Assembly (NCBI RefSeq): GCF_003570885.1
Contig: NZ_QXJC01000007.1
Location: 1 to 64,000, forward strand
Length of the DNA: 64,000 nt
Direction: 5' to 3'
DNA from: Simplicispira hankyongi
Lineage (GTDB): Bacteria > Pseudomonadota > Gammaproteobacteria > Burkholderiales > Burkholderiaceae_C
A program made the translations under genes and the position numbers. Every line of letters starts with the position of its first letter. Within the stretch, counting starts at the first letter, position 1. The notes below the pieces were generated by a model, which was not told the DNA's origin, searched no databases, and saw only the letters and a program-made list of their open reading frames with translations. Below, piece after piece: positions 1 through 64,000 of the stretch.

Positions 1-4
1 GGAA

Positions 5-1195
5 ATGGCAAAAGGAAAATTCGAACGTACCAAGCCGCACGTCAACGTCGGCACGATCGGCCACGTGGACCACGGCAAGACGACGCTGACGGCAGCAATT
101 GCCACCGTGCTGTCCGCCAAGTTCGGCGGTGAAGCCAAGGCCTACGACCAGATCGACGCGGCTCCGGAAGAAAAGGCCCGCGGCATCACGATCAACACGG
201 CTCACGTGGAATACGAAACGCAGAATCGCCACTACGCCCACGTGGACTGCCCTGGCCACGCCGACTATGTGAAGAACATGATCACCGGTGCCGCCCAGAT
301 GGACGGCGCCATCCTCGTGTGCTCGGCCGCTGACGGCCCAATGCCCCAGACGCGCGAGCACATCCTGCTGGCCCGCCAGGTCGGCGTGCCCTACATCATC
401 GTGTTCCTGAACAAGTGCGACATGGTCGACGACGAGGAGCTCCTCGAACTCGTCGAAATGGAAGTGCGCGAACTCCTCGACAAATACGATTTCCCTGGCG
501 ACGACACCCCGATCATTCGCGGCTCCGCCAAGCTCGCCCTGGAAGGCGACAAGGGCCCTCTGGGCGAGCAAGCCATCATGAAGCTCGCTGAAGCCCTGGA
601 CACCTACATCCCCACACCTGAGCGTGCCGTGGACGGCGCCTTCCTGATGCCCGTGGAAGACGTGTTCTCCATCTCCGGTCGTGGCACCGTGGTCACGGGC
701 CGTATCGAGCGCGGCGTCATCAAGGTCGGCGAAGAAATCGAAATCGTCGGCATCAAGGACACCGCCAAGACCACCTGCACCGGCGTGGAAATGTTCCGCA
801 AGTTGCTCGACCAAGGCCAAGCTGGCGACAACGTCGGCCTGCTGCTGCGCGGCACCAAGCGCGAAGACGTCGAACGCGGCCAAGTGCTGTGCAAACCCGG
901 CTCGATCAAGCCGCACACGCACTTCACCGCTGAGGTGTACGTCCTGTCCAAGGACGAAGGCGGCCGCCACACGCCGTTCTTCAACAACTACCGCCCCCAG
1001 TTTTACTTCCGTACGACGGACGTGACGGGCGCGATCGAGTTGCCTGCCGACAAGGAAATGGTCATGCCTGGCGACAACGTGTCGATCACGGTCAAGCTGA
1101 TCAACCCCATCGCCATGGAAGAAGGTCTGCGCTTTGCTATCCGCGAAGGCGGCCGCACCGTCGGCGCGGGCGTTGTTGCCAAGATCATTGCTTAA
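5..1195 (+). CDS. tuf: Elongation factor Tu, copy 1
   Basis: EF-Tu is the GTPase that delivers aminoacyl-tRNA to the ribosome. The 396-residue product has the usual family length, with G1 GHVDHGKT at residues 19-26, DCPGH at 81-85 with the catalytic His at 85, and the NKCD guanine-recognition motif. The window opens four bases before the ATG, so the promoter and the expected upstream genes (fusA side) are not visible. It lies 26 bp ahead of rpsJ and is probably cotranscribed with it. The protein is identical to the second copy at 26422-27612, and the DNA also appears identical over the whole frame. Confidence 0.99.
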
Positions 1196-1221
1196 ACCCT
1201 AAGCACACACAGGAACTTGCC

Positions 1222-1533
1222 ATGTCCAAGCAAAAAATCCGCATCCGTCTCAAGGCCTTCGATTACAAGCTGATCGACCAGTCTGCTGCAGAGATCGTCG
1301 ACACTGCCAAGCGCACCGGCGCGATCGTCAAGGGCCCCGTGCCCCTGCCGACACGCATGAAGCGTTTCGACATCCTGCGTTCGCCGCACGTCAACAAGAC
1401 CAGCCGCGACCAGCTCGAAATCCGCACGCACCAGCGTCTGATGGACATCGTCGACCCGACCGACAAGACGGTGGACGCACTGATGAAGCTCGACCTGCCC
1501 GCAGGCGTGGACGTCGAAATCAAGCTGCAGTAA
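1222..1533 (+). CDS. rpsJ: 30S ribosomal protein S10
   Basis: S10 is a small-subunit head protein and also the NusE partner in antitermination complexes. The 103-residue product starts [19 protein letters not shown] and has the normal length. A ribosome-binding site (AGGA) precedes the ATG. It follows tuf, and is followed by a 220-bp gap with its own promoter before rplC. So rpsJ may belong to the tuf transcript while the rest of the S10 operon can be started separately. Confidence 0.99.
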
Positions 1534-1574
1534 GCCCTGCCCCGTGCAACGGGGCCTGCACATACAACGCGAAC

Positions 1575-1603
1575 TTGCCGAAAAAGGAAGTTCGCGTTAT
1601 ACT
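1575..1603 (+). promoter_or_regulatory. Predicted sigma-70 promoter for rplC operon, inside an inverted repeat
   Basis: TTGCCG at 1575-1580 and TATACT at 1598-1603 are separated by 17 bp, a good sigma-70 layout. The promoter overlaps a perfect 11-bp inverted repeat: AACGCGAACTT at 1566-1576 and its complement at 1588-1598, with an 11-nt spacer. This could be an operator, or a hairpin if transcription comes through from rpsJ. A second short hairpin, CCCCG/CGGGG, lies at about 1541-1555. The leader to rplC would be about 145 nt. Confidence 0.6.
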
Positions 1604-1753
1604 TTGTGGCTTCGCCTTTTTTGCGTGCGTTTTTTATGCGCGCAGTGATTTTTAGGGCGGAGTTTTATCAACCGTCTTTCATGTGCGCGGGAATGTCCGG
1701 GCGCAACGCCGCGGCCAATTGCAGTCGCGGCGGTGAGAGTTTTGGAGAAACAA

Positions 1754-2428
1754 ATGAGTCTGAGCAACTCCCTCGGGTTGCTGGGCCGCAAGGTTGGCAT
1801 GATGCGCTTGTTCACCGATGAAGGGGATGCAATCCCTGTCACGGTGGTCGACGTATCCAACAACCGCGTCACCCAGGTCAAAACCCAAGAGAACGATGGC
1901 TACGTGGCCCTGCAGGTCACGTTCGGTGCGCGCCGGGCCTCCCGCGTCACCAAGCCCGCCGCGGGTCACCTTGCCAAGGCAGGTGTTGAAGCCGGCGAAA
2001 TCATCCAGGAATTCCGCGTTACCGCAGACGTCGCCGGCAAATATGCCGCCGGTGCCACGGTGCCCGTGGCCGACCTGTTCACCGTGGGCCAAAAGGTCGA
2101 CGTGCAAGGTACTTCGATTGGTAAAGGCTTTGCCGGCACCATCAAGCGCCACAACATGTCTTCCCAGCGCGCGTCGCACGGCAACAGCCGTTCGCACAAC
2201 GTGCCGGGCTCCATCGGTATGGCGCAAGATCCGGGCCGCGTGTTTCCGGGCAAGCGCATGACCGGTCACCTCGGCGACGTTACGGTCACCACCCAAAACC
2301 TCGACGTGGTTCGTATTGACGAAGCACGCCAACTGCTCTTGATCAAGGGCGCTGTTCCGGGCTCCAAGGGTGGGTTCGTGACGGTGCGCCCGGCCATCAA
2401 GGCTACCGCTGCCAAAGGAGCGAACTGA
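1754..2428 (+). CDS. rplC: 50S ribosomal protein L3
   Basis: L3 binds 23S rRNA near the peptidyl-transferase centre and is an early assembly protein. The ATG at 1754 was chosen over an in-frame GTG at 1733 because a GGAG Shine-Dalgarno lies just upstream and the protein then begins [20 protein letters not shown], the typical N-terminus. It has 224 residues. The conserved loop [19 protein letters not shown] is present. The stop overlaps the start of rplD by one base (TGATG), indicating translational coupling. Confidence 0.98.
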
Positions 2429-3048
2429 TGCAGCTCGAACTCCTCAATGACCAAGGCCAGGGCTCAGCGAAGCTCGACGTTCCTGAGACCGTGTTTGGTC
2501 GCGAATACAACGAAGATCTGGTGCACCAGATCGTCATCGCTTACCGCGCCAACGGCCGCCAGGGTACCCGTGCCCAGAAGGACCGCGAACAGGTTCGCCA
2601 CTCGACCAAGAAGCCTTTTAAGCAAAAGGGCACCGGCCGCGCACGCGCCGGTATGACGTCCTCGCCTCTGTGGCGCGGAGGCGGTCGCATTTTCCCGAAT
2701 TTGCCTGACGAAAACTTCACGCAGAAGATCAACAAGAAGATGTACCGCGCCGGCATGGCCGCCATCCTCTCGCAGTTGGCCCGCGAAGGCCGTCTGGCTG
2801 TGGTGGATTCGATGAAGCTCGATTCGCCCAAGACCAAGGTGCTGGCCGACAAGTTCAAGGCCATGAACCTGCAGTCCGTGATGGTGATCGCCGACGAAGT
2901 CGACGAAAACCTGTACCTGGCATCGCGCAACCTCGTGAACGTGTACGTGGTTGAGCCGCGCTACGCCGATCCGGTGTCGCTGGTGCAGTACAAGAAGGTC
3001 ATCGTTACCAAGGCCGCGATCGACCAACTCAAGGAGATGTTCGCATGA
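2428..3048 (+). CDS. rplD: 50S ribosomal protein L4
   Basis: L4 lines the peptide exit tunnel; in E. coli it also represses its own S10 operon. The 206-residue product carries the long basic loop ([15 protein letters not shown] region) that reaches into the tunnel. It is overlapped by rplC upstream and by rplW downstream (ATGA). Whether L4 autoregulates here cannot be seen: the 5' leader is unlike anything I can match to the E. coli S10 leader. Confidence 0.98.
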
Positions 3049-3359
3049 GCGCGCTCAAGTTTGACGAAGGCCGTCTGATGCAGGTTCTCGTGGCCCCCAT
3101 CGTGTCCGAAAAGGCCACCATGGTTGCTGAGAAATCCAATGCCGTGACGTTCAAGGTGCTGCAGAGCGCCACCAAGCACGAGATCAAAGCCGCTGTAGAA
3201 CTGCTGTTCAAGGTGGAAGTCAAGGGCGTCTCGGTTCTCAACACCAAAGGCAAGACCAAGCGCTTTGGCAAGACCATGGGCCGCCGCGACAACGTTCGCA
3301 AGGCTTATGTGACGCTCAAGCCCGGTCAAGAGCTGAACCTCTCCGGGGAGGCCGCGTAA
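3045..3359 (+). CDS. rplW: 50S ribosomal protein L23
   Basis: L23 sits at the exit of the peptide tunnel and docks trigger factor and SRP. The product has 104 residues, the expected size, with the conserved stretch [13 protein letters not shown] near the N-terminus and [11 protein letters not shown] towards the C-terminus. Its ATG overlaps the rplD stop by four bases, so it is translationally coupled; rplB follows after 3 bp. Confidence 0.98.
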
Positions 3360-3362
3360 ATC

Positions 3363-4187
3363 ATGGCTGTCATCAAGATGAAACCCACCTCGCCCGGCCA
3401 ACGTGCCGTGGTGAAGGTCACGCGCGATCACCTGTATAAGGGCGATGGCTACGCACCGCTGCTGGAGCCCCAGTTCCAGAAGGCTGGCCGCAACAACAAC
3501 GGCCACATCACGACGCGCCACAAGGGCGGTGGTCACAAGCACCACTACCGCGTGGTGGACTTCAAGCGCAACAAGGACGGCATCGCCGCCAAGGTTGAGC
3601 GCATTGAGTACGATCCGAACCGCACGGCCCACATCGCTTTGGTGTGCTACGCCGACGGCGAGCGCCGCTACATCATCGCCCCGCGCGGTCTGGAAGTCGG
3701 CAGCACGCTGATGTCCGGCGCCGAGTCCCCGATCCGCGCTGGCAACACGCTGCCGATTCGCAACATCCCGGTGGGTTCGACCATTCACTGCATCGAGCTC
3801 AAGCCCGGTGCTGGTGCCCAGATCGCCCGCTCGGCGGGTGCTTCGGCAACGCTGCTGGCACGCGAATCCATGTACGCCCAGGTGCGCATGCGCTCGGGTG
3901 AAGTGCGCCGCATTCACATCGAATGCCGCGCCACGATTGGTGAAGTCGCCAACGAAGAACACAGCCTGCGCCAGCTCGGCAAGGCCGGTGTCAAGCGCTG
4001 GATGGGTATCCGTCCGACGGTGCGTGGCGTTGCCATGAACCCGGTGGATCACCCCCACGGTGGTGGCGAAGGCCGCACCGGCGAAGGCCGCCATGCAGTC
4101 GACCCATGGGGCAACCTGACCAAGGGTTATCGCACCCGCAACAACAAGCGCACGCAGAACATGATTGTTTCGCGCCGCAAGAAATAA
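3363..4187 (+). CDS. rplB: 50S ribosomal protein L2
   Basis: L2 is a primary 23S rRNA binder needed for subunit joining and peptidyl transfer. The 274-residue protein shows the signature [13 protein letters not shown] near the C-terminus, including the conserved His in HPHGGGEG. It lies between rplW and rpsS in the canonical S10 order. The composition is strongly basic, as expected. Confidence 0.99.
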
Positions 4188-4197
4188 GGGATAGCCA

Positions 4198-4473
4198 ATG
4201 ACTCGCTCTCTCAAAAAAGGTCCGTTCGTTGACCACCATTTGCTGGCAAAGGTCGAAAAGGCCGTTGCCACCAAGGACAAGAAGCCCGTCAAGACCTGGT
4301 CGCGCCGCTCCATGGTGCTTCCCGACTTCATCGGCCTGACGATTGCCGTGCACAACGGCAAGCAGCACGTGCCGGTCTATATCACCGACCAGATGGTGGG
4401 CCACAAGCTCGGCGAATTCGCCCTGACGCGCACCTTCAAGGGCCACCCCGCTGATAAAAAAGCGAAGAAATAA
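4198..4473 (+). CDS. rpsS: 30S ribosomal protein S19
   Basis: S19 forms the head of the small subunit with S13 and contacts 16S rRNA near the A-site tRNA. The product has 91 residues and starts [15 protein letters not shown], with the family motif [20 protein letters not shown]. It has a standard RBS 10 bp after rplB and is part of the same operon. Confidence 0.99.
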
Positions 4474-4482
4474 GGAACGACC

Positions 4483-4815
4483 ATGTCTGAAACACGTGCA
4501 GTCCTCCGGGGCGTCCGTCTGTCGGTCGACAAGGGCCGCCTCGTTGCCGACCTCATCCGCGGCAAGAAGGTGGACCAGGCCCTGAACATCCTGAACTTCA
4601 CGCAGAAAAAAGCTGCGGGAATCGTCCGGAAGGTTCTGGAATCCGCCATCGCCAACGCTGAGCACAACGACGGCGCCGATATCGATGAACTGAAGGTCAA
4701 GACCATCTACGTCGAGCAAGGCACCACGCTCAAGCGTTTCACCGCGCGCGCCAAAGGCCGCGGCAACCGCATCAGCAAGCCCACGTGCCATGTGTACGTG
4801 ACGGTTGGCAACTAA
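4483..4815 (+). CDS. rplV: 50S ribosomal protein L22
   Basis: L22 lines the exit tunnel with L4, and its hairpin affects macrolide sensitivity and stalling. The 110-residue product has the characteristic loop region [15 protein letters not shown]. Spacing to rpsS is 9 bp and to rpsC 15 bp. No deviation from the usual length or motifs was seen. Confidence 0.98.
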
Positions 4816-4830
4816 AGGCCTGGAAAGACT

Positions 4831-5724
4831 ATGGGACAAAAAATCCATCCTACCGGCTTCCGCCTCGCGGTCAGCCGCAACTGGGCCAGCCGCTGGTACG
4901 CCAGCAACCGCGACTTCGCCGGCATGCTGGCCGAAGACATCAAGGTGCGCGAGTACCTCAAGGCCAAGCTGAAGAACGCCGCCGTATCCCGCATCCTGAT
5001 TGAGCGCCCCGCCAAGAACGCCCGCATCACCATTTACTCGGCACGTCCGGGCGTGGTGATCGGCAAGAAGGGCGAAGACATCGAGAACCTCAAGAAGGAA
5101 CTCGCGATCCGTCTGGGCGTGCCCGTCGCAGTGAACATCGAAGAAGTGCGCAAGCCCGAAATCGATGCCAAGCTGATCGCCGACAGCATCACCCAGCAGC
5201 TGGAAAAGCGCATCATGTTCCGCCGCGCCATGAAACGCGCCATGCAGAACGCCATGCGTCTGGGTGCCCTGGGCATCAAGATCATGTCGTCGGGCCGTCT
5301 GAACGGCATCGAAATCGCCCGCTGCGAGTGGTACCGCGAAGGCCGCGTGCCACTTCACACGTTGCGCGCCGACATCGACTACGGTACTTCGGAAGCCAAG
5401 ACCACCTACGGCGTCATCGGCGTCAAGGTCTGGGTCTACAAGGGCGATACGCTGGGCCGCAACGATCTGCCCGCCGTGGAAACCCCACGTCCGGACGACG
5501 AGCGCCGTCCCCGTGGTCCACGCCGTGATGGCCGCCCTGGTGGCGATCGCGACCGTGGTCCTGGTGCCGGTCGTGGCGCGCCGCGCCGCCCGGCCTCTAC
5601 CAACGTGGCGCCTGCCGATGGCAGCGACAAGCCCGCTGGCGCCGGTGGCGCCGATACAACCGCCGTTAAGCGCGTTCGCAAGGTTGACGCGCCCGCTACA
5701 GCAGCGGACGGAAAAGGAGAATAA
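4831..5724 (+). CDS. rpsC: 30S ribosomal protein S3 with long C-terminal extension
   Basis: S3 forms part of the mRNA entry channel and its helicase activity. The product has 297 residues against about 233 in E. coli. Residues 1-210 hold the conserved S3 fold, with the KH-domain loop GKKG at 78-81. Residues 212-297 are a low-complexity tail rich in Arg, Gly, Pro and Asp, then Ala, that I expect to be disordered. Extended S3 tails are known in Burkholderiales, but this one is long. The frame is intact and followed directly by rplP, so the tail is genuine coding sequence. Confidence 0.97.
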
Positions 5725-5727
5725 AAC

Positions 5728-6144
5728 ATGCTGCAACCCGCTCGCCGCAAATACCGCAAGGAGCAAAAAGGCCGCAACACTGGCGTCGCAACCCGGGGCA
5801 ACTCGGTGGCGTTTGGTGATTTCGGTCTGAAGTGCACCGACCGCGGTCGCCTGACGGCCCGCCAATTGGAAGCCGCTCGCCGCGCCATTTCGCGCCACGT
5901 CAAGCGTGGTGGCCGCATCTGGATTCGCGTATTCCCGGACAAGCCAATTTCCGCCAAACCCGCAGAAGTGCGGATGGGTAACGGTAAGGGCAACCCCGAG
6001 TTCTACGTGGCTGAAATCCAGCCCGGCAAGATCGTGTTCGAGATCATCGGCGTACCCGAAGAACTCGCCCGCGAAGCCTTCCGCCTGGCAGCTGCCAAGC
6101 TGCCCCTGCGCACGACGTTCGTCACGCGCATGATTGGCCAGTGA
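5728..6144 (+). CDS. rplP: 50S ribosomal protein L16
   Basis: L16 organises the A-site region of the large subunit. The 138-residue product starts [17 protein letters not shown] and contains [13 protein letters not shown] and [14 protein letters not shown], both family hallmarks; the arginine targeted by the YcfD hydroxylase in E. coli lies in the latter segment. It begins 3 bp after rpsC. Confidence 0.99.
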
Positions 6145-6161
6145 GTTCAGGAGAAACTGAT

Positions 6162-6356
6162 ATGAATACTGCTGAACTGCGTCAAAAGGACGTCGCTGGC
6201 ATCCAGGACGAAATCAAGGCCCTGCAAAAGGCCCATTTCGGTCTGCGCATGCAAAAGGCTACGCAACAACTGAGCAACACCGGCACGCTGCGCACCACGC
6301 GCCGTGACATCGCCCGCGCCAAAACCATCCTTGCTGAAAAGCAAGCCGCCAAGTAA
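6162..6356 (+). CDS. rpmC: 50S ribosomal protein L29
   Basis: L29 sits beside L23 at the tunnel exit. The start at 6162 was preferred to an upstream GTG at 6141 because AGGAG lies 8 bases before it and the protein then begins [18 protein letters not shown], giving 64 residues, the normal size. It is a helical hairpin protein with the typical motif [15 protein letters not shown]. Confidence 0.97.
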
Positions 6357-6365
6357 GGAGCACAC

Positions 6366-6635
6366 ATGACGGAAGCTAAAAAATCCCTCAAGCGCACCTT
6401 GGTTGGCAAGGTGGTCAGCGACAAGCGTGAAAAAACCGTGACCGTGCTGGTCGAGCGCCGTGTCAAGCACGAGCTCTACGGCAAGATCGTCGGCAAGTCG
6501 AGCAAGTACCACGCGCACGACGAAAACAACGAGTACAAGACGGGCGACGTGATTGAAATCACGGAGAGCCGTCCCCTCTCGAAAACCAAAAACTGGGTGG
6601 CGAGCCGCTTAGTGACCAAGGCAGCGCTGGTCTAA
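6366..6635 (+). CDS. rpsQ: 30S ribosomal protein S17
   Basis: S17 is an early-assembly 16S rRNA binder with an OB fold. It has 89 residues, with conserved [14 protein letters not shown] and [15 protein letters not shown]. This is the last gene of the operon: a strong terminator follows within 35 bp. The spc operon (rplN onward), which often follows directly in other bacteria, is not here. Confidence 0.98.
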
Positions 6636-6668
6636 TCCGCCCCTGCTTCGCACGCTCCTGCGTGCAGC

Positions 6669-6702
6669 AAAAAAATGGCCCATTTGCGTGGGCCATTTTT
6701 TT
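6669..6702. terminator. Intrinsic terminator after rpsQ (bidirectional)
   Basis: The stem ATGGCCCA at 6675-6682 pairs with TGGGCCAT at 6689-6696 across a 6-nt loop. An A-run lies on the left and a T-run on the right, so it can terminate from either side: the S10 operon on plus and the GNAT gene transcript on minus. Confidence 0.9.
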
Positions 6703-6740
6703 ATCGCAAAAATTGTGTCGCTGCATAGAAAACTATCAAA

Positions 6741-6786
6741 TAGATAGCTATCAAGGCAAGGCCTATAAGCGCTGGCGGCCTAAAAT
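6741..6786 (+). repeat. Dispersed ~43-bp palindromic repeat, copy 1
   Basis: This is a diverged member of the repeat family whose halves read approximately ATAGCTGYTAGCGCTT and TAAGCGCTAGAGGCYATTTT, about 43 bp in total. Here the second half is clearest (TATAAGCGCTGGCGGCCTAA). It is intergenic, between the rpsQ terminator and the 3' end of the GNAT gene. It aligns to the other copies without gaps. Confidence 0.6.
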
Positions 6787-6812
6787 GCCTAAAAATTAAC
6801 AGCGCCTGAAGG

Positions 6813-7286
6813 CTACAGGATGCTCGCTTTGAGGTAGTGTGCGCCGGGAATAGGGTTGTGGTAGTACGGCGGAATTTCGCAAAACCCGAGTTCCTGGTAC
6901 AGCGCGCGCGCGGACTCCATATCGTCCAGCGTATCGAGCAGCACGCTTGCATATCCGCCCTCGCGTGCGGCGTCTAATGCAGCCTCCGCCAGTTGCCGCC
7001 CCAGGCCAAACCCCCGAAATGCCTTGCGAACAAAAAGACGCTTCATTTCTGCCGCATTGGCGTAGTCGGCGCTGTCCAAGGGACGCAATGCGCAGCAGCC
7101 TGCCGGTGCACCATCGACCAGCGCCAACAGCCAGGCCCCGCGCGGTGGGGCATATTCACCCGGCAGGTTGCTGAGTTCTTCCTGGAAATTCTGGAAACCC
7201 AAATCAACGGACAGGCTGGATGCGTATTCCTCAAATAGCTCTCGCAGTGCCGGAACATGGTCGGCGCCAGGGGCGTTGAGAATCAT
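6813..7286 (-). CDS. GNAT-family N-acetyltransferase
   Basis: GNAT enzymes move the acetyl group of acetyl-CoA to an amine; the substrate cannot be told here. From the ATG at 7286 the protein has 157 residues and opens MILNAPGADHVPALRELF. The acetyl-CoA pyrophosphate loop is RKAFRGFGLGRQL (pattern Q/RxxGxG/A), followed by the usual MESARALYQELGFCEI segment. The frame is open upstream to 7460, but that part (hydrophobic, then basic) does not resemble a GNAT, so I took the internal Met. No strong Shine-Dalgarno was seen. Confidence 0.85.
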   Translation of the reverse strand: MILNAPGADHVPALRELFEEYASSLSVDLGFQNFQEELSNLPGEYAPPRGAWLLALVDGAPAGCCALRPLDSADYANAAEMKRLFVRKAFRGFGLGRQLAEAALDAAREGGYASVLLDTLDDMESARALYQELGFCEIPPYYHNPIPGAHYLKASIL

Positions 7287-7601
7287 CACGGAAGGGTTCT
7301 GCACGGGCGGATTCAGGGAGCTGGAACGCGTACCAGTGTAAAACAAGCCTTTGCGTGTCCCTGCAGGTCTATTCGCGACCCAGATATACCAGGCCGGCAA
7401 CCGCCACTGCGTACCGGCAGCAGTTGCAAGGCTTGCCACGGTAGCGATCGCAACAAACAAAACTATAAAATTAATAGCTGCAGGCGCTCTATTGGTAAGC
7501 GCAAGAGACCATTTTTACTAAAAATTAACCTGCGAAAGGATCTTGCCCAGCGCCTTCCCCGGCTCTGATCTGGGCCAGGCCAGAACCCTACTCAATGGCG
7601 C
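7287..7601. other. Intergenic 315 bp between GNAT and tlpA-like gene
   Basis: It holds one dispersed repeat copy at 7461-7520. Next to it the minus strand has an open frame of about 58 codons, fused in frame ahead of the acetyltransferase, that encodes a hydrophobic segment (VAIATVASLATAAG, then WRLPAWYIWV). This could be the stump of a lost small membrane protein, but it is too short to identify. Nothing else was recognised. Confidence 0.4.
7461..7520 (+). repeat. Dispersed ~43-bp palindromic repeat, copy 2
   Basis: The family core runs from AATAGCTG at 7473 to GAGACCATTTTTA at about 7517: AATAGCTGCAGGCGCT, then TAAGCGCAAGAGACCATTTT. Outer A/T-rich flanks (AAAACTATAAAA and ATTTTTACTAAAAA) extend it. 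It lies intergenic, 81 bp downstream of the tlpA-like gene stop. Confidence 0.75.
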
Positions 7602-8105
7602 TCAGGCTTCTGCGAGCAGCTTTTCTATGAGTTGGTGCAGCTCATCGAAATTGGGTGGACCGACATAGGTTTTCACGATTTCGCCACGCTTGTTCACGAG
7701 GTACGTTGTCGGTGTGAGCTGTACATCGCCCCAGGCTTTGGCAATCGCACCGGTATTGTCGAGCGCGACCTGGAAGGGAATTTTGCGTGTCTCGACGAAG
7801 TTCACGACATAGCTGGGCGGGTCGTAATTCATGGCCACGGCGAGGGTGTCGTAGCCGCGTGCATGGTATTTGTGGTGGGTGGCAATCAGCTCTGGCATTT
7901 CGGCCACGCAGGTCGTGCAACTGGTGGCCCAGAAATTGACCAGCGTGACTTTGCCCCGCAGGTCCTCGGTGCTTAGCTTGCTGGCATCAAGCAGCACGAA
8001 TGTCGATTGTGGCGCGGGCTTGGGCGAAGTGTTCAAGAACAGCCAAGTGCCGATCGCTGCAAACGCGACCACCGCCAGGACTGTCCAAACCGTCTTCGTA
8101 CGCAT
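7602..8105 (-). CDS. TlpA/ResA-type membrane-anchored thioredoxin-like protein
   Basis: Predicted thiol-disulfide oxidoreductase acting on the outer side of the inner membrane. The start at 8105 (MRTKTVWTVLAVVAFAAIG) gives 167 residues with one N-terminal membrane anchor at 5-25. The redox motif is C-T-T-C at residues 63-66 within NFWATSCTTCVAEMPEL, and a cis-Pro segment LTPTTYLV follows. The CTTC dipeptide differs from the CEPC or CPPC typical of ResA/TlpA, so the redox potential may differ. Family members serve cytochrome c maturation or oxidative stress; neighbours give no further hint. Confidence 0.88.
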   Translation of the reverse strand: MRTKTVWTVLAVVAFAAIGTWLFLNTSPKPAPQSTFVLLDASKLSTEDLRGKVTLVNFWATSCTTCVAEMPELIATHHKYHARGYDTLAVAMNYDPPSYVVNFVETRKIPFQVALDNTGAIAKAWGDVQLTPTTYLVNKRGEIVKTYVGPPNFDELHQLIEKLLAEA

Positions 8106-8274
8106 GCGCCACCCCGAGTAAATTCCAAACCGCCATTGTGCGCCACGCGGCGGCACTGCGCTGAGATTGGCGCGCGGCCCCTTTGGTTCCCAGGTTCATT
8201 GAGATCGCGTGCAGGTTCCCAGAGCGCTTGGCCGCGGGCCGCCTTTAACAGGGCCGCGTGGCCATAATCGGGCC

Positions 8275-8808
8275 ATGTTTTTACGCGCCCTCCTGGTTTT
8301 TTGTCTGTTTTCGAGCGGGCTTGCTGCTTGCGGTCCGGCGCTGGAGTGGCGCAGCCTGCCGCTGCCAGAGCTGGGCATGCAAGTGAGTTTGCCGTGCAAA
8401 CCCGATCGCGTCGAGCACAGCGTGGAGCTGGCAGGCCAATCCGTGCAGGTGATCATGCAGGGTTGTGGCGCGTCGGGCCTCACCTTTGCCGTGGCTTGCG
8501 CCGTGCTGGCCGAGCCTTCGATGGCCGGTGCGGCGCTTGCACACTGGCGTGCCGCAGTGCTTGCGGCCGCACAGGCGCGTGATGCCAAAGACAGCCCGTT
8601 CCAACCCGCTGGTGGACTGGGCCTGCCTCAGGCAGTGCGAACCAGTGCCATGGGGCGCCTGCCCGGCGGCGGCGCCATGCAGATGCAGGCGGCCTGGTTT
8701 GCCCGGGTGCAGCATGGCGCGGTGCGCGCCTGCCATGCCATGGTGTATGGCAGCGAACTGCCAGCGGCGACGGCTGACGCATTTTTCGAAGCCCTGGTGT
8801 TGCGGTGA
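8275..8808 (+). CDS. Putative lipoprotein of unknown function
   Basis: From the ATG at 8275 the product has 177 residues. The N-terminus is a lipoprotein signal with a lipobox ending LAAC (Cys 19), so the mature protein should be lipid-anchored. The remainder has no motif I recognise; it contains a conserved-looking patch ALEWRSLPLPELGMQVSLPC and an acidic/alanine-rich middle. CATAAT at 8263-8268 lies only 7 bases before the start, so if it is a -10 box the mRNA leader would be nearly absent. It abuts an MFS pseudogene downstream. Confidence 0.7.
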   Translation: MFLRALLVFCLFSSGLAACGPALEWRSLPLPELGMQVSLPCKPDRVEHSVELAGQSVQVIMQGCGASGLTFAVACAVLAEPSMAGAALAHWRAAVLAAAQARDAKDSPFQPAGGLGLPQAVRTSAMGRLPGGGAMQMQAAWFARVQHGAVRACHAMVYGSELPAATADAFFEALVLR

Positions 8809-9480
8809 GCCTTCTGGCGCCCCGGGCGGCAGTGTTGGTCTCCCTGCCCTTGGCGGCTGCCCGCTTCCTTTCGGCGCTGTTGCGTGCTGTGACGGCGGCC
8901 TTCGCACCCATGTTGGCGCAGGTGTTCACACTGAGCGGGGGGAGCTGGGGCTGCCCTTGGGTGCTTACTTTCTGGGCTTTGCCGCACCCCAATTGCCGCT
9001 CCGCCACGGCTCAATTGCCACGGACCGCGCAAGGTGCTTCTGGCCTTTCTGGGGGGCGTGGTGGCGGGCTGCCTGGTGTTTGCGCAGGCCACCGGTTTTT
9101 CCGGTCTTCTGCTCGGGCGGGTGCTGTTTGGCGCCGGTATTGACGCCTGCCCGATGGCACCTCTGACAGGTGACCGACTCTGGTACGGCGCCCGCGGCGC
9201 AATTGTGGGTGAATTCATGGATGCTGATGGCCGGCTCACTCAGCATGGTGGCGTCTACCCCGCCCGCCGTGGTGATGGCGTTTGACGCACAGGTGGCGGG
9301 GCGTGGGCGTTCGGCTTACAACCTGATGGTGTTTGTTGGCGAGTTTGTCTTGCAGTAGAGCATTGGCCTTGCAGTCGATGCCTTTAGCGCTGTGGGTTGG
9401 ATGCAACTGGCCGCGTTCCGGGCAGCGCTTGGCCTCTGCCTTGCCTGTAATCTGGCGGCCTGCGTGGTTCGTGCGGATAG
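8805..9480 (+). pseudogene. Degraded MFS transporter
   Basis: Fragments of one major facilitator protein can be read in order but in different frames. The N-terminus (ALLRAVTAAFAPMLAQVFTLS) is in the frame of 8805. GLPLGAYFLGFAAPQLPL follows in another frame near 8945. AFLGGVVAGCLVFAQATGFS and LLLGRVLFGAG are in a third from 9034. NSWMLMAGSLSMVAST then lies in the frame of 9170. That last frame continues to VGEFVLQ, is stopped by TAG at 9356-9358, and resumes SIGLAVDAFSAVGWMQLAAF. MVAST runs straight into PPAVVMAFDAQVAGRG, so the middle helices appear deleted. The stop probably replaced a Trp codon (TGG to TAG). The gene cannot make a functional transporter. Confidence 0.8.
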
Positions 9481-9515
9481 CAGGCCGGCCATAATGATCT
9501 GTAAGCGTCTTTTGC

Positions 9516-9959
9516 ATGAACACTCTCATTCTTCTCATCGCCCACGCCCCGCTAGCGCATGCGGCTCGCGCGTGTGCACTGCACGTGTTTCCCGATTGCG
9601 GGGATGCGGTGCGCGTGCTCGACGTGCGGCCTGATGCCGCTCCGGAGGCAAGTCTCCAAGAGGCCAAGGCATTGATCGCCGATGCCGCCGAGCGCCCCTT
9701 GCTGGTGCTCACCGACCTCTTCGGCGCCACACCCTGCAACATTGCCCAGCGCTTGGTGGAGGGCCGCAGCGGCGCGTGCCTGGTCACGGGCTTGAACCTG
9801 CCCATGCTGCTGCGCGCTGTGAGCTACCGCGCAGAAGCGCTTGATTTGCTGGTGCAGCGTGCCCTGGTGGGAGGTACCCAGGGTGTGATGCAAGTGGCAG
9901 TGCAAACACCGCAAAAAACCGTACACAACACCCATGATCAAGACCCGCAAGACCATTAG
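9516..9959 (+). CDS. PTS EIIA component, mannose family
   Basis: A soluble EIIA domain that accepts phosphate from HPr. It has 147 residues, starting MNTLILLIAHAPLAH, with the phospho-acceptor His at residue 10, as in E. coli ManX. The fold motifs LLVLTDLFGATPCNIA and VTGLNLPMLLRAV are clear. It overlaps the HPr gene by 26 bp. No EIIB, IIC or IID gene is nearby, so it probably works in regulation rather than sugar import, as proposed for similar clusters in betaproteobacteria. Confidence 0.92.
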   Translation: MNTLILLIAHAPLAHAARACALHVFPDCGDAVRVLDVRPDAAPEASLQEAKALIADAAERPLLVLTDLFGATPCNIAQRLVEGRSGACLVTGLNLPMLLRAVSYRAEALDLLVQRALVGGTQGVMQVAVQTPQKTVHNTHDQDPQDH

Positions 9960-10203
9960 CAACCAGCTTGGCCTGCATGCCCGCGCTTCGGCCAAACTCA
10001 CCAAGGTGGCCGCCGCATTCCCGTGTAGCGTGTGGATGAGCCGGGGCGAACGCCGCATCAATGCCAAAAGCATCATGGGCGTGATGATGCTGGCCGCAGG
10101 CATGGGGGCCGAAATCGAAATTGAAACCGATGGCCCACAGGAGCAGGAGGCCATGGACGCGTTGCTGGCCATGATCGACGACAAATTCGGAGAAGGGCAA
10201 TAG
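9934..10203 (+). CDS. ptsH: Phosphocarrier protein HPr
   Basis: HPr passes phosphate from enzyme I to EIIA. The 89-residue product has the active His at residue 15 (NQLGLHARASAKL) and the regulatory Ser at residue 46 (INAKSIMGVMML), the site used by HPr kinase in species that have it. The start overlaps the EIIA gene. ptsI begins 52 bp downstream. Confidence 0.96.
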   Translation: MIKTRKTISNQLGLHARASAKLTKVAAAFPCSVWMSRGERRINAKSIMGVMMLAAGMGAEIEIETDGPQEQEAMDALLAMIDDKFGEGQ

Positions 10204-10255
10204 CCATGCACTATGCGCATCCCGTAGCGCAGGTCCGTGGCTGGAGCTGCCGCAT

Positions 10256-12037
10256 ATGACATTTTCGGTTCACGGCCTGGCCGTCGCGCGCGGTATTGCC
10301 ATTGGGCGCGCCGTGCTGGTGGGTTCGAGCCGCGTTGATGTGGCGCACTACTTCATCGAAGCGCATCAGGTGCCGAGTGAAATCGAGCGCGTGCGCAGCG
10401 GACGCAATGCCGTGATGCAGGAGCTCTCGCGGCTGCAGGCCGACATGCCGCCGGACGCACCGCCGGAACTTGGTGCGCTGCTGGATGTGCACATCATGCT
10501 TTTGCAAGACGAGATGCTCGTCTCTGGCGTCAAGCACTGGATCACCGAGCGTCTGTACAACGCCGAATGGGCACTGACCACGCAGCTTGAACTCATCGCG
10601 CGCCAGTTTGACGAAATGGAGGACGACTATCTGCGCGAGCGCAAGGCCGACCTCGAGCAGGTGGTCGAGCGCATCCTGCGCCACATGAAGGGTGTGCCCA
10701 ACCCTGTGGCGCCTCCGGTCCCCAGCCCACGCCGCAAGACGCAGCAGGATCTGCTGCTGGACGACACCGAAGACGTGCCCCTGGTGTTGGTGGCGCACGA
10801 CCTCTCGCCCGCCGACATGCTGCAGTTCAAAAAGAGCGTGTTCGCTGGTTTTGTCACGGACGTGGGTGGCAAGACATCGCACACCGCCATTGTTGCGCGC
10901 AGCATGGATATTCCCGCTGTGGTGGGCGCGCGCGCGGCCAGCCAACTGGTGCGTCAAGACGACTGGGTCATCATCGACGGCGATGCCGGCGTGATCATCG
11001 TCGACCCCTCGGCCATCATCCTGGCCGAATACGGTTTTCGCCAGCGCCAGATCGAGCTTGAGCGCGAGCGCCTGAGCCGCCTGCGCCACACACCCTGCGT
11101 GACCATCGACGGCGAAAAGATTGAGCTACTGGCCAATATTGAATTGCCTGCAGACGGCGCAGGTGCCATTGCCGCGGGTGCGGTGGGCGTTGGGCTTTTC
11201 CGCACCGAATTCCTGTTCATGGGGCGCAGCGGGAAGCTGCCCGACGAGGAAGAGCAGTACCTTGCCTACCGCGAAGCGGTGGATGCCATGCAGGGCCTGC
11301 CCGTCACCATTCGCACGCTCGATATTGGGGCGGATAAACCGCTCGATCGCGCTCGCAAGGACGATTCACTCAATCCTGCGCTCGGCCTGCGTGCCATCCG
11401 CTGGAGCCTGGCCGATCCCGCCATGTTTCGCACCCAGGTGCGCGCGGTGCTGCGCGCGGCTGCGCATGGCCGCGTGAGCATGATGTTCCCGATGCTGGTG
11501 AATGCCGAGGAGATTCGCCAGACACTGGCGCATGTGCGCCTCGCCCAGACCGAGCTCGACGACCGCGGCGCCGTGTACGGCGCCGTGCGCCTGGGCGCGA
11601 TGATTGAAGTGCCCGCTGCGGCACTCACGGTGCGCATGTTCCTGCGCCATTTCGATTTTCTGTCGATTGGCACCAACGATTTGATTCAATACACGCTTGC
11701 CATCGACCGGGCCGACGAGGCGGTGGCCGACCTGTACGACCCCATGCATCCGGCGGTGCTGTGCCTGATTGCCGGTGTGATCGCCGAAAGCCGCGCTCAG
11801 GGCAAGAGCGTGTCGGTGTGCGGTGAAATGGCGGGTGACCTGGGCCTTACGAGGCTGCTCCTGGGGCTTGGCCTGCGGACCTTCTCCATGCACCCGGCGC
11901 AGATCCTGGCAGTCAAACAGGAGGTGTTGCGCGCTGACACGCGCAAGCTCCGGCTGTGGGCGCAGCAAGTACTGGAAGGGGGCGAGTGTGCCGGGTTTCG
12001 CGTGGCGCAGCCCAGTGATTCGCTATATAAAATATAG
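10256..12037 (+). CDS. ptsI: Phosphoenolpyruvate-protein phosphotransferase (enzyme I)
   Basis: Enzyme I takes phosphate from PEP and gives it to HPr. The protein has 593 residues. The phospho-His is residue 209 in GGKTSHTAIVARS; the PEP-binding part contains GVGLFRTEFLFM, the SIGTNDLIQYTLA segment and the active Cys 522 in SVCGEMAGD. All catalytic residues appear intact. It is the last gene of a three-gene EIIA-HPr-EI operon lacking a permease. Confidence 0.97.
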   Translation: MTFSVHGLAVARGIAIGRAVLVGSSRVDVAHYFIEAHQVPSEIERVRSGRNAVMQELSRLQADMPPDAPPELGALLDVHIMLLQDEMLVSGVKHWITERLYNAEWALTTQLELIARQFDEMEDDYLRERKADLEQVVERILRHMKGVPNPVAPPVPSPRRKTQQDLLLDDTEDVPLVLVAHDLSPADMLQFKKSVFAGFVTDVGGKTSHTAIVARSMDIPAVVGARAASQLVRQDDWVIIDGDAGVIIVDPSAIILAEYGFRQRQIELERERLSRLRHTPCVTIDGEKIELLANIELPADGAGAIAAGAVGVGLFRTEFLFMGRSGKLPDEEEQYLAYREAVDAMQGLPVTIRTLDIGADKPLDRARKDDSLNPALGLRAIRWSLADPAMFRTQVRAVLRAAAHGRVSMMFPMLVNAEEIRQTLAHVRLAQTELDDRGAVYGAVRLGAMIEVPAAALTVRMFLRHFDFLSIGTNDLIQYTLAIDRADEAVADLYDPMHPAVLCLIAGVIAESRAQGKSVSVCGEMAGDLGLTRLLLGLGLRTFSMHPAQILAVKQEVLRADTRKLRLWAQQVLEGGECAGFRVAQPSDSLYKI

Positions 12038-12039
12038 TT

Positions 12040-12330
12040 GGCTTGGAGAGCTGCCGCGTGCTTGGTCAGCCGCGAATAGGTAGCCCAGAGGACGGCCGAA
12101 GCCAGCGCCAGCATAGCCCTCAGGAGCGCATTCCGCTCAGCTCACGCCCTCTGGAGATCGCCATGCCGGAGCGTTTCTGATCGTCGGCGCAATGCCAGTC
12201 GGTAGAAAAGGCAGCACATGGGAGTGTGATACCGCGATACTGCGAGCGAGGCAAGGGCAGCGCACAGGGCGATGGCGGCCAGGGCGCACAGATCGGCCTG
12301 TAAGCGCAAGCAAGTTTGGCGCACGCGCCG
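12040..12330 (-). pseudogene. Relic of an EamA/DMT-family transporter
   Basis: The 377-bp gap between ptsI and lipA has no intact gene. On the minus strand, two hydrophobic fragments in one frame, separated by a stop near 12142, resemble the ends of a ten-helix drug/metabolite transporter: ALAAIALCAALASLAV (about 12290-12240), and LALASAVLWATYSRLTK (about 12112-12060), which matches the start of the second EamA repeat. The helices between them are missing. The identification rests on short similarity only. Confidence 0.45.
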
Positions 12331-12414
12331 TCGCTCAAGGGCTGCTTGATGGGCCGTGAAATGCCCGGTGCAAGACTGTTGGACGGTTCCTGTGCGCCGC
12401 CGCCTGGGCGGCGC

Positions 12415-13395
12415 CTACACGCCAGCCGACTTGGCCTGCTGATCTGCGTGGTAGCTCGAACGCACCATGGCACCCACGGCAGCATGCGTGAAGCCCATGG
12501 CATAGGCGGCTTCTTCAATTTGCTTGAACTGGTCGGGGTGCACGTAGCGGCGCACGGGCAGGTGGCTGCTGCTGGGCGCCAGGTATTGGCCAACAGTCAG
12601 CATGCTTACACCATGCGCACGCAGGTCGCGCATTACATCGAGGATTTCTTCGTCCGTCTCGCCCAGACCAACCATGATGCCGCTCTTGGTCGGCACGTTC
12701 GGGTGAAGCGCCTTGAACTTCTTCAGCAAGTTCAGCGAGAACTGGTAGTCGCTGCCTGGGCGCGCTTCCTTGTACAGGCGCGGCGCGGTCTCCAGGTTGT
12801 GGTTCATCACGTCGGGCAGTGCGGTGGCCAGAATGCTCAGTGCGCGGTCATCGCGTCCACGAAAATCGGGTGTGAGAATTTCAATTTGCGTGCTCGGCGA
12901 GAGCGAGCGGATGTTCTGGATGCACTCGACGAAATGCCCCGCACCGCCATCGCGCAGATCGTCGCGGTCGACACTGGTGATCACTGCGTATTTCAGGCGC
13001 AGCGCCGCGATGGTGCGCGCCAGGTTCAGCGGTTCGTCCTTGTCGAGCGCGTCGGGCCGACCGTGGCCGACGTCGCAAAACGGGCAGCGGCGCGTGCACT
13101 TGTCGCCCATGATCATGAACGTCGCTGTCCCATTGCCAAAGCACTCGCCGATATTCGGGCAACTCGCCTCTTCGCACACCGTATGCAGCTTGTGCTCGCG
13201 CAGGATGCTCTTGATTTCGTAGAAGCGCGTGCTCGGTGAGCCGGCCTTGACACGAATCCATTCAGGTTTCTTCAGCACTGGCCCTTGCTCGACCTTGACG
13301 GGGATGCGCGAGAGCTTCGCAGCGGCCTTCTGTTTGGTGAACGGGTTGTATTTGGCGCTGGTTTGCGCTTCGCGGACGACGTCGGAGGTGCTCAT
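12415..13395 (-). CDS. lipA: Lipoyl synthase
   Basis: A radical-SAM enzyme that inserts two sulfurs into protein-bound octanoyl groups to make lipoate. The product has 326 residues. The auxiliary-cluster cysteines are C74, C79 and C85, and the radical-SAM triad is C100, C104 and C107 ([12 protein letters not shown]). The C-terminal serine motif region APSSSHLPV is present. It lies 15 bp after lipB in the ybeD-lipB-lipA operon. Confidence 0.98.
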
Positions 13396-13410
13396 GGCTA
13401 CGTGGTGGAG

Positions 13411-14115
13411 TCAGGGTGCAAGGCGCGTGATCAGCTGTTTGCCGAGCACGTGTGCCGCTTCTTCCCAAGTGGTGTGGACCCCGATTGTAGAAAGATCCAC
13501 GGTGCGCAAACCCGCGTAGCCACATGGGTTGATACGCTCGAAGGGTTCCAGGTCCATGGCCACGTTGAGTGCCACGCCGTGCAGCGTGCAGTGGCGCGAG
13601 ACTTTAATGCCGAGCGCCGAGATTTTGCCCAGGCCTGTGAAGTCGGGCGCCTGCCTGGGCCCGGCAGAAGTGTCTCTGCTGGGTCGCTCGGGGAGTAAAG
13701 CATGGCTGGCAGGATCGTCCAGCCGTACGTAAATGCCCGGCGCGTGAGCGACGCGATGGCCCGTCACGCCAAAGTGGGCCAGGGTGCGGATGACGGCTTC
13801 TTCCAGGCGGTAGACATATTCTTTGACGTAGTAGCCTGCGCGGCGCAAATCGATCAGTGGGTACGCAACCACTTGGCCGGGCCCGTGGAATGTCACCTGC
13901 CCGCCGCGGTTGCTTGCCACCACGGGAATTTCCCCTGCCGCCAGCACATGTTCGGCCCGACCTGAAATACCCTGCGTGAACACCGGTGAATGCTCACAGA
14001 TCCATAGCTGATCGGGCCCGCCTTCAGGGCGCTGCGCGGTGAACTCCCACATGGCAGCGTAGGTGTCTTCATAGTCGACGCGGCCAAGATGGCGCAACTC
14101 CATCGGGCTGATCAC
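13411..14115 (-). CDS. lipB: Octanoyl-[ACP]:protein octanoyltransferase
   Basis: LipB transfers octanoate from acyl carrier protein to the lipoyl domains of dehydrogenase complexes, giving the LipA substrate. The catalytic pair is Cys198 (INPCGYAGL) and Lys164 (GKISALGIK). [12 protein letters not shown] is also conserved. A GTG start at 14115 overlaps the ybeD stop (GTGA); an ATG five codons later (14103) is a possible alternative. About 25 residues, roughly 133-158, are inserted before the GKIS motif compared with E. coli. Confidence 0.97.
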
Positions 14116-14417
14116 AGCACCACTTTCACAAGCGGGTGAGAGGTGAGTGCCCGGTAGAGGTCGTCAAGCTGTTCGCGGCTGGTGGCGTTGATGGTCAGTG
14201 TCACGCCCAGGTACTTGCCGGCGCGACTGGGGCGCAGCTCAACGCTTGCCCCCTCGAAATCGGCATCGAACTGCTTGGTGACTTCAATCAGCCCCGGCAC
14301 CAACTCAGCGACATTTGCCCCCATAACTTTGATGGGGAAGCGCGACGGATACTCGATCAGCGACTCCTTGCGGGCGTCGGAGGCGATGACCGGATGGTCA
14401 GAGTTGGAAGGGCTCAT
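14112..14417 (-). CDS. ybeD: YbeD/DUF493 family protein
   Basis: A small ferredoxin-like-fold protein of 101 residues, commonly linked to lipB. In E. coli its exact role is unsettled; the fold resembles amino-acid-binding regulatory domains. Conserved features are [11 protein letters not shown] near the N-terminus and [22 protein letters not shown] at the end. It is first in a minus-strand operon with lipB and lipA, with overlapping stop and start. Confidence 0.92.
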
Positions 14418-14440
14418 TGTGTCAATTTACTTCCCAATTG

Positions 14441-14476
14441 ATAGCTGTATTGTGATATGCCGCAAGCGATAGACGC
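14441..14476 (+). repeat. Dispersed palindromic repeat, decayed copy 3
   Basis: ATAGCTGT at 14441-14448 and CAAGCGATAGACGC at 14462-14475 keep the family spacing, but the centre is degenerate. It lies between the divergent ybeD and atp operons. Confidence 0.4.
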
Positions 14477-14607
14477 AACCATGGTGCGGACGTTTAGATC
14501 TGTGCACGAGCAGCACATGCAAGCCAAGTTGGCCGTGGAACAACAACATGGGATGGGCAACCCCAATGCATCATGTGAAATTTTGGTGATGCTCGCGGGT
14601 TTTTACT

Positions 14608-14613
14608 TATAAT
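14608..14613 (+). promoter_or_regulatory. Predicted -10 box for the atp operon
   Basis: A consensus TATAAT lies 12 bp before the atpI start; the upstream -35 is weak (TTGGTG at 14583-14588, 19-bp spacing). It is in the divergent gap between ybeD and atpI. The transcript leader would be very short, only a few bases. Confidence 0.45.
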
Positions 14614-14624
14614 GAGAGGCTTTT

Positions 14625-15134
14625 GTGAAAAAAGTTTCGACACGCCGATTCGGGGAGGCCCATGTGAATGACGTCACCCCCAGGCACGAAGCTGAGGACG
14701 AAGAACCTGAGTTCAAGCCCCTGACGCCTGAACAGGCGCTCGAATGGCGCAAGCGCCATCCGACCTTGTCTGTGTGGCGTTTGGTATTCGGGCAGTTGTT
14801 GGTTGGCCTTCTGGTCACCTTGCTGGTCTGGATCGTCACGCAAGACTTTGCCGCGGCGAAGTCTTCTGCCTGGGGTGCTCTGTGTGTGGTGGTTCCGGCG
14901 GCGCTGTTTGCGCGTGGCCTGGCTCATACCAGGCATACGGCCGGCGGGGTGCTGGCAGGGTTTTTTGTCTGGGAGATGGCGAAGATTGCGTTGACTGTGG
15001 CCATGCTCGGCATTGCGCTGCGCTGGTTGCAGCCGCTGAACTGGCTGGCGCTGCTTGCCGGAATGGTGGTAACAATGAAAACGTACTGGTTCGTGCTGCT
15101 GGCACGGTCCGGTGTCCGAAAACCGATAGATTGA
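14625..15134 (+). CDS. atpI: ATP synthase subunit I (AtpI-like)
   Basis: A non-structural Fo assembly factor thought to help c-ring formation. The product has 169 residues: a charged 60-residue N-terminus, then four hydrophobic segments (about 66-84, 93-110, 116-137 and 140-160). The GTG start at 14625 follows TATAAT closely; a later GTG (14664) or ATG (14670) is also possible. It is the first gene of the complete atp operon, 15 bp before atpB. Confidence 0.85.
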   Translation: MKKVSTRRFGEAHVNDVTPRHEAEDEEPEFKPLTPEQALEWRKRHPTLSVWRLVFGQLLVGLLVTLLVWIVTQDFAAAKSSAWGALCVVVPAALFARGLAHTRHTAGGVLAGFFVWEMAKIALTVAMLGIALRWLQPLNWLALLAGMVVTMKTYWFVLLARSGVRKPID

Positions 15135-15149
15135 GAGAAGAGTTGTCCG

Positions 15150-16028
15150 ATGGCCGCTGAAGCGCACGCTCTAACTGCAAGTGAATACATCGTTCACCAT
15201 CTGCAGCATCTTCAAAATGGCAAGCAAAAATTCATCATCGATATGTCGGTGGTGAATTACGACTCCGTCATCTTCAGTCTGGTGGTGGGGGCGTTGGGTT
15301 TGCTCTTTTTCTGGCTGGCGGCGCGCAAGGCGACGTCTGGTGTTCCGGGTCGCTGGCAAGCGGCAGTGGAAATGATGGTTGAAATGGTTGATACCCAGGC
15401 CAAAGCGACGATCCACAATGCGCAAAGCCGCAAGCTGATTGCTCCCTTGGCTCTGACGGTGTTTGTCTGGATTTTTCTGATGAATGCCATGGATCTGTTG
15501 CCGGTGGACTTGCTGCCTGCCATTTGGGCGCAAATCTATGGCGCTGCCGGTCACGATCCCCACCATGCTTACCTGCGCATCGTGCCGACGGCGGATCTTT
15601 CGACGACCCTTGGCTTGTCTGTCTCGGTGCTGGTTCTGTGTTTGATTTACAGCGTCAAAATTAAGGGCCTCGGCGGCTGGACGCACGAACTCGTTACGGC
15701 GCCTTTTGGTACCAGCAAGAATCCTGTTTTTGCTCTGATTCTCGGAGTGATCAATCTGCTCATGCAGATCATCGAATACGTTGCCAAAACGGTGTCGCAC
15801 GGTATGCGACTGTTTGGCAATATGTACGCTGGTGAGTTGGTGTTCATGCTGATCGCTCTGATGGGTGGTGCGGCGGCCATATCAATCTCTGGTGTGTTGC
15901 TCCCGTTGGGACAAATTATTGCGGGCTCGATTTGGGCGATCTTTCACATTTTGATCATCACCCTGCAAGCCTTCATTTTCATGATGCTGACGCTGATTTA
16001 CCTCGGCCAGGCACATGATTCTCACTGA
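15150..16028 (+). CDS. atpB: ATP synthase Fo subunit a
   Basis: Subunit a forms the proton half-channels facing the c-ring. It is 292 residues with multiple membrane helices; the essential arginine lies in SHGMRLFGNMYAGELVF, and the C-terminal helix (LQAFIFMMLTLIYL) is typical. Spacing to atpE is 48 bp. Confidence 0.97.
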   Translation: MAAEAHALTASEYIVHHLQHLQNGKQKFIIDMSVVNYDSVIFSLVVGALGLLFFWLAARKATSGVPGRWQAAVEMMVEMVDTQAKATIHNAQSRKLIAPLALTVFVWIFLMNAMDLLPVDLLPAIWAQIYGAAGHDPHHAYLRIVPTADLSTTLGLSVSVLVLCLIYSVKIKGLGGWTHELVTAPFGTSKNPVFALILGVINLLMQIIEYVAKTVSHGMRLFGNMYAGELVFMLIALMGGAAAISISGVLLPLGQIIAGSIWAIFHILIITLQAFIFMMLTLIYLGQAHDSH

Positions 16029-16055
16029 TCATTTCCCTTTTCTTTTTCAACTTAG

Positions 16056-16328
<273 letters not shown>

Positions 16329-16362
16329 GCACCCTTCAACGCCCACTTAGAAAGGTGTTGCC

Positions 16363-16833
16363 GTGAGTATCAATGCGACCCTGTTCGTTCAGGCCATTGT
16401 CTTTTTGATTCTGGTGCTGTTCACGATGAAGTTCGTGTGGCCCCCGGTCGCGAAGGCACTGGATGAACGAGCCCTGAAAATCGCCGATGGCCTCGCCGCT
16501 GCCGACCGTGCCAAGTCCGAGCTGAGCGCTGCCAACCAGCGCGTTGAGCAAGAACTGGCGCAGACGCGAAGCGAGACGGCGACACGTCTTGCCGACGCGG
16601 ATCGCCGCGCCCAGGCCATTATTGAAGAAGCCAAGGTCCGCGCCAGCGAGGAAGCAGCGAAAATCGTGGCTGCTGCCCGGACGGAAGCTGAACAGCAGTC
16701 TGTCAAGGCCCGTGAGGCCCTGCGTGAGCAGGTGGCAGTGCTGGCCGTCAAGGGTGCCGAGCAAATTCTGCGCAAGGAGGTCGATGCCGGCGTCCACGCA
16801 GACCTGCTTGGCCGCTTGAAGACCGAACTGTAA
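16363..16833 (+). CDS. atpF: ATP synthase Fo subunit b
   Basis: Peripheral stalk subunit of 156 residues: one N-terminal membrane helix (about 5-25), then a long charged helix rich in Ala, Glu, Arg and Lys that dimerises and binds delta. It starts with GTG (GTGAGTATCAATGCG) after an AAAGG Shine-Dalgarno. It sits between atpE and atpH in canonical order. Confidence 0.96.
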
Positions 16834-16842
16834 GGGGCAACC

Positions 16843-17385
16843 ATGGCCGAAATTGCGACCATTGCACGTCCCTATGCGGAAGCGCTGTTCAAGGCTTGCA
16901 CCGACCAGGGCGAGGGCGCTTCACGCGCTGCGCTCGACTGGGTGGACCGAATTGGCTCCGTTGCCGCTAGCCCTGCGCTGCTACAACTTGTTGGCAATCC
17001 CAAGGTCACATCGGAGCAGATTTTTGATGTGATGTCCGGGGTCGTGGGTGTGGCGCTTCCAGCACTGGCGCAGAATTTTCTGCGCACCGTGATCGATAAC
17101 GGCCGCGTGGAAGCGCTGCCGGAGATCGCTAGCCAGTTTCGCGCCTTGGTCAATCGCCTGAGAGGCTCTTCCGATGCGGTGGTCTACAGCGCCTTCGCCA
17201 TGGACGCCTCGGCCTTGAGCGACCTCGGATCCACGCTGGAAAAGCGTTTTGCTCGCAAGCTGAACCTGAGTGTGCAGCGCGACGAATCTCTGATTGGTGG
17301 CATTCGCGTGGTGGTGGGCGACGAAGTGCTCGATACCTCGGTCAAAGCCCGTCTTGAACAAATGAAAGCCGCCCTTACCGCCTGA
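16843..17385 (+). CDS. atpH: ATP synthase F1 subunit delta
   Basis: Delta joins the b-dimer stalk to the alpha subunits on top of F1. The product has 180 residues, starting [13 protein letters not shown] and with the C-terminal motif [25 protein letters not shown] (given here in part). It is 9 bp after atpF and 47 bp before atpA. Confidence 0.96.
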
Positions 17386-17432
17386 AGTGCGTTCTGGGGC
17401 CCTAGGCAAACCAACGAAAGAAGGAAAGAGTC

Positions 17433-18986
17433 ATGCAACTCAATCCCGCAGAAATTTCCGAGCTGATCAAGAGCCGCATTGAAGGTCTCGCGGTCGGTTC
17501 TGATATCCGCAACCAAGGCACTGTGGTGTCCGTGTCGGACGGTATCGTGCGCATTCACGGCCTGTCGGACGTGATGCAGGGCGAAATGCTCGAGTTTCCC
17601 GCTACGGCCGATGGCACGCCCACCTATGGACTGGCGCTGAACCTTGAGCGCGACTCGGTCGGCGCCGTGGTTCTGGGTGAGTACGAGCACATCTCTGAAG
17701 GCAATACCGTCAAGTGCACGGGCCGTATTCTGGAGGTGCCCGTAGGCCCCGAGCTGATCGGCCGCGTCGTCGATGCGCTTGGCCAGCCGATTGACGGCAA
17801 GGGCCCGATCAACGCCAAGATGACCGACGTGATTGAAAAAGTCGCGCCTGGCGTGATCGCACGCAAGTCCGTGGACCAGCCGATGCAGACTGGCTTGAAG
17901 TCGATTGACTCCATGGTGCCTATCGGCCGCGGCCAGCGCGAGCTGATCATTGGCGACCGCCAGACCGGCAAGACCGCGGTGGCGATCGACGCGATCATCA
18001 ACCAGAAGGGTCAGAACATGACCTGCGTGTACGTTGCGATCGGCCAGAAGGCTTCGTCGATCAAGAACGTGGTGCGCGCACTGGAGCAGGCCGGCGCAAT
18101 GGAATACACCATCGTCGTGGCTGCCTCCGCTTCCGAATCTGCTGCCATGCAGTACGTGTCGGCCTACTCCGGCTGCACCATGGGTGAGTACTTCCGCGAC
18201 CGCGGCCAGGACGCTCTGATCGTGTACGACGATCTGTCCAAGCAAGCTGTGGCCTACCGCCAAGTGTCCTTGTTGCTGCGCCGTCCACCAGGCCGCGAAG
18301 CCTACCCCGGCGATGTGTTCTATCTCCACAGCCGTCTGCTTGAGCGCGCAGCGCGCGTGAACGACAAATACGTCGAAGATTTCACCAAGGGTGCTGTGAA
18401 AGGCAAGACCGGTTCGCTGACGGCGCTGCCTATCATCGAGACGCAGGCTGGCGACGTGTCCGCTTTCGTGCCGACCAACGTGATCTCGATCACCGATGGC
18501 CAGATCTTCCTGGAAACCTCGCTGTTCAACGCGGGCGTTCGCCCTGCCATCAACGCCGGTATTTCGGTCTCGCGCGTGGGTTCTTCGGCCCAGACGAAGA
18601 TCATCAAAGGCCAGTCCGGTGGTATTCGTACCGACTTGGCCCAGTACCGTGAGTTGGCTGCGTTTGCGCAGTTCGCCTCCGATCTGGACGAGTCCACCCG
18701 CAAGCAGCTCGACCGGGGCGCCCGTGTGACCGAACTGCTCAAGCAAGCGCAATACAGCCCGCTGCCCATCAGCCTGATGGGTGCTTCGCTGTTCGCCGTG
18801 AACAAGGGTTTCATGGACGACATCGAAGTCAAACAGGTTCTGCCGTTCGAGCATGGCTTGCATGGCTGGCTGAAGGACAAGCATGCTGCCCTGTTGGCCA
18901 AGCTCGAAGAGAGCAAGGCCCTGGACAAGGATGCTGAGGCCGAACTGACTGCTGCTGTGAGCGCATTCAAGAAGACCTTCGCCTGA
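17433..18986 (+). CDS. atpA: ATP synthase F1 subunit alpha
   Basis: The non-catalytic nucleotide-binding subunit. It has 517 residues. The P-loop is GDRQTGKTA at about 170-178; the family signature [17 protein letters not shown] and the arginine-finger region are present. The RBS GAAAGGAAAG precedes the ATG. No truncation was seen. Confidence 0.98.
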
Positions 18987-19018
18987 TTGTTTTCCACCTG
19001 ACGAACTAGGAGCCATCG

Positions 19019-21357
<2,339 letters not shown>

Positions 21358-21438
21358 GAGAGGGCAGGGCCGACCTTCCTCCGGAGGGCCGCCCGTCTTT
21401 CTTGCTTCCGCTTTTTGACGATTTCCAAAGGAATTCAG

Positions 21439-21858
21439 ATGGCCAACACCCTACATGTCGACGTTGTGAGTGCCGAAGAGTCCATCTTTTCCGGTGAGGC
21501 GCGGTTTGTGGCCTTGCCCGGCGAAGCGGGCGAGTTGGGCGTTTACCCACGCCACACGCCGCTGATTACCCGCATCAAGCCGGGCTCGGTGCGTATTGAA
21601 ATGGCCGATGGCAGCGAAGAATTCGTTTTTGTCGCCGGTGGCATTCTTGAGATTCAACCCGATTGCGTTACCGTCCTGTCCGACACGGCTGTGCGCGGCA
21701 AGGATCTTGATGACGAGAAGGCCAACAAGGCCAAGGCCGCTGCCGAAGAGGCGGTGAAGAATGCCAAGAGCGAGCTCGATCTGGCACGCGCACAGTCTGA
21801 ACTGGCCATCATGGCCGCACAGATTGCCGCTTTGCGCAAGTTCCGCCAGAAGCGCTGA
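21439..21858 (+). CDS. atpC: ATP synthase F1 subunit epsilon
   Basis: Epsilon connects gamma to the c-ring and can inhibit ATP hydrolysis through its C-terminal helices. The start at 21439 ([19 protein letters not shown]) follows AAAGGAA and gives 139 residues: a beta-sandwich of about 90 residues, then two helices rich in Ala, Lys and Glu. It is the last atp gene, with a strong terminator following. Confidence 0.97.
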
Positions 21859-21880
21859 GCAACGCCGGAGCGAACCCCCG

Positions 21881-21924
21881 CCACACAAAAGAAAACCGCC
21901 CTTGGGCGGTTTTCTTTTGTGTGG
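21881..21924. terminator. Terminator after the atp operon
   Basis: A 21-bp perfect inverted repeat, beginning CCACACAAAAGAAAACCG on the left at 21881 and mirrored at 21904-21924, with only two unpaired bases between. It would form a very stable hairpin with a U-rich right arm (GGTTTTCTTTTG), usable from both strands between the convergent atp and TPM operons. Confidence 0.88.
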
Positions 21925-21984
21925 CAATAAATGCGTAAAAACAGGCATTGACGCCTACCCCATATACCTGAAAAGCTATCCTTT

Positions 21985-22509
21985 TTATAGCGCATCAGAG
22001 GCAATGACGGGCGTATCCGGTAGCTCGTTGTCGGTACGTGCCAAGCCTGCAGAGTGCGTCTCCAGCAACTCGGACACCTCGTCGATCGCCTGGTTGAGCG
22101 CCTCTTCAAAGCGTTCCGACCGAAGCGTCTCGGCCATGCGCGCGATCAGCGCACTCCATACCGGCATCGGCACCTGGCGTGCCAAGGCGCGGTCCGCCAC
22201 GATTTCGATGGAGCGTTCGGCGAGCAGCAGGTAAATTAAAACGCCGTTGTTGTGCTCGGTGTCCCAGACCCGAAGGGAGCCGAACAAGCTGATGGCCCGT
22301 TCCCGGGCGCGCGCATCGCGCCACACATAACGCCAGGGAAGCGATGCCTCCAGACAAATGCGAATTTGGCCGCTGTGGCGTGTTTCACTCTGCGCCACGC
22401 GGGCCGCGAGCCGCTGCATGGCGCTACCACGCAGGCTTCGTGGCAGCCGGCCGCTGCCAAGCCACTGGTGCTTGAGAAGTCTTGCCAGGCGATCGAATAA
22501 GCTGCCCAT
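21985..22509 (-). CDS. TPM-domain protein
   Basis: A 174-residue soluble protein without signal peptide, resembling the short TPM-domain partner found next to YgcG/LemA genes; I see the fold segments ETRHSGQIRICLEASLPW, RARERAISLFGSLRVWDTE and NGVLIYLLLAERSIEIVAD. The function is unknown; TPM proteins have been linked to membrane-protein repair and acid-phosphatase-like activity in plants. It starts 2 bp after the previous stop in the lemA-ygcG-like operon. Confidence 0.8.
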   Translation of the reverse strand: MGSLFDRLARLLKHQWLGSGRLPRSLRGSAMQRLAARVAQSETRHSGQIRICLEASLPWRYVWRDARARERAISLFGSLRVWDTEHNNGVLIYLLLAERSIEIVADRALARQVPMPVWSALIARMAETLRSERFEEALNQAIDEVSELLETHSAGLARTDNELPDTPVIASDAL

Positions 22510-22511
22510 GC

Positions 22512-23390
22512 TCACCAGTCCCCTGACGCGCCGCCGCCGCCGAAATCACCGCCACCGCCCGAAGAAAATCCACCGCCAGACGAGGAGCCGCCGCCACCCC
22601 AATGGGAGCCGCCACCACCGCCAACCCATGGCGATCTGCTTGCGCCGGTGACAAGCAGGACGAACAGCGCGGCACCGATCGCTGCCAGCAGCGAGACCAG
22701 GAGGCTCGCCCCAAACACAAAAATAGCCAAACCCGTGCCTGCACCCAGCAGCAGTGCCCCGAGGCGCTTGCCAAACAGGGCGCTCACTATTTGGCTTGCA
22801 CCCAGTACGGCAAAAAGCACGATGCCACCTATGTCCAGCCAACTCGACTGCGCGGCCGGGGCCGATCCGCCAGGCGCTGGCTCGGGCAGAGGCTCGCCCG
22901 CAATACGCGCGGCAAGCTGGTCAATTGCAGCATTGAGACCGCCGGCAAAATCGTTATCGCGAAACTTGGGCTTCATGGCCTGGTCGATGATGCGGGCCGC
23001 AGCCAGGTCGGGAATCGCGCCCTCAAGAGCCTTGGCCACCTCGATGCGCATCTTGCGGTCTCGCTTGGCGACGACGATGATCAAGCCGTCGCCCACGTCA
23101 GGCCGGCCAATTTTCCAGGTGTTGCCGACCCGATTGGCAAACGAAGCGATGTCTTCTGGTGCCGTGCTGTCCACCATCAGCACGACCAGTTGCGTGCCTT
23201 CGCGCTTTTCAAGCTCGGTGAGCCGAGCTTCCAGGCTGCCAGTCTGCGCCGCGTCCAGGGTGTTTGTCTGATCGAGCACATGGGCTGTGAGAGCGGGGAC
23301 GGGCAGCAGTGCCTGCGCCCAACCAGAAAGCGGTGAAAATGCTATTAAAAAAATAGCTGCTAGCGTATACCTTATAAGCGCTAGAGGCAT
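22512..23390 (-). CDS. YgcG-like TPM-domain membrane protein
   Basis: Order from the ATG at 23390: signal peptide MPLALIRYTLAAIFLIAF ending near AQA (residue 27); TPM domain about residues 30-160, with LTELEKREGTQLVVLMVDS and RPDVGDGLIIVVAKRDRKM; two membrane segments about 185-245; and a glycine/serine-rich tail (repeats of GGGGS/GGGF) of about 40 residues. It has 292 residues; an upstream in-frame ATG at 23414 is an alternative. The signal-peptide codons lie within a dispersed repeat (23335-23396). Operon with lemA. Confidence 0.85.
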   Translation of the reverse strand: MPLALIRYTLAAIFLIAFSPLSGWAQALLPVPALTAHVLDQTNTLDAAQTGSLEARLTELEKREGTQLVVLMVDSTAPEDIASFANRVGNTWKIGRPDVGDGLIIVVAKRDRKMRIEVAKALEGAIPDLAAARIIDQAMKPKFRDNDFAGGLNAAIDQLAARIAGEPLPEPAPGGSAPAAQSSWLDIGGIVLFAVLGASQIVSALFGKRLGALLLGAGTGLAIFVFGASLLVSLLAAIGAALFVLLVTGASRSPWVGGGGGSHWGGGGSSSGGGFSSGGGGDFGGGGASGDW

Positions 23391-23396
23391 ATTTTC
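23335..23396 (-). repeat. Dispersed palindromic repeat, copy 4, encoding a signal peptide
   Basis: The plus strand reads ATAGCTGCTAGCGTATAC, then TTATAAGCGCTAGAGGCATA, a near-consensus copy. The minus-strand reading contains the ATG at 23390 and codes residues 1-18 of the YgcG-like protein (MPLALIRYTLAAIFLIAF). Confidence 0.8.
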
Positions 23397-23423
23397 TTTA
23401 AATTTCGTAGCCAAGCCGCGGAG

Positions 23424-24017
23424 TTATTTCTTCGGCGCCGAGAAATCCACGACAGGCGGCTGCGAAATCTGCGCTTCGTTCTGTACAGCGAAAGTCGGCT
23501 TTGCCTCGTAGCTGAACACCTTCGCTGTAAGGTTGGTGGGGAAGCTGCGCGCCAGCACGTTGTACTGCTGCACGGTCTGGATGTAGCGGTTGCGGGCGAT
23601 GGTGATACGGTTTTCCGTACCCTCCAGTGTCACGCGCAGATCGCGAAAGGCCTGGTTCGCCTGCAAGGTCGGATAGCGCTCGGAGACTGCCATCAACCGC
23701 GACAAAGCGCCAGACAGTTCGCCCTGTGCCTGCTGGAATTTGGCGAATGCCTCGGGGTTGTTGAGTGTTTCGGGTGTGACTTGAATGGAAGTGGCCTTGG
23801 CACGCGCTTCAATTACCTTGGTGAGCGTGTCCTGCTCGAAGTTCGCTTCGCCCTTCACGCTGGCAACGATGTTGGGCACCAGGTCGGCCCGGCGTTGGTA
23901 CTGGTTGAGAACCTCGCTCCAGGCGGCCTTGGACTGCTCATCCAGTCGCTGGAAGTCGTTGTAGCCGCAGCCGCTGAGCGCGACCACCGTGAACATCAGA
24001 ATCAAAAAACGCTTCAT
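23424..24017 (-). CDS. lemA: LemA family lipoprotein
   Basis: LemA proteins are small helical membrane proteins of unknown role, often paired with TPM proteins. The start at 24017 gives MKRFLILMFTVVALSGCGY, a lipoprotein signal with lipobox LSGC; 197 residues. Typical segments are YQRRADLVPNIVASVKG and TLTKVIEARAKAT, with long helices after. The upstream frame to 24203 has no family similarity and was excluded. First gene of the minus-strand cluster. Confidence 0.92.
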   Translation of the reverse strand: MKRFLILMFTVVALSGCGYNDFQRLDEQSKAAWSEVLNQYQRRADLVPNIVASVKGEANFEQDTLTKVIEARAKATSIQVTPETLNNPEAFAKFQQAQGELSGALSRLMAVSERYPTLQANQAFRDLRVTLEGTENRITIARNRYIQTVQQYNVLARSFPTNLTAKVFSYEAKPTFAVQNEAQISQPPVVDFSAPKK

Positions 24018-24162
24018 GGGTATGCGCGCCGGCCCAAGAAGGCGGAAATGCCACAGCCGCTGCGCTGCGAAATTGTGCAGCAACACAGGCGTGCAGCGAG
24101 GGAAATATTTCAGCAGGTGTCTCCGTGCGGATCGCCCGCGACCTGCAGTGCAAAATCGTGGC

Positions 24163-24690
24163 ATGGACACTATCGTGCGACAGGCTATGGCAAAGTGGCC
24201 CAACGTCCCAGCGTGCTACGGCTGGCTTGGGCTCGATGCGCGCGGACACTGGTACCTGCGCGATGACGAGGTGCAGGCCAAAGGCAACTTTGCACAAAGC
24301 AAAGGTTCATGGCTGCGCCATGAGAAGCTGCTGGCGTTCATTGGCCGCAATTACCAGGCCGATGCGTGTGGCCTGTGGTACTTCCAAAACGGCCCCCAGC
24401 GCGTGTACGTAGAACTCGAGTGCGCTCCCTGGGTTTGGCGCGTGCTGCCAGACCTGCAGTTGCAGTCGCAGATTGGTAGCCACTTACTCGGCACGAAATG
24501 CGTGCTGGATACAGAAGGCCGGGTGTATCTGGAGACTGCCGCCGGGCTGGGCCTCGTCCACAGCCTGGATACCGGGCTGGTTGTCGATGCGCTCGAACGT
24601 GGCGCGTGGGAGGTGGAAGAAGTCCCCACCGAGAGCTTGCCAGACCGCTATGGTTTTGTGCTCAGCCCGGAACAGGCGCAGCGCCGTTGA
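24163..24690 (+). CDS. Conserved hypothetical protein (DUF2946-type annotation uncertain)
   Basis: A 175-residue soluble protein, starting MDTIVRQAMAKWPNVPACYG. It has no signal or membrane segment and many aromatics (WYLRDD, GLWYFQNGPQRVYVELE, WVWRVLP). I recall similar genes in Comamonadaceae, but not a function. It is divergent from lemA, and followed by a terminator shared with the cytochrome gene. Confidence 0.75.
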   Translation: MDTIVRQAMAKWPNVPACYGWLGLDARGHWYLRDDEVQAKGNFAQSKGSWLRHEKLLAFIGRNYQADACGLWYFQNGPQRVYVELECAPWVWRVLPDLQLQSQIGSHLLGTKCVLDTEGRVYLETAAGLGLVHSLDTGLVVDALERGAWEVEEVPTESLPDRYGFVLSPEQAQRR

Positions 24691-24734
24691 CAACGCCTGG
24701 CGGCGTGGGGCCGAGGCGCCCATACGGACAGGCG

Positions 24735-24769
24735 AAAAAAAGCCGATCACTGATGGATCGGCTTTTTTT
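24735..24769. terminator. Bidirectional terminator
   Basis: AAAAAAAGCCGATC at 24735-24748 pairs with GATCGGCTTTTTTT at 24756-24769 across a 7-nt loop. It serves the convergent hypothetical gene and the cytochrome gene. Confidence 0.92.
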
Positions 24770-24789
24770 GGGTGCCGTAAGGCAAGCGT

Positions 24790-25659
24790 CTATTTCGCTG
24801 CCGCGGTCATGAAGTCCACGGCAGCATGAACATCCGCGTCCGATGCACTGGAGCCGCCGCGCGGGGGCATGGCCCCTTTGCCGTTGATCGCACTGTGATA
24901 GAGCGCCTCCATGCCGGTCTGCAAGCGGGGCGCCCAGGCGGCCTTGTCACCAAACTTGGGAGAACCTGCCGCACCCGTCGCGTGGCAGGCCTGGCAGGTT
25001 TGCTTGTAAAGCGCTTCCCCTGCACCACTTGCAGAAGCGACGACGGGCTTGGCGGCAGCCGCGTTTGAATCTGCGGTCGCAGGAGGTGTGCCGGCAGTGT
25101 CTGCCTGTGGCGTGGCAGCAGCGGGCGCCGCTGCGCCTGCACTGCTGGCGGGTGCGGCACCCTTGGCGTCCGCAGGCTCGGCAAACTTCGCACCCGCAGC
25201 ATTGGCCATGTACACCACAGCTCTGCCAACTTCCGTATCGCTGAAATTGCCACCACCTTGCGGCGACATGGCGCCTTTACCAGTAAGCGCCGAATGCAAC
25301 AGCGCTTCATAGCCAGTCTTGATGCGTGGCGCCCAGGCGGCGGCATCCTGGAACTTCGGAGAGCCCGCAGCACCCGTTGCGTGGCAGGCGGAGCACTGTG
25401 CCTTGAATACCTCTTCGCCCGTTTTCAACGGGCGATTGGCATCGCGAATTTCGACCGACCCCACCTTTTGGATGCGCAATGCGATGGCCCGCTCCGGATT
25501 GGCGGATCCTGCCGAAGGAACATCTGCCGAGCTGACGAACATCGCGAGTGCAATGATCGTGAACACAGGGGCGACAAAGCCGAGCAGCACGGCGACCAGC
25601 AACTGCTTGGGATTCTTGATGGGCCCCGTGTGGGCTTGTGTGGAGTGTTGCTCGCTCAT
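24790..25659 (-). CDS. Dihaem cytochrome c (c5-like), membrane anchored
   Basis: Periplasmic electron carrier. The start at 25659 (MSEQHSTQAHTGPIKNP) has a GAGGAAG Shine-Dalgarno; 289 residues. One membrane anchor at about 19-42, then two cytochrome c domains, each with a haem motif: C89-SA-C92-H93 and C222-QA-C225-H226. The axial methionines probably lie in GKGAMSPQGG and GKGAMPPRGG. The domains are joined by an Ala/Pro/Thr-rich linker. The two domains look like a duplication. The electron-transfer partner is not evident. Confidence 0.93.
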   Translation of the reverse strand: MSEQHSTQAHTGPIKNPKQLLVAVLLGFVAPVFTIIALAMFVSSADVPSAGSANPERAIALRIQKVGSVEIRDANRPLKTGEEVFKAQCSACHATGAAGSPKFQDAAAWAPRIKTGYEALLHSALTGKGAMSPQGGGNFSDTEVGRAVVYMANAAGAKFAEPADAKGAAPASSAGAAAPAAATPQADTAGTPPATADSNAAAAKPVVASASGAGEALYKQTCQACHATGAAGSPKFGDKAAWAPRLQTGMEALYHSAINGKGAMPPRGGSSASDADVHAAVDFMTAAAK

Positions 25660-25798
25660 TTCTTCCTCAAAGTGGCCAAACGGGTCTTGATCTAGATCGT
25701 CCAATTATAGGTGCGTGATGCCTTGCACGCTGGCATGCACGTCACGCGAGCCAGGCTGTGTGATAATCATTGGCTGCGCCCAGGCGGGTGCAGCGAGC

Positions 25799-25874
25799 GC
25801 GGCTGTAGCTCAGTGGATAGAGTATTGGCCTCCGAAGCCAAGGGTCGTGGGTTCGATCCCCGCCAGCCGCACCA
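25799..25874 (+). tRNA. tRNA-Arg (anticodon CCG)
   Basis: A 76-nt cloverleaf: acceptor GCGGCTG pairs with CAGCCGC at 25864-25870, CCA is encoded, the anticodon loop is CTCCGAA, and the T-loop TTCGATC is typical. A TGATAAT-like -10 lies at about 25761-25767. Confidence 0.97.
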
Positions 25875-25913
25875 GCGTTTTCTAGCGCTTGCCAGAGTGG
25901 GCGTATCTCGTTG

Positions 25914-25940
25914 ACGCCGTCTTCGCAGAGAGGCGTTTTT
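25914..25940 (+). terminator. Terminator after tRNA-Arg
   Basis: ACGCC at 25914-25918 pairs with GGCGT at 25932-25936, extended by TCT/AGA inside, and followed by TTTT. Moderate stem. Confidence 0.6.
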
Positions 25941-25972
25941 CCTGAACCATTTTTTTCATCAAATGGGCATGC

Positions 25973-26002
25973 TTGATCGGGAGCTCGAAAAAAGGCTATA
26001 AT
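25973..26002 (+). promoter_or_regulatory. Predicted promoter for the tRNA-tuf operon
   Basis: TTGATC at 25973-25978 and TATAAT at 25997-26002, 18-bp spacing, end 12 bp before tRNA-Tyr. It would drive tRNA-Tyr, Gly, Thr, tuf and perhaps on through tRNA-Trp and secE. Confidence 0.75.
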
Positions 26003-26014
26003 TTAAGACTGCGT

Positions 26015-26100
26015 GGAGGAGTGCCCGAGTGGCTAAAGGGGGCAGACTGTAAATCTGTTGGCGTACGCCTACGCTGGTTCGAATCCAGCCTCCTCCACCA
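26015..26100 (+). tRNA. tRNA-Tyr (anticodon GTA)
   Basis: An 86-nt class II tRNA with a long variable arm. Acceptor GGAGGAG pairs with CTCCTCC, CCA is encoded, anticodon GTA in ACTGTAAAT. First of a tRNA-Tyr-Gly-Thr-tuf-Trp run like the E. coli tufB operon. Confidence 0.98.
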
Positions 26101-26165
26101 ACTGTGATCATGAAGCAGGGTCCTGTCTTCGGTTGCTGTCTTGCCGGATGGTCAGGGTTGCTATC

Positions 26166-26239
26166 GCGGGAGTAGTTCAATGGTAGAACCCTAGCCTTCC
26201 AAGCTAATGACGCGGGTTCGATTCCCGTCTCCCGCTCCA
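26166..26239 (+). tRNA. tRNA-Gly (anticodon TCC)
   Basis: A 74-nt cloverleaf: GCGGGAG pairs with CTCCCGC, anticodon loop CTTCCAA, T-loop TTCGATT, CCA encoded. Confidence 0.97.
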
Positions 26240-26268
26240 TGATCTTTGGTTAGGTATTTGTTTTAGTT

Positions 26269-26343
<75 letters not shown>

Positions 26344-26421
26344 CTTAATTTCTGGATGCGGCTGCGGTTGGTGCGCCGATGTCCTCTTGTTTTGTTGTAG
26401 ATTTTTTTCGGAGTCGGAAAA

Positions 26422-27612
26422 ATGGCAAAAGGAAAATTCGAACGTACCAAGCCGCACGTCAACGTCGGCACGATCGGCCACGTGGACCACGGCAAGACGA
26501 CGCTGACGGCAGCAATTGCCACCGTGCTGTCCGCCAAGTTCGGCGGTGAAGCCAAGGCCTACGACCAGATCGACGCGGCTCCGGAAGAAAAGGCCCGCGG
26601 CATCACGATCAACACGGCTCACGTGGAATACGAAACGCAGAATCGCCACTACGCCCACGTGGACTGCCCTGGCCACGCCGACTATGTGAAGAACATGATC
26701 ACCGGTGCCGCCCAGATGGACGGCGCCATCCTCGTGTGCTCGGCCGCTGACGGCCCAATGCCCCAGACGCGCGAGCACATCCTGCTGGCCCGCCAGGTCG
26801 GCGTGCCCTACATCATCGTGTTCCTGAACAAGTGCGACATGGTCGACGACGAGGAGCTCCTCGAACTCGTCGAAATGGAAGTGCGCGAACTCCTCGACAA
26901 ATACGATTTCCCTGGCGACGACACCCCGATCATTCGCGGCTCCGCCAAGCTCGCCCTGGAAGGCGACAAGGGCCCTCTGGGCGAGCAAGCCATCATGAAG
27001 CTCGCTGAAGCCCTGGACACCTACATCCCCACACCTGAGCGTGCCGTGGACGGCGCCTTCCTGATGCCCGTGGAAGACGTGTTCTCCATCTCCGGTCGTG
27101 GCACCGTGGTCACGGGCCGTATCGAGCGCGGCGTCATCAAGGTCGGCGAAGAAATCGAAATCGTCGGCATCAAGGACACCGCCAAGACCACCTGCACCGG
27201 CGTGGAAATGTTCCGCAAGTTGCTCGACCAAGGCCAAGCTGGCGACAACGTCGGCCTGCTGCTGCGCGGCACCAAGCGCGAAGACGTCGAACGCGGCCAA
27301 GTGCTGTGCAAACCCGGCTCGATCAAGCCGCACACGCACTTCACCGCTGAGGTGTACGTCCTGTCCAAGGACGAAGGCGGCCGCCACACGCCGTTCTTCA
27401 ACAACTACCGCCCCCAGTTTTACTTCCGTACGACGGACGTGACGGGCGCGATCGAGTTGCCTGCCGACAAGGAAATGGTCATGCCTGGCGACAACGTGTC
27501 GATCACGGTCAAGCTGATCAACCCCATCGCCATGGAAGAAGGTCTGCGCTTTGCTATCCGCGAAGGCGGCCGCACCGTCGGCGCGGGCGTTGTTGCCAAG
27601 ATCATTGCTTAA
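26422..27612 (+). CDS. tuf: Elongation factor Tu, copy 2
   Basis: The same 396-residue EF-Tu as 5-1195, with [13 protein letters not shown] and NKCD motifs. The nucleotide sequences agree from ATG to TAA as far as I compared them. Identity stops 2-3 bases outside the frame: GGAAATGG against AAAAATGG at the start, TAAACCC against TAAAGCA at the end. This copy sits in the tRNA-tufB-type operon, with tRNA-Trp 8 bp downstream. Confidence 0.99.
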
Positions 27613-27620
27613 AGCAACTT

Positions 27621-27696
27621 AGGGGTATAGCTCAATTGGCAGAGCGTCGGTCTCCAAAACCGAAGGTTGTAGGTTCGATTCCTACTGCCCCTGCCA
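27621..27696 (+). tRNA. tRNA-Trp (anticodon CCA)
   Basis: A 76-nt cloverleaf: AGGGGTA pairs with TGCCCCT (one G-T pair), anticodon loop CTCCAAA, T-loop TTCGATT, CCA encoded. It lies between tuf and secE, probably cotranscribed. Confidence 0.97.
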
Positions 27697-27780
27697 CCTG
27701 ATACGGTGGTATTCAAAGCCCGCTACACAATGGCGGGCTTCGGCGTCTTAGGCGATGCTGGGTTTGATAGGAAAAATGGC

Positions 27781-28164
27781 ATGGCCACTTCACAAATAGA
27801 AACTGTCAGTACTGGTGTTGACAAGGCTAAGCTGGCCTTGTCTGTTGTGCTGTTGCTGGCGGCTTTGGCGGGGTTTTATTTTCTTGCCAAGCAAGGGGCC
27901 ATGGTCCAATGGAGCGTGCTCCTTGGTGGACTGGTGTTGGCGGTTGGGGTTTTTCTGGTTTCCGAGAGCGGGAAGCGATTCATTGCTTTTTGCCGAGATT
28001 CCTATCGGGAAGTCAAGAAGGTCGTTTGGCCGACCCGCAAGGAAGCCGTCCAGATGACTATGTATGTATTCGGTTTCGTCGTGGTGATGGCATTGTTTCT
28101 TTGGTTGACCGACAAGACGCTCGAATGGGTTTTTTATGACCTGATTCTGGGTTGGAGGAAGTAA
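27781..28164 (+). CDS. secE: Protein translocase subunit SecE
   Basis: The essential clamp subunit of SecYEG. The start at 27781 ([20 protein letters not shown]) gives 127 residues, the same length as E. coli SecE. Three membrane helices fall at about 17-36, 43-61 and 93-115, with the conserved amphipathic segment [16 protein letters not shown] before the last. Upstream in-frame codons from 27706 lie just after the tRNA and were excluded. It overlaps nusG by one base (TAATG). Confidence 0.96.
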
Positions 28165-28757
28165 TGACAGTTTCGGCCGATATGGAAGGTGTGAGTGCCT
28201 TGGGAACCGCCGATGCTGGCAATCCCGAGCTTCGCTGGTACATCGTGCACGCCTACTCCGGCATGGAAAAAGCTGTTGAGCGAAACATTGCCGAGCGCAT
28301 CGCCCGCGCCGGTATGCATGCCAAATTTGGTCGTGTATTGGTGCCGACTGAAGAAGTGGTGGAAATGAAGAGCGGGCAGCGGAAAACCACGGAGCGGCGC
28401 CTGTTTCCTGGGTATGTGTTTGTCGAGATGATCATGGATGACGAGTCCTGGCACCTGGTAAAGCACACCAACAAGGTGACCGGTTTCGTCGGGGGCGCCA
28501 AGAATCGGCCAGCTCCCATTTCTGAAGCCGAGGTGCAAAAAATCGTCAGTCAGATGCAAGAGGGCACCGAAAAACCCCGGCACAAGACGGAATTCATGGT
28601 GGGCGAACTGGTTCGCGTGAAGGAGGGGCCTTTTACCGATTTCAACGGATCGGTGGAAGACGTCAATTACGAGAAGAATCGTCTGCGCGTCTCCGTGATG
28701 ATTTTTGGGCGCTCCACCCCGGTGGAATTGGAATTTGGTCAAGTCGAAAAGACCTAA
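28164..28757 (+). CDS. nusG: Transcription termination/antitermination protein NusG
   Basis: NusG binds RNA polymerase and couples it to the ribosome or to Rho. From 28164 the protein has 197 residues: a short extra N-terminus, the NGN domain starting [18 protein letters not shown], and the KOW domain [19 protein letters not shown]. secE-nusG-rplK-rplA is canonical order. Confidence 0.97.
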
Positions 28758-28876
28758 ATTGGTATTGGCGCGGTTGCACTTTTCGGCTCGGTGCAATTGT
28801 TTATCGAGAGCTGTAAACCCCGGGGAGCCGAGTCTGCACAGCAGACCACGGCGCATGCACCCGCAAGGAGTAAACC
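28758..28876 (+). promoter_or_regulatory. rplK leader, possible L1 target
   Basis: A 119-nt leader between nusG and rplK. It can pair TTGCAC with GTGCAA (about 28775-28797) and CGGCTC with GAGCCG. In E. coli L1 binds the rplKA leader to repress translation; that role here is inferred from position only. Confidence 0.35.
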
Positions 28877-29308
28877 ATGGCGAAGAAAATCGTCGGTTTT
28901 ATCAAGCTGCAAGTACCAGCTGGTAAGGCCAATCCCTCACCACCGATTGGCCCAGCACTGGGTCAGCGCGGCCTCAACATTATGGAGTTCTGCAAGGCAT
29001 TCAATGCGCAGACCCAAGGTGTCGAGCCCGGCCTGCCTCTGCCGGTGGTCATTACCGCTTTTGCGGACAAGAGCTTTACCTTCATCATCAAGACGCCGCC
29101 CGCAACGGTTTTGATCAAGAAGGCCATTAAGCTCGACAAGGGTTCTGCCAATCCGCTGAGCACCAAGGTTGGCAAGATCACGCGCGCGCAGCTCGAAGAA
29201 ATCGCCAAGACCAAAATGAAAGACATGAACGCTGCCGATCTTGACGCGGCAGTTCGTACCATTGCTGGCTCTGCCCGTTCGATGGGTGTGACCGTGGAGG
29301 GCGTGTAA
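28877..29308 (+). CDS. rplK: 50S ribosomal protein L11
   Basis: L11 forms the stalk base at the GTPase centre. The 143-residue product contains [21 protein letters not shown] and [21 protein letters not shown]-type segments (each given in part). The AAGGAG Shine-Dalgarno is strong. It abuts rplA directly, with no gap. Confidence 0.98.
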
Positions 29309-30004
29309 ATGGCCAAGCTCACGAAAAAGCAAAAAGCTCTCCAGGGCAAGATCGACAGCACCCGTCTATATCCTTTGGCAGAGGCGTTGAGTCTGGTCAA
29401 AGTGGGTGCTACGGCAAAATTTGATGAGTCCATCGATGTGGCCGTGCAACTCGGTGTCGACGCGAAGAAGTCTGACCAAGTGGTCCGTGGCGCTGTCGTC
29501 CTGCCAAACGGCACCGGCAAAACGACGCGGGTCGCAGTGTTTGCCCAAGGCGTCAAGGCCGAAGAGGCGAAGGCCGCCGGAGCCGACATCGTCGGTATGG
29601 ACGATCTGGCTGCCATGGTCAAGGCGGGTGATATGCCTTTTGACGTCGTCATTGCTGCCCCCGATGCGATGCGCGTCGTTGGTACCCTCGGTCAGATTTT
29701 GGGCCCACGCGGGCTGATGCCCAACCCGAAGGTGGGCACCGTCACTCCCGATGTGGCAACCGCCGTGAAGAACGCCAAAGCCGGCCAGGTCCAGTTCCGT
29801 GTGGACAAAGCAGGCATCGTGCACAGCACCATTGGCCGCCGTTCGTTTGACGACGACAAGTTGCAAGGTAACTTGGCCGCTCTGATCGACGCGCTGGCCA
29901 AGGCCAAGCCCGCGACCAGCAAAGGTCTGTACTTGCGCAAGGTGGCGGTCTCTTCCACGATGGGCGTGGGTGTCCGCGTCGATACGCAATCGATCGCGGC
30001 CTGA
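29309..30004 (+). CDS. rplA: 50S ribosomal protein L1
   Basis: L1 forms the mobile stalk at the E-site and is the usual autogenous repressor of rplKA. It has 231 residues, with [15 protein letters not shown] and the [17 protein letters not shown] segment conserved. It starts at the base after the rplK stop. Confidence 0.98.
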
Positions 30005-30232
30005 AGAAATGTCCAGGTGGGCTGAATGCCTGTCTGAACCGGTGGGCTGTGTGCATTCCCATGCGCGCAGGCCATCCAAGACCGCTGGCGTGCAAAGGCG
30101 CACTTAAATCCCCTAGGGGCCAGCGCAGATGGCGATCCCGCTGCATAGGGTTTGAACCTGAACAGTTGGTCGCTGCAACCAGAGTGTGCAATTTGGCCTT
30201 TCGGCTAAGTGGCACTTTTTAAGGAGTAGACC
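30005..30232 (+). promoter_or_regulatory. rplJ leader (L10-binding leader expected)
   Basis: A 228-nt non-coding stretch precedes rplJ, where most bacteria carry the L10 leader RNA that L10-(L12)4 binds to repress translation. It is structured-looking (for instance GGCGTGCAAAGGCGC and CCCCTAGGGG), but I did not derive the kink-turn. It probably also carries a promoter; none is clear. Confidence 0.5.
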
Positions 30233-30739
30233 TTGAGTCTTAATCGCAGTGAGAAAGAAGCGGTCATCAGTGAAGTGACCGACCTCGCCGCAAAAGCTCA
30301 AACGCTTGTGCTTGCGGAATACCGCGGCATCACGGTCGCCGACATGACCAAGTTGCGTTCCGATGCGCGCAGCAAAGGCGTTAGCCTGAGTGTTCTCAAG
30401 AACACCCTGGCCCGCCGCGCTGTTGCCGGAAGCAGCTTTGACGTGGTTGCCGACCAGATGACCGGTCCGCTGATCTATGGCTTCTCCGAAGACGCCGTGG
30501 CTGCCGCGAAAGTGGTGGCCGACTTCGCGAAAACCAACGACAAGTTGGTCATTCGCGGCGGCGCATTCGGTGGCAAGGCCCTGGACGTGAATGGCGTGAG
30601 GCAACTCGCCAACATTCCTTCGCGGGAAGTGTTGTTGGCGCAGGTGTGTGGGCTGTTGATGTCGCCAATTTCCCGTACCGCAGTGGTGCTGGGCGCTCTG
30701 GCGGCGAAAAAAGGCGAGAGCGAAGCTGTGGCGGCCTGA
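30233..30739 (+). CDS. rplJ: 50S ribosomal protein L10
   Basis: L10 anchors L7/L12 dimers to the ribosome and represses its own operon. 168 residues, starting with a TTG codon at 30233 after [25 protein letters not shown]. The [23 protein letters not shown] region binds rRNA; the C-terminal helix binds L12. No better start codon lies nearby, so TTG is well supported. Confidence 0.97.
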
Positions 30740-30781
30740 AGCCCCGCAGTCGTTCAACCAACCAATTGTTAGGAAATCAAA

Positions 30782-31159
30782 ATGGCATTCGATAAAGACG
30801 CATTTTTGACCGCGCTTGACGGCATGACGGTCCTGGAACTCAATGAGCTGGTGAAAGCCATTGAAGAGAAGTTTGGCGTGAGCGCCGCCGCAATGGCGGC
30901 CCCTGCTGCGGGCGGTGCTGGTGCTGGTGCTGCTGCTGCTGAAGAACAGACCGAATTCAACGTGATGCTGCTCGAAGCCGGCGCCAACAAGGTGTCCGTC
31001 ATCAAGGCCGTGCGCGAAATTACGGGCCTGGGCCTGAAAGAAGCCAAGGACGTGGTCGACGGCGCTCCCAAGGCAGTCAAGGAAGGCATGGCCAAGGCCG
31101 ACGCCGAAGCCGCCAAGAAGAAGCTGGAAGACGCTGGCGCCAAGGCCGAGCTCAAGTAA
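30782..31159 (+). CDS. rplL: 50S ribosomal protein L7/L12
   Basis: The stalk protein that recruits translational GTPases. 125 residues: an N-terminal dimerisation region, an Ala/Gly-rich hinge ([15 protein letters not shown]), and a C-terminal domain with [34 protein letters not shown] 271-bp gap with an attenuator-like palindrome follows before rpoB. Confidence 0.98.
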
Positions 31160-31239
31160 GCTCGCCCTCTCATGGGCTGGGGTGCTCCGGAAGGAGCCCT
31201 CAGCCTTTTGGCGCTTCTGGGCGCCAGGCAGAGCGCACC

Positions 31240-31265
31240 AAAAAACAACGGCGCCGTTGTTTTTT
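31240..31265 (+). terminator. Attenuator-like palindrome between rplL and rpoB
   Basis: A perfect 26-bp palindrome: AAAAAACAACGGC at 31240-31252, followed by its exact complement at 31253-31265, ending in six T's. It fits an intrinsic terminator. By analogy with the E. coli rplL-rpoB attenuator, it would let part of the transcription continue into rpoBC. A second hairpin GGCGC/GCGCC lies at about 31210-31224. Confidence 0.7.
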
Positions 31266-31430
31266 AGTGTCTTCTGACGAACCCGACAGCAGAAGACGCC
31301 TTGGTTCGGGCGATGTGCAACGCATCGCTGTCCGCCATGGTTGGTAGTGGCCAACCGCCAAGCCTGCAGTGCCGCGCGCTGCAGGTCCTACGTCGCAGAC
31401 CCAGGACTCAAGTCTTTGCCCGGAGATCTC

Positions 31431-34400
31431 ATGGCCTATTCCTTTACCGAACGCAAGCGAATCCGCAAAAGTTTCGGCAGCCGCGACAGCGTGCTCGAGG
31501 TTCCCTACCTGCTGCAGATGCAGAAAGACGCGTATACCGCGTTCCTTCAGGCGAATGTATCGCCAAAGAAGCGTTCGATAGAAGGCTTGCAAGCGGCTTT
31601 CAATGCGGCCTTTCCGATTGTCTCGCACAACGGTTTCGTGGAAATGAAATTCCTCGAATACAACCTGGCTAAGCCCGCCTTTGATGTGCGCGAGTGCCAG
31701 ACACGTGGCCTGACCTTTGCGTCCGCCGTCCGTGCCAAGGTGCAACTCATCATTTACGATCGTGAGTCTTCTACGCCCCAATCCAAGGTGGTCAAGGAAG
31801 TGAAAGAGCAAGAGGTCTATATGGGCGAAGTGCCGCTCATGACCGACAAGGGCTCGTTCATCATCAACGGTACCGAGCGTGTCATCGTCTCGCAGTTGCA
31901 CCGCTCGCCTGGCGTGTTTTTCGAGCACGACAAGGGAAAAACGCACAGCTCAGGCAAATTGCTTTTCTCGGCGCGCATCATTCCTTACCGCGGTTCCTGG
32001 CTCGACTTCGAGTTCGACCCCAAAGACATTCTTTATTTCCGCGTGGACCGTCGGCGCAAGATGCCAGTCACGATTCTGCTCAAGGCCATTGGCCTGAACC
32101 CCGAATCGATCCTGGCAAACTTCTTTGTCAACGACAACTTCCGCTTGATGGACAGCGGGGCACAGATGGAATTCGTGCCCGAGCGCCTGCGCGGCGAAGT
32201 GGCACGTTTCGACATTACGGACAAGTCTGGAAAGGTAGTCGTCGCCAAAGACAAGCGCGTGACTGCCCGTCATACCCGTGAACTCGAAGAGAGCAAGACC
32301 ACGCACATCAGTGTGCCCGAGGACTTCCTCATTGGTCGCGTGATCGCTCGCGCGATCGTCGATCCCGATACTGGTGAGATCCTGGCCAAGGCCAACGAAG
32401 AGATCACCGAAGCACTGCTTAAGAAGCTGCGTTCCTCGGGTGTGCAGGAATTGCAGTGCATCTACACCAACGAACTCGATCAAGGCGCGTACATCTCGCA
32501 GACCCTGCGCATTGATGAGACCGTTGACGAGTTCGCTGCCCGTGTTGCCATCTACCGCATGATGCGCCCCGGCGAGCCGCCGACCGAAGATGCCGTACAG
32601 GCACTGTTCCAGCGCTTGTTCTACAACCCTGACACCTACGATCTTTCGCGCGTCGGGCGCATGAAGTTCAACGCCAAGATTGGCCGCGATGAGTCGACCG
32701 GCCCCATGGTTCTGACCAACGAGGACATCCTCTCCGTGGTCAAGATTCTGGTGGATCTACGCAACGGCAATGGCGAAGTGGACGACATCGACCACCTGGG
32801 CAACCGGCGTGTGCGTTGTGTCGGCGAGTTGGCCGAGAACCAGTACCGTACCGGTCTGGCGCGCATCGAGAAGGCGGTGAAGGAGCGTCTGGGCCAGGCC
32901 GAGCAGGACCCGCTCATGCCGCACGATCTGATCAACTCCAAGCCGATTTCTGCGGCTCTCAAGGAGTTCTTCGGTGCTTCGCAGCTCTCGCAATTCATGG
33001 ACCAGACCAATCCGCTGGCCGAAATCACCCACAAGCGCCGCGTGTCGGCTCTCGGCCCGGGCGGTCTGACGCGCGAGCGTGCAGGCTTTGAAGTGCGCGA
33101 CGTGCACGTCACCCACTACGGCCGCGTGTGTCCTATCGAAACGCCTGAAGGCCCGAACATTGGCCTGATCAATTCGCTTGCTCTGTATGCGCGTCTGAAC
33201 GAATACGGTTTCATCGAAACGCCGTACCGCCGCGTGATCGACGCCAAGGTGACCAATGAAATCGATTACCTGTCGGCGATTGAAGAAGGCAAGTACATCA
33301 TTGCACAAGCCAACGCGACCCTGAGCGACGATGGCCGTTTGACCGGCGACTTGGTGTCTGCCCGCGAAAAAGGCGAGTCAATTCTGGTCGGCGCAGAGCG
33401 TGTGCAGTACATGGACGTCTCGCCCGCGCAGATCGTGTCGGTGGCCGCGTCGCTCGTTCCGTTCCTGGAGCATGACGACGCCAACCGCGCACTCATGGGC
33501 GCCAACATGTCGCGCCAGGCCGTGCCTGTGCTGCGTCCAGAAAAACCCATGGTGGGCACTGGCATTGAGCGCGTGGCCGCGGTGGACTCCGGCACTGTGG
33601 TTACTGCGACCCGCGGTGGCGTAGTGGACTACGTAGATGCAACCCGCATCGTGATTCGCGTGAACGACGCTGAGGCGGCCGCAGGTGAAGTGGGTGTGGA
33701 CATCTACAACCTCATCAAGTACCAGCGCTCCAACCAGAATACGAACATCCACCAGCGACCCATCGTCAAAAAGGGCGACAAGCTGACCAAGGGTGACGTG
33801 ATCGCGGATGGTGCCTCGACCGATCTGGGTGAGATCGCCATCGGTCAGAACATGCTGATCGCCTTCATGCCCTGGAACGGCTACAACTTCGAAGACTCTA
33901 TTTTGATCAGTGAACGCGTCGTCGCCGAAGACCGCTACACCTCGATTCACATCGAGGAGCTCGTGGTCATGGCGCGCGACACCAAGCTAGGGGCCGAGGA
34001 AATCACGCGCGATATTCCTAACCTCTCTGAGCAGCAGCTCAACCGTCTGGACGAATCCGGCATCATCTATGTGGGTGCCGAAGTCATGCCTGGCGATACG
34101 CTGGTGGGCAAGGTCACGCCCAAGGGTGAAACCACGCTGACACCGGAAGAAAAGCTGCTTCGCGCCATCTTTGGCGAAAAGGCATCGGACGTAAAAGATA
34201 CGTCGCTGCGTGTGGATCAAGGCTCGCAGGGCGTGGTCATTGACGTCCAAGTGTTCACGCGCGAAGGCATTCAGCGCGACAAACGTGCCCAGCAAATCAT
34301 TGATGATGAGCTCAAGCGTTTCCGTCTCGACTTGAACGACCAACTGCGCATCGTGAGCGACGACGCCTTTGCGCGTCTGGAAAAACTGCTGATTGGTCGC

Positions 34401-35543
34401 GTTGCCAATGGCGGCCCGCAAAAGCTCGCCAAGGGCAGCAAGATCGACAAGGCGTATCTCGATGCGCTCGACCGCTTCCACTGGTTCGATATTCGCCCCG
34501 CCGAAGACGACGTGGCGAGCCAGTTGGAGAGCATCAAGAATTCGCTTGAGCAGACGCGTCACAGCTTTGACCTTTTGTTTGAAGAAAAGCGCAAGAAGCT
34601 CACGCAAGGCGACGAATTGCCCGCTGGCGTGCTGAAGATGGTGAAGGTGTACCTGGCTGTCAAACGTCGTCTGCAGCCGGGGGACAAGATGGCCGGTCGC
34701 CACGGTAACAAGGGTGTGGTCTCGAAGATCACCCCAGTGGAAGACATGCCGCACATGGCGGATGGCACGCCTTGCGACATCGTGCTCAACCCACTGGGCG
34801 TTCCTTCGCGCATGAACATCGGGCAGGTGCTGGAAGTGCATCTGGGCTGGGCTGGCAAAGGCATCGGCCAGCGTATCGGTGACATGCTGCAGCGGGAGGC
34901 GGCTACGGTAGAGATTCGGCAATTCCTTGACAAGGTCTACAACAGTGCCGGTCGCAAAGAAGACCTGGAGAAGATGTCGGACGACGAGATCCGTGCCATG
35001 GCGCAGGAATTGACGAGCGGCGTCCCATTTGCCACTCCTGTGTTTGATGGGGCGACCGAGCAGGAAATCCTCGACATGCTGAAACTCGCGTATCCCGAAG
35101 AGATCGCGAAAGAGAAGGGTCTGACAGCAACACGCACCCAGGCGCAGCTGTACGACGGCCGCACGGGCGAGGCGTTCGAGCGCTTCACTACGGTGGGTTA
35201 CATGCACTACCTCAAGCTGCACCATCTGGTGGACGACAAGATGCACGCACGCTCGACCGGGCCGTACTCGCTGGTGACGCAGCAGCCGCTCGGCGGCAAG
35301 GCGCAGTTCGGCGGCCAGCGTTTCGGCGAAATGGAAGTGTGGGCGCTGGAAGCCTATGGCGCTGCGTACGTCCTGCAGGAAATGCTGACGGTGAAATCCG
35401 ACGACGTCCAAGGCCGTACCAAGGTGTACGAGAGCATCGTCAAGGGTGAGCACACCATTGAAGCGGGCATGCCCGAATCGTTCAACGTGCTGGTCAAGGA
35501 AATCCGCTCGCTGGGCCTCGACATGGAACTGGAACGCTCCTGA
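31431..35543 (+). CDS. rpoB: DNA-directed RNA polymerase subunit beta
   Basis: The start at 31431 ([19 protein letters not shown]) follows GGAG and gives 1370 residues; in-frame codons from 31341 were excluded. The rifampicin-pocket segment [17 protein letters not shown] keeps Asp and Gln at the drug contacts, and the following [16 protein letters not shown] keeps His and Ser. The catalytic-core segments [15 protein letters not shown] and [15 protein letters not shown] are intact. Ala replaces Ser at the position equivalent to E. coli 522, probably natural variation. Confidence 0.99.
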
Positions 35544-35620
35544 ACGCCAAGCTCCTGTCGTGCGGGCCGAATGCGCAGCGTATGCGCCGGCCCGTCCCAA
35601 CCGTTTAAGGAAAGAGTCAT

Positions 35621-38600
35621 ATGAAATCCCTACTCGACCTGTTCAAGCAATTCACGCCCGACGAGCATTTCGATGCCATTCGCGTCGGCATGGCCTCGCC
35701 CGAGAAGATCCGTTCCTGGTCCTTCGGCGAGGTGAAGAAGCCCGAGACCATTAACTATCGCACCTTCAAACCTGAGCGCGACGGTCTGTTCTGCGCCAAG
35801 ATTTTTGGCCCGATCAAAGACTACGAATGCCTGTGCGGCAAGTACAAGCGCCTCAAGCACCGCGGTGTCATCTGCGAGAAGTGCGGCGTTGAAGTCACGC
35901 AGACCAAAGTGCGCCGTGAGCGCATGGGCCACATTGATCTGGCCGCGCCGTGCGCCCACATCTGGTTTCTGAAGTCGTTGCCGTCGCGTCTGGGCCTGGT
36001 GCTCGACATGACGCTGCGCGACATTGAGCGCGTGCTGTACTTTGAAGCCTATGTGATCACCGATCCCGGTATGACGCCGCTGAAAAAGCGCGACATCATG
36101 TCCGAGGATGACCACGACGCGAAACGCAAGGAATACGGCGATGAATTCGTCGCCAAGATGGGAGCTGAAGGCATCCGCGATCTGCTGGAATCGATCGAGA
36201 TCGACTCCGAGATTGAGCGCCTGCGTGGTGATCTGACCGGTTCCGAAGTCAAGGTCAAGAAGAACGCCAAGCGCTTGAAGGTGCTGGAAGCGTTCAAGAA
36301 GTCCGGCATCAAGCCCGAGTGGATGGTGCTCGAAGTGCTCCCCGTGCTGCCGCCGGATCTTCGTCCGTTGGTGCCACTCGATGGTGGCCGCTTCGCCACG
36401 TCCGACCTGAACGACCTGTATCGCCGCGTGATCAACCGCAACAGCCGTCTGCGCCGCTTGCTGGAGCTGAAGGCCCCGGAAATCATTGCGCGCAACGAGA
36501 AGCGCATGCTGCAGGAAGCCGTGGATTCGTTGCTCGATAACGGCCGCCGTGGCAAGGCTATGACAGGTGCCAACAAGCGCGCCTTGAAATCGCTTGCTGA
36601 CATGATCAAGGGCAAGAGCGGTCGCTTCCGCCAGAACTTGCTGGGTAAGCGCGTGGACTACTCCGGCCGGTCGGTCATCGTGGTGGGCCCGACACTCAAG
36701 TTGCACCAGTGCGGCCTGCCCAAGCTGATGGCGCTCGAATTATTCAAGCCCTTCATCTTCTCGCGCCTTGAAGCCATGGGCATCGCGACGACGATCAAGG
36801 CGGCCAAGAAGGAAGTCGAATCCGGCACGCCGGTGGTCTGGGACATCCTGGAAGAGGTGATCAAAGAGCACCCAGTGATGCTTAACCGCGCGCCCACGCT
36901 GCACCGTCTGGGTATCCAGGCCTTCGAACCCATTTTGATTGAAGGCAAGGCCATTCAGCTGCATCCGCTGGTCTGCGCGGCCTTCAACGCCGACTTCGAC
37001 GGTGACCAGATGGCGGTGCACATTCCGTTGTCCGTGGAAGCACAGATGGAGGCCCGCACGTTGATGCTGGCGTCCAACAACGTGCTGTTTCCCGCCTCGG
37101 GTGAGCCCTCCATCGTGCCGTCGCAAGACGTGGTGCTCGGCCTGTACTACGCTACGCGCGAGTGCATCAATGGCAAGGGCGAAGGACTTATTTTTGCCGA
37201 CATTGGTGAAGTTCAGCGAGCATTGGACGCGCGTGAGGTGGAACTCGCGGCGAAGATCAATGTGCGCATGACCGAATGGGTCAAGAACAAGGCCACGGGC
37301 GAGTTCGAACCCAGCACCAGTATTGTGGAAACCACCGCAGGCCGCGCCTTGCTGTCGGAAATCCTGCCCAAGGGGTTGCCGTTCTCGAACATGAACAAGG
37401 CGCTCAAGAAGAAGGAAATTTCCAAGCTGATCAACGTGTCCTTCCGCAAATGTGGGCTCAAGGAAACAGTGGTGTTTGCCGACAAGCTGCTGCAAAACGG
37501 CTTCCGTCTGGCGACGCGCGCCGGTATCTCGATTGCTATCGAAGACATGCTGGTGCCGCCTCAGAAGGTAGGCATCATTGAGGCAGCGGAAAAAGAGGTT
37601 AAGGAGATCGAGCAGCAGTACGTCTCGGGTCTGGTGACCTCGGGTGAGCGCTACAACAAGGTGGTGGATATCTGGGGCAAGGCCGGTGACGAAGTCTCCA
37701 AGGTCATGATGCAGCAGCTGGCCAAGCAAAAGACCATCGACCGCCATGGCAATGAAGTGGATCAGGAGTCGTTCAACTCCATCTACATGATGGCCGATTC
37801 AGGCGCCCGCGGCTCCGCCGCCCAGATTCGCCAGCTTGCCGGCATGCGCGGTCTGATGGCCAAGCCCGATGGTTCCATTATCGAGACCCCCATTACGGCG
37901 AATTTCCGTGAAGGCCTGAACGTGCTTCAGTACTTCATCTCGACCCACGGCGCTCGAAAAGGCCTGGCTGATACGGCGTTGAAGACCGCCAACTCTGGCT
38001 ATCTCACGCGCCGGCTGGTCGATGTGACGCAGGATCTGGTGGTTACCGAAGAGGACTGCGGTACCTCAAACGGCGCCTTCATGCGCGCCATTGTCGAGGG
38101 TGGCGAGGTCATCGAATCGCTGCGCGACCGCGTACTTGGCCGCACTGTTGCCGAGGATGTGCTGCATCCGGAAACCCGTGCAGTGCTGGCAGTCGCTGGC
38201 CAGATGCTGGAAGAAGACCTGATCGAAGAGCTGGAAGCTGCAGGTGTCGATGAAGTCAAGGTGCGTACGGCGCTGACTTGCGAGACACGTTTTGGCCTGT
38301 GCGCATCCTGCTATGGCCGTGACCTGGGCCGTGGCGGTCTCATCAACCTTGGCGAAGCGGTTGGCGTGATTGCCGCACAGTCCATCGGTGAACCTGGTAC
38401 GCAGCTCACCATGCGGACGTTCCACATCGGGGGCGCCGCTTCCCGTGCGGCCATTGCGGCCAGCGTGCAAGCCAAGTCCAATGGCGTAATCGGCTTCAAC
38501 GCCACCATGCGCTATGTGACCAACTCCAAGGGTGAGTTGGTGGTGATTTCCCGGTCTGGCGAAATTACCATTCATGATGAGCATGGTCGCGAGCGCGAGC

Positions 38601-39847
38601 GCCACAAGGTGCCGTATGGCGCGACGCTCGCCGTGAAGGCAGACCAGCAGGTCAAGGCAGGCTTGATCCTGGCCAACTGGGATCCGCTGACCCGCCCCAT
38701 CATTACCGAGTTTGCCGGCAAGGCACAGTTCGAGAACGTCGAGGAAGGCCTGACCGTTGCCAAGCAGGTGGACGATGTCACCGGCCTGTCGACATTGGTC
38801 GTGATCGACCCCAAGCGACGTGGTTCGGCCAAGGTGGTCAAGCCCCAGGTCAAGCTGATCGATGCCACGGGCAACGAAGTGAAGATCCCCGGCACCGACC
38901 ACTCCGTGACCATTGGCTTCCAGATCGGCGCGCTGATCCAGGTACGCGACGGTATGGATGTGGGCCCTGGCGAAGTGCTGGCCCGTATCCCGATCGAAGG
39001 CCAGAAGACACGCGACATTACCGGCGGTTTGCCGCGCGTGGCTGAACTGTTCGAGGCGCGTACGCCCAAGGACAAGGGTACGCTGGCCGAAGCCACTGGC
39101 ACCATCTCGTTCGGCAAGGAAACCAAGGGCAAGATCCGCCTGCAGATCACCGATCCGGAAGGCAAGGTCTGGGAAGAGCTGATCCCCAAGGAAAAGAACA
39201 TCCTGGTGCACGAAGGCCAGGTGGTGAACAAGGGCGAATCCATCGTCGACGGCCCGGCCGATCCGCAGGACATCCTGCGCCTGCTGGGCATCGAAGAGCT
39301 CTCGCGCTACATCGTTGATGAAGTGCAGGACGTGTACCGCTTGCAGGGTGTGAAGATCAACGACAAGCACATCGAGGTGATCGTGCGCCAGATGCTGCGG
39401 CGCGTGGTGGTCGAGAATTCTGGCGATTCGAACTACATCGCCGGCGAACAGGTCGAGCGCTCGGAAATTCTCAACACCAATGAGGCGTTGCAAGCTGAGG
39501 GCAAGCTGCCGGCAACGTACACCAACTTGTTGCTGGGTATCACCAAGGCATCGCTGTCCACCGATTCGTTCATCTCGGCAGCGTCGTTCCAGGAAACAAC
39601 GCGCGTGCTGACCGAAGCGGCCATCATGGGCAAGCGCGACGAACTGCGTGGTCTGAAGGAAAACGTCATTGTCGGCCGCCTGATTCCAGCCGGTACTGGC
39701 ATGGCCTACCACCAGGCGCGCAAGGTGAAGGATGCTATGGATGATGCAGAGCGGCGCGCCATCGCTGAAGCGGAAGCTGAGGAAATGGCCGGTGCCACCG
39801 AGACCGAATCGGTCGAAGGTGCTGGCGACGACGCAGCAGCTGACTAA
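35621..39847 (+). CDS. rpoC: DNA-directed RNA polymerase subunit beta'
   Basis: The catalytic subunit of 1408 residues. The N-terminal zinc site is C-L-C-G with a later C-E-K-C-G; the active-site aspartates lie in [12 protein letters not shown]; the bridge/trigger region includes [18 protein letters not shown], and the second zinc-binding site has CGTSNG and [26 protein letters not shown]. It ends with an acidic Ala/Glu tail. rpoB and rpoC are 77 bp apart. Confidence 0.99.
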
Positions 39848-39861
39848 CTGTCGAGCGCGGC

Positions 39862-39931
39862 GGGGGCTTTTGCCCCTGCCATGTCACACTTCGATCCCGG
39901 CCTGCCCTGAATGGACAGACCGGGATTTTTT
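39862..39931 (+). terminator. Tandem hairpins ending the rpoBC transcript
   Basis: The first stem is GGGGC at 39863-39867 with GCCCC at 39872-39876. The second is ATCCCGG at 39894-39900 with CCGGGAT at 39920-39926, followed by TTTTT; the second fits an intrinsic terminator. Confidence 0.8.
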
Positions 39932-39983
39932 CATGGCAAATCGGTCCCGCTGATGGAACTCTGCGCCGATGACGCTTTGCATC

Positions 39984-40150
39984 CTAGTGTCGTGAGTTGG
40001 AAGTTCGTTTCAGAAAGCTGCCGAGAATCGCCGCCATGCCGCGTTACAAATCCTCGCGATAGCTCCGGCTATCGCTGTGGTTTGCGCCTTGCCTGACGCC
40101 GATTTCGACATCTTTCACTTTTTCAACCTACTTCCAACTCACGACACTAG
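39984..40150. mobile_element. MITE-like element with 21-bp terminal inverted repeats
   Basis: CTAGTGTCGTGAGTTGGAAG(T) at 39984-40004 is repeated exactly inverted at 40130-40150. It encloses 125 bp without coding potential, including an internal hairpin GCGATAGC/GCTATCGC at 40056-40075. The outer CTAG (or TA) on both ends could be a target duplication, as with IS630/Tc1-type transposases; no transposase is inside. Family unknown. Confidence 0.75.
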
Positions 40151-40176
40151 CCAATTTGCAGGTTGAAGGAAACACC

Positions 40177-41562
40177 ATGAAGCCATCGGCGACGACCGAT
40201 TCGGATCAGACCCCCGCTGCCGGTACGCGCTCGGGCAGCCTGAGTGCGCTGCTGCAGCTTGCTGCAAGCGGCCTGCTCCAAATACGCAAAGGGCGTTCTG
40301 GCGCCGTAGCGCTTGACGGCGCCGCGCCTGGCTTGCGTCCAGGCGCGCAGGCCCTCCTGTACCACGTGCTGCGCCACCTGGGACTGGCAGAGGCGCTGCG
40401 CAGTCGACTTGCACCGCGCACGCCACCGCCAGCGGCCGACGCCTTGCTCTGCACAGCGCTCGCGCTGGCCGCGGCACCCGAGGACATGCCCTATGAAGGG
40501 TTCACGCTGGTCAACCAGGCAGTGGAGGCCGCCAAAGGTGATGCTGCCACACGCAAGCAAGCCGCGTTTATCAATGCCTGCATGCGGCGGTTTTTGCGCG
40601 AGCGCGATGCCTTGCTGGCTGCCGTGGCAGCAGACCCCATTGCACGATGGAACCACCCGCGCTGGTGGATTGCCCGCATGCAGAAAGAGTGGCCGGACGA
40701 TTGGCAAAGCGTGCTTGCTGCCAACAACTCCCAGGCACCCATGGTGCTTCGAATTAATGGGCAAAAAACCACGCTAGCGCAATATATGAAAGCGCTTGAA
40801 GCTATCAATATCAGAGCGAATGAGCAGCCGCCTCATGGTGTGGTCCTTGAGCGTGCTGTAGCCGTGCACCATCTCCCTGGCTTTGCAGAAGGTGTGGTGT
40901 CGGTGCAAGACCTATCGGCACAGAGAGCCGCGCCCTTGCTGCTTGCTGGTTTCCCTCCCGGTGCGCAGCTGCGGGTACTTGATGCCTGTGCAGCGCCTGG
41001 AGGCAAAACTGCACACTTGCTTGAATGCGCCGGAACCAGCGCGCAGATTCGCGTTACCGCGCTCGATATAGACCCAGTCCGCTGCAAGCGCATCGAGCAG
41101 AACTTGTCCCGTATCGGGCTGCAAGCGCAGGTGCTGGCGCACGATGCCGCCAAACCGCAGGATTGGTGGCAGCAGTGCTGCGCGGGTGAGCCTTTCGATG
41201 CCATCTTGCTGGATGCGCCCTGTACGGCGTCGGGTATCGTGCGGCGCCACCCTGATGTCCGTTGGCTGCGGCGGGAATCCGACATTGGGCAGCTTGCCCA
41301 AGTCCAGGCGCGGCTGCTTGCAGCGCTCTGGCCTTTGGTCAAGCCGGGTGGGCGTCTGCTGTATTGCACTTGCTCTGTCTTCCGCCCCGAGGGTGACGAT
41401 CAGATTAAATTGTTCCTTGCCCACAACAGCGACGCGCGTCTGTTGCCCTCGCCCGGCCATATCCTGCCTGCTGCGGCAGACAGTCGCAACGGGCTCCCCG
41501 ACAATGTGCACGGGGGACAGGATGGGTTTTACTTTGCCTTGCTACAAAAAATGGAGCGTTGA
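40177..41562 (+). CDS. rsmB: 16S rRNA (cytosine967-C5)-methyltransferase RsmB
   Basis: Methylates C967 of 16S rRNA with SAM. From the ATG at 40177 (AAGGA upstream) it has 461 residues. An N-terminal NusB-like domain comes first, about 20-170. The SAM motif is LDACAAPGGKTAHLLE, then DAPCTASGIVRRHPD with Cys349, and YCTCSVFRPEGD with the nucleophile Cys399. Codons at about 40763-40811 match the dispersed repeat family. The MITE ends just upstream, so its promoter may be altered. Confidence 0.95.
   Translation: MKPSATTDSDQTPAAGTRSGSLSALLQLAASGLLQIRKGRSGAVALDGAAPGLRPGAQALLYHVLRHLGLAEALRSRLAPRTPPPAADALLCTALALAAAPEDMPYEGFTLVNQAVEAAKGDAATRKQAAFINACMRRFLRERDALLAAVAADPIARWNHPRWWIARMQKEWPDDWQSVLAANNSQAPMVLRINGQKTTLAQYMKALEAINIRANEQPPHGVVLERAVAVHHLPGFAEGVVSVQDLSAQRAAPLLLAGFPPGAQLRVLDACAAPGGKTAHLLECAGTSAQIRVTALDIDPVRCKRIEQNLSRIGLQAQVLAHDAAKPQDWWQQCCAGEPFDAILLDAPCTASGIVRRHPDVRWLRRESDIGQLAQVQARLLAALWPLVKPGGRLLYCTCSVFRPEGDDQIKLFLAHNSDARLLPSPGHILPAAADSRNGLPDNVHGGQDGFYFALLQKMER
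40763..40811 (+). repeat. Dispersed palindromic repeat, copy 5, inside rsmB
   Basis: CACGCTAGCGCAATATATGA, then AAGCGCTTGAAGCTATCAAT, aligned without gaps to copy 6; the family spacer length is kept. It is read in frame as QKTTLAQYMKALEAINI. Confidence 0.6.
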
Positions 41563-41563
41563 T

Positions 41564-42184
41564 TTGCGTCTTGTGCGTGCAAGCCGTCTGTTGCGAGCAT
41601 TTGCTTGGCTGCTGTGGTGTGCTGCCACTACGGCGCTTGGGCCCCTCGCGCATGCGCAGGGCGCGCCAGCCGTGGCGCATATGGAGGTTGAGCGAAGTCT
41701 GGAGGGCCTCTTCCTGAACGTTTCCATGGAGTTCGGCTTGCCTTCGCTGGTGCAGGAGGCGTTGCAGCAGGGCATTCCCATGACTTTTGTGGCCGATGCC
41801 GAAGTCACGCGATCGCGTTGGTACTGGTCTGACGAGAAGGTGTCCTCCGTGCAACGCTTCTTGCGCCTGAGCTACCAGCCGCTGACCCAACGCTGGCGCT
41901 TGAATGTGTCCTCGGCGCCGTTCAGCACGTCTGGTCTTGGCGTCTCGGTGGGGCAATCCTATGACCAACTCTCCGATGTGCTCGCCGCAATGCAGCGGAT
42001 TGCACACTGGAATATTGCCGACGCGCAGGTGCTGGATACAGGCTCCCCATACCGTGTTCACTTTCACTTCCAATTGGATATGTCGCAGTTGCCACGGCCC
42101 TTGCAAATTGGCGCCCTCGGCCGATCTGGCTGGAACCTGAGCATTGCGCGGACCGAGCGGGTTCCGCTCCTGAGCACACCATGA
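41564..42184 (+). CDS. DUF4390 family exported protein
   Basis: A 206-residue protein with an N-terminal signal peptide (hydrophobic AFAWLLWCAATTALGPLAHA) and a beta-rich body (e.g. SVQRFLRLSYQPLTQRWRL). The start is taken as TTG at 41564, after GGAG and 1 bp beyond the rsmB stop; GTG at 41573 is possible. DUF4390 genes sit in front of ntrY-like kinases in betaproteobacteria; the function is unknown. The last codons overlap the kinase start (ATGA). Confidence 0.83.
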   Translation: MRLVRASRLLRAFAWLLWCAATTALGPLAHAQGAPAVAHMEVERSLEGLFLNVSMEFGLPSLVQEALQQGIPMTFVADAEVTRSRWYWSDEKVSSVQRFLRLSYQPLTQRWRLNVSSAPFSTSGLGVSVGQSYDQLSDVLAAMQRIAHWNIADAQVLDTGSPYRVHFHFQLDMSQLPRPLQIGALGRSGWNLSIARTERVPLLSTP

Positions 42185-44475
42185 GCACTGGCGTGGACTT
42201 GCCCCCGCGCTCGCGTGCTGCGCAGCCGTCGCGCGCAGCGCGTTGGGCGATCGGGGTGGGTGTTGCCATCACCGCTGCCATCGCCCTGGTGCTGATGTTC
42301 TTGCTCACGCTTGCCACCAACAACCGCGCCTTGTACGAGCGCAATTACAGCTGGTTGTTTGCCGTCAACGTCGTCGTGGCGGTGGCGTTCCTGGGCCTGC
42401 TGGCATGGATCGTCGCGCGCCTTGCGCTGCGCTTGCGCCATGGCAAGTTCGGCAGCCGCCTGTTGGTGAAGCTTGCCGCCATCTTTGCCTTGGTTGCGTT
42501 GGTGCCGGGGGGCCTGATCTATGTCGTGTCGTACCAGTTCGTCTCGCGCTCCATTGAGAGCTGGTTTGACGTCGAGGTGGAAGGTGCGCTTAACGCAGGC
42601 GTGAGCTTGGCCCGCACCACGCTGGAAATGCAGTCGACCGAAGCGGCCTCGCGCACCCGTACCGCTGCCGCGCAGCTCGCGCAAGTGCCCAGCGCTGCCG
42701 CTGGACTGGTGCTGGAGCGCATTCGCGACCAGCTCGGCGCCAGCGATGCCGCGCTGTGGAGCAGTTCAGGGACTCTGCTTTCGATCGTTGGCCAGTCGCG
42801 ATTCCGCCTGGATGCCGAGCGACCGAGTGCACAGCAGCTGCGTGTGGTCCGCCAACAGGGGGCCTGGTCGCAAATCGAAGGGCTGGACGACTTGGGCGAC
42901 CATGCCACACCACAGGCCTTGCAAAACATCCACGTGACCGCAATAGCCGTGGTCCCTACCACCAGCCTGGGTCTGTTTTCGGCCGAACCGCGCTATCTGC
43001 ACGTGACGCTTCCCCTGCCGGCGGTGCTGGTGGGCAATGCGGTGGCTGTCCAGGAGGCGAATCGCGAATACCAGGAGCGCTCCCTGGCCCGCGGGGGGCT
43101 GCGTCGCATGTACATCGGCACATTGACCCTGAGTCTGTTTCTTGCGGTGTTTGGCGCGGTGCTGCTGGCGGTGCTCCTGGGCAACCAGCTTGCGCGGCCC
43201 TTGCTGGTGTTGGCCGAAGGCGTGCGCGAGGTCGCCCAGGGCAACCTTAGTCCGAAGGCGTCGCTTCAAGGCAGAGACGAGCTGGGAGGCCTGACGCGTT
43301 CTTTCGCCTTGATGACTCAGCAACTCGCCGATGCACGTGCTGCAGTGCAGAGCAGCATGCTGGCGGTGGACACGGCGCGCGAGCGTTTGCAGACGATTCT
43401 CGACAACCTTACTTCTGGGGTGATCGTGATGGATCCATCCGGGCGTGTGCAATCGTTCAACCCTGGAGCTGAGCGAATACTGCATGTGCCTTTGATGCCT
43501 GTGCTGGGGCATACGCTGGGGGAACTGCCGGAACTGGTGGAGTTTGACCGGGCGGTGCAGCGCCAGTTTGACAGCTGGCTGTCGCAACGTGACGGGGCGG
43601 GGCCGGCGCATTGGCAGCAAACTTTCGAGTTGCACGCTTCGCCTGATGGCGCTCAGCAGCACGCTACGAGCCTCGTCGCCAGGGGAGCCGGCATGCCAGA
43701 AAACGCCAGGTTGCTGGTGTTTGAGGACATTACCGAAATCGTTTCCGCACAGCGCGCACAAGCCTGGGGCGAGGTGGCGCGCCGATTGGCCCATGAGATC
43801 AAGAACCCGCTGACGCCCATTCAGCTATCGGCCGAACGAATGGAGATGAAGCTGTTGCCCAAGCTGGCAGCGTCTGATCAGGCCATGCTCGCCAAATCCG
43901 TCAAAACTATTGTTCAGCAGGTGGAGGCCATGAAGCGGCTGGTGAACGAGTTTCGCGACTATGCGCGCCTGCCCTCGGCAGACCTGCAAGCGCTGGATCT
44001 CAATGCGCTGGTGCGGGATGTACTGCACCTCTATGAGCCCGGTGACGTGCGTGTGCCGGTCCATGCCAGGCTTGATCCGCAGTGCCCGCCCATCCTGGGC
44101 GATGCGCAGCAATTGCGCCAGGTACTGCACAATTTGGTTCAAAACGCGCAAGATGCAACCGAGCAGATGCTGGCATCCGACCCACAGACAGAGCGAGCAG
44201 TCCTCCTGACCACTTCCTTTACCGCAGAGTCAAAGCGCGTACAGCTGGCGGTGTTGGATCAGGGGGCCGGTTTTCCGCCGCATATTCTCCAGCGTGCGTT
44301 TGAGCCCTACGTGACAACCAAGGTACGCGGAACGGGCTTGGGACTCGCCGTTGTCAAGAAAATTGCCGACGAGCACGGGGCAGCAATCAAGCTGGCCAAC
44401 CGTGAACAAGATGGGCGAATATGTGGCGCGCAAGTGTCGCTATCATTTGCGACTGTGCAAACGGCGGCGACGTGA
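42181..44475 (+). CDS. ntrY: NtrY-like sensor histidine kinase
   Basis: A membrane sensor kinase of 764 residues. Two to three membrane segments lie in the first 120 residues, a periplasmic loop follows, another helix near 310-335, then HAMP (about 335-390), PAS (about 400-510), and a HisKA domain with phospho-His538 in RRLAHEIKNPLTPIQLS. The ATPase domain has NLVQNAQDAT, DQGAGF and GTGLGLAVVKKI. It partners the following response regulator. The NtrYX role in nitrogen or redox control is inferred from the family. Confidence 0.92.
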   Translation: MSTGVDLPPRSRAAQPSRAARWAIGVGVAITAAIALVLMFLLTLATNNRALYERNYSWLFAVNVVVAVAFLGLLAWIVARLALRLRHGKFGSRLLVKLAAIFALVALVPGGLIYVVSYQFVSRSIESWFDVEVEGALNAGVSLARTTLEMQSTEAASRTRTAAAQLAQVPSAAAGLVLERIRDQLGASDAALWSSSGTLLSIVGQSRFRLDAERPSAQQLRVVRQQGAWSQIEGLDDLGDHATPQALQNIHVTAIAVVPTTSLGLFSAEPRYLHVTLPLPAVLVGNAVAVQEANREYQERSLARGGLRRMYIGTLTLSLFLAVFGAVLLAVLLGNQLARPLLVLAEGVREVAQGNLSPKASLQGRDELGGLTRSFALMTQQLADARAAVQSSMLAVDTARERLQTILDNLTSGVIVMDPSGRVQSFNPGAERILHVPLMPVLGHTLGELPELVEFDRAVQRQFDSWLSQRDGAGPAHWQQTFELHASPDGAQQHATSLVARGAGMPENARLLVFEDITEIVSAQRAQAWGEVARRLAHEIKNPLTPIQLSAERMEMKLLPKLAASDQAMLAKSVKTIVQQVEAMKRLVNEFRDYARLPSADLQALDLNALVRDVLHLYEPGDVRVPVHARLDPQCPPILGDAQQLRQVLHNLVQNAQDATEQMLASDPQTERAVLLTTSFTAESKRVQLAVLDQGAGFPPHILQRAFEPYVTTKVRGTGLGLAVVKKIADEHGAAIKLANREQDGRICGAQVSLSFATVQTAAT

Positions 44476-44509
44476 GGTTGGCACGCTGCAGATTCAAGGC
44501 ATTTCCCAC

Positions 44510-45193
44510 ATGGCAAACTTATTGGTGGTCGACGACGAGCTAGGCATTCGGGATCTTCTTTCCGAGATTCTGAATGACGAAGGCCACAGTGTCGATCTGG
44601 CAGAAAACGCAACGCAGGCGCGCATTGCCCGCAACGCCAACGACTACGACTTGGTGTTGCTCGACATCTGGATGCCTGACACCGATGGTGTTTCACTGCT
44701 CAAGGAGTGGGCGGCGACCGGCCTCCTGACCATGCCCGTCATCATGATGAGCGGTCACGCGACCATTGACACGGCAGTGGATGCGACGCGTATTGGTGCT
44801 TTTGCTTTTCTGGAAAAGCCCATTACCTTGCAAAAGCTGCTCAAGGCAGTCGAGCAAGGATTGGCGAGGCACGCCTCGCGTACAGCGCCATCGGTGGCGG
44901 TCGTATCCGCCGCTACCGTTTCAGCACCTGCACCGTGTGCCGATCTCACCGTTCCGCAGCTTGCTGCAAGCATGGAGATGGATGCGGGCCCACATGCACA
45001 CCAAGGCTTTGATCTTGACCGCCCCTTGCGTGAAGCGCGCGATGGGTTTGAAAAGGCCTATTTCGAATTTCACCTTGCACGCGAAGGCGGCTCCATGACA
45101 CGTGTAGCGGAGAAGACAGGACTTGAGCGCACCCACCTCTACCGCAAGCTGCGCCAACTGGGCGTGGATTTGGCGCGCGGGAAGCGCAATTAG
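44510..45193 (+). CDS. NtrX-like response regulator lacking the AAA+ domain
   Basis: 227 residues from the ATG at 44510 (MANLLVVDDELGIRDLLSEI). A receiver domain (1-120) has phospho-Asp52 and conserved Lys103 (FLEKPI). An Ala/Ser/Pro-rich linker follows (about 128-160), then a Fis-type helix-turn-helix (TRVAEKTGLERTHLYRKL) at 195-220. The sigma-54 AAA+ domain of classical NtrX is absent, so it probably acts as a direct DNA-binding regulator. It pairs with the kinase upstream. Confidence 0.9.
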   Translation: MANLLVVDDELGIRDLLSEILNDEGHSVDLAENATQARIARNANDYDLVLLDIWMPDTDGVSLLKEWAATGLLTMPVIMMSGHATIDTAVDATRIGAFAFLEKPITLQKLLKAVEQGLARHASRTAPSVAVVSAATVSAPAPCADLTVPQLAASMEMDAGPHAHQGFDLDRPLREARDGFEKAYFEFHLAREGGSMTRVAEKTGLERTHLYRKLRQLGVDLARGKRN

Positions 45194-45229
45194 TTGCCGA
45201 ACATGGCGGAGGCGTCAAGATTTCGAAGC

Positions 45230-45235
45230 TATAAT
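45230..45235 (+). promoter_or_regulatory. Predicted -10 box for tRNA-Phe
   Basis: Consensus TATAAT 10 bp before the tRNA. No good -35 was found at the usual distance. Confidence 0.5.
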
Positions 45236-45245
45236 TTAAGGCTTA

Positions 45246-45321
45246 GGCCCGGTAGCTCAGTCGGTAGAGCAGAGGATTGAAAATCCTTGTGTCGGCGGTT
45301 CGATTCCGTCCCAGGCCACCA
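45246..45321 (+). tRNA. tRNA-Phe (anticodon GAA)
   Basis: A 76-nt cloverleaf, anticodon loop TTGAAAA, T-loop TTCGATT, CCA encoded. Acceptor GGCCCGG opposes CCAGGCC, giving one C-A mismatch at position 5-68. Confidence 0.95.
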
Positions 45322-45330
45322 GTCAGCATG

Positions 45331-45364
45331 CGCCCCAGCGCCCGAAAGGGTTCTGGGGCGTTTC
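45331..45364 (+). terminator. Terminator after tRNA-Phe
   Basis: CGCCCCAG at 45331-45338 pairs with CTGGGGCG at 45353-45360, with an inner CCC/GGG, followed by TTTCT. Strong stem. Confidence 0.75.
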
Positions 45365-45635
45365 TACATTTCCCTCGTGTTTCTAAAAAACCAATGGGCA
45401 GATAGATTGCTGGCTCACAGCTTGTTTATTGCCTCAATGGGCTGCATACAGGGGCAGCATCTTGTTGCTAGAGCTTTCATAGGCGTGGCAACACCGCGGC
45501 TTTTCATGCAGTGGGCGATGCATTGCCAGCTAAAAGCCGCTCGGTTTGCGAGTGGCAGCTTGCCTGCTTATTGCTGCGCCCTTGCTGCCGAATGCGGCGG
45601 CAATTTCACTTATTCAACACACCGTTGCGCTTCTC
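45365..45635. other. Intergenic 271 bp, no recognised feature
   Basis: After the tRNA-Phe terminator there is about 270 bp before the Hsp70-like start. I see no gene, tRNA or family repeat; an in-frame extension of the Hsp70 gene to 45546 reads like a signal peptide (LLIAAPLLPNAAA), but the family does not have one. The Hsp70 promoter is presumably here. Confidence 0.5.
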
Positions 45636-46889
45636 ATGCCTCTTTTGAAGGAAACCACCCTGGGGATTGACTTCGGTACCTCCAACTCGGCGATGGCCGT
45701 GCGCCATGCCAGCGGGCCAGCGCGAATGCTCGCTTTGGAGGGCACTGCCCACACGCTGCCAACAGCGCTGTTCTTCAATGCTGAAGACCACAGTACCCAT
45801 TTTGGGCGCGATGCGGTCGGGCAGTATCTGTCGGGCACTGAAGGGCGGTTGATGCGCTCGCTTAAAAGCCTGCTGGGCAGTGCCTTGCTGCAAGACAAAA
45901 CGGCGGTGCACAACAGCTTGGTGAGCTATCAAGACATCATTGGTCTGTTTTTGCGCATGCTGGCGCAAAAGTCCCTTGAAGTGCTGGGAGGCATGCCTGG
46001 GCGGGTGGTGATGGGGCGTCCGGTGCATTTTGTGGATGGCGAGGACACCCGTGACCGACAGGCCGAAGAGGCACTGCGCCAAGCGGCGCTGGCCGCAGGT
46101 TTCGAGAACGTGTCGTTCCAGCTTGAGCCCATTGCAGCCGCGCTGGACCATGAGCAGCGCATCACGCGGGAGTCCCTGGTGCTGGTTGTGGACATTGGCG
46201 GTGGCACGTCTGATTTCACGGTGGTGCGTCTGGGACCCGAACGCATGCGCTACACCGACCGCCGCTGCGATGTATTGGCCACCACGGGGGTGCACCTAGG
46301 CGGCACGGACTTTGATCGCCGCCTCAGCCTGGAGCTGCTCATGCCTCTGCTGGGGTTTCGCCATCTGGGACCTACCGGGCGCGAGGTGCCAAGCAGCGTA
46401 TTCTTTGATCTCTCGACCTGGCATCTGATCCAGTGGCTGTACGCCCCCAGTGCCCTGCGTGATGCCCGGAAATTGCGAGCCGATTACACCGATGCGCGCC
46501 TGCATGGGCGGCTGATGCAGGTGCTCAACGAGCGCCTGGGGCACCGCATGGCCAATACGGTGGAGCTGGCCAAGATTGCCGCCTCCATGGACGGTGCCGA
46601 TGCGCCCATGCCGCTGGATTGGATCGAGCCGGGGCTCGGTGCTACGGTCACGGCCCAGGGGCTGGGGCATTGCCTGGCACAGCCGCTTCAACAGGTGGTG
46701 GCCTGCGCCCGTGAATGTGTGCAGCTGGCTGGATTGGGTCCGCAGGGCTTGGACGCCATCTACCTCACGGGCGGCTCTTCGGCCTTGCGGCCACTGCGGC
46801 AGGCTTTGAAATCCGCGTTCCCTGACACGCCGCAGGTCGAGGGTGACCTGTTTGGTGGCGTGGCAGCGGGTTTGGCGGTTTCGGGCTGA
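45636..46889 (+). CDS. Hsp70-family protein (YegD-like)
   Basis: 417 residues from the ATG at 45636. It has the actin-like ATPase fold: phosphate-1 motif LGIDFGTSNSAMAV, phosphate-2 LVVDIGGGTSDFTV, then HLGGTDFDRRL and adenosine motif YLTGGSSALRPL. The substrate-binding domain of DnaK is absent, so it is a truncated Hsp70 as in E. coli YegD, of unclear role. It converges with rsmI across a repeat copy. Confidence 0.9.
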   Translation: MPLLKETTLGIDFGTSNSAMAVRHASGPARMLALEGTAHTLPTALFFNAEDHSTHFGRDAVGQYLSGTEGRLMRSLKSLLGSALLQDKTAVHNSLVSYQDIIGLFLRMLAQKSLEVLGGMPGRVVMGRPVHFVDGEDTRDRQAEEALRQAALAAGFENVSFQLEPIAAALDHEQRITRESLVLVVDIGGGTSDFTVVRLGPERMRYTDRRCDVLATTGVHLGGTDFDRRLSLELLMPLLGFRHLGPTGREVPSSVFFDLSTWHLIQWLYAPSALRDARKLRADYTDARLHGRLMQVLNERLGHRMANTVELAKIAASMDGADAPMPLDWIEPGLGATVTAQGLGHCLAQPLQQVVACARECVQLAGLGPQGLDAIYLTGGSSALRPLRQALKSAFPDTPQVEGDLFGGVAAGLAVSG

Positions 46890-46963
46890 AGAACCTTGCA
46901 AGCGTCCGGTGATGGCGGCGGTGAACGAGCGGCGCGGGTGGCTCAAGGGCGCGAAACACTACC

Positions 46964-47018
46964 AAATAAATAGCTGTTAGCGCTTATGAACAAAGCGCTA
47001 GAGGCTATTTTTGATGAA
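46964..47018 (+). repeat. Dispersed palindromic repeat, copy 6 (near consensus)
   Basis: ATAGCTGTTAGCGCTT, then AAAGCGCTAGAGGCTATTTT: the best-conserved copy in the window, in the convergent gap between the Hsp70-like gene and rsmI, ending 3 bp from the rsmI stop. Confidence 0.85.
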
Positions 47019-47020
47019 AT

Positions 47021-47962
47021 TCAGCTCGCCTCGCCGTCTGGCGTGGCACCGTCACGTTTCCATTGCAGGGCCGTGTCGTACAGCGTATTGCGCGATGCCC
47101 CCGTGATCTCGGCCGCTAGGCGCACGGCGGTCTTGAGGGGAAGCTCCTGCAGCAGCAGGCGCAGCACCTGCAGGCTTTTGCCGTCGTCGCTGGCCACTGC
47201 CGTGGGGTGCAGCAGCACTACGAACTCACCCCGGGAGCGCTGGGGTGAGCCCTCCAGCCATGCCGTCAGCGCCTGTGCGGGCTGGGTGGTGATCTCTTCA
47301 AACTGTTTGGTGAGTTCGCGCGCCAAAGTCACCGGGCGTTGGCCCAATACCGCCAGGGCCTGGGCCAGTTCGCCGATGCGGTGGGGGGCCTCCAGCAGCA
47401 CTACGCAGCGGGCCTCATGGGCCAGTTGCTGCGCAATCAGGGTGGCGCGTTCGGCGCTCTTGGCGGGCAGGAACCCGGCAAACACAAAACCGTCTTGTCC
47501 GCCACTGTGTGCCACGGCGCCGGCAGCACTCAGCGCGGTGGTAATGCTGCTGGCGCCGGGCAGGGGTACGGCGCGCAGCCCGGCAGCCTGCACCGCAGCG
47601 ACCAGGCGGGCGCCAGGGTCGCTGATGGCTGGCGTTCCAGCGTCGCTGACATAGGCCACACGCTGCCCCTGCTGCAAGCGCGCAATCACAGTTTGGGCAC
47701 CCTCCTGCTCGTTGTGCTGGTGCAGCGCCAGCAGCTGGGCGCCGGTTTTCTCAATACCGTAGCTGCGCAGCAAGCCTTGCGTGTGCCGCGTGTCCTCGCA
47801 GGCGATGCTGTCTGCCAGTTGCAGCACGTGCAAGGCGCGCAAGCTGATATCGGCCAAATTGCCGATCGGCGTGGCGACCACATACAAGGTGCCTTGGGGA
47901 TAATGCTGAGCCGATGCAGCGTCGCTGGCGGCGCGCAGGGCAGAAGCGAAAGAGGCGCTCAA
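47021..47962 (-). CDS. rsmI: 16S rRNA (cytidine1402-2'-O)-methyltransferase
   Basis: RsmI methylates the ribose of C1402 near the P site. Core motifs are LYVVATPIGNLADISLRAL, CEDTRHTQGLL, YVSDAGTPAISDPG and PLPGASSITTALSAAG. No in-frame Met lies before the core, so a non-ATG start is needed; TTG at 47962 gives 313 residues (LSASFASALRAASDAAS). This start and that of yraN share base 47962, on opposite strands. Confidence 0.92.
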   Translation of the reverse strand: MSASFASALRAASDAASAQHYPQGTLYVVATPIGNLADISLRALHVLQLADSIACEDTRHTQGLLRSYGIEKTGAQLLALHQHNEQEGAQTVIARLQQGQRVAYVSDAGTPAISDPGARLVAAVQAAGLRAVPLPGASSITTALSAAGAVAHSGGQDGFVFAGFLPAKSAERATLIAQQLAHEARCVVLLEAPHRIGELAQALAVLGQRPVTLARELTKQFEEITTQPAQALTAWLEGSPQRSRGEFVVLLHPTAVASDDGKSLQVLRLLLQELPLKTAVRLAAEITGASRNTLYDTALQWKRDGATPDGEAS

Positions 47963-48357
47963 TGGGATTCTTTCAAAAGGCGGTGCGCCTCGCACCGACC
48001 GCCAAGACCACGCGTGAGCATGGCAACGAGGCTGAAGACTGGGCTCTCGCACACTTGCAAGCTGCCGGGCTGCAGCTCCTGGAGCGCAATTATCGGACGC
48101 CAGGGCGTGGCGGCGGCGAAATTGACCTGATACTGCGTGCGCCCGATGGCACCGTCGTTTTTGTCGAAGTGCGGCGCCGTGGTACGACAAGGTTTGGCGG
48201 TGCCGGTGCCAGCATTCAAGCGACCAAGCAGCGGCGGATCGTATTTGCGGCACGCCATTACCTGATGCATCTGCGTGCGCTGCCCCCTTGTCGTTTTGAT
48301 GTGGTGCTGGTCGAGGAGGGCATCGAATGGTTGCAGGCGGCGTTCGATGCCGGCTAA
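47962..48357 (+). CDS. yraN: YraN family (UPF0102) nuclease-fold protein
   Basis: 131 residues, starting MGFFQKAVRLAPTAKTTREH. It has the RecB-like fold pattern: EAEDWALAHLQAAGLQLLERNYR, GEIDLILRAPDGTVVFVEVRRR and TKQRRIVFAARHYL. Its biochemical role is not settled. The block rsmI-yraN-diaA-dolP matches the E. coli yraL-yraN-diaA-yraP cluster. Confidence 0.93.
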   Translation: MGFFQKAVRLAPTAKTTREHGNEAEDWALAHLQAAGLQLLERNYRTPGRGGGEIDLILRAPDGTVVFVEVRRRGTTRFGGAGASIQATKQRRIVFAARHYLMHLRALPPCRFDVVLVEEGIEWLQAAFDAG

Positions 48358-48436
48358 GCCAGCATGTACGTGTTGCTACAAAAGCTGTAACACGGCAGGT
48401 TTATGATCTGCGCCTCTGCGCCGCAATTAGATTTTT

Positions 48437-49024
48437 ATGCTTGAGCAACGCATCCAACAGCACTTTATTGACAGCGCCGACCTCAAATACCAGGCGGCGC
48501 AATTGCTGTGCAAGCCTGTTTCCGACGCTGTGCAGGCGTTGCTGGTGTGTGTGACCAGCGGCGGGAAGATTCTCGTCTGCGGCAACGGCGCTTCTGCGGG
48601 CGATGGCCAGCAGTTTGTTGCGTCGTGCGTCGCGGGCTTTGAGCGCAACCGCCCTGAGCTGGCGGCGCTGGCCTTGAGCGTGGACGGTTCGCTGCTGACC
48701 GGTAGCGCCGACCCCAGCCAGCAGTTTGCGCGCCAGGTGCGCGCACTCGGTCAGGCCGGAGACGTCTTGTTGTTGCTGTGTATTGCCGGGAACGACGCCA
48801 ATCTCTTGGCAGCCGTCTCGGCGGCCCATGAGCGCGAGATGATTGTCATAGCGCTGACCGGGCGCATTTCAGGTGCGCTGGGTGGGCTGCTGCGGGAGAC
48901 CGACATCGGAATCGGCGTGCCGCATGAGCGTGCGGCGCGCGTTCGTGAGGTCCATGCTTTGGTGCTCAATTGTTTGTGCGACGGCATAGATGAGCAATTG
49001 TTTGGTGAACAGGAGATTTCATGA
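48437..49024 (+). CDS. diaA: SIS-domain protein, DiaA/GmhA-like
   Basis: 195 residues. The SIS domain shows KILVCGNGASAGDGQQFVASCV and LLLLCIAGNDANLLAAV. GmhA isomerises sedoheptulose-7-phosphate, while DiaA binds DnaA to start replication; the position in the yraN-diaA-yraP block favours DiaA. Several Ser-to-Ala or Cys changes in the sugar-phosphate loop (GNGASAGDG rather than GNGGSAADA; CIAGND rather than STSGNS) also suggest it is not a standard isomerase. It overlaps the next gene (ATGA). Confidence 0.82.
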   Translation: MLEQRIQQHFIDSADLKYQAAQLLCKPVSDAVQALLVCVTSGGKILVCGNGASAGDGQQFVASCVAGFERNRPELAALALSVDGSLLTGSADPSQQFARQVRALGQAGDVLLLLCIAGNDANLLAAVSAAHEREMIVIALTGRISGALGGLLRETDIGIGVPHERAARVREVHALVLNCLCDGIDEQLFGEQEIS

Positions 49025-49677
49025 AATTTGTCTATCCGACCAGGCTCCTGGTCAGTCTTTTGGCCGCTGCCACGCTGGCAGGTTGCGCCGCACCACTGAT
49101 TCTTGGTGGTGCTGCAGTGGGCGGAATGGTGGCGATTGACCGTCGCACCACCGGCACCCAGGTAGAGGATGAGGGCATCGAACTGCGTGCCACCAACCAG
49201 ATTTTTGGCGACTATGGTGACAAGGTGCATATCAACGTCACCAGCTTCAACCGCCAGGTACTGCTGACCGGCGAAGTGCCAACGCAGGAAGTGCGCGATG
49301 CGGTTGCGCAAAGGGTCGCCAAGGTGGCGAATGTGCGCTCCATCGTGAACGAGCTGGCGGTGATGCCCAGCACGCCCCTTACGCAGCGCTCCAACGACAC
49401 CTTCATCACCGGAAAAATGCGCGCCAGTTTGGTCGATGCCAAGGACCTGACAGCCAGTGCGTTCAAGGTCGTGACCGAGCGCGGGGTGATTTACCTGATG
49501 GGTATCGTCAGCCAACGCGAGGCGAAGCGGGCAACGGCCATTGCCCGTGGTGTGACCGGCGTGCGCAAGGTGGTGCGGGTGTTCGAGTACGTGAGTGACG
49601 ACGACTTGGCGCGCATGAATGCGCCTGCTCGTGCTCCCGTGACTGACACCAACAGCGGGACGGCGCCGGCCAAGTAA
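49021..49677 (+). CDS. BON-domain lipoprotein, YraP/DolP-like
   Basis: 218 residues. Lipoprotein signal ending LAGC (Cys 22), a Gly-rich stretch, then two BON domains (about 50-125 and 125-195: VHINVTSFNRQVLLTGEVPT and FKVVTERGVIYLMGIVSQ). DolP in E. coli supports outer-membrane integrity and BAM function; the same role is inferred. C-terminal tail Ala/Pro/Thr-rich. It completes the rsmI-yraN-diaA-dolP block. Confidence 0.88.
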   Translation: MKFVYPTRLLVSLLAAATLAGCAAPLILGGAAVGGMVAIDRRTTGTQVEDEGIELRATNQIFGDYGDKVHINVTSFNRQVLLTGEVPTQEVRDAVAQRVAKVANVRSIVNELAVMPSTPLTQRSNDTFITGKMRASLVDAKDLTASAFKVVTERGVIYLMGIVSQREAKRATAIARGVTGVRKVVRVFEYVSDDDLARMNAPARAPVTDTNSGTAPAK

Positions 49678-49692
49678 GGCGCGGCGTGCGGA

Positions 49693-50607
49693 TCAGTCGA
49701 ACCGCTTGATGAGGCTTGACGTGTCCCAGCGCTGCCCGCCCATGCGCTGCACGTCGGCGTAGAACTGGTCCACCAGTGCGGTGACTGGCAGTTGCGAGCC
49801 ATTGCGGCGCGCCTCGGCCAGCACCAGTCCCAGATCCTTGCGCATCCAGTCGACGGCAAAGCCGAAATCGAATTCACGCGCCGCCATGGTTTTGCCACGG
49901 TTATCGAGCTGCCAGCTTTGTGCTGCGCCTTTGCCGATGACGTCAAGCACCTGGGGCAAATCAAGGCCTGCGCGCTGGCCGAAGGCGATAGCTTCGGCCA
50001 ATGCCTGCACCAGGCCGGCAATGCAGATCTGGTTCACCATCTTGGTCAACTGACCGGCCCCCGATTCGCCCAAGCGGGTGAAGGCGCGTGCGAAGGCCAT
50101 GGCGAGCGGCCGAGCGGCGTCAAAAGCGGCCTGATCGCCACCGCACATCACGGTAAGCTGGCCGTTCCTGGCGCCGGCTTCGCCACCCGAGACGGGGGCG
50201 TCGATAAAAGCGAGGCCCAGCGTTCGCGCCGCGCCGTGCAGTTCGCGCGCCACCTCCGCCGAGGCCGTGGTGTGGTCCACAAAGATGGCTCCCGGCGCCA
50301 TGCCGGCAAAGGCGCCGTCGGCCCCCAAGGTCACGGCACGCAGGTCGTCGTCGTTGCCGACGCAGCAGAATACGAAGTCGGCGCCTTGCGCAGCCTCACG
50401 GGGAGAATTGGCGTGTTTTTGGCCGCTAGCGCTTGTGTACTCTGCGCACCATGCTATCGCTTTGGAAGCGGTTCGGTTGTACACCGTGACCGAATGGCCG
50501 GCGCGTGCCAAATGCCCGGCCATGGGATAGCCCATGACGCCAAGGCCCAAAAAGGCGACGTTCTTCGCAGGTGTGGCTTCGTAGGTGCGTGCAATGATCG
50601 AGGACAT
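49693..50607 (-). CDS. 3-hydroxyisobutyrate dehydrogenase family reductase (GarR/GlxR-like)
   Basis: NAD(P)-dependent beta-hydroxyacid dehydrogenase, 304 residues from the ATG at 50607. Rossmann motif FLGLGVMGYPMAGHLA at 20-34, substrate loop DAPVSGGEAGA, catalytic Lys189 in GAGQLTKMVNQ, and the C-terminal segment FAVDWMRKDLGLVL. It could reduce tartronate semialdehyde or 3-hydroxyisobutyrate; not decidable. Residues about 48-66 are encoded by a diverged repeat copy. Confidence 0.88.
   Translation of the reverse strand: MSSIIARTYEATPAKNVAFLGLGVMGYPMAGHLARAGHSVTVYNRTASKAIAWCAEYTSASGQKHANSPREAAQGADFVFCCVGNDDDLRAVTLGADGAFAGMAPGAIFVDHTTASAEVARELHGAARTLGLAFIDAPVSGGEAGARNGQLTVMCGGDQAAFDAARPLAMAFARAFTRLGESGAGQLTKMVNQICIAGLVQALAEAIAFGQRAGLDLPQVLDVIGKGAAQSWQLDNRGKTMAAREFDFGFAVDWMRKDLGLVLAEARRNGSQLPVTALVDQFYADVQRMGGQRWDTSSLIKRFD
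50416..50465 (-). repeat. Diverged dispersed repeat, copy 7, inside the GarR-like gene
   Basis: GGCCGCTAGCGCTTGTGT, then CTCTGCGCACCATGCTATCG, aligns ungapped with the reverse of copy 6: both CTAGCGCTT and GCTAT are at the family spacing. It is read within the gene as AIAWCAEYTSASGQKH. Confidence 0.5.
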
Positions 50608-50672
50608 AGGCAATAAAAGTAGCGCAGCCGCTGGGACGGCGTGCAACCGCCGTGTGGACGGCGGGGGGTGGA

Positions 50673-51809
50673 TCAGACGATGACGAAGTGCTCGGTGCCG
50701 GCTGCCAGATCGGTGGTCTTTGCGCGCTGGCTGCTGAGCTTGATCTGCAGGCGCAGGTCGTTGAGAGAGTCGGCGTTGCGCAGCGCGTCTTCGTAGGTGA
50801 TGACATTGGCTTCGAACAGGTCGAAGAGCGCCTGGTCAAAGGTCTGCATGCCGAGATTGCGGCTCTTTTTCATGATCTCCTTGATCTCGGCGACCTCGCC
50901 CTTGAAGATCAGATCGGAAATGAGCGGTGTGTTCAGCATGATCTCTACCGCTGCAGCGCGGCCCTTGCCGTCCTGCTTGGCGATCAGTCGCTGCGAGACC
51001 AGTGCGCGCAGGTTCAGCGACAGATCCATCAGCAACTGCGCGCGGCGCTCTTCGGGGAAGAAGTTGATGATGCGGTCCAGCGCCTGGTTGGCGCTGTTGG
51101 CGTGCAGCGTGGCCAGACACAGGTGGCCGGTTTCGGAGAACGCAATGGCGTGCTCCATGGTTTCGCGGTCCCGGATTTCGCCCATCAGAATCACGTCGGG
51201 AGCTTGGCGAAGCGTGTTCTTCAGTGCTGCTTCCCAGCTTTCGGTGTCGAGCCCGACCTCGCGCTGAGTCACCACGCAGTTCTTGTGCGGATGCACGAAT
51301 TCCACCGGATCTTCCACGGTGATGATGTGGCCGAAGGTGTGTTCGTTGCGCCAGTCCACCATGGCGGCCAGCGTGGTCGATTTGCCCGAACCCGTGGCGC
51401 CCACCAGGATGCACAGGCCACGCTTGGTCATGGTCACGTCCTTGAGTACCTGCGGTACGCCGAGGCCGTCAATGGTCGGCAGCGTGAGCGGAATCACGCG
51501 CAGCACCATGCCCACGCGGCCTTGCTGGATGAAGGCGTTGACCCGAAAGCGCCCGATCCCGGAGGGGGAAATGGCGAAGTTGCATTCCTTGGTGCGCTCG
51601 AAATCCGCCGCCTGCTTGTCGCTCATGATGGCGCGCGCCAGCGTCAGCGTGTGGCTCGGCGTCAGCGGCTGGGGCGAGACTTTGGCAATCGCGCCATCGA
51701 CCTTGATGGCGGGCGGGAATTCCGCCGTGATGAACAAATCGCTGCCGCCGCGGCCGACCAACAGCTTGAGCAGATCGTTGATGAATTTACTGGCCTGATC
51801 GCGTTCCAT
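50673..51809 (-). CDS. pilU: Type IV pilus retraction ATPase PilU
   Basis: Accessory retraction motor of twitching motility. 378 residues. Walker A GATGSGKSTT with Lys143; Asp box ITVEDPVEFVHPH; Walker B VILMGEIRDRETM; His box TGHLCLATLHA. PilU is separated from PilT by one gene. It lacks the PilT AIRNLIRE motif and has a longer C-terminus. Confidence 0.95.
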   Translation of the reverse strand: MERDQASKFINDLLKLLVGRGGSDLFITAEFPPAIKVDGAIAKVSPQPLTPSHTLTLARAIMSDKQAADFERTKECNFAISPSGIGRFRVNAFIQQGRVGMVLRVIPLTLPTIDGLGVPQVLKDVTMTKRGLCILVGATGSGKSTTLAAMVDWRNEHTFGHIITVEDPVEFVHPHKNCVVTQREVGLDTESWEAALKNTLRQAPDVILMGEIRDRETMEHAIAFSETGHLCLATLHANSANQALDRIINFFPEERRAQLLMDLSLNLRALVSQRLIAKQDGKGRAAAVEIMLNTPLISDLIFKGEVAEIKEIMKKSRNLGMQTFDQALFDLFEANVITYEDALRNADSLNDLRLQIKLSSQRAKTTDLAAGTEHFVIV

Positions 51810-51910
51810 CGCATAGTCCTCTCAGCATCGGCGCAGGCGCCGCCCAGTGCAGTTCGAAACACCCTTTCCCGGAAAGGCCCGAGAAGGCGGTGCGCCGCGC
51901 ATTGCAGTGC

Positions 51911-52543
51911 TTATTTTTGGTTTTCACTCAAACGCGCGCTCACCGCGCGCAGGCGCAGCGAAAGCTTGCGTGCCAGCAGGGCCACCAGACTGGCGGCCAA
52001 TTGCGGGTCTTTCACCATCATGTCGTCCATGCCCTCGGCGGAGAGGACGGCGATTTCGCAATCGGTCAGCGTTGTGCAGGCGGAAAAGCGGATGCCGCTG
52101 TCGAGCAGCGACATCTCGCCCAGGATGTCGCCTGGACGCGTCTCCGCCAGGCGCAATTGTTCCCCCCAGGGTTGAATGCGGTCTACCGCAATGGTGCCTG
52201 TCAGCAGCACCACCATGAAATTGCCATATTCGTCCTGGCGGATCACGTCGCGGTTGGACTGCACGTGGGCAAATTCAAAGAACTGCTCCATGCGCCGCAC
52301 CGCATCGTTGTCCAGGTGCGCCATGTATTTGTCCTTGGCCCACAGCGCCTGCAGCAGCTTGCCGCCGCGGCTGGCTGGGAGGCGTTTGGCACCCACTTCC
52401 ACCGCGCGCGCTTCCCAGGGCACCAGCATGTTCGAATCGACACCCTGGTTGGCGAAGGCGGTAGAGAAGAAGACGGAATCGCTGTGCTCCGCCTGGGACT
52501 TGGCGCTGCGCGTATTGCGCAGCAGGCCGAGAATGCCTTTCAT
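51911..52543 (-). CDS. Cyclic nucleotide-binding domain protein between pilT and pilU
   Basis: 210 residues. The N-terminus (1-70) is unlike known domains. A cNMP-binding domain spans about 75-190, with GDILGEMSLLDSGIRFSACTTLT as the phosphate-binding cassette (GEMSLL...R). No helix-turn-helix, so it is not a Crp-type regulator. Placement between pilT and pilU suggests it tunes the retraction motor through cAMP or another nucleotide. Confidence 0.88.
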   Translation of the reverse strand: MKGILGLLRNTRSAKSQAEHSDSVFFSTAFANQGVDSNMLVPWEARAVEVGAKRLPASRGGKLLQALWAKDKYMAHLDNDAVRRMEQFFEFAHVQSNRDVIRQDEYGNFMVVLLTGTIAVDRIQPWGEQLRLAETRPGDILGEMSLLDSGIRFSACTTLTDCEIAVLSAEGMDDMMVKDPQLAASLVALLARKLSLRLRAVSARLSENQK

Positions 52544-52612
52544 GGGGTGCTCCGGTGGGCGGCCGCTGGGTCGCCAAAAGACGAAAGAAAACGACGAAGA
52601 ATGGGCACGGCC

Positions 52613-53656
52613 TCAACCCGGGAAATTGTCCGGAATCTTGGCTTTGCTGCGGGCTTCGGCGGGGCTGATGATGTTGCGGCGCACCAAGTCGGTCAGGTTC
52701 TGGTCCAGCGTCTGCATGCCCACGCTGTTGCTGGTCTGGATGGTGGAATACATCTGCGCCACCTTGGCCTCGCGAATGAGGTTGCGGATGGCACTCGTGC
52801 CCAGCATGATCTCGTGCGCCGCCACGCGGCCCGAGCCGTCTTTGAGCTTGCACAGGGTTTGCGAAACCACCGCCTGCAGCGACTCGGACAGCATGGCGCG
52901 GACCATTTCCTTTTCTTCGGCGGGGAACACGTCGATGATCCGGTCGATGGTCTTGGCGGCGCTCGACGTGTGCAGCGTGCCGAACACCAGGTGGCCGGTT
53001 TCTGCCGCGGTCATGGCAAGGCGAATGGTTTCCAGGTCGCGCATTTCGCCCACCAGGATGGCGTCCGGGTCTTCGCGCAGCGCCGACCGCAAGGCAGCGG
53101 CGAACGACAGCGTCATCGGGCCGACTTCGCGCTGGTTGATCAGGCATTTCTTGGATTCGTGCACGAACTCGATCGGATCTTCGATGGTCAGCACATGGCC
53201 GTATTCGCTCTCGTTCAGGTGGTTCACCATGCCGGCGAGCGTGGTTGACTTGCCCGAGCCCGTGGGGCCGGTCACAAGCACCAAGCCGCGCGGCTTGAGC
53301 GCGAGGTCGGCGAAGATCTTGGGGGCGTTGAGTTGTTCCAGCGTCAGAATCTTGCTCGGAATCGTGCGGAACACGGCGGCGGCGCCGCGGTTCTGGTTGA
53401 AGGCGTTGACCCGAAAACGTGCCAGGCCTTCAATCTCGAACGAGAAATCGACCTCCAGGAATTCTTCGTAGCTCTTGCGCTGCGAGTCGCTCATGATGTC
53501 GTACACCATGGCGTGGACCGTTTTGTGGTCCAGCGCGTCGACGTTGATGCGCCGCACGTCGCCGTGGACCCGGATCATGGGCGGAAGGCCTGCGGAAAGG
53601 TGCAGGTCAGACGCCTTGTTTTTGACGCTGAACGCCAGCAGTTGGGTGATGTCCAC
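52613..53656 (-). CDS. pilT: Type IV pilus retraction ATPase PilT
   Basis: Main pilus retraction motor. GTG start at 53656 after AGGGAA gives 347 residues beginning MDITQLLAFSVKNKASDLHL. Walker A GPTGSGKSTT with Lys136; Walker B AILVGEMRDLET; His box TGHLVFGTLHTSS; and the PilT-specific AIRNLIREAK. Divergent from yggS with 38 bp between; that gap must hold both promoters. Confidence 0.96.
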   Translation of the reverse strand: MDITQLLAFSVKNKASDLHLSAGLPPMIRVHGDVRRINVDALDHKTVHAMVYDIMSDSQRKSYEEFLEVDFSFEIEGLARFRVNAFNQNRGAAAVFRTIPSKILTLEQLNAPKIFADLALKPRGLVLVTGPTGSGKSTTLAGMVNHLNESEYGHVLTIEDPIEFVHESKKCLINQREVGPMTLSFAAALRSALREDPDAILVGEMRDLETIRLAMTAAETGHLVFGTLHTSSAAKTIDRIIDVFPAEEKEMVRAMLSESLQAVVSQTLCKLKDGSGRVAAHEIMLGTSAIRNLIREAKVAQMYSTIQTSNSVGMQTLDQNLTDLVRRNIISPAEARSKAKIPDNFPG

Positions 53657-53694
53657 GGGATTCCCTCGGTCGTTTGGTACGCTTGGCAAACATT

Positions 53695-54408
53695 ATGACC
53701 ACGATTGCATGCAAGTTCCAAGAGGTGCGCACCCGTATCGACGCCGCGTGTCGGGCTGTCGGACGCGACCCGTGCGAGGTTGGGTTGCTGGCGGTTTCCA
53801 AGACCTTCCCCGCAGACTGTGTTGCCCAGGTGGCACGTCTCGGTCAGCAAGCCTTTGGTGAGAACTACCTCCAGGAGGGAGTGGACAAAATCGCACAGTT
53901 GCGCGCAGCCGGGTGGACCTCGCTGGTGTGGCATTGCATTGGTCCGGTGCAGGCCAACAAGACGCGGCTGGTCGCTGAGCACTTTGACTGGCTGCAGACA
54001 CTGGACCGCGAAAAGATCGCACGGCGCCTTGCGGATCAGCGGCCTGCGCAGCTGGCACCCTTGCAGGTGTGCATTCAGGTCAATGTCGACGGCGGTGCCA
54101 ACAAAGCTGGCGTAGCGCCGGACGAGGCGCTCGCCCTGGCACGTGTAGTGGCGCAATTGCCGCGTCTGTGTCTGCGGGGGGTGATGAGCATTCCCGAGCC
54201 AGCGCCGGATTTCGATACCCAGCGTGCCCTGCATTTGCGCGCCCGCAAGGTGTTCGACGAGATTCGGGCGGCTGCCGTGCCAGGCTGTGAACGCTTCGAT
54301 ACGCTGTCGCTGGGCATGACAGGCGACCTTGAGGCCGCCATCGCTGCGGGGAGCACGCTGGTGAGGGTCGGAAGCGGCCTGTTCGGCACGCGGCCGCAGA
54401 GAGCCTGA
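53695..54408 (+). CDS. yggS: YggS/PLPBP family PLP-binding protein
   Basis: Pyridoxal-phosphate homeostasis protein, 237 residues from the ATG at 53695. A TIM-barrel with PLP-lysine in LLAVSKTFPAD, then FGENYLQEGVDK, WHCIGPVQANK and GMTGDLEAAIAAGSTLVRVG. It binds PLP but has no known enzyme activity. pilT-yggS head to head is a common arrangement. Confidence 0.95.
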   Translation: MTTIACKFQEVRTRIDAACRAVGRDPCEVGLLAVSKTFPADCVAQVARLGQQAFGENYLQEGVDKIAQLRAAGWTSLVWHCIGPVQANKTRLVAEHFDWLQTLDREKIARRLADQRPAQLAPLQVCIQVNVDGGANKAGVAPDEALALARVVAQLPRLCLRGVMSIPEPAPDFDTQRALHLRARKVFDEIRAAAVPGCERFDTLSLGMTGDLEAAIAAGSTLVRVGSGLFGTRPQRA

Positions 54409-54409
54409 G

Positions 54410-54973
54410 TCAGCGCTTCTTGCGCGGCGCTGCGTTCATCGCCCCTGTGCAGTCGTCTTGAAGCCAGCGGCCCTCGGCGTCCATGGTGGTCTTGCGGGGC
54501 CTGCCATTTTCCGTCACGGTGCTTTCGTTGTGCATCGTATAGGCCGTGGGGCTGGAGAAGGTGACGGTGGCCTCGCCTTGCACCACGGGATCGGTGCACT
54601 GGTAGCTGTAGGCCACGGTATTGCCCGAGCGGTTGGCGGGCGTCGTCTTGCAGTTGCCTTTCTGCAGGGGCACTTCAAGGCGCGATGCCTCCTCTGGCGT
54701 GACACAGCTTTTGACGCGCATGCCGCTTTGTCCGTCCATGGACACGCCTTGTCGCGCGAGCATGGCTTGCATCTGCGTTCGCTGCGCTGGCGGCATGCTG
54801 GCCATCTGTGCCTGCATTTGTGCCATGGCGTCCTGCGTGGCCTTGTCGGAATGCTGGATGTGCGTGCTGATTTCCCACAACCCAGGCTTGACCGACTGGG
54901 CCATGGCAGGTGCGGCCAGGGTGCAGCCGGCGCACAGCAATGCGGCAGGCCAGAAACGGAGAGGGCGGTGCAT
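54410..54973 (-). CDS. DUF3617 family periplasmic protein
   Basis: 187 residues from 54973: signal peptide (AALLCAGCTLAAPAMA), then DUF3617 features such as VKPGLWEISTHI and KSCVTPEEASR, with paired cysteines. A Gln/Met-rich helix (MAQMQAQMASMPPAQRTQMQ) is unusual. Function unknown. It converges with yggS with one base between. Confidence 0.82.
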   Translation of the reverse strand: MHRPLRFWPAALLCAGCTLAAPAMAQSVKPGLWEISTHIQHSDKATQDAMAQMQAQMASMPPAQRTQMQAMLARQGVSMDGQSGMRVKSCVTPEEASRLEVPLQKGNCKTTPANRSGNTVAYSYQCTDPVVQGEATVTFSSPTAYTMHNESTVTENGRPRKTTMDAEGRWLQDDCTGAMNAAPRKKR

Positions 54974-55053
54974 GGCGGCTCCTTGTGAAAAACGGGGTGA
55001 GAGCAATTGTTGCCTTTGAACCCCATTCGGGACAAGCCCTTGGGACGCTGGCG

Positions 55054-56331
55054 TCAGGACGTATTGCCACTGCTTGCCAGCATGGCCAGTACCGCCAGCA
55101 GCATCACGGCAAACGCCAGCCACCCAAAAATCCGGTGGCGCAGGCTGAGCGTGTGCTCGCCCAGAATCGATTCGCGTGAACCAATCACCATCAGTACGGC
55201 CATGATAGGGACGGCGATAACGCCATTGACCACGGCACTCCAGACCAGCGCCTTGATGGGGTCCAGCGGCGTGAAATCGAGCAGCGTGCCCACGACGGTG
55301 GCGCTGATCAACACGGCGTAAAACCCCTTGGCTTCCCCCAGGCGGTGGTCCAGCCCGGATCGCCACTCAAACACGTCTGCTACGGCGTAGGCCGCTGAAC
55401 CTGCGAGCACCGGCACTGCCAGCATGCCGGTTCCCACAATGCCCAGCGCAAACAGCGTGAAAGCAAAATCGCCTGCAATCGGCTTGAGCGCTTGCGCCGC
55501 CTCCGCGGTGGTCTGGATATCGAAATGCCCATTGGTGTGCAGGGTCAGCGTGGTCGCCAGCATCACGCACAGCGCAATGGCATTCGAAAACCCCATGCCA
55601 AATTGGGTATCCAGCTTGATGCGGGCCAGGTGTTCACGCATGAAGCGGGTGCTGTTGATCGGCTCCTCCAGTGCCTGGCCGCGCTGGCGCAACTCGGCCT
55701 CTTGCGAGGCTTGCCAGAAAAACAGGTAGGGACTGATGGTGGTGCCCAGCACGGCGACCACCATCATCCAGTACGCACTGCCGGCACCTGCTTCAGGCAG
55801 GATCGACTGGTGCAGCAAGGTGGCCCATTGCGCATGCAGCACCAGCACCACCACGACATACGAGAGCAACGCCAGTGTCAGCCATTTGAAGACGCGCACC
55901 ATGCCATCGTAATTGAACCAGACCGGAAGCACGGCGCACAGAGCGCCAAACAGCAAGGCGTGGCCGTGCTGGCCACCGCCCACTACAAGCTGTAGCGCTT
56001 CGCCCATGGCGGCAATATCTGCTGCGATATTAAGGGTGTTCGCCAGCACCAGCATGACCACCAGCGACAGGCTGAGCCAGCGCGGCAGGACGCGGCACAT
56101 GGTGGCGGCCAGTCCGCGGCCGGTGACCCAGCCAATGCGTGCGCTGACCATCTGGATGGCGATCATCAGGGGTGTCGTGATCACCAGCGTCCATGCCATG
56201 CCCACGCCAAACGCGGCGCCCGCTTGAGAGTAAGTCGCAATCCCGCTCGGATCGTCGTCGGCGGCTCCGGTGATCAGGCCGGGGCCCAGCTGGCGGCTGG
56301 CGTGGCGGATTTCGTCCGGTAGGAGGTGCAT
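55054..56331 (-). CDS. Nramp-family divalent metal transporter
   Basis: 425 residues, about 11 membrane helices. The first-helix motif is DDDPSGIATYSQ, in place of the DPGN of classical MntH, so metal choice may differ (Nramp-related Mg or Mn transporters carry such changes). The TM6 MPHN motif is not found. A start at 56331 (MHLLPDEIRHASRQLGPGLI) fits; upstream in-frame codons were excluded. Flanked by unrelated genes. Confidence 0.88.
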   Translation of the reverse strand: MHLLPDEIRHASRQLGPGLITGAADDDPSGIATYSQAGAAFGVGMAWTLVITTPLMIAIQMVSARIGWVTGRGLAATMCRVLPRWLSLSLVVMLVLANTLNIAADIAAMGEALQLVVGGGQHGHALLFGALCAVLPVWFNYDGMVRVFKWLTLALLSYVVVVLVLHAQWATLLHQSILPEAGAGSAYWMMVVAVLGTTISPYLFFWQASQEAELRQRGQALEEPINSTRFMREHLARIKLDTQFGMGFSNAIALCVMLATTLTLHTNGHFDIQTTAEAAQALKPIAGDFAFTLFALGIVGTGMLAVPVLAGSAAYAVADVFEWRSGLDHRLGEAKGFYAVLISATVVGTLLDFTPLDPIKALVWSAVVNGVIAVPIMAVLMVIGSRESILGEHTLSLRHRIFGWLAFAVMLLAVLAMLASSGNTS

Positions 56332-56502
56332 GGCAGCAAAGCGGCTAGGGTGGCGTACGAACAGCGTGGCCCGCGCGATTGTGCAGCCAGGCCTGGCGTG
56401 CAACGCAGCTGCCCAGGAGAAATTTTGCCGTGCTAAGCTGGCTTTTTCACAGGGTCGGCCGAACATTCGTGCCGTTGCGAAATCGTTGCTGAAGGAGGCT
56501 AC

Positions 56503-57639
56503 ATGCCTGGATTGCTTGCTGATATTGACCCGGATGGTTTGCTGGAGTTTTCCGTGGTCTACACCGACCGCGCGCTCAACCACATGTCGCAGCGCTTTGC
56601 CGGTGTGATGAAAGACATCCTGGCGACACTGAAAGACGTCTACCACGCCCAGACCGCCGTGCTGGTGCCCGGCAGCGGCACCTTTGGCATGGAGGCCGTG
56701 GCGCGCCAGTTTGCCAACAAGGAAAAGGTGCTGATCGTGCGCAACGGCTGGTTCAGCTACCGCTGGAGCCAGATCTTTGACGCTGGGGGCCTGGGCGGCG
56801 GTGCCGTGGTCTGCAAGGCGCGGCGCCAGGGCGACGGGGCGCAGGCGCCCTGGGCGCCTTGTCCGGCAAGCGAAGTGGCGCAGGCCATCCGCGCCGAGAA
56901 GCCCAAGGTGGTGTTCGCGCCGCACGTTGAGACCGCCAGCGGCATCCTCCTGCCCGACGACTACCTGCGCACCGTGGCCGATGCGGCGCACTCAGTCGGC
57001 GCGCTTTTTGTGCTTGACTGCGTGGCCTCGGGCGCGATGTGGGTGGACATGCAGGCCACGGGAGTCGACGTGCTCATCTCGGCTCCGCAAAAGGGCTGGA
57101 GCGGCTCGCCCTGCTGCGCCATGGTGATGCTCTCCGAGCGTGCTCGGATCGCCATCGAAGACACGCAGAGTTCAAGCTTCTCCTGCGACCTGAAAAAATG
57201 GATGCAGATCGCCGAGGGCTACGAAAAAGGCGCGCACGCCTACCACACCACCATGCCCACCGACGCCCTGGTGCGCCTGCGCGACGTGATGCTGGAAACA
57301 AAGGGCTATGGTTTCGAGAAGGTTCGCCAGGAACAGATGGCGCTTGGCGACAAGGTGCGCGCGCTGCTCGAATCGCGCGGTTTCCCCAGCGTTGCGGCCG
57401 ACGGCTTCAAGGCGCCTGGCGTGGTGGTGAGCTTCACCACGGACCCCGGCATCCAGAGCGGCAAAAAATTTGTGGAAGTCGGCTTGCAGACCGCTTCGGG
57501 CGTGCCGCTGCAGTGTGACGAAGGGCCGGATTTCAAAACCTTCCGCCTCGGTCTGTTTGGCCTGGAGAAATGGCACAACGTCGACCGCACGGTGCAGCAA
57601 CTGGCCACTGCTCTGGACGCTATTGCGGCCAAGGGTTGA
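56503..57639 (+). CDS. Class V aminotransferase (serine-glyoxylate/alanine-glyoxylate type)
   Basis: A PLP-dependent aminotransferase of 378 residues, RBS AAGGAGG. Motifs: VLVPGSGTFGMEAVARQF, VFAPHVETASGILLPDDYL, FVLDCVASGAMWVDM and the PLP-lysine 197 in LISAPQKGWSGSPCC. Family members use serine, alanine or phosphonates with glyoxylate or pyruvate; the specific pair is not decidable. Confidence 0.88.
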   Translation: MPGLLADIDPDGLLEFSVVYTDRALNHMSQRFAGVMKDILATLKDVYHAQTAVLVPGSGTFGMEAVARQFANKEKVLIVRNGWFSYRWSQIFDAGGLGGGAVVCKARRQGDGAQAPWAPCPASEVAQAIRAEKPKVVFAPHVETASGILLPDDYLRTVADAAHSVGALFVLDCVASGAMWVDMQATGVDVLISAPQKGWSGSPCCAMVMLSERARIAIEDTQSSSFSCDLKKWMQIAEGYEKGAHAYHTTMPTDALVRLRDVMLETKGYGFEKVRQEQMALGDKVRALLESRGFPSVAADGFKAPGVVVSFTTDPGIQSGKKFVEVGLQTASGVPLQCDEGPDFKTFRLGLFGLEKWHNVDRTVQQLATALDAIAAKG

Positions 57640-57704
57640 TCGGACAAGCAGGCAACTTTTTTCGGTTTGCGCCGTCATTCCACCTTTCCCTTCTTTTATT
57701 TTTC

Positions 57705-58127
57705 ATGACCTTCTTCATTCGACCCTGGAGCGCCCTGGGCGCATTGGCGGTTCTGGCCGTTTCTGCCACCACGCCGGCGTTTGCTGCAGCGCCTGTCACC
57801 ACGGCCAGCGGCCTCATCTATGAGAGTCTCAAGGAAGGCACCGGCCCCAGCCCCAAGGCCAGCGACACCGTGCGCGTGCACTATCGCGGCACCTTCCCCG
57901 AATCCGGCAAGGAATTCGACAGCTCCATCGCGCGCGGCCAACCGATTGAGTTCCCCTTGTCGGGCGTGATCCCTTGCTGGACCGAAGGCGTGCAGAAAAT
58001 GAAAGTGGGCGGCAAGGCCAAGCTCACCTGCCCGCCAGCCATTGCCTACGGCGCGCGCGGCGCGGGCGGCGTGATTCCGCCCAACGCCACGCTCAACTTC
58101 GAAGTCGAGCTGCTGGGAATTAAATAA
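57705..58127 (+). CDS. FKBP-type peptidyl-prolyl isomerase, exported
   Basis: 140 residues from the ATG at 57705, with signal peptide (ALGALAVLAVSATTPAFA). The FKBP domain has VRVHYRGTFPESGKEFDSS, FPLSGVIPCWTEGVQKM, and YGARGAGGVIPPNATLNFEV. A periplasmic prolyl isomerase. It lies 9 bp before the DUF445 gene, perhaps cotranscribed. Confidence 0.93.
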   Translation: MTFFIRPWSALGALAVLAVSATTPAFAAAPVTTASGLIYESLKEGTGPSPKASDTVRVHYRGTFPESGKEFDSSIARGQPIEFPLSGVIPCWTEGVQKMKVGGKAKLTCPPAIAYGARGAGGVIPPNATLNFEVELLGIK

Positions 58128-58136
58128 GGGCAGGGC

Positions 58137-59420
58137 GTGCAGGACGCCAGCATTGAGCTTGTGCGCGCCAAGCGCCTGGCACTCGCCTTGCTGGTTCTGG
58201 CCGCTGCGGTGTTCGTCGGTACGAGCCTGGCGCCGCCGCATCTGGCGGTGCTGGCACTCAAAGCCGTGGCCGAGGCCGCCATGGTGGGCGCGCTGGCCGA
58301 CTGGTTCGCCGTGCGCGCGCTGTTTCACCGCGTGCCCTTGCCGTTCATCTCGCGGCACACGGCCATCATTCCGCGCAACAAGGACCGCATTGGGCGCAAC
58401 CTGGCGCAGTTTGTGCGCGAGAAGTTTCTTGACACCGATTCCCTGGTCGCGCTGATCCGCCGCCGCGACCCTGCCGCCCTGGTGGCCAACTGGCTTACCC
58501 GCCCGGCCAATGCCCGGTTGGTGGCGGCGCAGGTGGCGCGCATGCTGGCGGCCGCGCTGCAGGCGCTGGAAGACGCGCAGGTCGAGCGCTTTGTGCAGCG
58601 CGCGCTGCGCTCGGTGGTGGGGCAGATGGACCTGGCGCGGCTTGGCTCCGAGCTGCTCGCCGCGCTCACCCAGGGCGGGCGCCACCAGCAATTGCTTGAT
58701 CAGGCGCTCTCGCGGCTCATCGCCGTGTTGCAAGAGGAGGAAACGCGCCAGCTCATCGCCAGCACGCTGGTCGGCTGGCTCAAGCGCGAGCACCCGCGCA
58801 AGGAAAAGCTCCTGCCCACCGACTGGCTGGGCGACAAGGGGTCGGCCATGGTGGCCAATGCGCTGGAGAGCCTGCTGGCCGACATTGCCGCGCACCCCGA
58901 GCACCGGCTGCGCGCGCAGTTTGACGAAGCGGTGCACGAATGGATAGCGCGCCTGCGCAGCGACCCGGCTTGGCTGCAGCACGCCGAGGATTTCCGCCAC
59001 TACCTCAGCCACGACGCGGCGCTGGCTGAGTATGTGCAATCGCTCTGGCGCAGCGCCCGTAGCGCGTTGCTGGCCGACCTGGCGCGGGAAGACTCGGGAA
59101 CCGCAGCGCGCGTGCGCCGCATGGCGCTGTGGCTGGGCCACGCGCTGGCGGGCGACGAGCGGCTGCGCGCTTCGCTCAACGTGCGGCTGGAGCGCTGGGT
59201 GCAGGGCCTGGCGCCCGAGGCGTCGCGCTTCATCGCCCAGCACATCGAGCAGACCGTGAGCGCCTGGGACGCACGCGAGATGTCCGCGCTCATTGAGCTG
59301 CACATCGGGCGCGACCTGCAGTTCATCCGCGTCAACGGCACGCTGGTGGGCGGGCTGGTGGGGCTGGTGCTGTTTGTGCTGTCGCATGGGGCGCAAGTGG
59401 TGCGCGCGCTAGGCACGTAA
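58137..59420 (+). CDS. DUF445 family membrane protein
   Basis: 427 residues with a GTG start after GGCAGGG. N-terminal hydrophobic segment (LALALLVLAAAVFVG), then ALKAVAEAAMVGALADWFAVRALFH, long Arg/Ala-rich helices, and a C-terminal membrane segment (LVGGLVGLVLFVLSHG). Function unknown. It is the last non-cas gene before the CRISPR operon. Confidence 0.88.
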   Translation: MQDASIELVRAKRLALALLVLAAAVFVGTSLAPPHLAVLALKAVAEAAMVGALADWFAVRALFHRVPLPFISRHTAIIPRNKDRIGRNLAQFVREKFLDTDSLVALIRRRDPAALVANWLTRPANARLVAAQVARMLAAALQALEDAQVERFVQRALRSVVGQMDLARLGSELLAALTQGGRHQQLLDQALSRLIAVLQEEETRQLIASTLVGWLKREHPRKEKLLPTDWLGDKGSAMVANALESLLADIAAHPEHRLRAQFDEAVHEWIARLRSDPAWLQHAEDFRHYLSHDAALAEYVQSLWRSARSALLADLAREDSGTAARVRRMALWLGHALAGDERLRASLNVRLERWVQGLAPEASRFIAQHIEQTVSAWDAREMSALIELHIGRDLQFIRVNGTLVGGLVGLVLFVLSHGAQVVRALGT

Positions 59421-59521
59421 TCAAAAAAATCGCTACAGGGCGTGCAGTATGTTGTCCACATCTCGCAGGCGATTGCGATGGTGTGACTTTGAAGCTTCTG
59501 ACAAGAAAGGGCAGGGAGCCT

Positions 59522-60514
59522 ATGAACGAAGTCGCGTCATCCGACCTCAAAGCCATACTGCACTCGCAGCGGGCCAATATCTACTATCTGGAACACTGCC
59601 GTGTGTTGGTGAATGGCGGGCGTGTCGAATATGTGACCGATGCGGGCAAGAAGAGCCTTTACTGGAACATTCCTATCGCCAACACTACCAGCATATTGCT
59701 GGGCACGGGTACTTCGATCACTCAGGCGGCCATGCGCGAGTTGGCCAAGGCGGGGGTTCTGGTGGGGTTCTGCGGCGGTGGTGGCACGCCGCTGTTCAGT
59801 GCCAACGAGATCGATATTGAGGTGGCTTGGCTGTCGCCTCAAAGTGAATACCGTCCCATCGAATACTTGCAGGCTTGGGTGAAGTTCTGGTTTGAAGACG
59901 AACTGCGCCTGCACGCGGCCAAGGCCTTGCAGGGTTGGCGTCTGCAGCGATTGCTGAAGGAGTGGGACACACGCACATTGCGTGAGGCCGGTTTTTCCGT
60001 GGATTTGGCGCGGCTTCAAACGCTGGTGCAACAGTTTCAGCAGCGGATTGCTCATGCTCCCGACGTGACGGCTCTGTTGACGGACGAAGCTCGCTTGACC
60101 AAAGCTTTGTTCAAGCTGGCGGTGGATACCGTGGGCTATGGCGAGTTCACACGCGCCAAACACGGCAGCGGTACCGATGCAGCCAATCGTTTTCTGGACC
60201 ATGGCAATTACCTGGCCTACGGACTGGGTGCCACGGCCACTTGGGTGCTGGGCCTGCCACACGGCTTGGCCGTGCTGCATGGCAAAACGCGGCGCGGTGG
60301 CCTGGTGTTTGATGCCGCCGATCTGGTCAAGGATGCGGCCATATTGCCCCAGGCTTTTTTGTCGGCGATGCGCGGTGACGATGAACAACAGTTTCGCCGC
60401 CAGTGCATCGAAGCACTCACGCGCAGTGAGTCGCTGGATTTCATGATCGACACGCTCAAGCAGATTGCGATCGAGACCGCCCGCATGGCCGCCAGCCCAG
60501 AGGCCAAAGCATGA
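59522..60514 (+). CDS. cas1: CRISPR-associated endonuclease Cas1, type I-F
   Basis: Spacer-integration nuclease. 330 residues from the ATG at 59522 (AGGGAG before it): MNEVASSDLKAILHSQRANI. The Cas1 of P. aeruginosa I-F has metal residues E190, H254, D265 and D268; here E189 (TDEARLTKALF), H253 (LPHGLAVLHG), D264 and D267 (FDAADLVKDA) match with a shift of one, so it looks catalytically complete. In-frame codons from 59483 were excluded. It overlaps cas3 (ATGA). Confidence 0.96.
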   Translation: MNEVASSDLKAILHSQRANIYYLEHCRVLVNGGRVEYVTDAGKKSLYWNIPIANTTSILLGTGTSITQAAMRELAKAGVLVGFCGGGGTPLFSANEIDIEVAWLSPQSEYRPIEYLQAWVKFWFEDELRLHAAKALQGWRLQRLLKEWDTRTLREAGFSVDLARLQTLVQQFQQRIAHAPDVTALLTDEARLTKALFKLAVDTVGYGEFTRAKHGSGTDAANRFLDHGNYLAYGLGATATWVLGLPHGLAVLHGKTRRGGLVFDAADLVKDAAILPQAFLSAMRGDDEQQFRRQCIEALTRSESLDFMIDTLKQIAIETARMAASPEAKA

Positions 60515-63500
60515 ACGTGCTGTTCGTTTCGCAATGCAGCAAGCGTGCGCTGACCGAAACCCGCCGCATCCTCGACCAGTTTGCCGAACGCCGTGGTGAG
60601 CGCACTTGGCAAACTTCCATCACCCAGGCCGGACTCGATACCGCGCGCAAGCTCTTGCGTGCAACGGCCCGCAAGAACACTGCCGTAGCCTGCCACTGGA
60701 TACGCGGGCGTGACCACAGCGAGTTGCTGTGGGTGGTGGGCGATGCGCACCAGTTCAACCCCGAAGGTGCGGTGCCCACCAACACCACCGCCAGCAATGT
60801 GCTGCGTACAGAAGATGAAAACGCCTGGCACCACTTGCCTCTGATGACGGCACTGGCAGCCCTGGCGGCCCTGCTGCACGACCTGGGCAAGGCCACGCAG
60901 GCGTTTCAGGACAGGCTCAAACACCTCGGCGTGCGCGAGCGCAATCACTATCGGCACGAATGGGTGTCGGTGCGCTTGTTCCAGGCGTTTGTGGGGCAGG
61001 ACGACGATCCAGGCTGGCTTCTGCGGCTGGCGGCCTGCGCAGATTCAGAGATCGATGCCGCCGCCTTCGAGGCGCAGTGGCTGGACCATGCCGCCAAGCG
61101 ATTGCTGCGCGATGGGCTGGATACCCATATCGCAAGCGACAGCACTACCAGTCCCCATAATCCGTTTCGCTGCTTGCCCCCACTTGCCCAAGCTGTCGCG
61201 TGGCTGGTGCTGACGCACCATCGGCTGCCCTGCAAGCCTGTCCTTAAAAGAGAGCGGGACCACGACGACGAAAGCGAAGAGCCTGGCCAGAAGTGGTGCC
61301 GTTTCGGCACCAAGCCACCGTTTCTCAACAGCAATGAGCTGGACGGCCTGCTCACACAAATACATGCCGACTGGAACGAGCCCCGCGAAGCGGCAGATTC
61401 CACCACCGTGCGTACTTATTGGACCTTCCCGCACGGTCTGCCCGTCGCCACGCTGCCCTGGCGCAAGCAGGCGGCACGCTATGCCCGCAAGCTCCAAGAA
61501 CTGGCCCAGGCACCCGCCAGCACATTTGTGTTGCACGACCCTTTCACCATGCATGTGGCACGCCTGTGCCTGATGCTGGCAGACCACCACTACTCCAGCA
61601 TCAGCGACGATGCGCGCCGCCAGCCGTATCGCAACCCTGGCTACCCGCTCTACGCCAATACTGTTAAAAATGATAGCTGTAAGCGCTTGCCAGATAAGCG
61701 CCATAGCCCTATTTTTAATCAAACTTTGGACGAGCACCTGCTGGGCGTACAAGCCCACGCCACGCTGGTAGCACGCTCGCTGCCCAGTTTGACGCGCAGC
61801 CTGCCCGCCCTCAAGAACCACAAGTCCCTCAAAAGGCGCAGCGCCGACGCCCGCTTTTCCTGGCAAGACCAGGCCGCCGATCTGGCTGCCAGCGTGCGGG
61901 CTCGTACCGCTGCGCAAGGTGCTTTCATCGTCAACATGGCGTCCACCGGCTGCGGCAAAACCTTGGGCAACGCACGGATCATGAATGCGCTGGCGGACCC
62001 TGCCACGGGCATGCGCTGTGCATTTGCCATTGGCCTGCGCACGCTCACGCTGCAAACCGGGCGTGTCTTCCAAAACGATCTGCTTCTGAGCGATGAGCAA
62101 CTCGCCATTCAGGTCGGTGGCGCGGCCAGCCGGGCCTTGTTTGAATACTGGGAGCAACAAGCCGAGGCCACCGGCTCCGCCTCCAGCCAGCAGCTGTTCG
62201 ATGAGGGCGGCGCCGTGCTTTACGAAGGCAACAACCAGCATCCCTTGCTACAACGGCTGACGGATGACGCGCAAGTACGTCGCCTGTTGGCGGCCCCGCT
62301 GCTCGTCTGCACCGTAGACCATCTCACTCCCGCCACCGAAAGCCTGCGCGGTGGCCGCCAGATCGCCCCCATGCTGCGCCTCATGACCGGTGACCTGGTG
62401 CTGGACGAACCCGACGACTTTGACATGGCCGACCTGCCCGCGCTCACGCGGTTGGTGCATTGGGCGGGCCTGTTGGGCAGCCGCGTGCTGCTGTCGTCCG
62501 CGACCTTGCCGCCCGCGCTGGTGGAAGGGCTGTTTCTGGCCTACCGCGCCGGGCGCGCTGTGTATCAGAAGCACCGCAGCGAGCGCCCCAGTGAGGCGGC
62601 GAACATCTGCTGCCTGTGGATCGACGAGTTCCATCACACCTCGCAAGACTGCGCCGAGGGTGCCGCCTTCCGCGAAGCACACACCCAATACGTGCACAAG
62701 CGCGTAGCCAAGCTGAAGCAGGCCGAAGTGCGGCGCCTTGCGCGGATTGCGCTGCTACCCGACAACTGGCACAACTTGAAGGAGCACGAGCGACGCCAGG
62801 ACTTTGCCCGCCTGGTGCTGGAGCAGGCGTGGCAACTGCACCAGCAGCCCCACAGCCACAGCGCAGACCCCGATAGCGGCAAGCACGTCAGCCTGGGCCT
62901 GATCCGCATGGCCAATATCGCCCCGTTGTTTGATGTGGCGCTGGCCATCTACCAGCAGGGTGCACCTGCGCCCGGTGTGCGTATCCACCTGTGCGTGTAC
63001 CACTCGCAGTTCCCCCTGCTGCTGCGCTCGGCCATCGAGCAACAGCTCGACACCCTGCTCAACCGCCGGAGCCAAGATGGAGTCGATCCGGTGCTGCAGC
63101 GCCCAGCCTTGCGTGCGCTCATCGACGCCCACCCCGAGCCCCACCACCTGTTCATTGTGCTGGGCAGCCCCGTCACCGAAGTGGGCCGCGACCACGACTA
63201 CGACTGGACCGTGGTTGAGCCTTCGTCCATGCGCTCGCTCATCCAGCTCGCTGGGCGCGTGCGGCGGCATCGGCTGGGTGCCGTGGGCGAGGTAAACATG
63301 GTGGCGCTCGACAGCAACTTGCGGCACTTCAAGGACAAGGATGGAGCCGCCTTCTGCAGACCAGGGTTTGAGACGGATTACCCGCCCTTCCAACTCAAGT
63401 CCCATCACATGCACGATTTGATGGCGCGGGAAATGCGGGGCGCTGACGCATGGGCCGTAGACGCCCAGCCCCGCGTTGCCTTGGCTCCCGGCAAGTTATT

Positions 63501-64000
63501 CCCCAGCCGCTGCCTCGTGGACCTAGAGCACGCCCGTATGCACGACACCATGCTGCCTCGGCCAGAGGGCGCCAGTCCAGTACCTCCATTGCGCACTGCA
63601 AGTCTGCACTGGGCTCACCCCGATCACCTGTGGCTCACCGGCCTCCTGCCGCAGTACCAGCGCTTTCGATACGACCCTCTGCCGCGTGAAGATGTGGCGC
63701 TGCTGCCCGATGAGGATGAAGAAACGCTGCGGCTGCACCGCGTGGAAGATGGAGCGCGACGTGGCGACAAGCTGTACGTGCCCGTGCACACAAGCCTTTG
63801 CCACGATCTGCCGCAGGCGCTGCTGACATCACCGAGCGTCTCACCCTGGCCGCAGGTCGATTTGCTGGACGAATTGACCGCCCTGGCCCAGGCGCAAGGC
63901 CTGTCGCTGCAGCAATGTGCGCAGCGCTATGCCACCGCCAGCCTGCCTCGCAAACAAAATGGCTGGCTGTTCCACCAAGCGCTGGGTTTCACCGTCAAGA
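60511..64000 (+). CDS. cas3: Cas2-Cas3 fusion (type I-F), partial at window end
   Basis: Fused Cas2 plus Cas3 nuclease-helicase. From ATG 60511, 1163 codons are open to the window edge. The Cas2-like domain covers about 1-90; the HD motif is His123-Asp124 (LLHDLGKATQAF), with ADHHYSS later. Helicase: Walker A STGCGKT with Lys483, DEPD at 632-635, LLSSATLPPAL, and RQLAGRVRRHR-type motif VI (LAGRVRRHR). A dispersed repeat adds about 19 codons near residues 385-403, before the helicase. Csy genes and the array are expected beyond the window; the stop is not seen. Confidence 0.94.
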   Translation, partial: MNVLFVSQCSKRALTETRRILDQFAERRGERTWQTSITQAGLDTARKLLRATARKNTAVACHWIRGRDHSELLWVVGDAHQFNPEGAVPTNTTASNVLRTEDENAWHHLPLMTALAALAALLHDLGKATQAFQDRLKHLGVRERNHYRHEWVSVRLFQAFVGQDDDPGWLLRLAACADSEIDAAAFEAQWLDHAAKRLLRDGLDTHIASDSTTSPHNPFRCLPPLAQAVAWLVLTHHRLPCKPVLKRERDHDDESEEPGQKWCRFGTKPPFLNSNELDGLLTQIHADWNEPREAADSTTVRTYWTFPHGLPVATLPWRKQAARYARKLQELAQAPASTFVLHDPFTMHVARLCLMLADHHYSSISDDARRQPYRNPGYPLYANTVKNDSCKRLPDKRHSPIFNQTLDEHLLGVQAHATLVARSLPSLTRSLPALKNHKSLKRRSADARFSWQDQAADLAASVRARTAAQGAFIVNMASTGCGKTLGNARIMNALADPATGMRCAFAIGLRTLTLQTGRVFQNDLLLSDEQLAIQVGGAASRALFEYWEQQAEATGSASSQQLFDEGGAVLYEGNNQHPLLQRLTDDAQVRRLLAAPLLVCTVDHLTPATESLRGGRQIAPMLRLMTGDLVLDEPDDFDMADLPALTRLVHWAGLLGSRVLLSSATLPPALVEGLFLAYRAGRAVYQKHRSERPSEAANICCLWIDEFHHTSQDCAEGAAFREAHTQYVHKRVAKLKQAEVRRLARIALLPDNWHNLKEHERRQDFARLVLEQAWQLHQQPHSHSADPDSGKHVSLGLIRMANIAPLFDVALAIYQQGAPAPGVRIHLCVYHSQFPLLLRSAIEQQLDTLLNRRSQDGVDPVLQRPALRALIDAHPEPHHLFIVLGSPVTEVGRDHDYDWTVVEPSSMRSLIQLAGRVRRHRLGAVGEVNMVALDSNLRHFKDKDGAAFCRPGFETDYPPFQLKSHHMHDLMAREMRGADAWAVDAQPRVALAPGKLFPSRCLVDLEHARMHDTMLPRPEGASPVPPLRTASLHWAHPDHLWLTGLLPQYQRFRYDPLPREDVALLPDEDEETLRLHRVEDGARRGDKLYVPVHTSLCHDLPQALLTSPSVSPWPQVDLLDELTALAQAQGLSLQQCAQRYATASLPRKQNGWLFHQALGFTVK
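61663..61719 (+). repeat. Dispersed palindromic repeat, copy 8, inside cas3
   Basis: ATAGCTGTAAGCGCTTGC, then AGATAAGCGCCATAGCCCTA with TTTTTAAT following, nearly consensus. It is an exact multiple of three bases and keeps the cas3 frame open as KNDSCKRLPDKRHSPIFN. Confidence 0.8.

Follow-up and report, generated by a model that had tools for sequence, protein, structure and literature searches.

A 66-bp two-fold symmetric repeat dispersed through the Simplicispira hankyongi genome as a candidate recognition site for a putative chromosome-wide protein

The DNA-uptake sequences of Neisseria and Haemophilus are short single motifs that occur genome-wide in higher number than the repeat described here, are evenly spaced, arise in genes by in-place change and are lost by lineages. 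One end of REP palindromes bears, in the available part of their description, a tag of GTAG or CGTC type (PMC3733652). BRE repeats of Bordetella and other Betaproteobacteria average 69% GC in Bordetella, reach up to ~90 bp and occur in tandem, as far as the available text describes them (PMC3110155). The available text of a 2017 paper prints two motif pairs (PMC5217627). GCTTAT(N)5AAGCG, found in Acidovorax ebreus TPSY and left there without an assigned function, has 114 copies, of which 107 are intergenic, 44 being counted between convergent genes and 4 between divergent ones. For ATAGCT(N)22CAAAAG, found in Polaromonas naphthalenivorans CJ2, the paper counts 125 copies, with 101 of them intergenic and 34 located between convergent genes. 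A literature search for the literal core string of the present repeat found no paper containing it.

The window analysed here is a 64,000-nucleotide stretch of the S. hankyongi genome. The first-pass annotation had described a palindromic repeat of ~43 bp in it with at least eight copies, at eight listed places. A weight matrix of 71 columns, built from 30 genome copies, scored all eight and added a ninth, with centres at 6767+, 7497+, 14464+, 23376+, 40782-, 46993+, 50434-, 61696+ and, for the added copy, 21956-. The nine copies scored 15.9 to 77.3, and five shuffles of the window gave nothing above -9.1. When up to one mismatch was allowed, AAGCGCTAGAGGC occurred at 261 places in the genome (125 + 136), against 6 (4 + 2) for the same pattern read backwards. 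In a 464 kb sample (the window together with 400 kb of contig C1) the matrix scan gave 76 places scoring at least 15, while five Markov replicates gave none at or above -10 and the reversed sequence none at or above 5, which showed that the family is not an artefact. Extrapolation would put the total at ~600 copies in 3.7 Mb, or about one per 6 to 7 kb. Intermediates were few, as 9/76 hits in 400 kb scored between -15 and 15. The covariance-model count is a lower bound because 150 of the 1752 first-look candidates were scored, all at E ≤ 4.1e-11. Rfam at gathering thresholds returned six tRNAs and nothing else.

The copy at 6729..6799 (+, score 51.7) lies between convergent genes, the end of what we take to be rpsQ and a GNAT gene, and the copy at 7459..7529 (+, 71.4) between co-directional redoxin family and GNAT family genes (Pfam). 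The rpsQ end has a terminator-like hairpin of its own. The copy at 23338..23408 (+, 77.3) is between co-directional TPM-domain and LemA-family genes (Pfam), its centre being inside the longest ORF yet ahead of the called gene start, and the copy at 46955..47025 (+, 68.6) is between convergent genes by heuristic gene calls. Three copies are within reading frames, namely those at 40750..40820 (-, 34.1) in an rsmB/F-type rRNA methyltransferase gene (Pfam support), at 50402..50472 (-, 34.8) in a 3-hydroxyisobutyrate-dehydrogenase-like gene (NAD_binding_2 / NAD_binding_11) and at 61658..61728 (+, 46.2) in a long open frame with no Pfam match tested on the other strand. The two weakest copies, at 14426..14496 (+, 15.9, between divergent genes) and at 21924..21994 (-, 20.2, absent from the first list), were stronger at the same place in relatives, the former in G294 (46.7) and G312 (34.9) and the latter in G307 (53.8).

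The conserved unit measured ~66 bp instead of the ~43 bp first proposed and was two-fold symmetric, with two near-inverted 13-bp half-sites (AAGCGCTAG.GGC) separated by 7 bp and flanked by AT-rich tracts. The information content was ~61 bits across the 71 columns. The near-invariant columns were TAGC at -22..-19 and GCG at +2..+4, and the 7-bp spacer was almost free. The GC content was 28% for the consensus and 41% on average for the copies. Half-sites occur almost always as a complete pair, with none of 64 right-half hits (score ≥ 18) and 2 of 73 left-half hits (score ≥ 18) being solitary, and AAGCGCTTG and others occurred near expectation outside copies. The best identity between any two of 35 own copies was 88%, for a pair 2.1 kb apart, followed by 85%, and in G294 it was 76%.

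The letters of the site are far more conserved than its pairing. Arm pairing exceeded shuffles by ~1 to 6% (P 0.014 to 0.25 across four genomes), with 505/770 against 491 in one set (P 0.025), P 0.014 in G225 and P 0.021 in G294, and no excess was found in the 27 genic copies. The hairpin is not clearly under selection itself, and some structural constraint is possible because this weak pairing excess exists. Among the genic copies, 14 had the orientation of the gene and 13 the opposite one. The proposal that conservation acts on the nucleic acid and not on the protein was right, with constraint at the DNA level. The accompanying proposal of different orientations and frames was right for orientation but not for frame, since 21/27 shared one relative frame.

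Most copies were located beyond the ends of genes and few between divergent genes, genes outside the records being called by a heuristic script. In 664 kb, convergent gaps held 27 copies and divergent gaps 4, the same stretch having 31 convergent and 63 divergent gaps of at least 80 bp (Fisher P 1.7e-7, a rough value as one gap can hold two copies). In 46 co-directional gaps the median distance from the stop codon was 28 bp. This placement, the dyad and the good folding of some copies (46955-47025, z -4.18) would agree with a bidirectional terminator or an mRNA 3'-end hairpin. Such an RNA-level element is nevertheless very unlikely, as covariation is weak, the folding of other copies does not surpass that of shuffled sequence (7459-7529, z 0.75), genic orientation is balanced and ordinary terminator-like hairpins are not scarcer at gene ends that have a copy. 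In counts that may include the copy itself, these hairpins were present at 14/34 own co-directional gene ends with a copy and 25/85 without, and at 9/24 and 10/26 convergent ends, respectively, which gave no sign of copies replacing ordinary terminators. A replication-strand bias was rejected, with 31 copies on the leading and 36 on the lagging strand by local GC skew.

Copies were spaced more evenly than chance in two of the three samples. The coefficient of variation of spacing was 0.643 for 67 copies in 400 kb of the own genome, against 0.92 in an intergenic-aware null of which 0/3000 replicates were as low, and 0.742 against 0.936 for 57 copies in 400 kb of G294 (P 0.029), while the evenness in G225 was not significant (P 0.10). 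Gaps below 1500 bp numbered 4 against 12.6 expected in the own genome and 7 against 9.6 in G294. One close pair of copies was found at locus L147.

The first-pass annotation had considered a hairpin with mobile or regulatory behaviour (REP/RAYT-like) plausible and had noted that the window holds no RAYT gene. The latter was correct, the one Y1_Tnp (PF01797) gene of the genome being on another contig. A REP element moved by a RAYT would account for a repetitive, mainly extragenic palindrome in a genome with one RAYT-type gene, but the idea is hardly tenable as RAYT genes do not follow the copies across 26 genus genomes, the arms covary weakly and the pair clustering is missing, as shown by the scarcity of close gaps. 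PF01797 genes were found in 22/26 genomes, including all three copy-less ones (G299, G311, G318), while G141, 99% complete, has 97 model hits and no PF01797 gene. G308, G310 and G320 also bear copies without PF01797, at only 61-67% completeness. The own RAYT locus has 0 copies, and its flanks carry another palindrome, GGTCTGACC. Of 30 PF01797 loci with a combined length of 90 kb, 7 have a copy, which is about the general density. In addition, the consensus has ATAGCT on the left and AGAGGC on the right with no GTAG-/CGTC-type tag, although single copies read GTAGC.

In the 464 kb sample 20/76 copies were genic by the heuristic caller. For the window, the earlier count of four copies in genes was reduced to 3/9 (40782, 50434, 61696), so that the presence in genes stood and the number did not. 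In six within-gene copies that could be compared with copy-less orthologs, 4/6 showed no net length change and therefore codons were rewritten there and not DNA inserted. The length differed in 2/6, presumably purL (a net 15 nt shorter in both G299 and G318) and hrpA (a variable linker), both names being taken from reading the translations. Copies 355205, whose sole aligned copy-less relative G319 aligns poorly, and 351844, at a gene end, were dropped from this count. The rsmB/F protein has the same length with the copy and without it in G299, and the dehydrogenase-like protein is equally long in copy-less relatives.

Gene 350201, which we take from its translation to be methylmalonyl-CoA-mutase-like, differed from G303 at 17/23 third positions inside the copy and 104/434 in the flanks (P 1.4e-6), and its differences from L188 were almost all towards the consensus in the own genome, 22 to 1. 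Its low-information columns had also changed more than the flanks, 37/119 against 768/5600, and therefore a templated overwrite fits as well as site-by-site selection. No such extra change was found in the dehydrogenase gene (26/115 against 1090/4698), and in rsmB and presumed dsbB the high-information columns of the copy were not more diverged from G299 than elsewhere. In rsmB, identical residues were encoded by identical codons in 496/694 cases in the copy and 8257/15504 elsewhere, and the copy window, 19 residues chosen by the analyst, ranked first among 415 windows for codon identity.

At orthologous places the copy was kept in 79/112 comparisons with copy-bearing relatives and in 0/17 with one copy-less clade, counting alignable or flanked places only, one locus per genome, and leaving out copy 61696. 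The letters of the site were retained at these places. A copy near 7497 in G307 (61.0) is past its anchor and outside this count. The rsmB/F copy was at the same place in 10/10 copy-bearing relatives compared and not in G299. The copy-less G299, G311 and G318 form one clade (support 100/100) that groups with G312 and G302, which do have copies. As the comparison has no outgroup, gain cannot be told apart from loss. A replacement motif was rejected for G299, as none was found in 400 kb, which held one faint remnant (score 11.8). ComEC was found in 23/26 genomes and was rejected as the lost factor because it does not track the repeat, and G299 and G318, the two copy-less genomes that are nearly complete, both have it.

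These patterns can also be explained by DNA uptake or self-marking, in which a natural-transformation receptor or other self-recognition step would prefer the site and biased recombination would build and keep sites, genes included. This is a possible, if doubtful, explanation. It is favoured by in-place rewriting, by the even spacing, by the core and AT-rich tracts of the half-sites and by erosion across one whole clade, and opposed by ComEC in the two nearly complete copy-less genomes (though the receptor alone could be lost), by the lack of enrichment of solitary half-sites and by a site longer and sparser than known uptake sequences. With the same reserve, the repeat may be a Comamonadaceae self-marking or uptake site, a 66-bp two-half duplex signal and the longest of its kind, which would rewrite codons and even residues of conserved genes in place and be abandoned wholesale when a lineage loses its recogniser.

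The suggestion that such repeats occur in Comamonadaceae was supported by their finding in other members. The consensus also occurs outside the genus, in G010, where 100 kb picked around exact matches contained 23 copies, and counts were patchy within genera (47, 0 and 0 in g122; 3, 27 and 0 in g89). With the sharp 66-bp boundaries, the few intermediates and the block-like change in gene 350201, this would suit fixed remnants of a non-autonomous mobile element with a putative ancestral enzyme, the genic copies arising by short templated overwriting (ectopic conversion). Such an origin is unlikely given the even spacing, the low identity between copies and the retention of site letters at orthologous places. 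Plasmid records matched in 2/72,556 cases (Diaphorobacter, Acidovorax) and phage records in 0/50,697, with a query to which only 2/76 own copies reach 79% identity, and an exact-pattern scan of IMG/VR gave 5 contigs with a pattern that would match only 2/76 own copies, so these insensitive queries cannot establish absence from mobile DNA.

Overall, the reading preferred here, held with about as much confidence as doubt, is that the ~600 copies are two-fold symmetric duplex-DNA recognition sites for a putative sequence-specific chromosome-wide protein. It is preferred because of the conservation of letters over pairing, the two-half unit, the even spacing in two of three samples, the placement after genes and seldom in divergent gaps, the rewriting within genes and the retention of copies with loss in one clade. 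The weak pairing excess, the spacing in G225, the two genic comparisons with length change, the changed low-information columns of gene 350201, the lack of extra divergence at high-information columns in rsmB and presumed dsbB and the scarcity of intermediates stand against it. A DNA-binding factor, for example a nucleoid organiser, may need about one site per 6 to 7 kb, and sites would be kept and sometimes built in place by selection, or upheld by a drive comparable to the one behind DNA-uptake sequences. The copy-less clade would have lost the putative factor, after which its sites eroded. If so, a common bacterial family has an unnamed chromosome-wide recognition system with hundreds of sites, the copy-less clade is a natural knock-out whose gene content could reveal the missing protein, and the genic copies are a strong signal of protein-coding genes bent to preserve a DNA motif. 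Dispersed palindromes should be checked for length-neutral genic copies before they are called mobile.

Compared with known systems, the repeat resembles the uptake sequences of Neisseria and Haemophilus in being genome-wide, evenly spaced, placed in genes by in-place change and lost by a clade, but its site is long and two-half, with solitary halves rare. Like REP elements with RAYT transposases, as far as their available descriptions go, it is palindromic, repetitive and mostly past gene ends, but it differs in having no RAYT tie, little pairing covariation, even spacing and codon rewriting. BRE, in the available text, is likewise a repeat in Comamonadaceae that is mostly intergenic and partly genic (PMC3110155), and the present repeat is set apart from it, by description and not by sequence, in its AT-rich consensus (28% GC), its ~66 bp length and its single copies. 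The left hexamer of the Polaromonas pair, as printed, equals the left conserved block here while the right hexamer misfits the present consensus at that distance, and kinship of the two is a guess. Finally, the Acidovorax ebreus pair agrees in letters and spacing with the centre of the present consensus, an identity judged from the printed string; the available text of that paper gives the motif pair only, and the 66-bp site, its spacing, the genic rewriting and the loss come from the present analysis.

The palindromic repeat family of which the first-pass annotation had noted eight copies in the window was confirmed, since a weight matrix built from 30 genome copies recovered all eight places and a ninth. 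Scanning of shuffled or reversed sequence with the matrix gave nothing comparable. Near-exact cores numbered 261 in the Simplicispira hankyongi genome versus 6 for the reversed pattern, and the matrix found 76 copies in 464 kb (a 400-kb stretch of contig C1 and the window). The observation of a repeat family stands. The window also contained two identical stretches at 3-302 and 26420-26719, belonging to EF-Tu genes whose open frames span 5-1195 and 26422-27612 (a tuf duplication of the ordinary kind), and a 149-bp direct repeat with 72% identity at 51253-51401 and 53121-53269, inside neighbouring genes which are probably related. Of the 220 gaps in the 400-kb stretch, 7 held a second short intergenic motif, exemplified by the 11-mers CGTTGCAAATC / ATTTGCAACGC. 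GCGCAGC was over-represented in gaps of this genome (42 gaps versus 5 in the reversed control); both are unrelated to the repeat.

The consensus of approximately 66 bp comprised, in order, CTATNNAATT, ATAGCTGCTAGCGCTT, a spacer of 7 bp with free sequence, AAGCGCTAGAGGCC, ATTT and another AT-rich tract, with two near-inverted halves. Whole units were the rule: at a score of 18, none of 64 right halves and 2 of 73 left halves were solitary; by eye, the left part alone was kept in hrpA of genomes G303 and G315 and in purL of G299 and G318. RNA fold z-scores of the copies ranged from -4.18 to +0.75. Arm pairing in 77 intergenic copies was 505 of 770 versus 491 in shuffles (P 0.025), while 27 genic copies showed no excess over shuffles; by genome, P was 0.24 in S. 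hankyongi, 0.021 in G294, 0.014 in G225 and 0.25 in G010, which belongs to another genus. With the excess slight in intergenic copies and nil in genic ones, the letters count much more than pairing, and a small structural part may exist.

The 104 copies of S. hankyongi and G225 were placed in co-directional gaps (46), convergent gaps (27), divergent gaps (4) and genes (27); the corresponding counts in G294 were 28, 10, 2 and 17. Genic copies favoured one relative frame (21 of 27 and 12 of 17, respectively), which we infer avoids stops inside the motif. Spacing was too even in S. hankyongi, where none of 3000 null draws reached so low a value, and in G294 (P 0.029), and evenness was not significant in G225 (P 0.10).

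Six genic copies were each compared with one or more copy-less orthologs, and protein length was unchanged at four: rsmB, the gene read as dsbB (3- and 4-base gaps balancing out), gene 350201 (71 of 71 columns aligned, seven relatives) and a dehydrogenase gene (proteins ungapped). Length changed at the other two, with bearers 15 nt longer in the gene read as purL and a variable linker in that read as hrpA. At least those four sites were thus spelled in codons already present, which may have happened position by position or through a short overwrite from a template. Third positions of gene 350201 differed from G303 at 17 of 23 in the copy and 104 of 434 in the flanks; among bearers, the rsmB codons were most alike at the copy, first of 415 windows. 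The rsmB copy of G307, a member of the Comamonadaceae genus to which S. hankyongi belongs, was letter-for-letter that of a named Giesbergeria metagenome assembly (L181).

At least 23 of the 26 genus genomes had covariance-model matches at 1e-8, with up to 150 candidates scored in each; G299, G311 and G318 had none among the candidates scored and formed one clade (midpoint-rooted tree of one 4.7-kb locus). Orthologous places of 19 S. hankyongi copies scored at least 10 in 79 of 112 cases in bearers and 0 of 17 in this copy-less clade. In the family, the exact core occurred at least once in 70 of 299 genomes, one or two being chance level, and seven or more times in 20, versus at most six for the reversed pattern; counts varied widely inside genera. 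G010 had a repeat of the same architecture. Five IMG/VR viral contigs had an exact match, of which four (L212, L214, L215 and L216) carried it at the 3' end of a phage rha gene or its homologue, as assigned by Pfam in L212 and by DNA similarity in the others. Large plasmids of Diaphorobacter HDW4A and Acidovorax DW039, both Comamonadaceae, had one copy each in a co-directional gap.

REP/RAYT mobility, suggested initially, was not borne out and RAYT was rejected as mover, as PF01797 (Y1_Tnp) genes did not track the repeat across genus genomes. Copies were rarely much alike (closest pair 88% identical and two kb apart, next 85%; at most 76% in G294), which disfavours recent transposition. ComEC, considered as the factor lost, did not track the repeat either. 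A RAYT-type gene of S. hankyongi (1168-1920 of locus L031, contig C13) had a different palindrome, GGGGTCTGACCCC, on both sides, and the two are probably a true REP/RAYT pair of this genome. Overall, the data on the repeat fit a candidate site at which duplex DNA is recognised and which selection or a drive maintains. We give even chances to a predicted chromosome-wide binding protein that would read the sites and serve the chromosome itself; an uptake or self-marking sequence is rather unlikely.

The 12-letter core had no match in the open-access papers searched, where no account of the function was found, and none of six Comamonadaceae genera looked for in PMC3733652 was named. BRE (PMC3110155) is set apart from the repeat by its GC content, its length and its tandem arrangement. 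GCTTAT(N)5AAGCG of Acidovorax ebreus is listed as an unexplained motif in PMC5217627, where its gene context is nearly that of the repeat.
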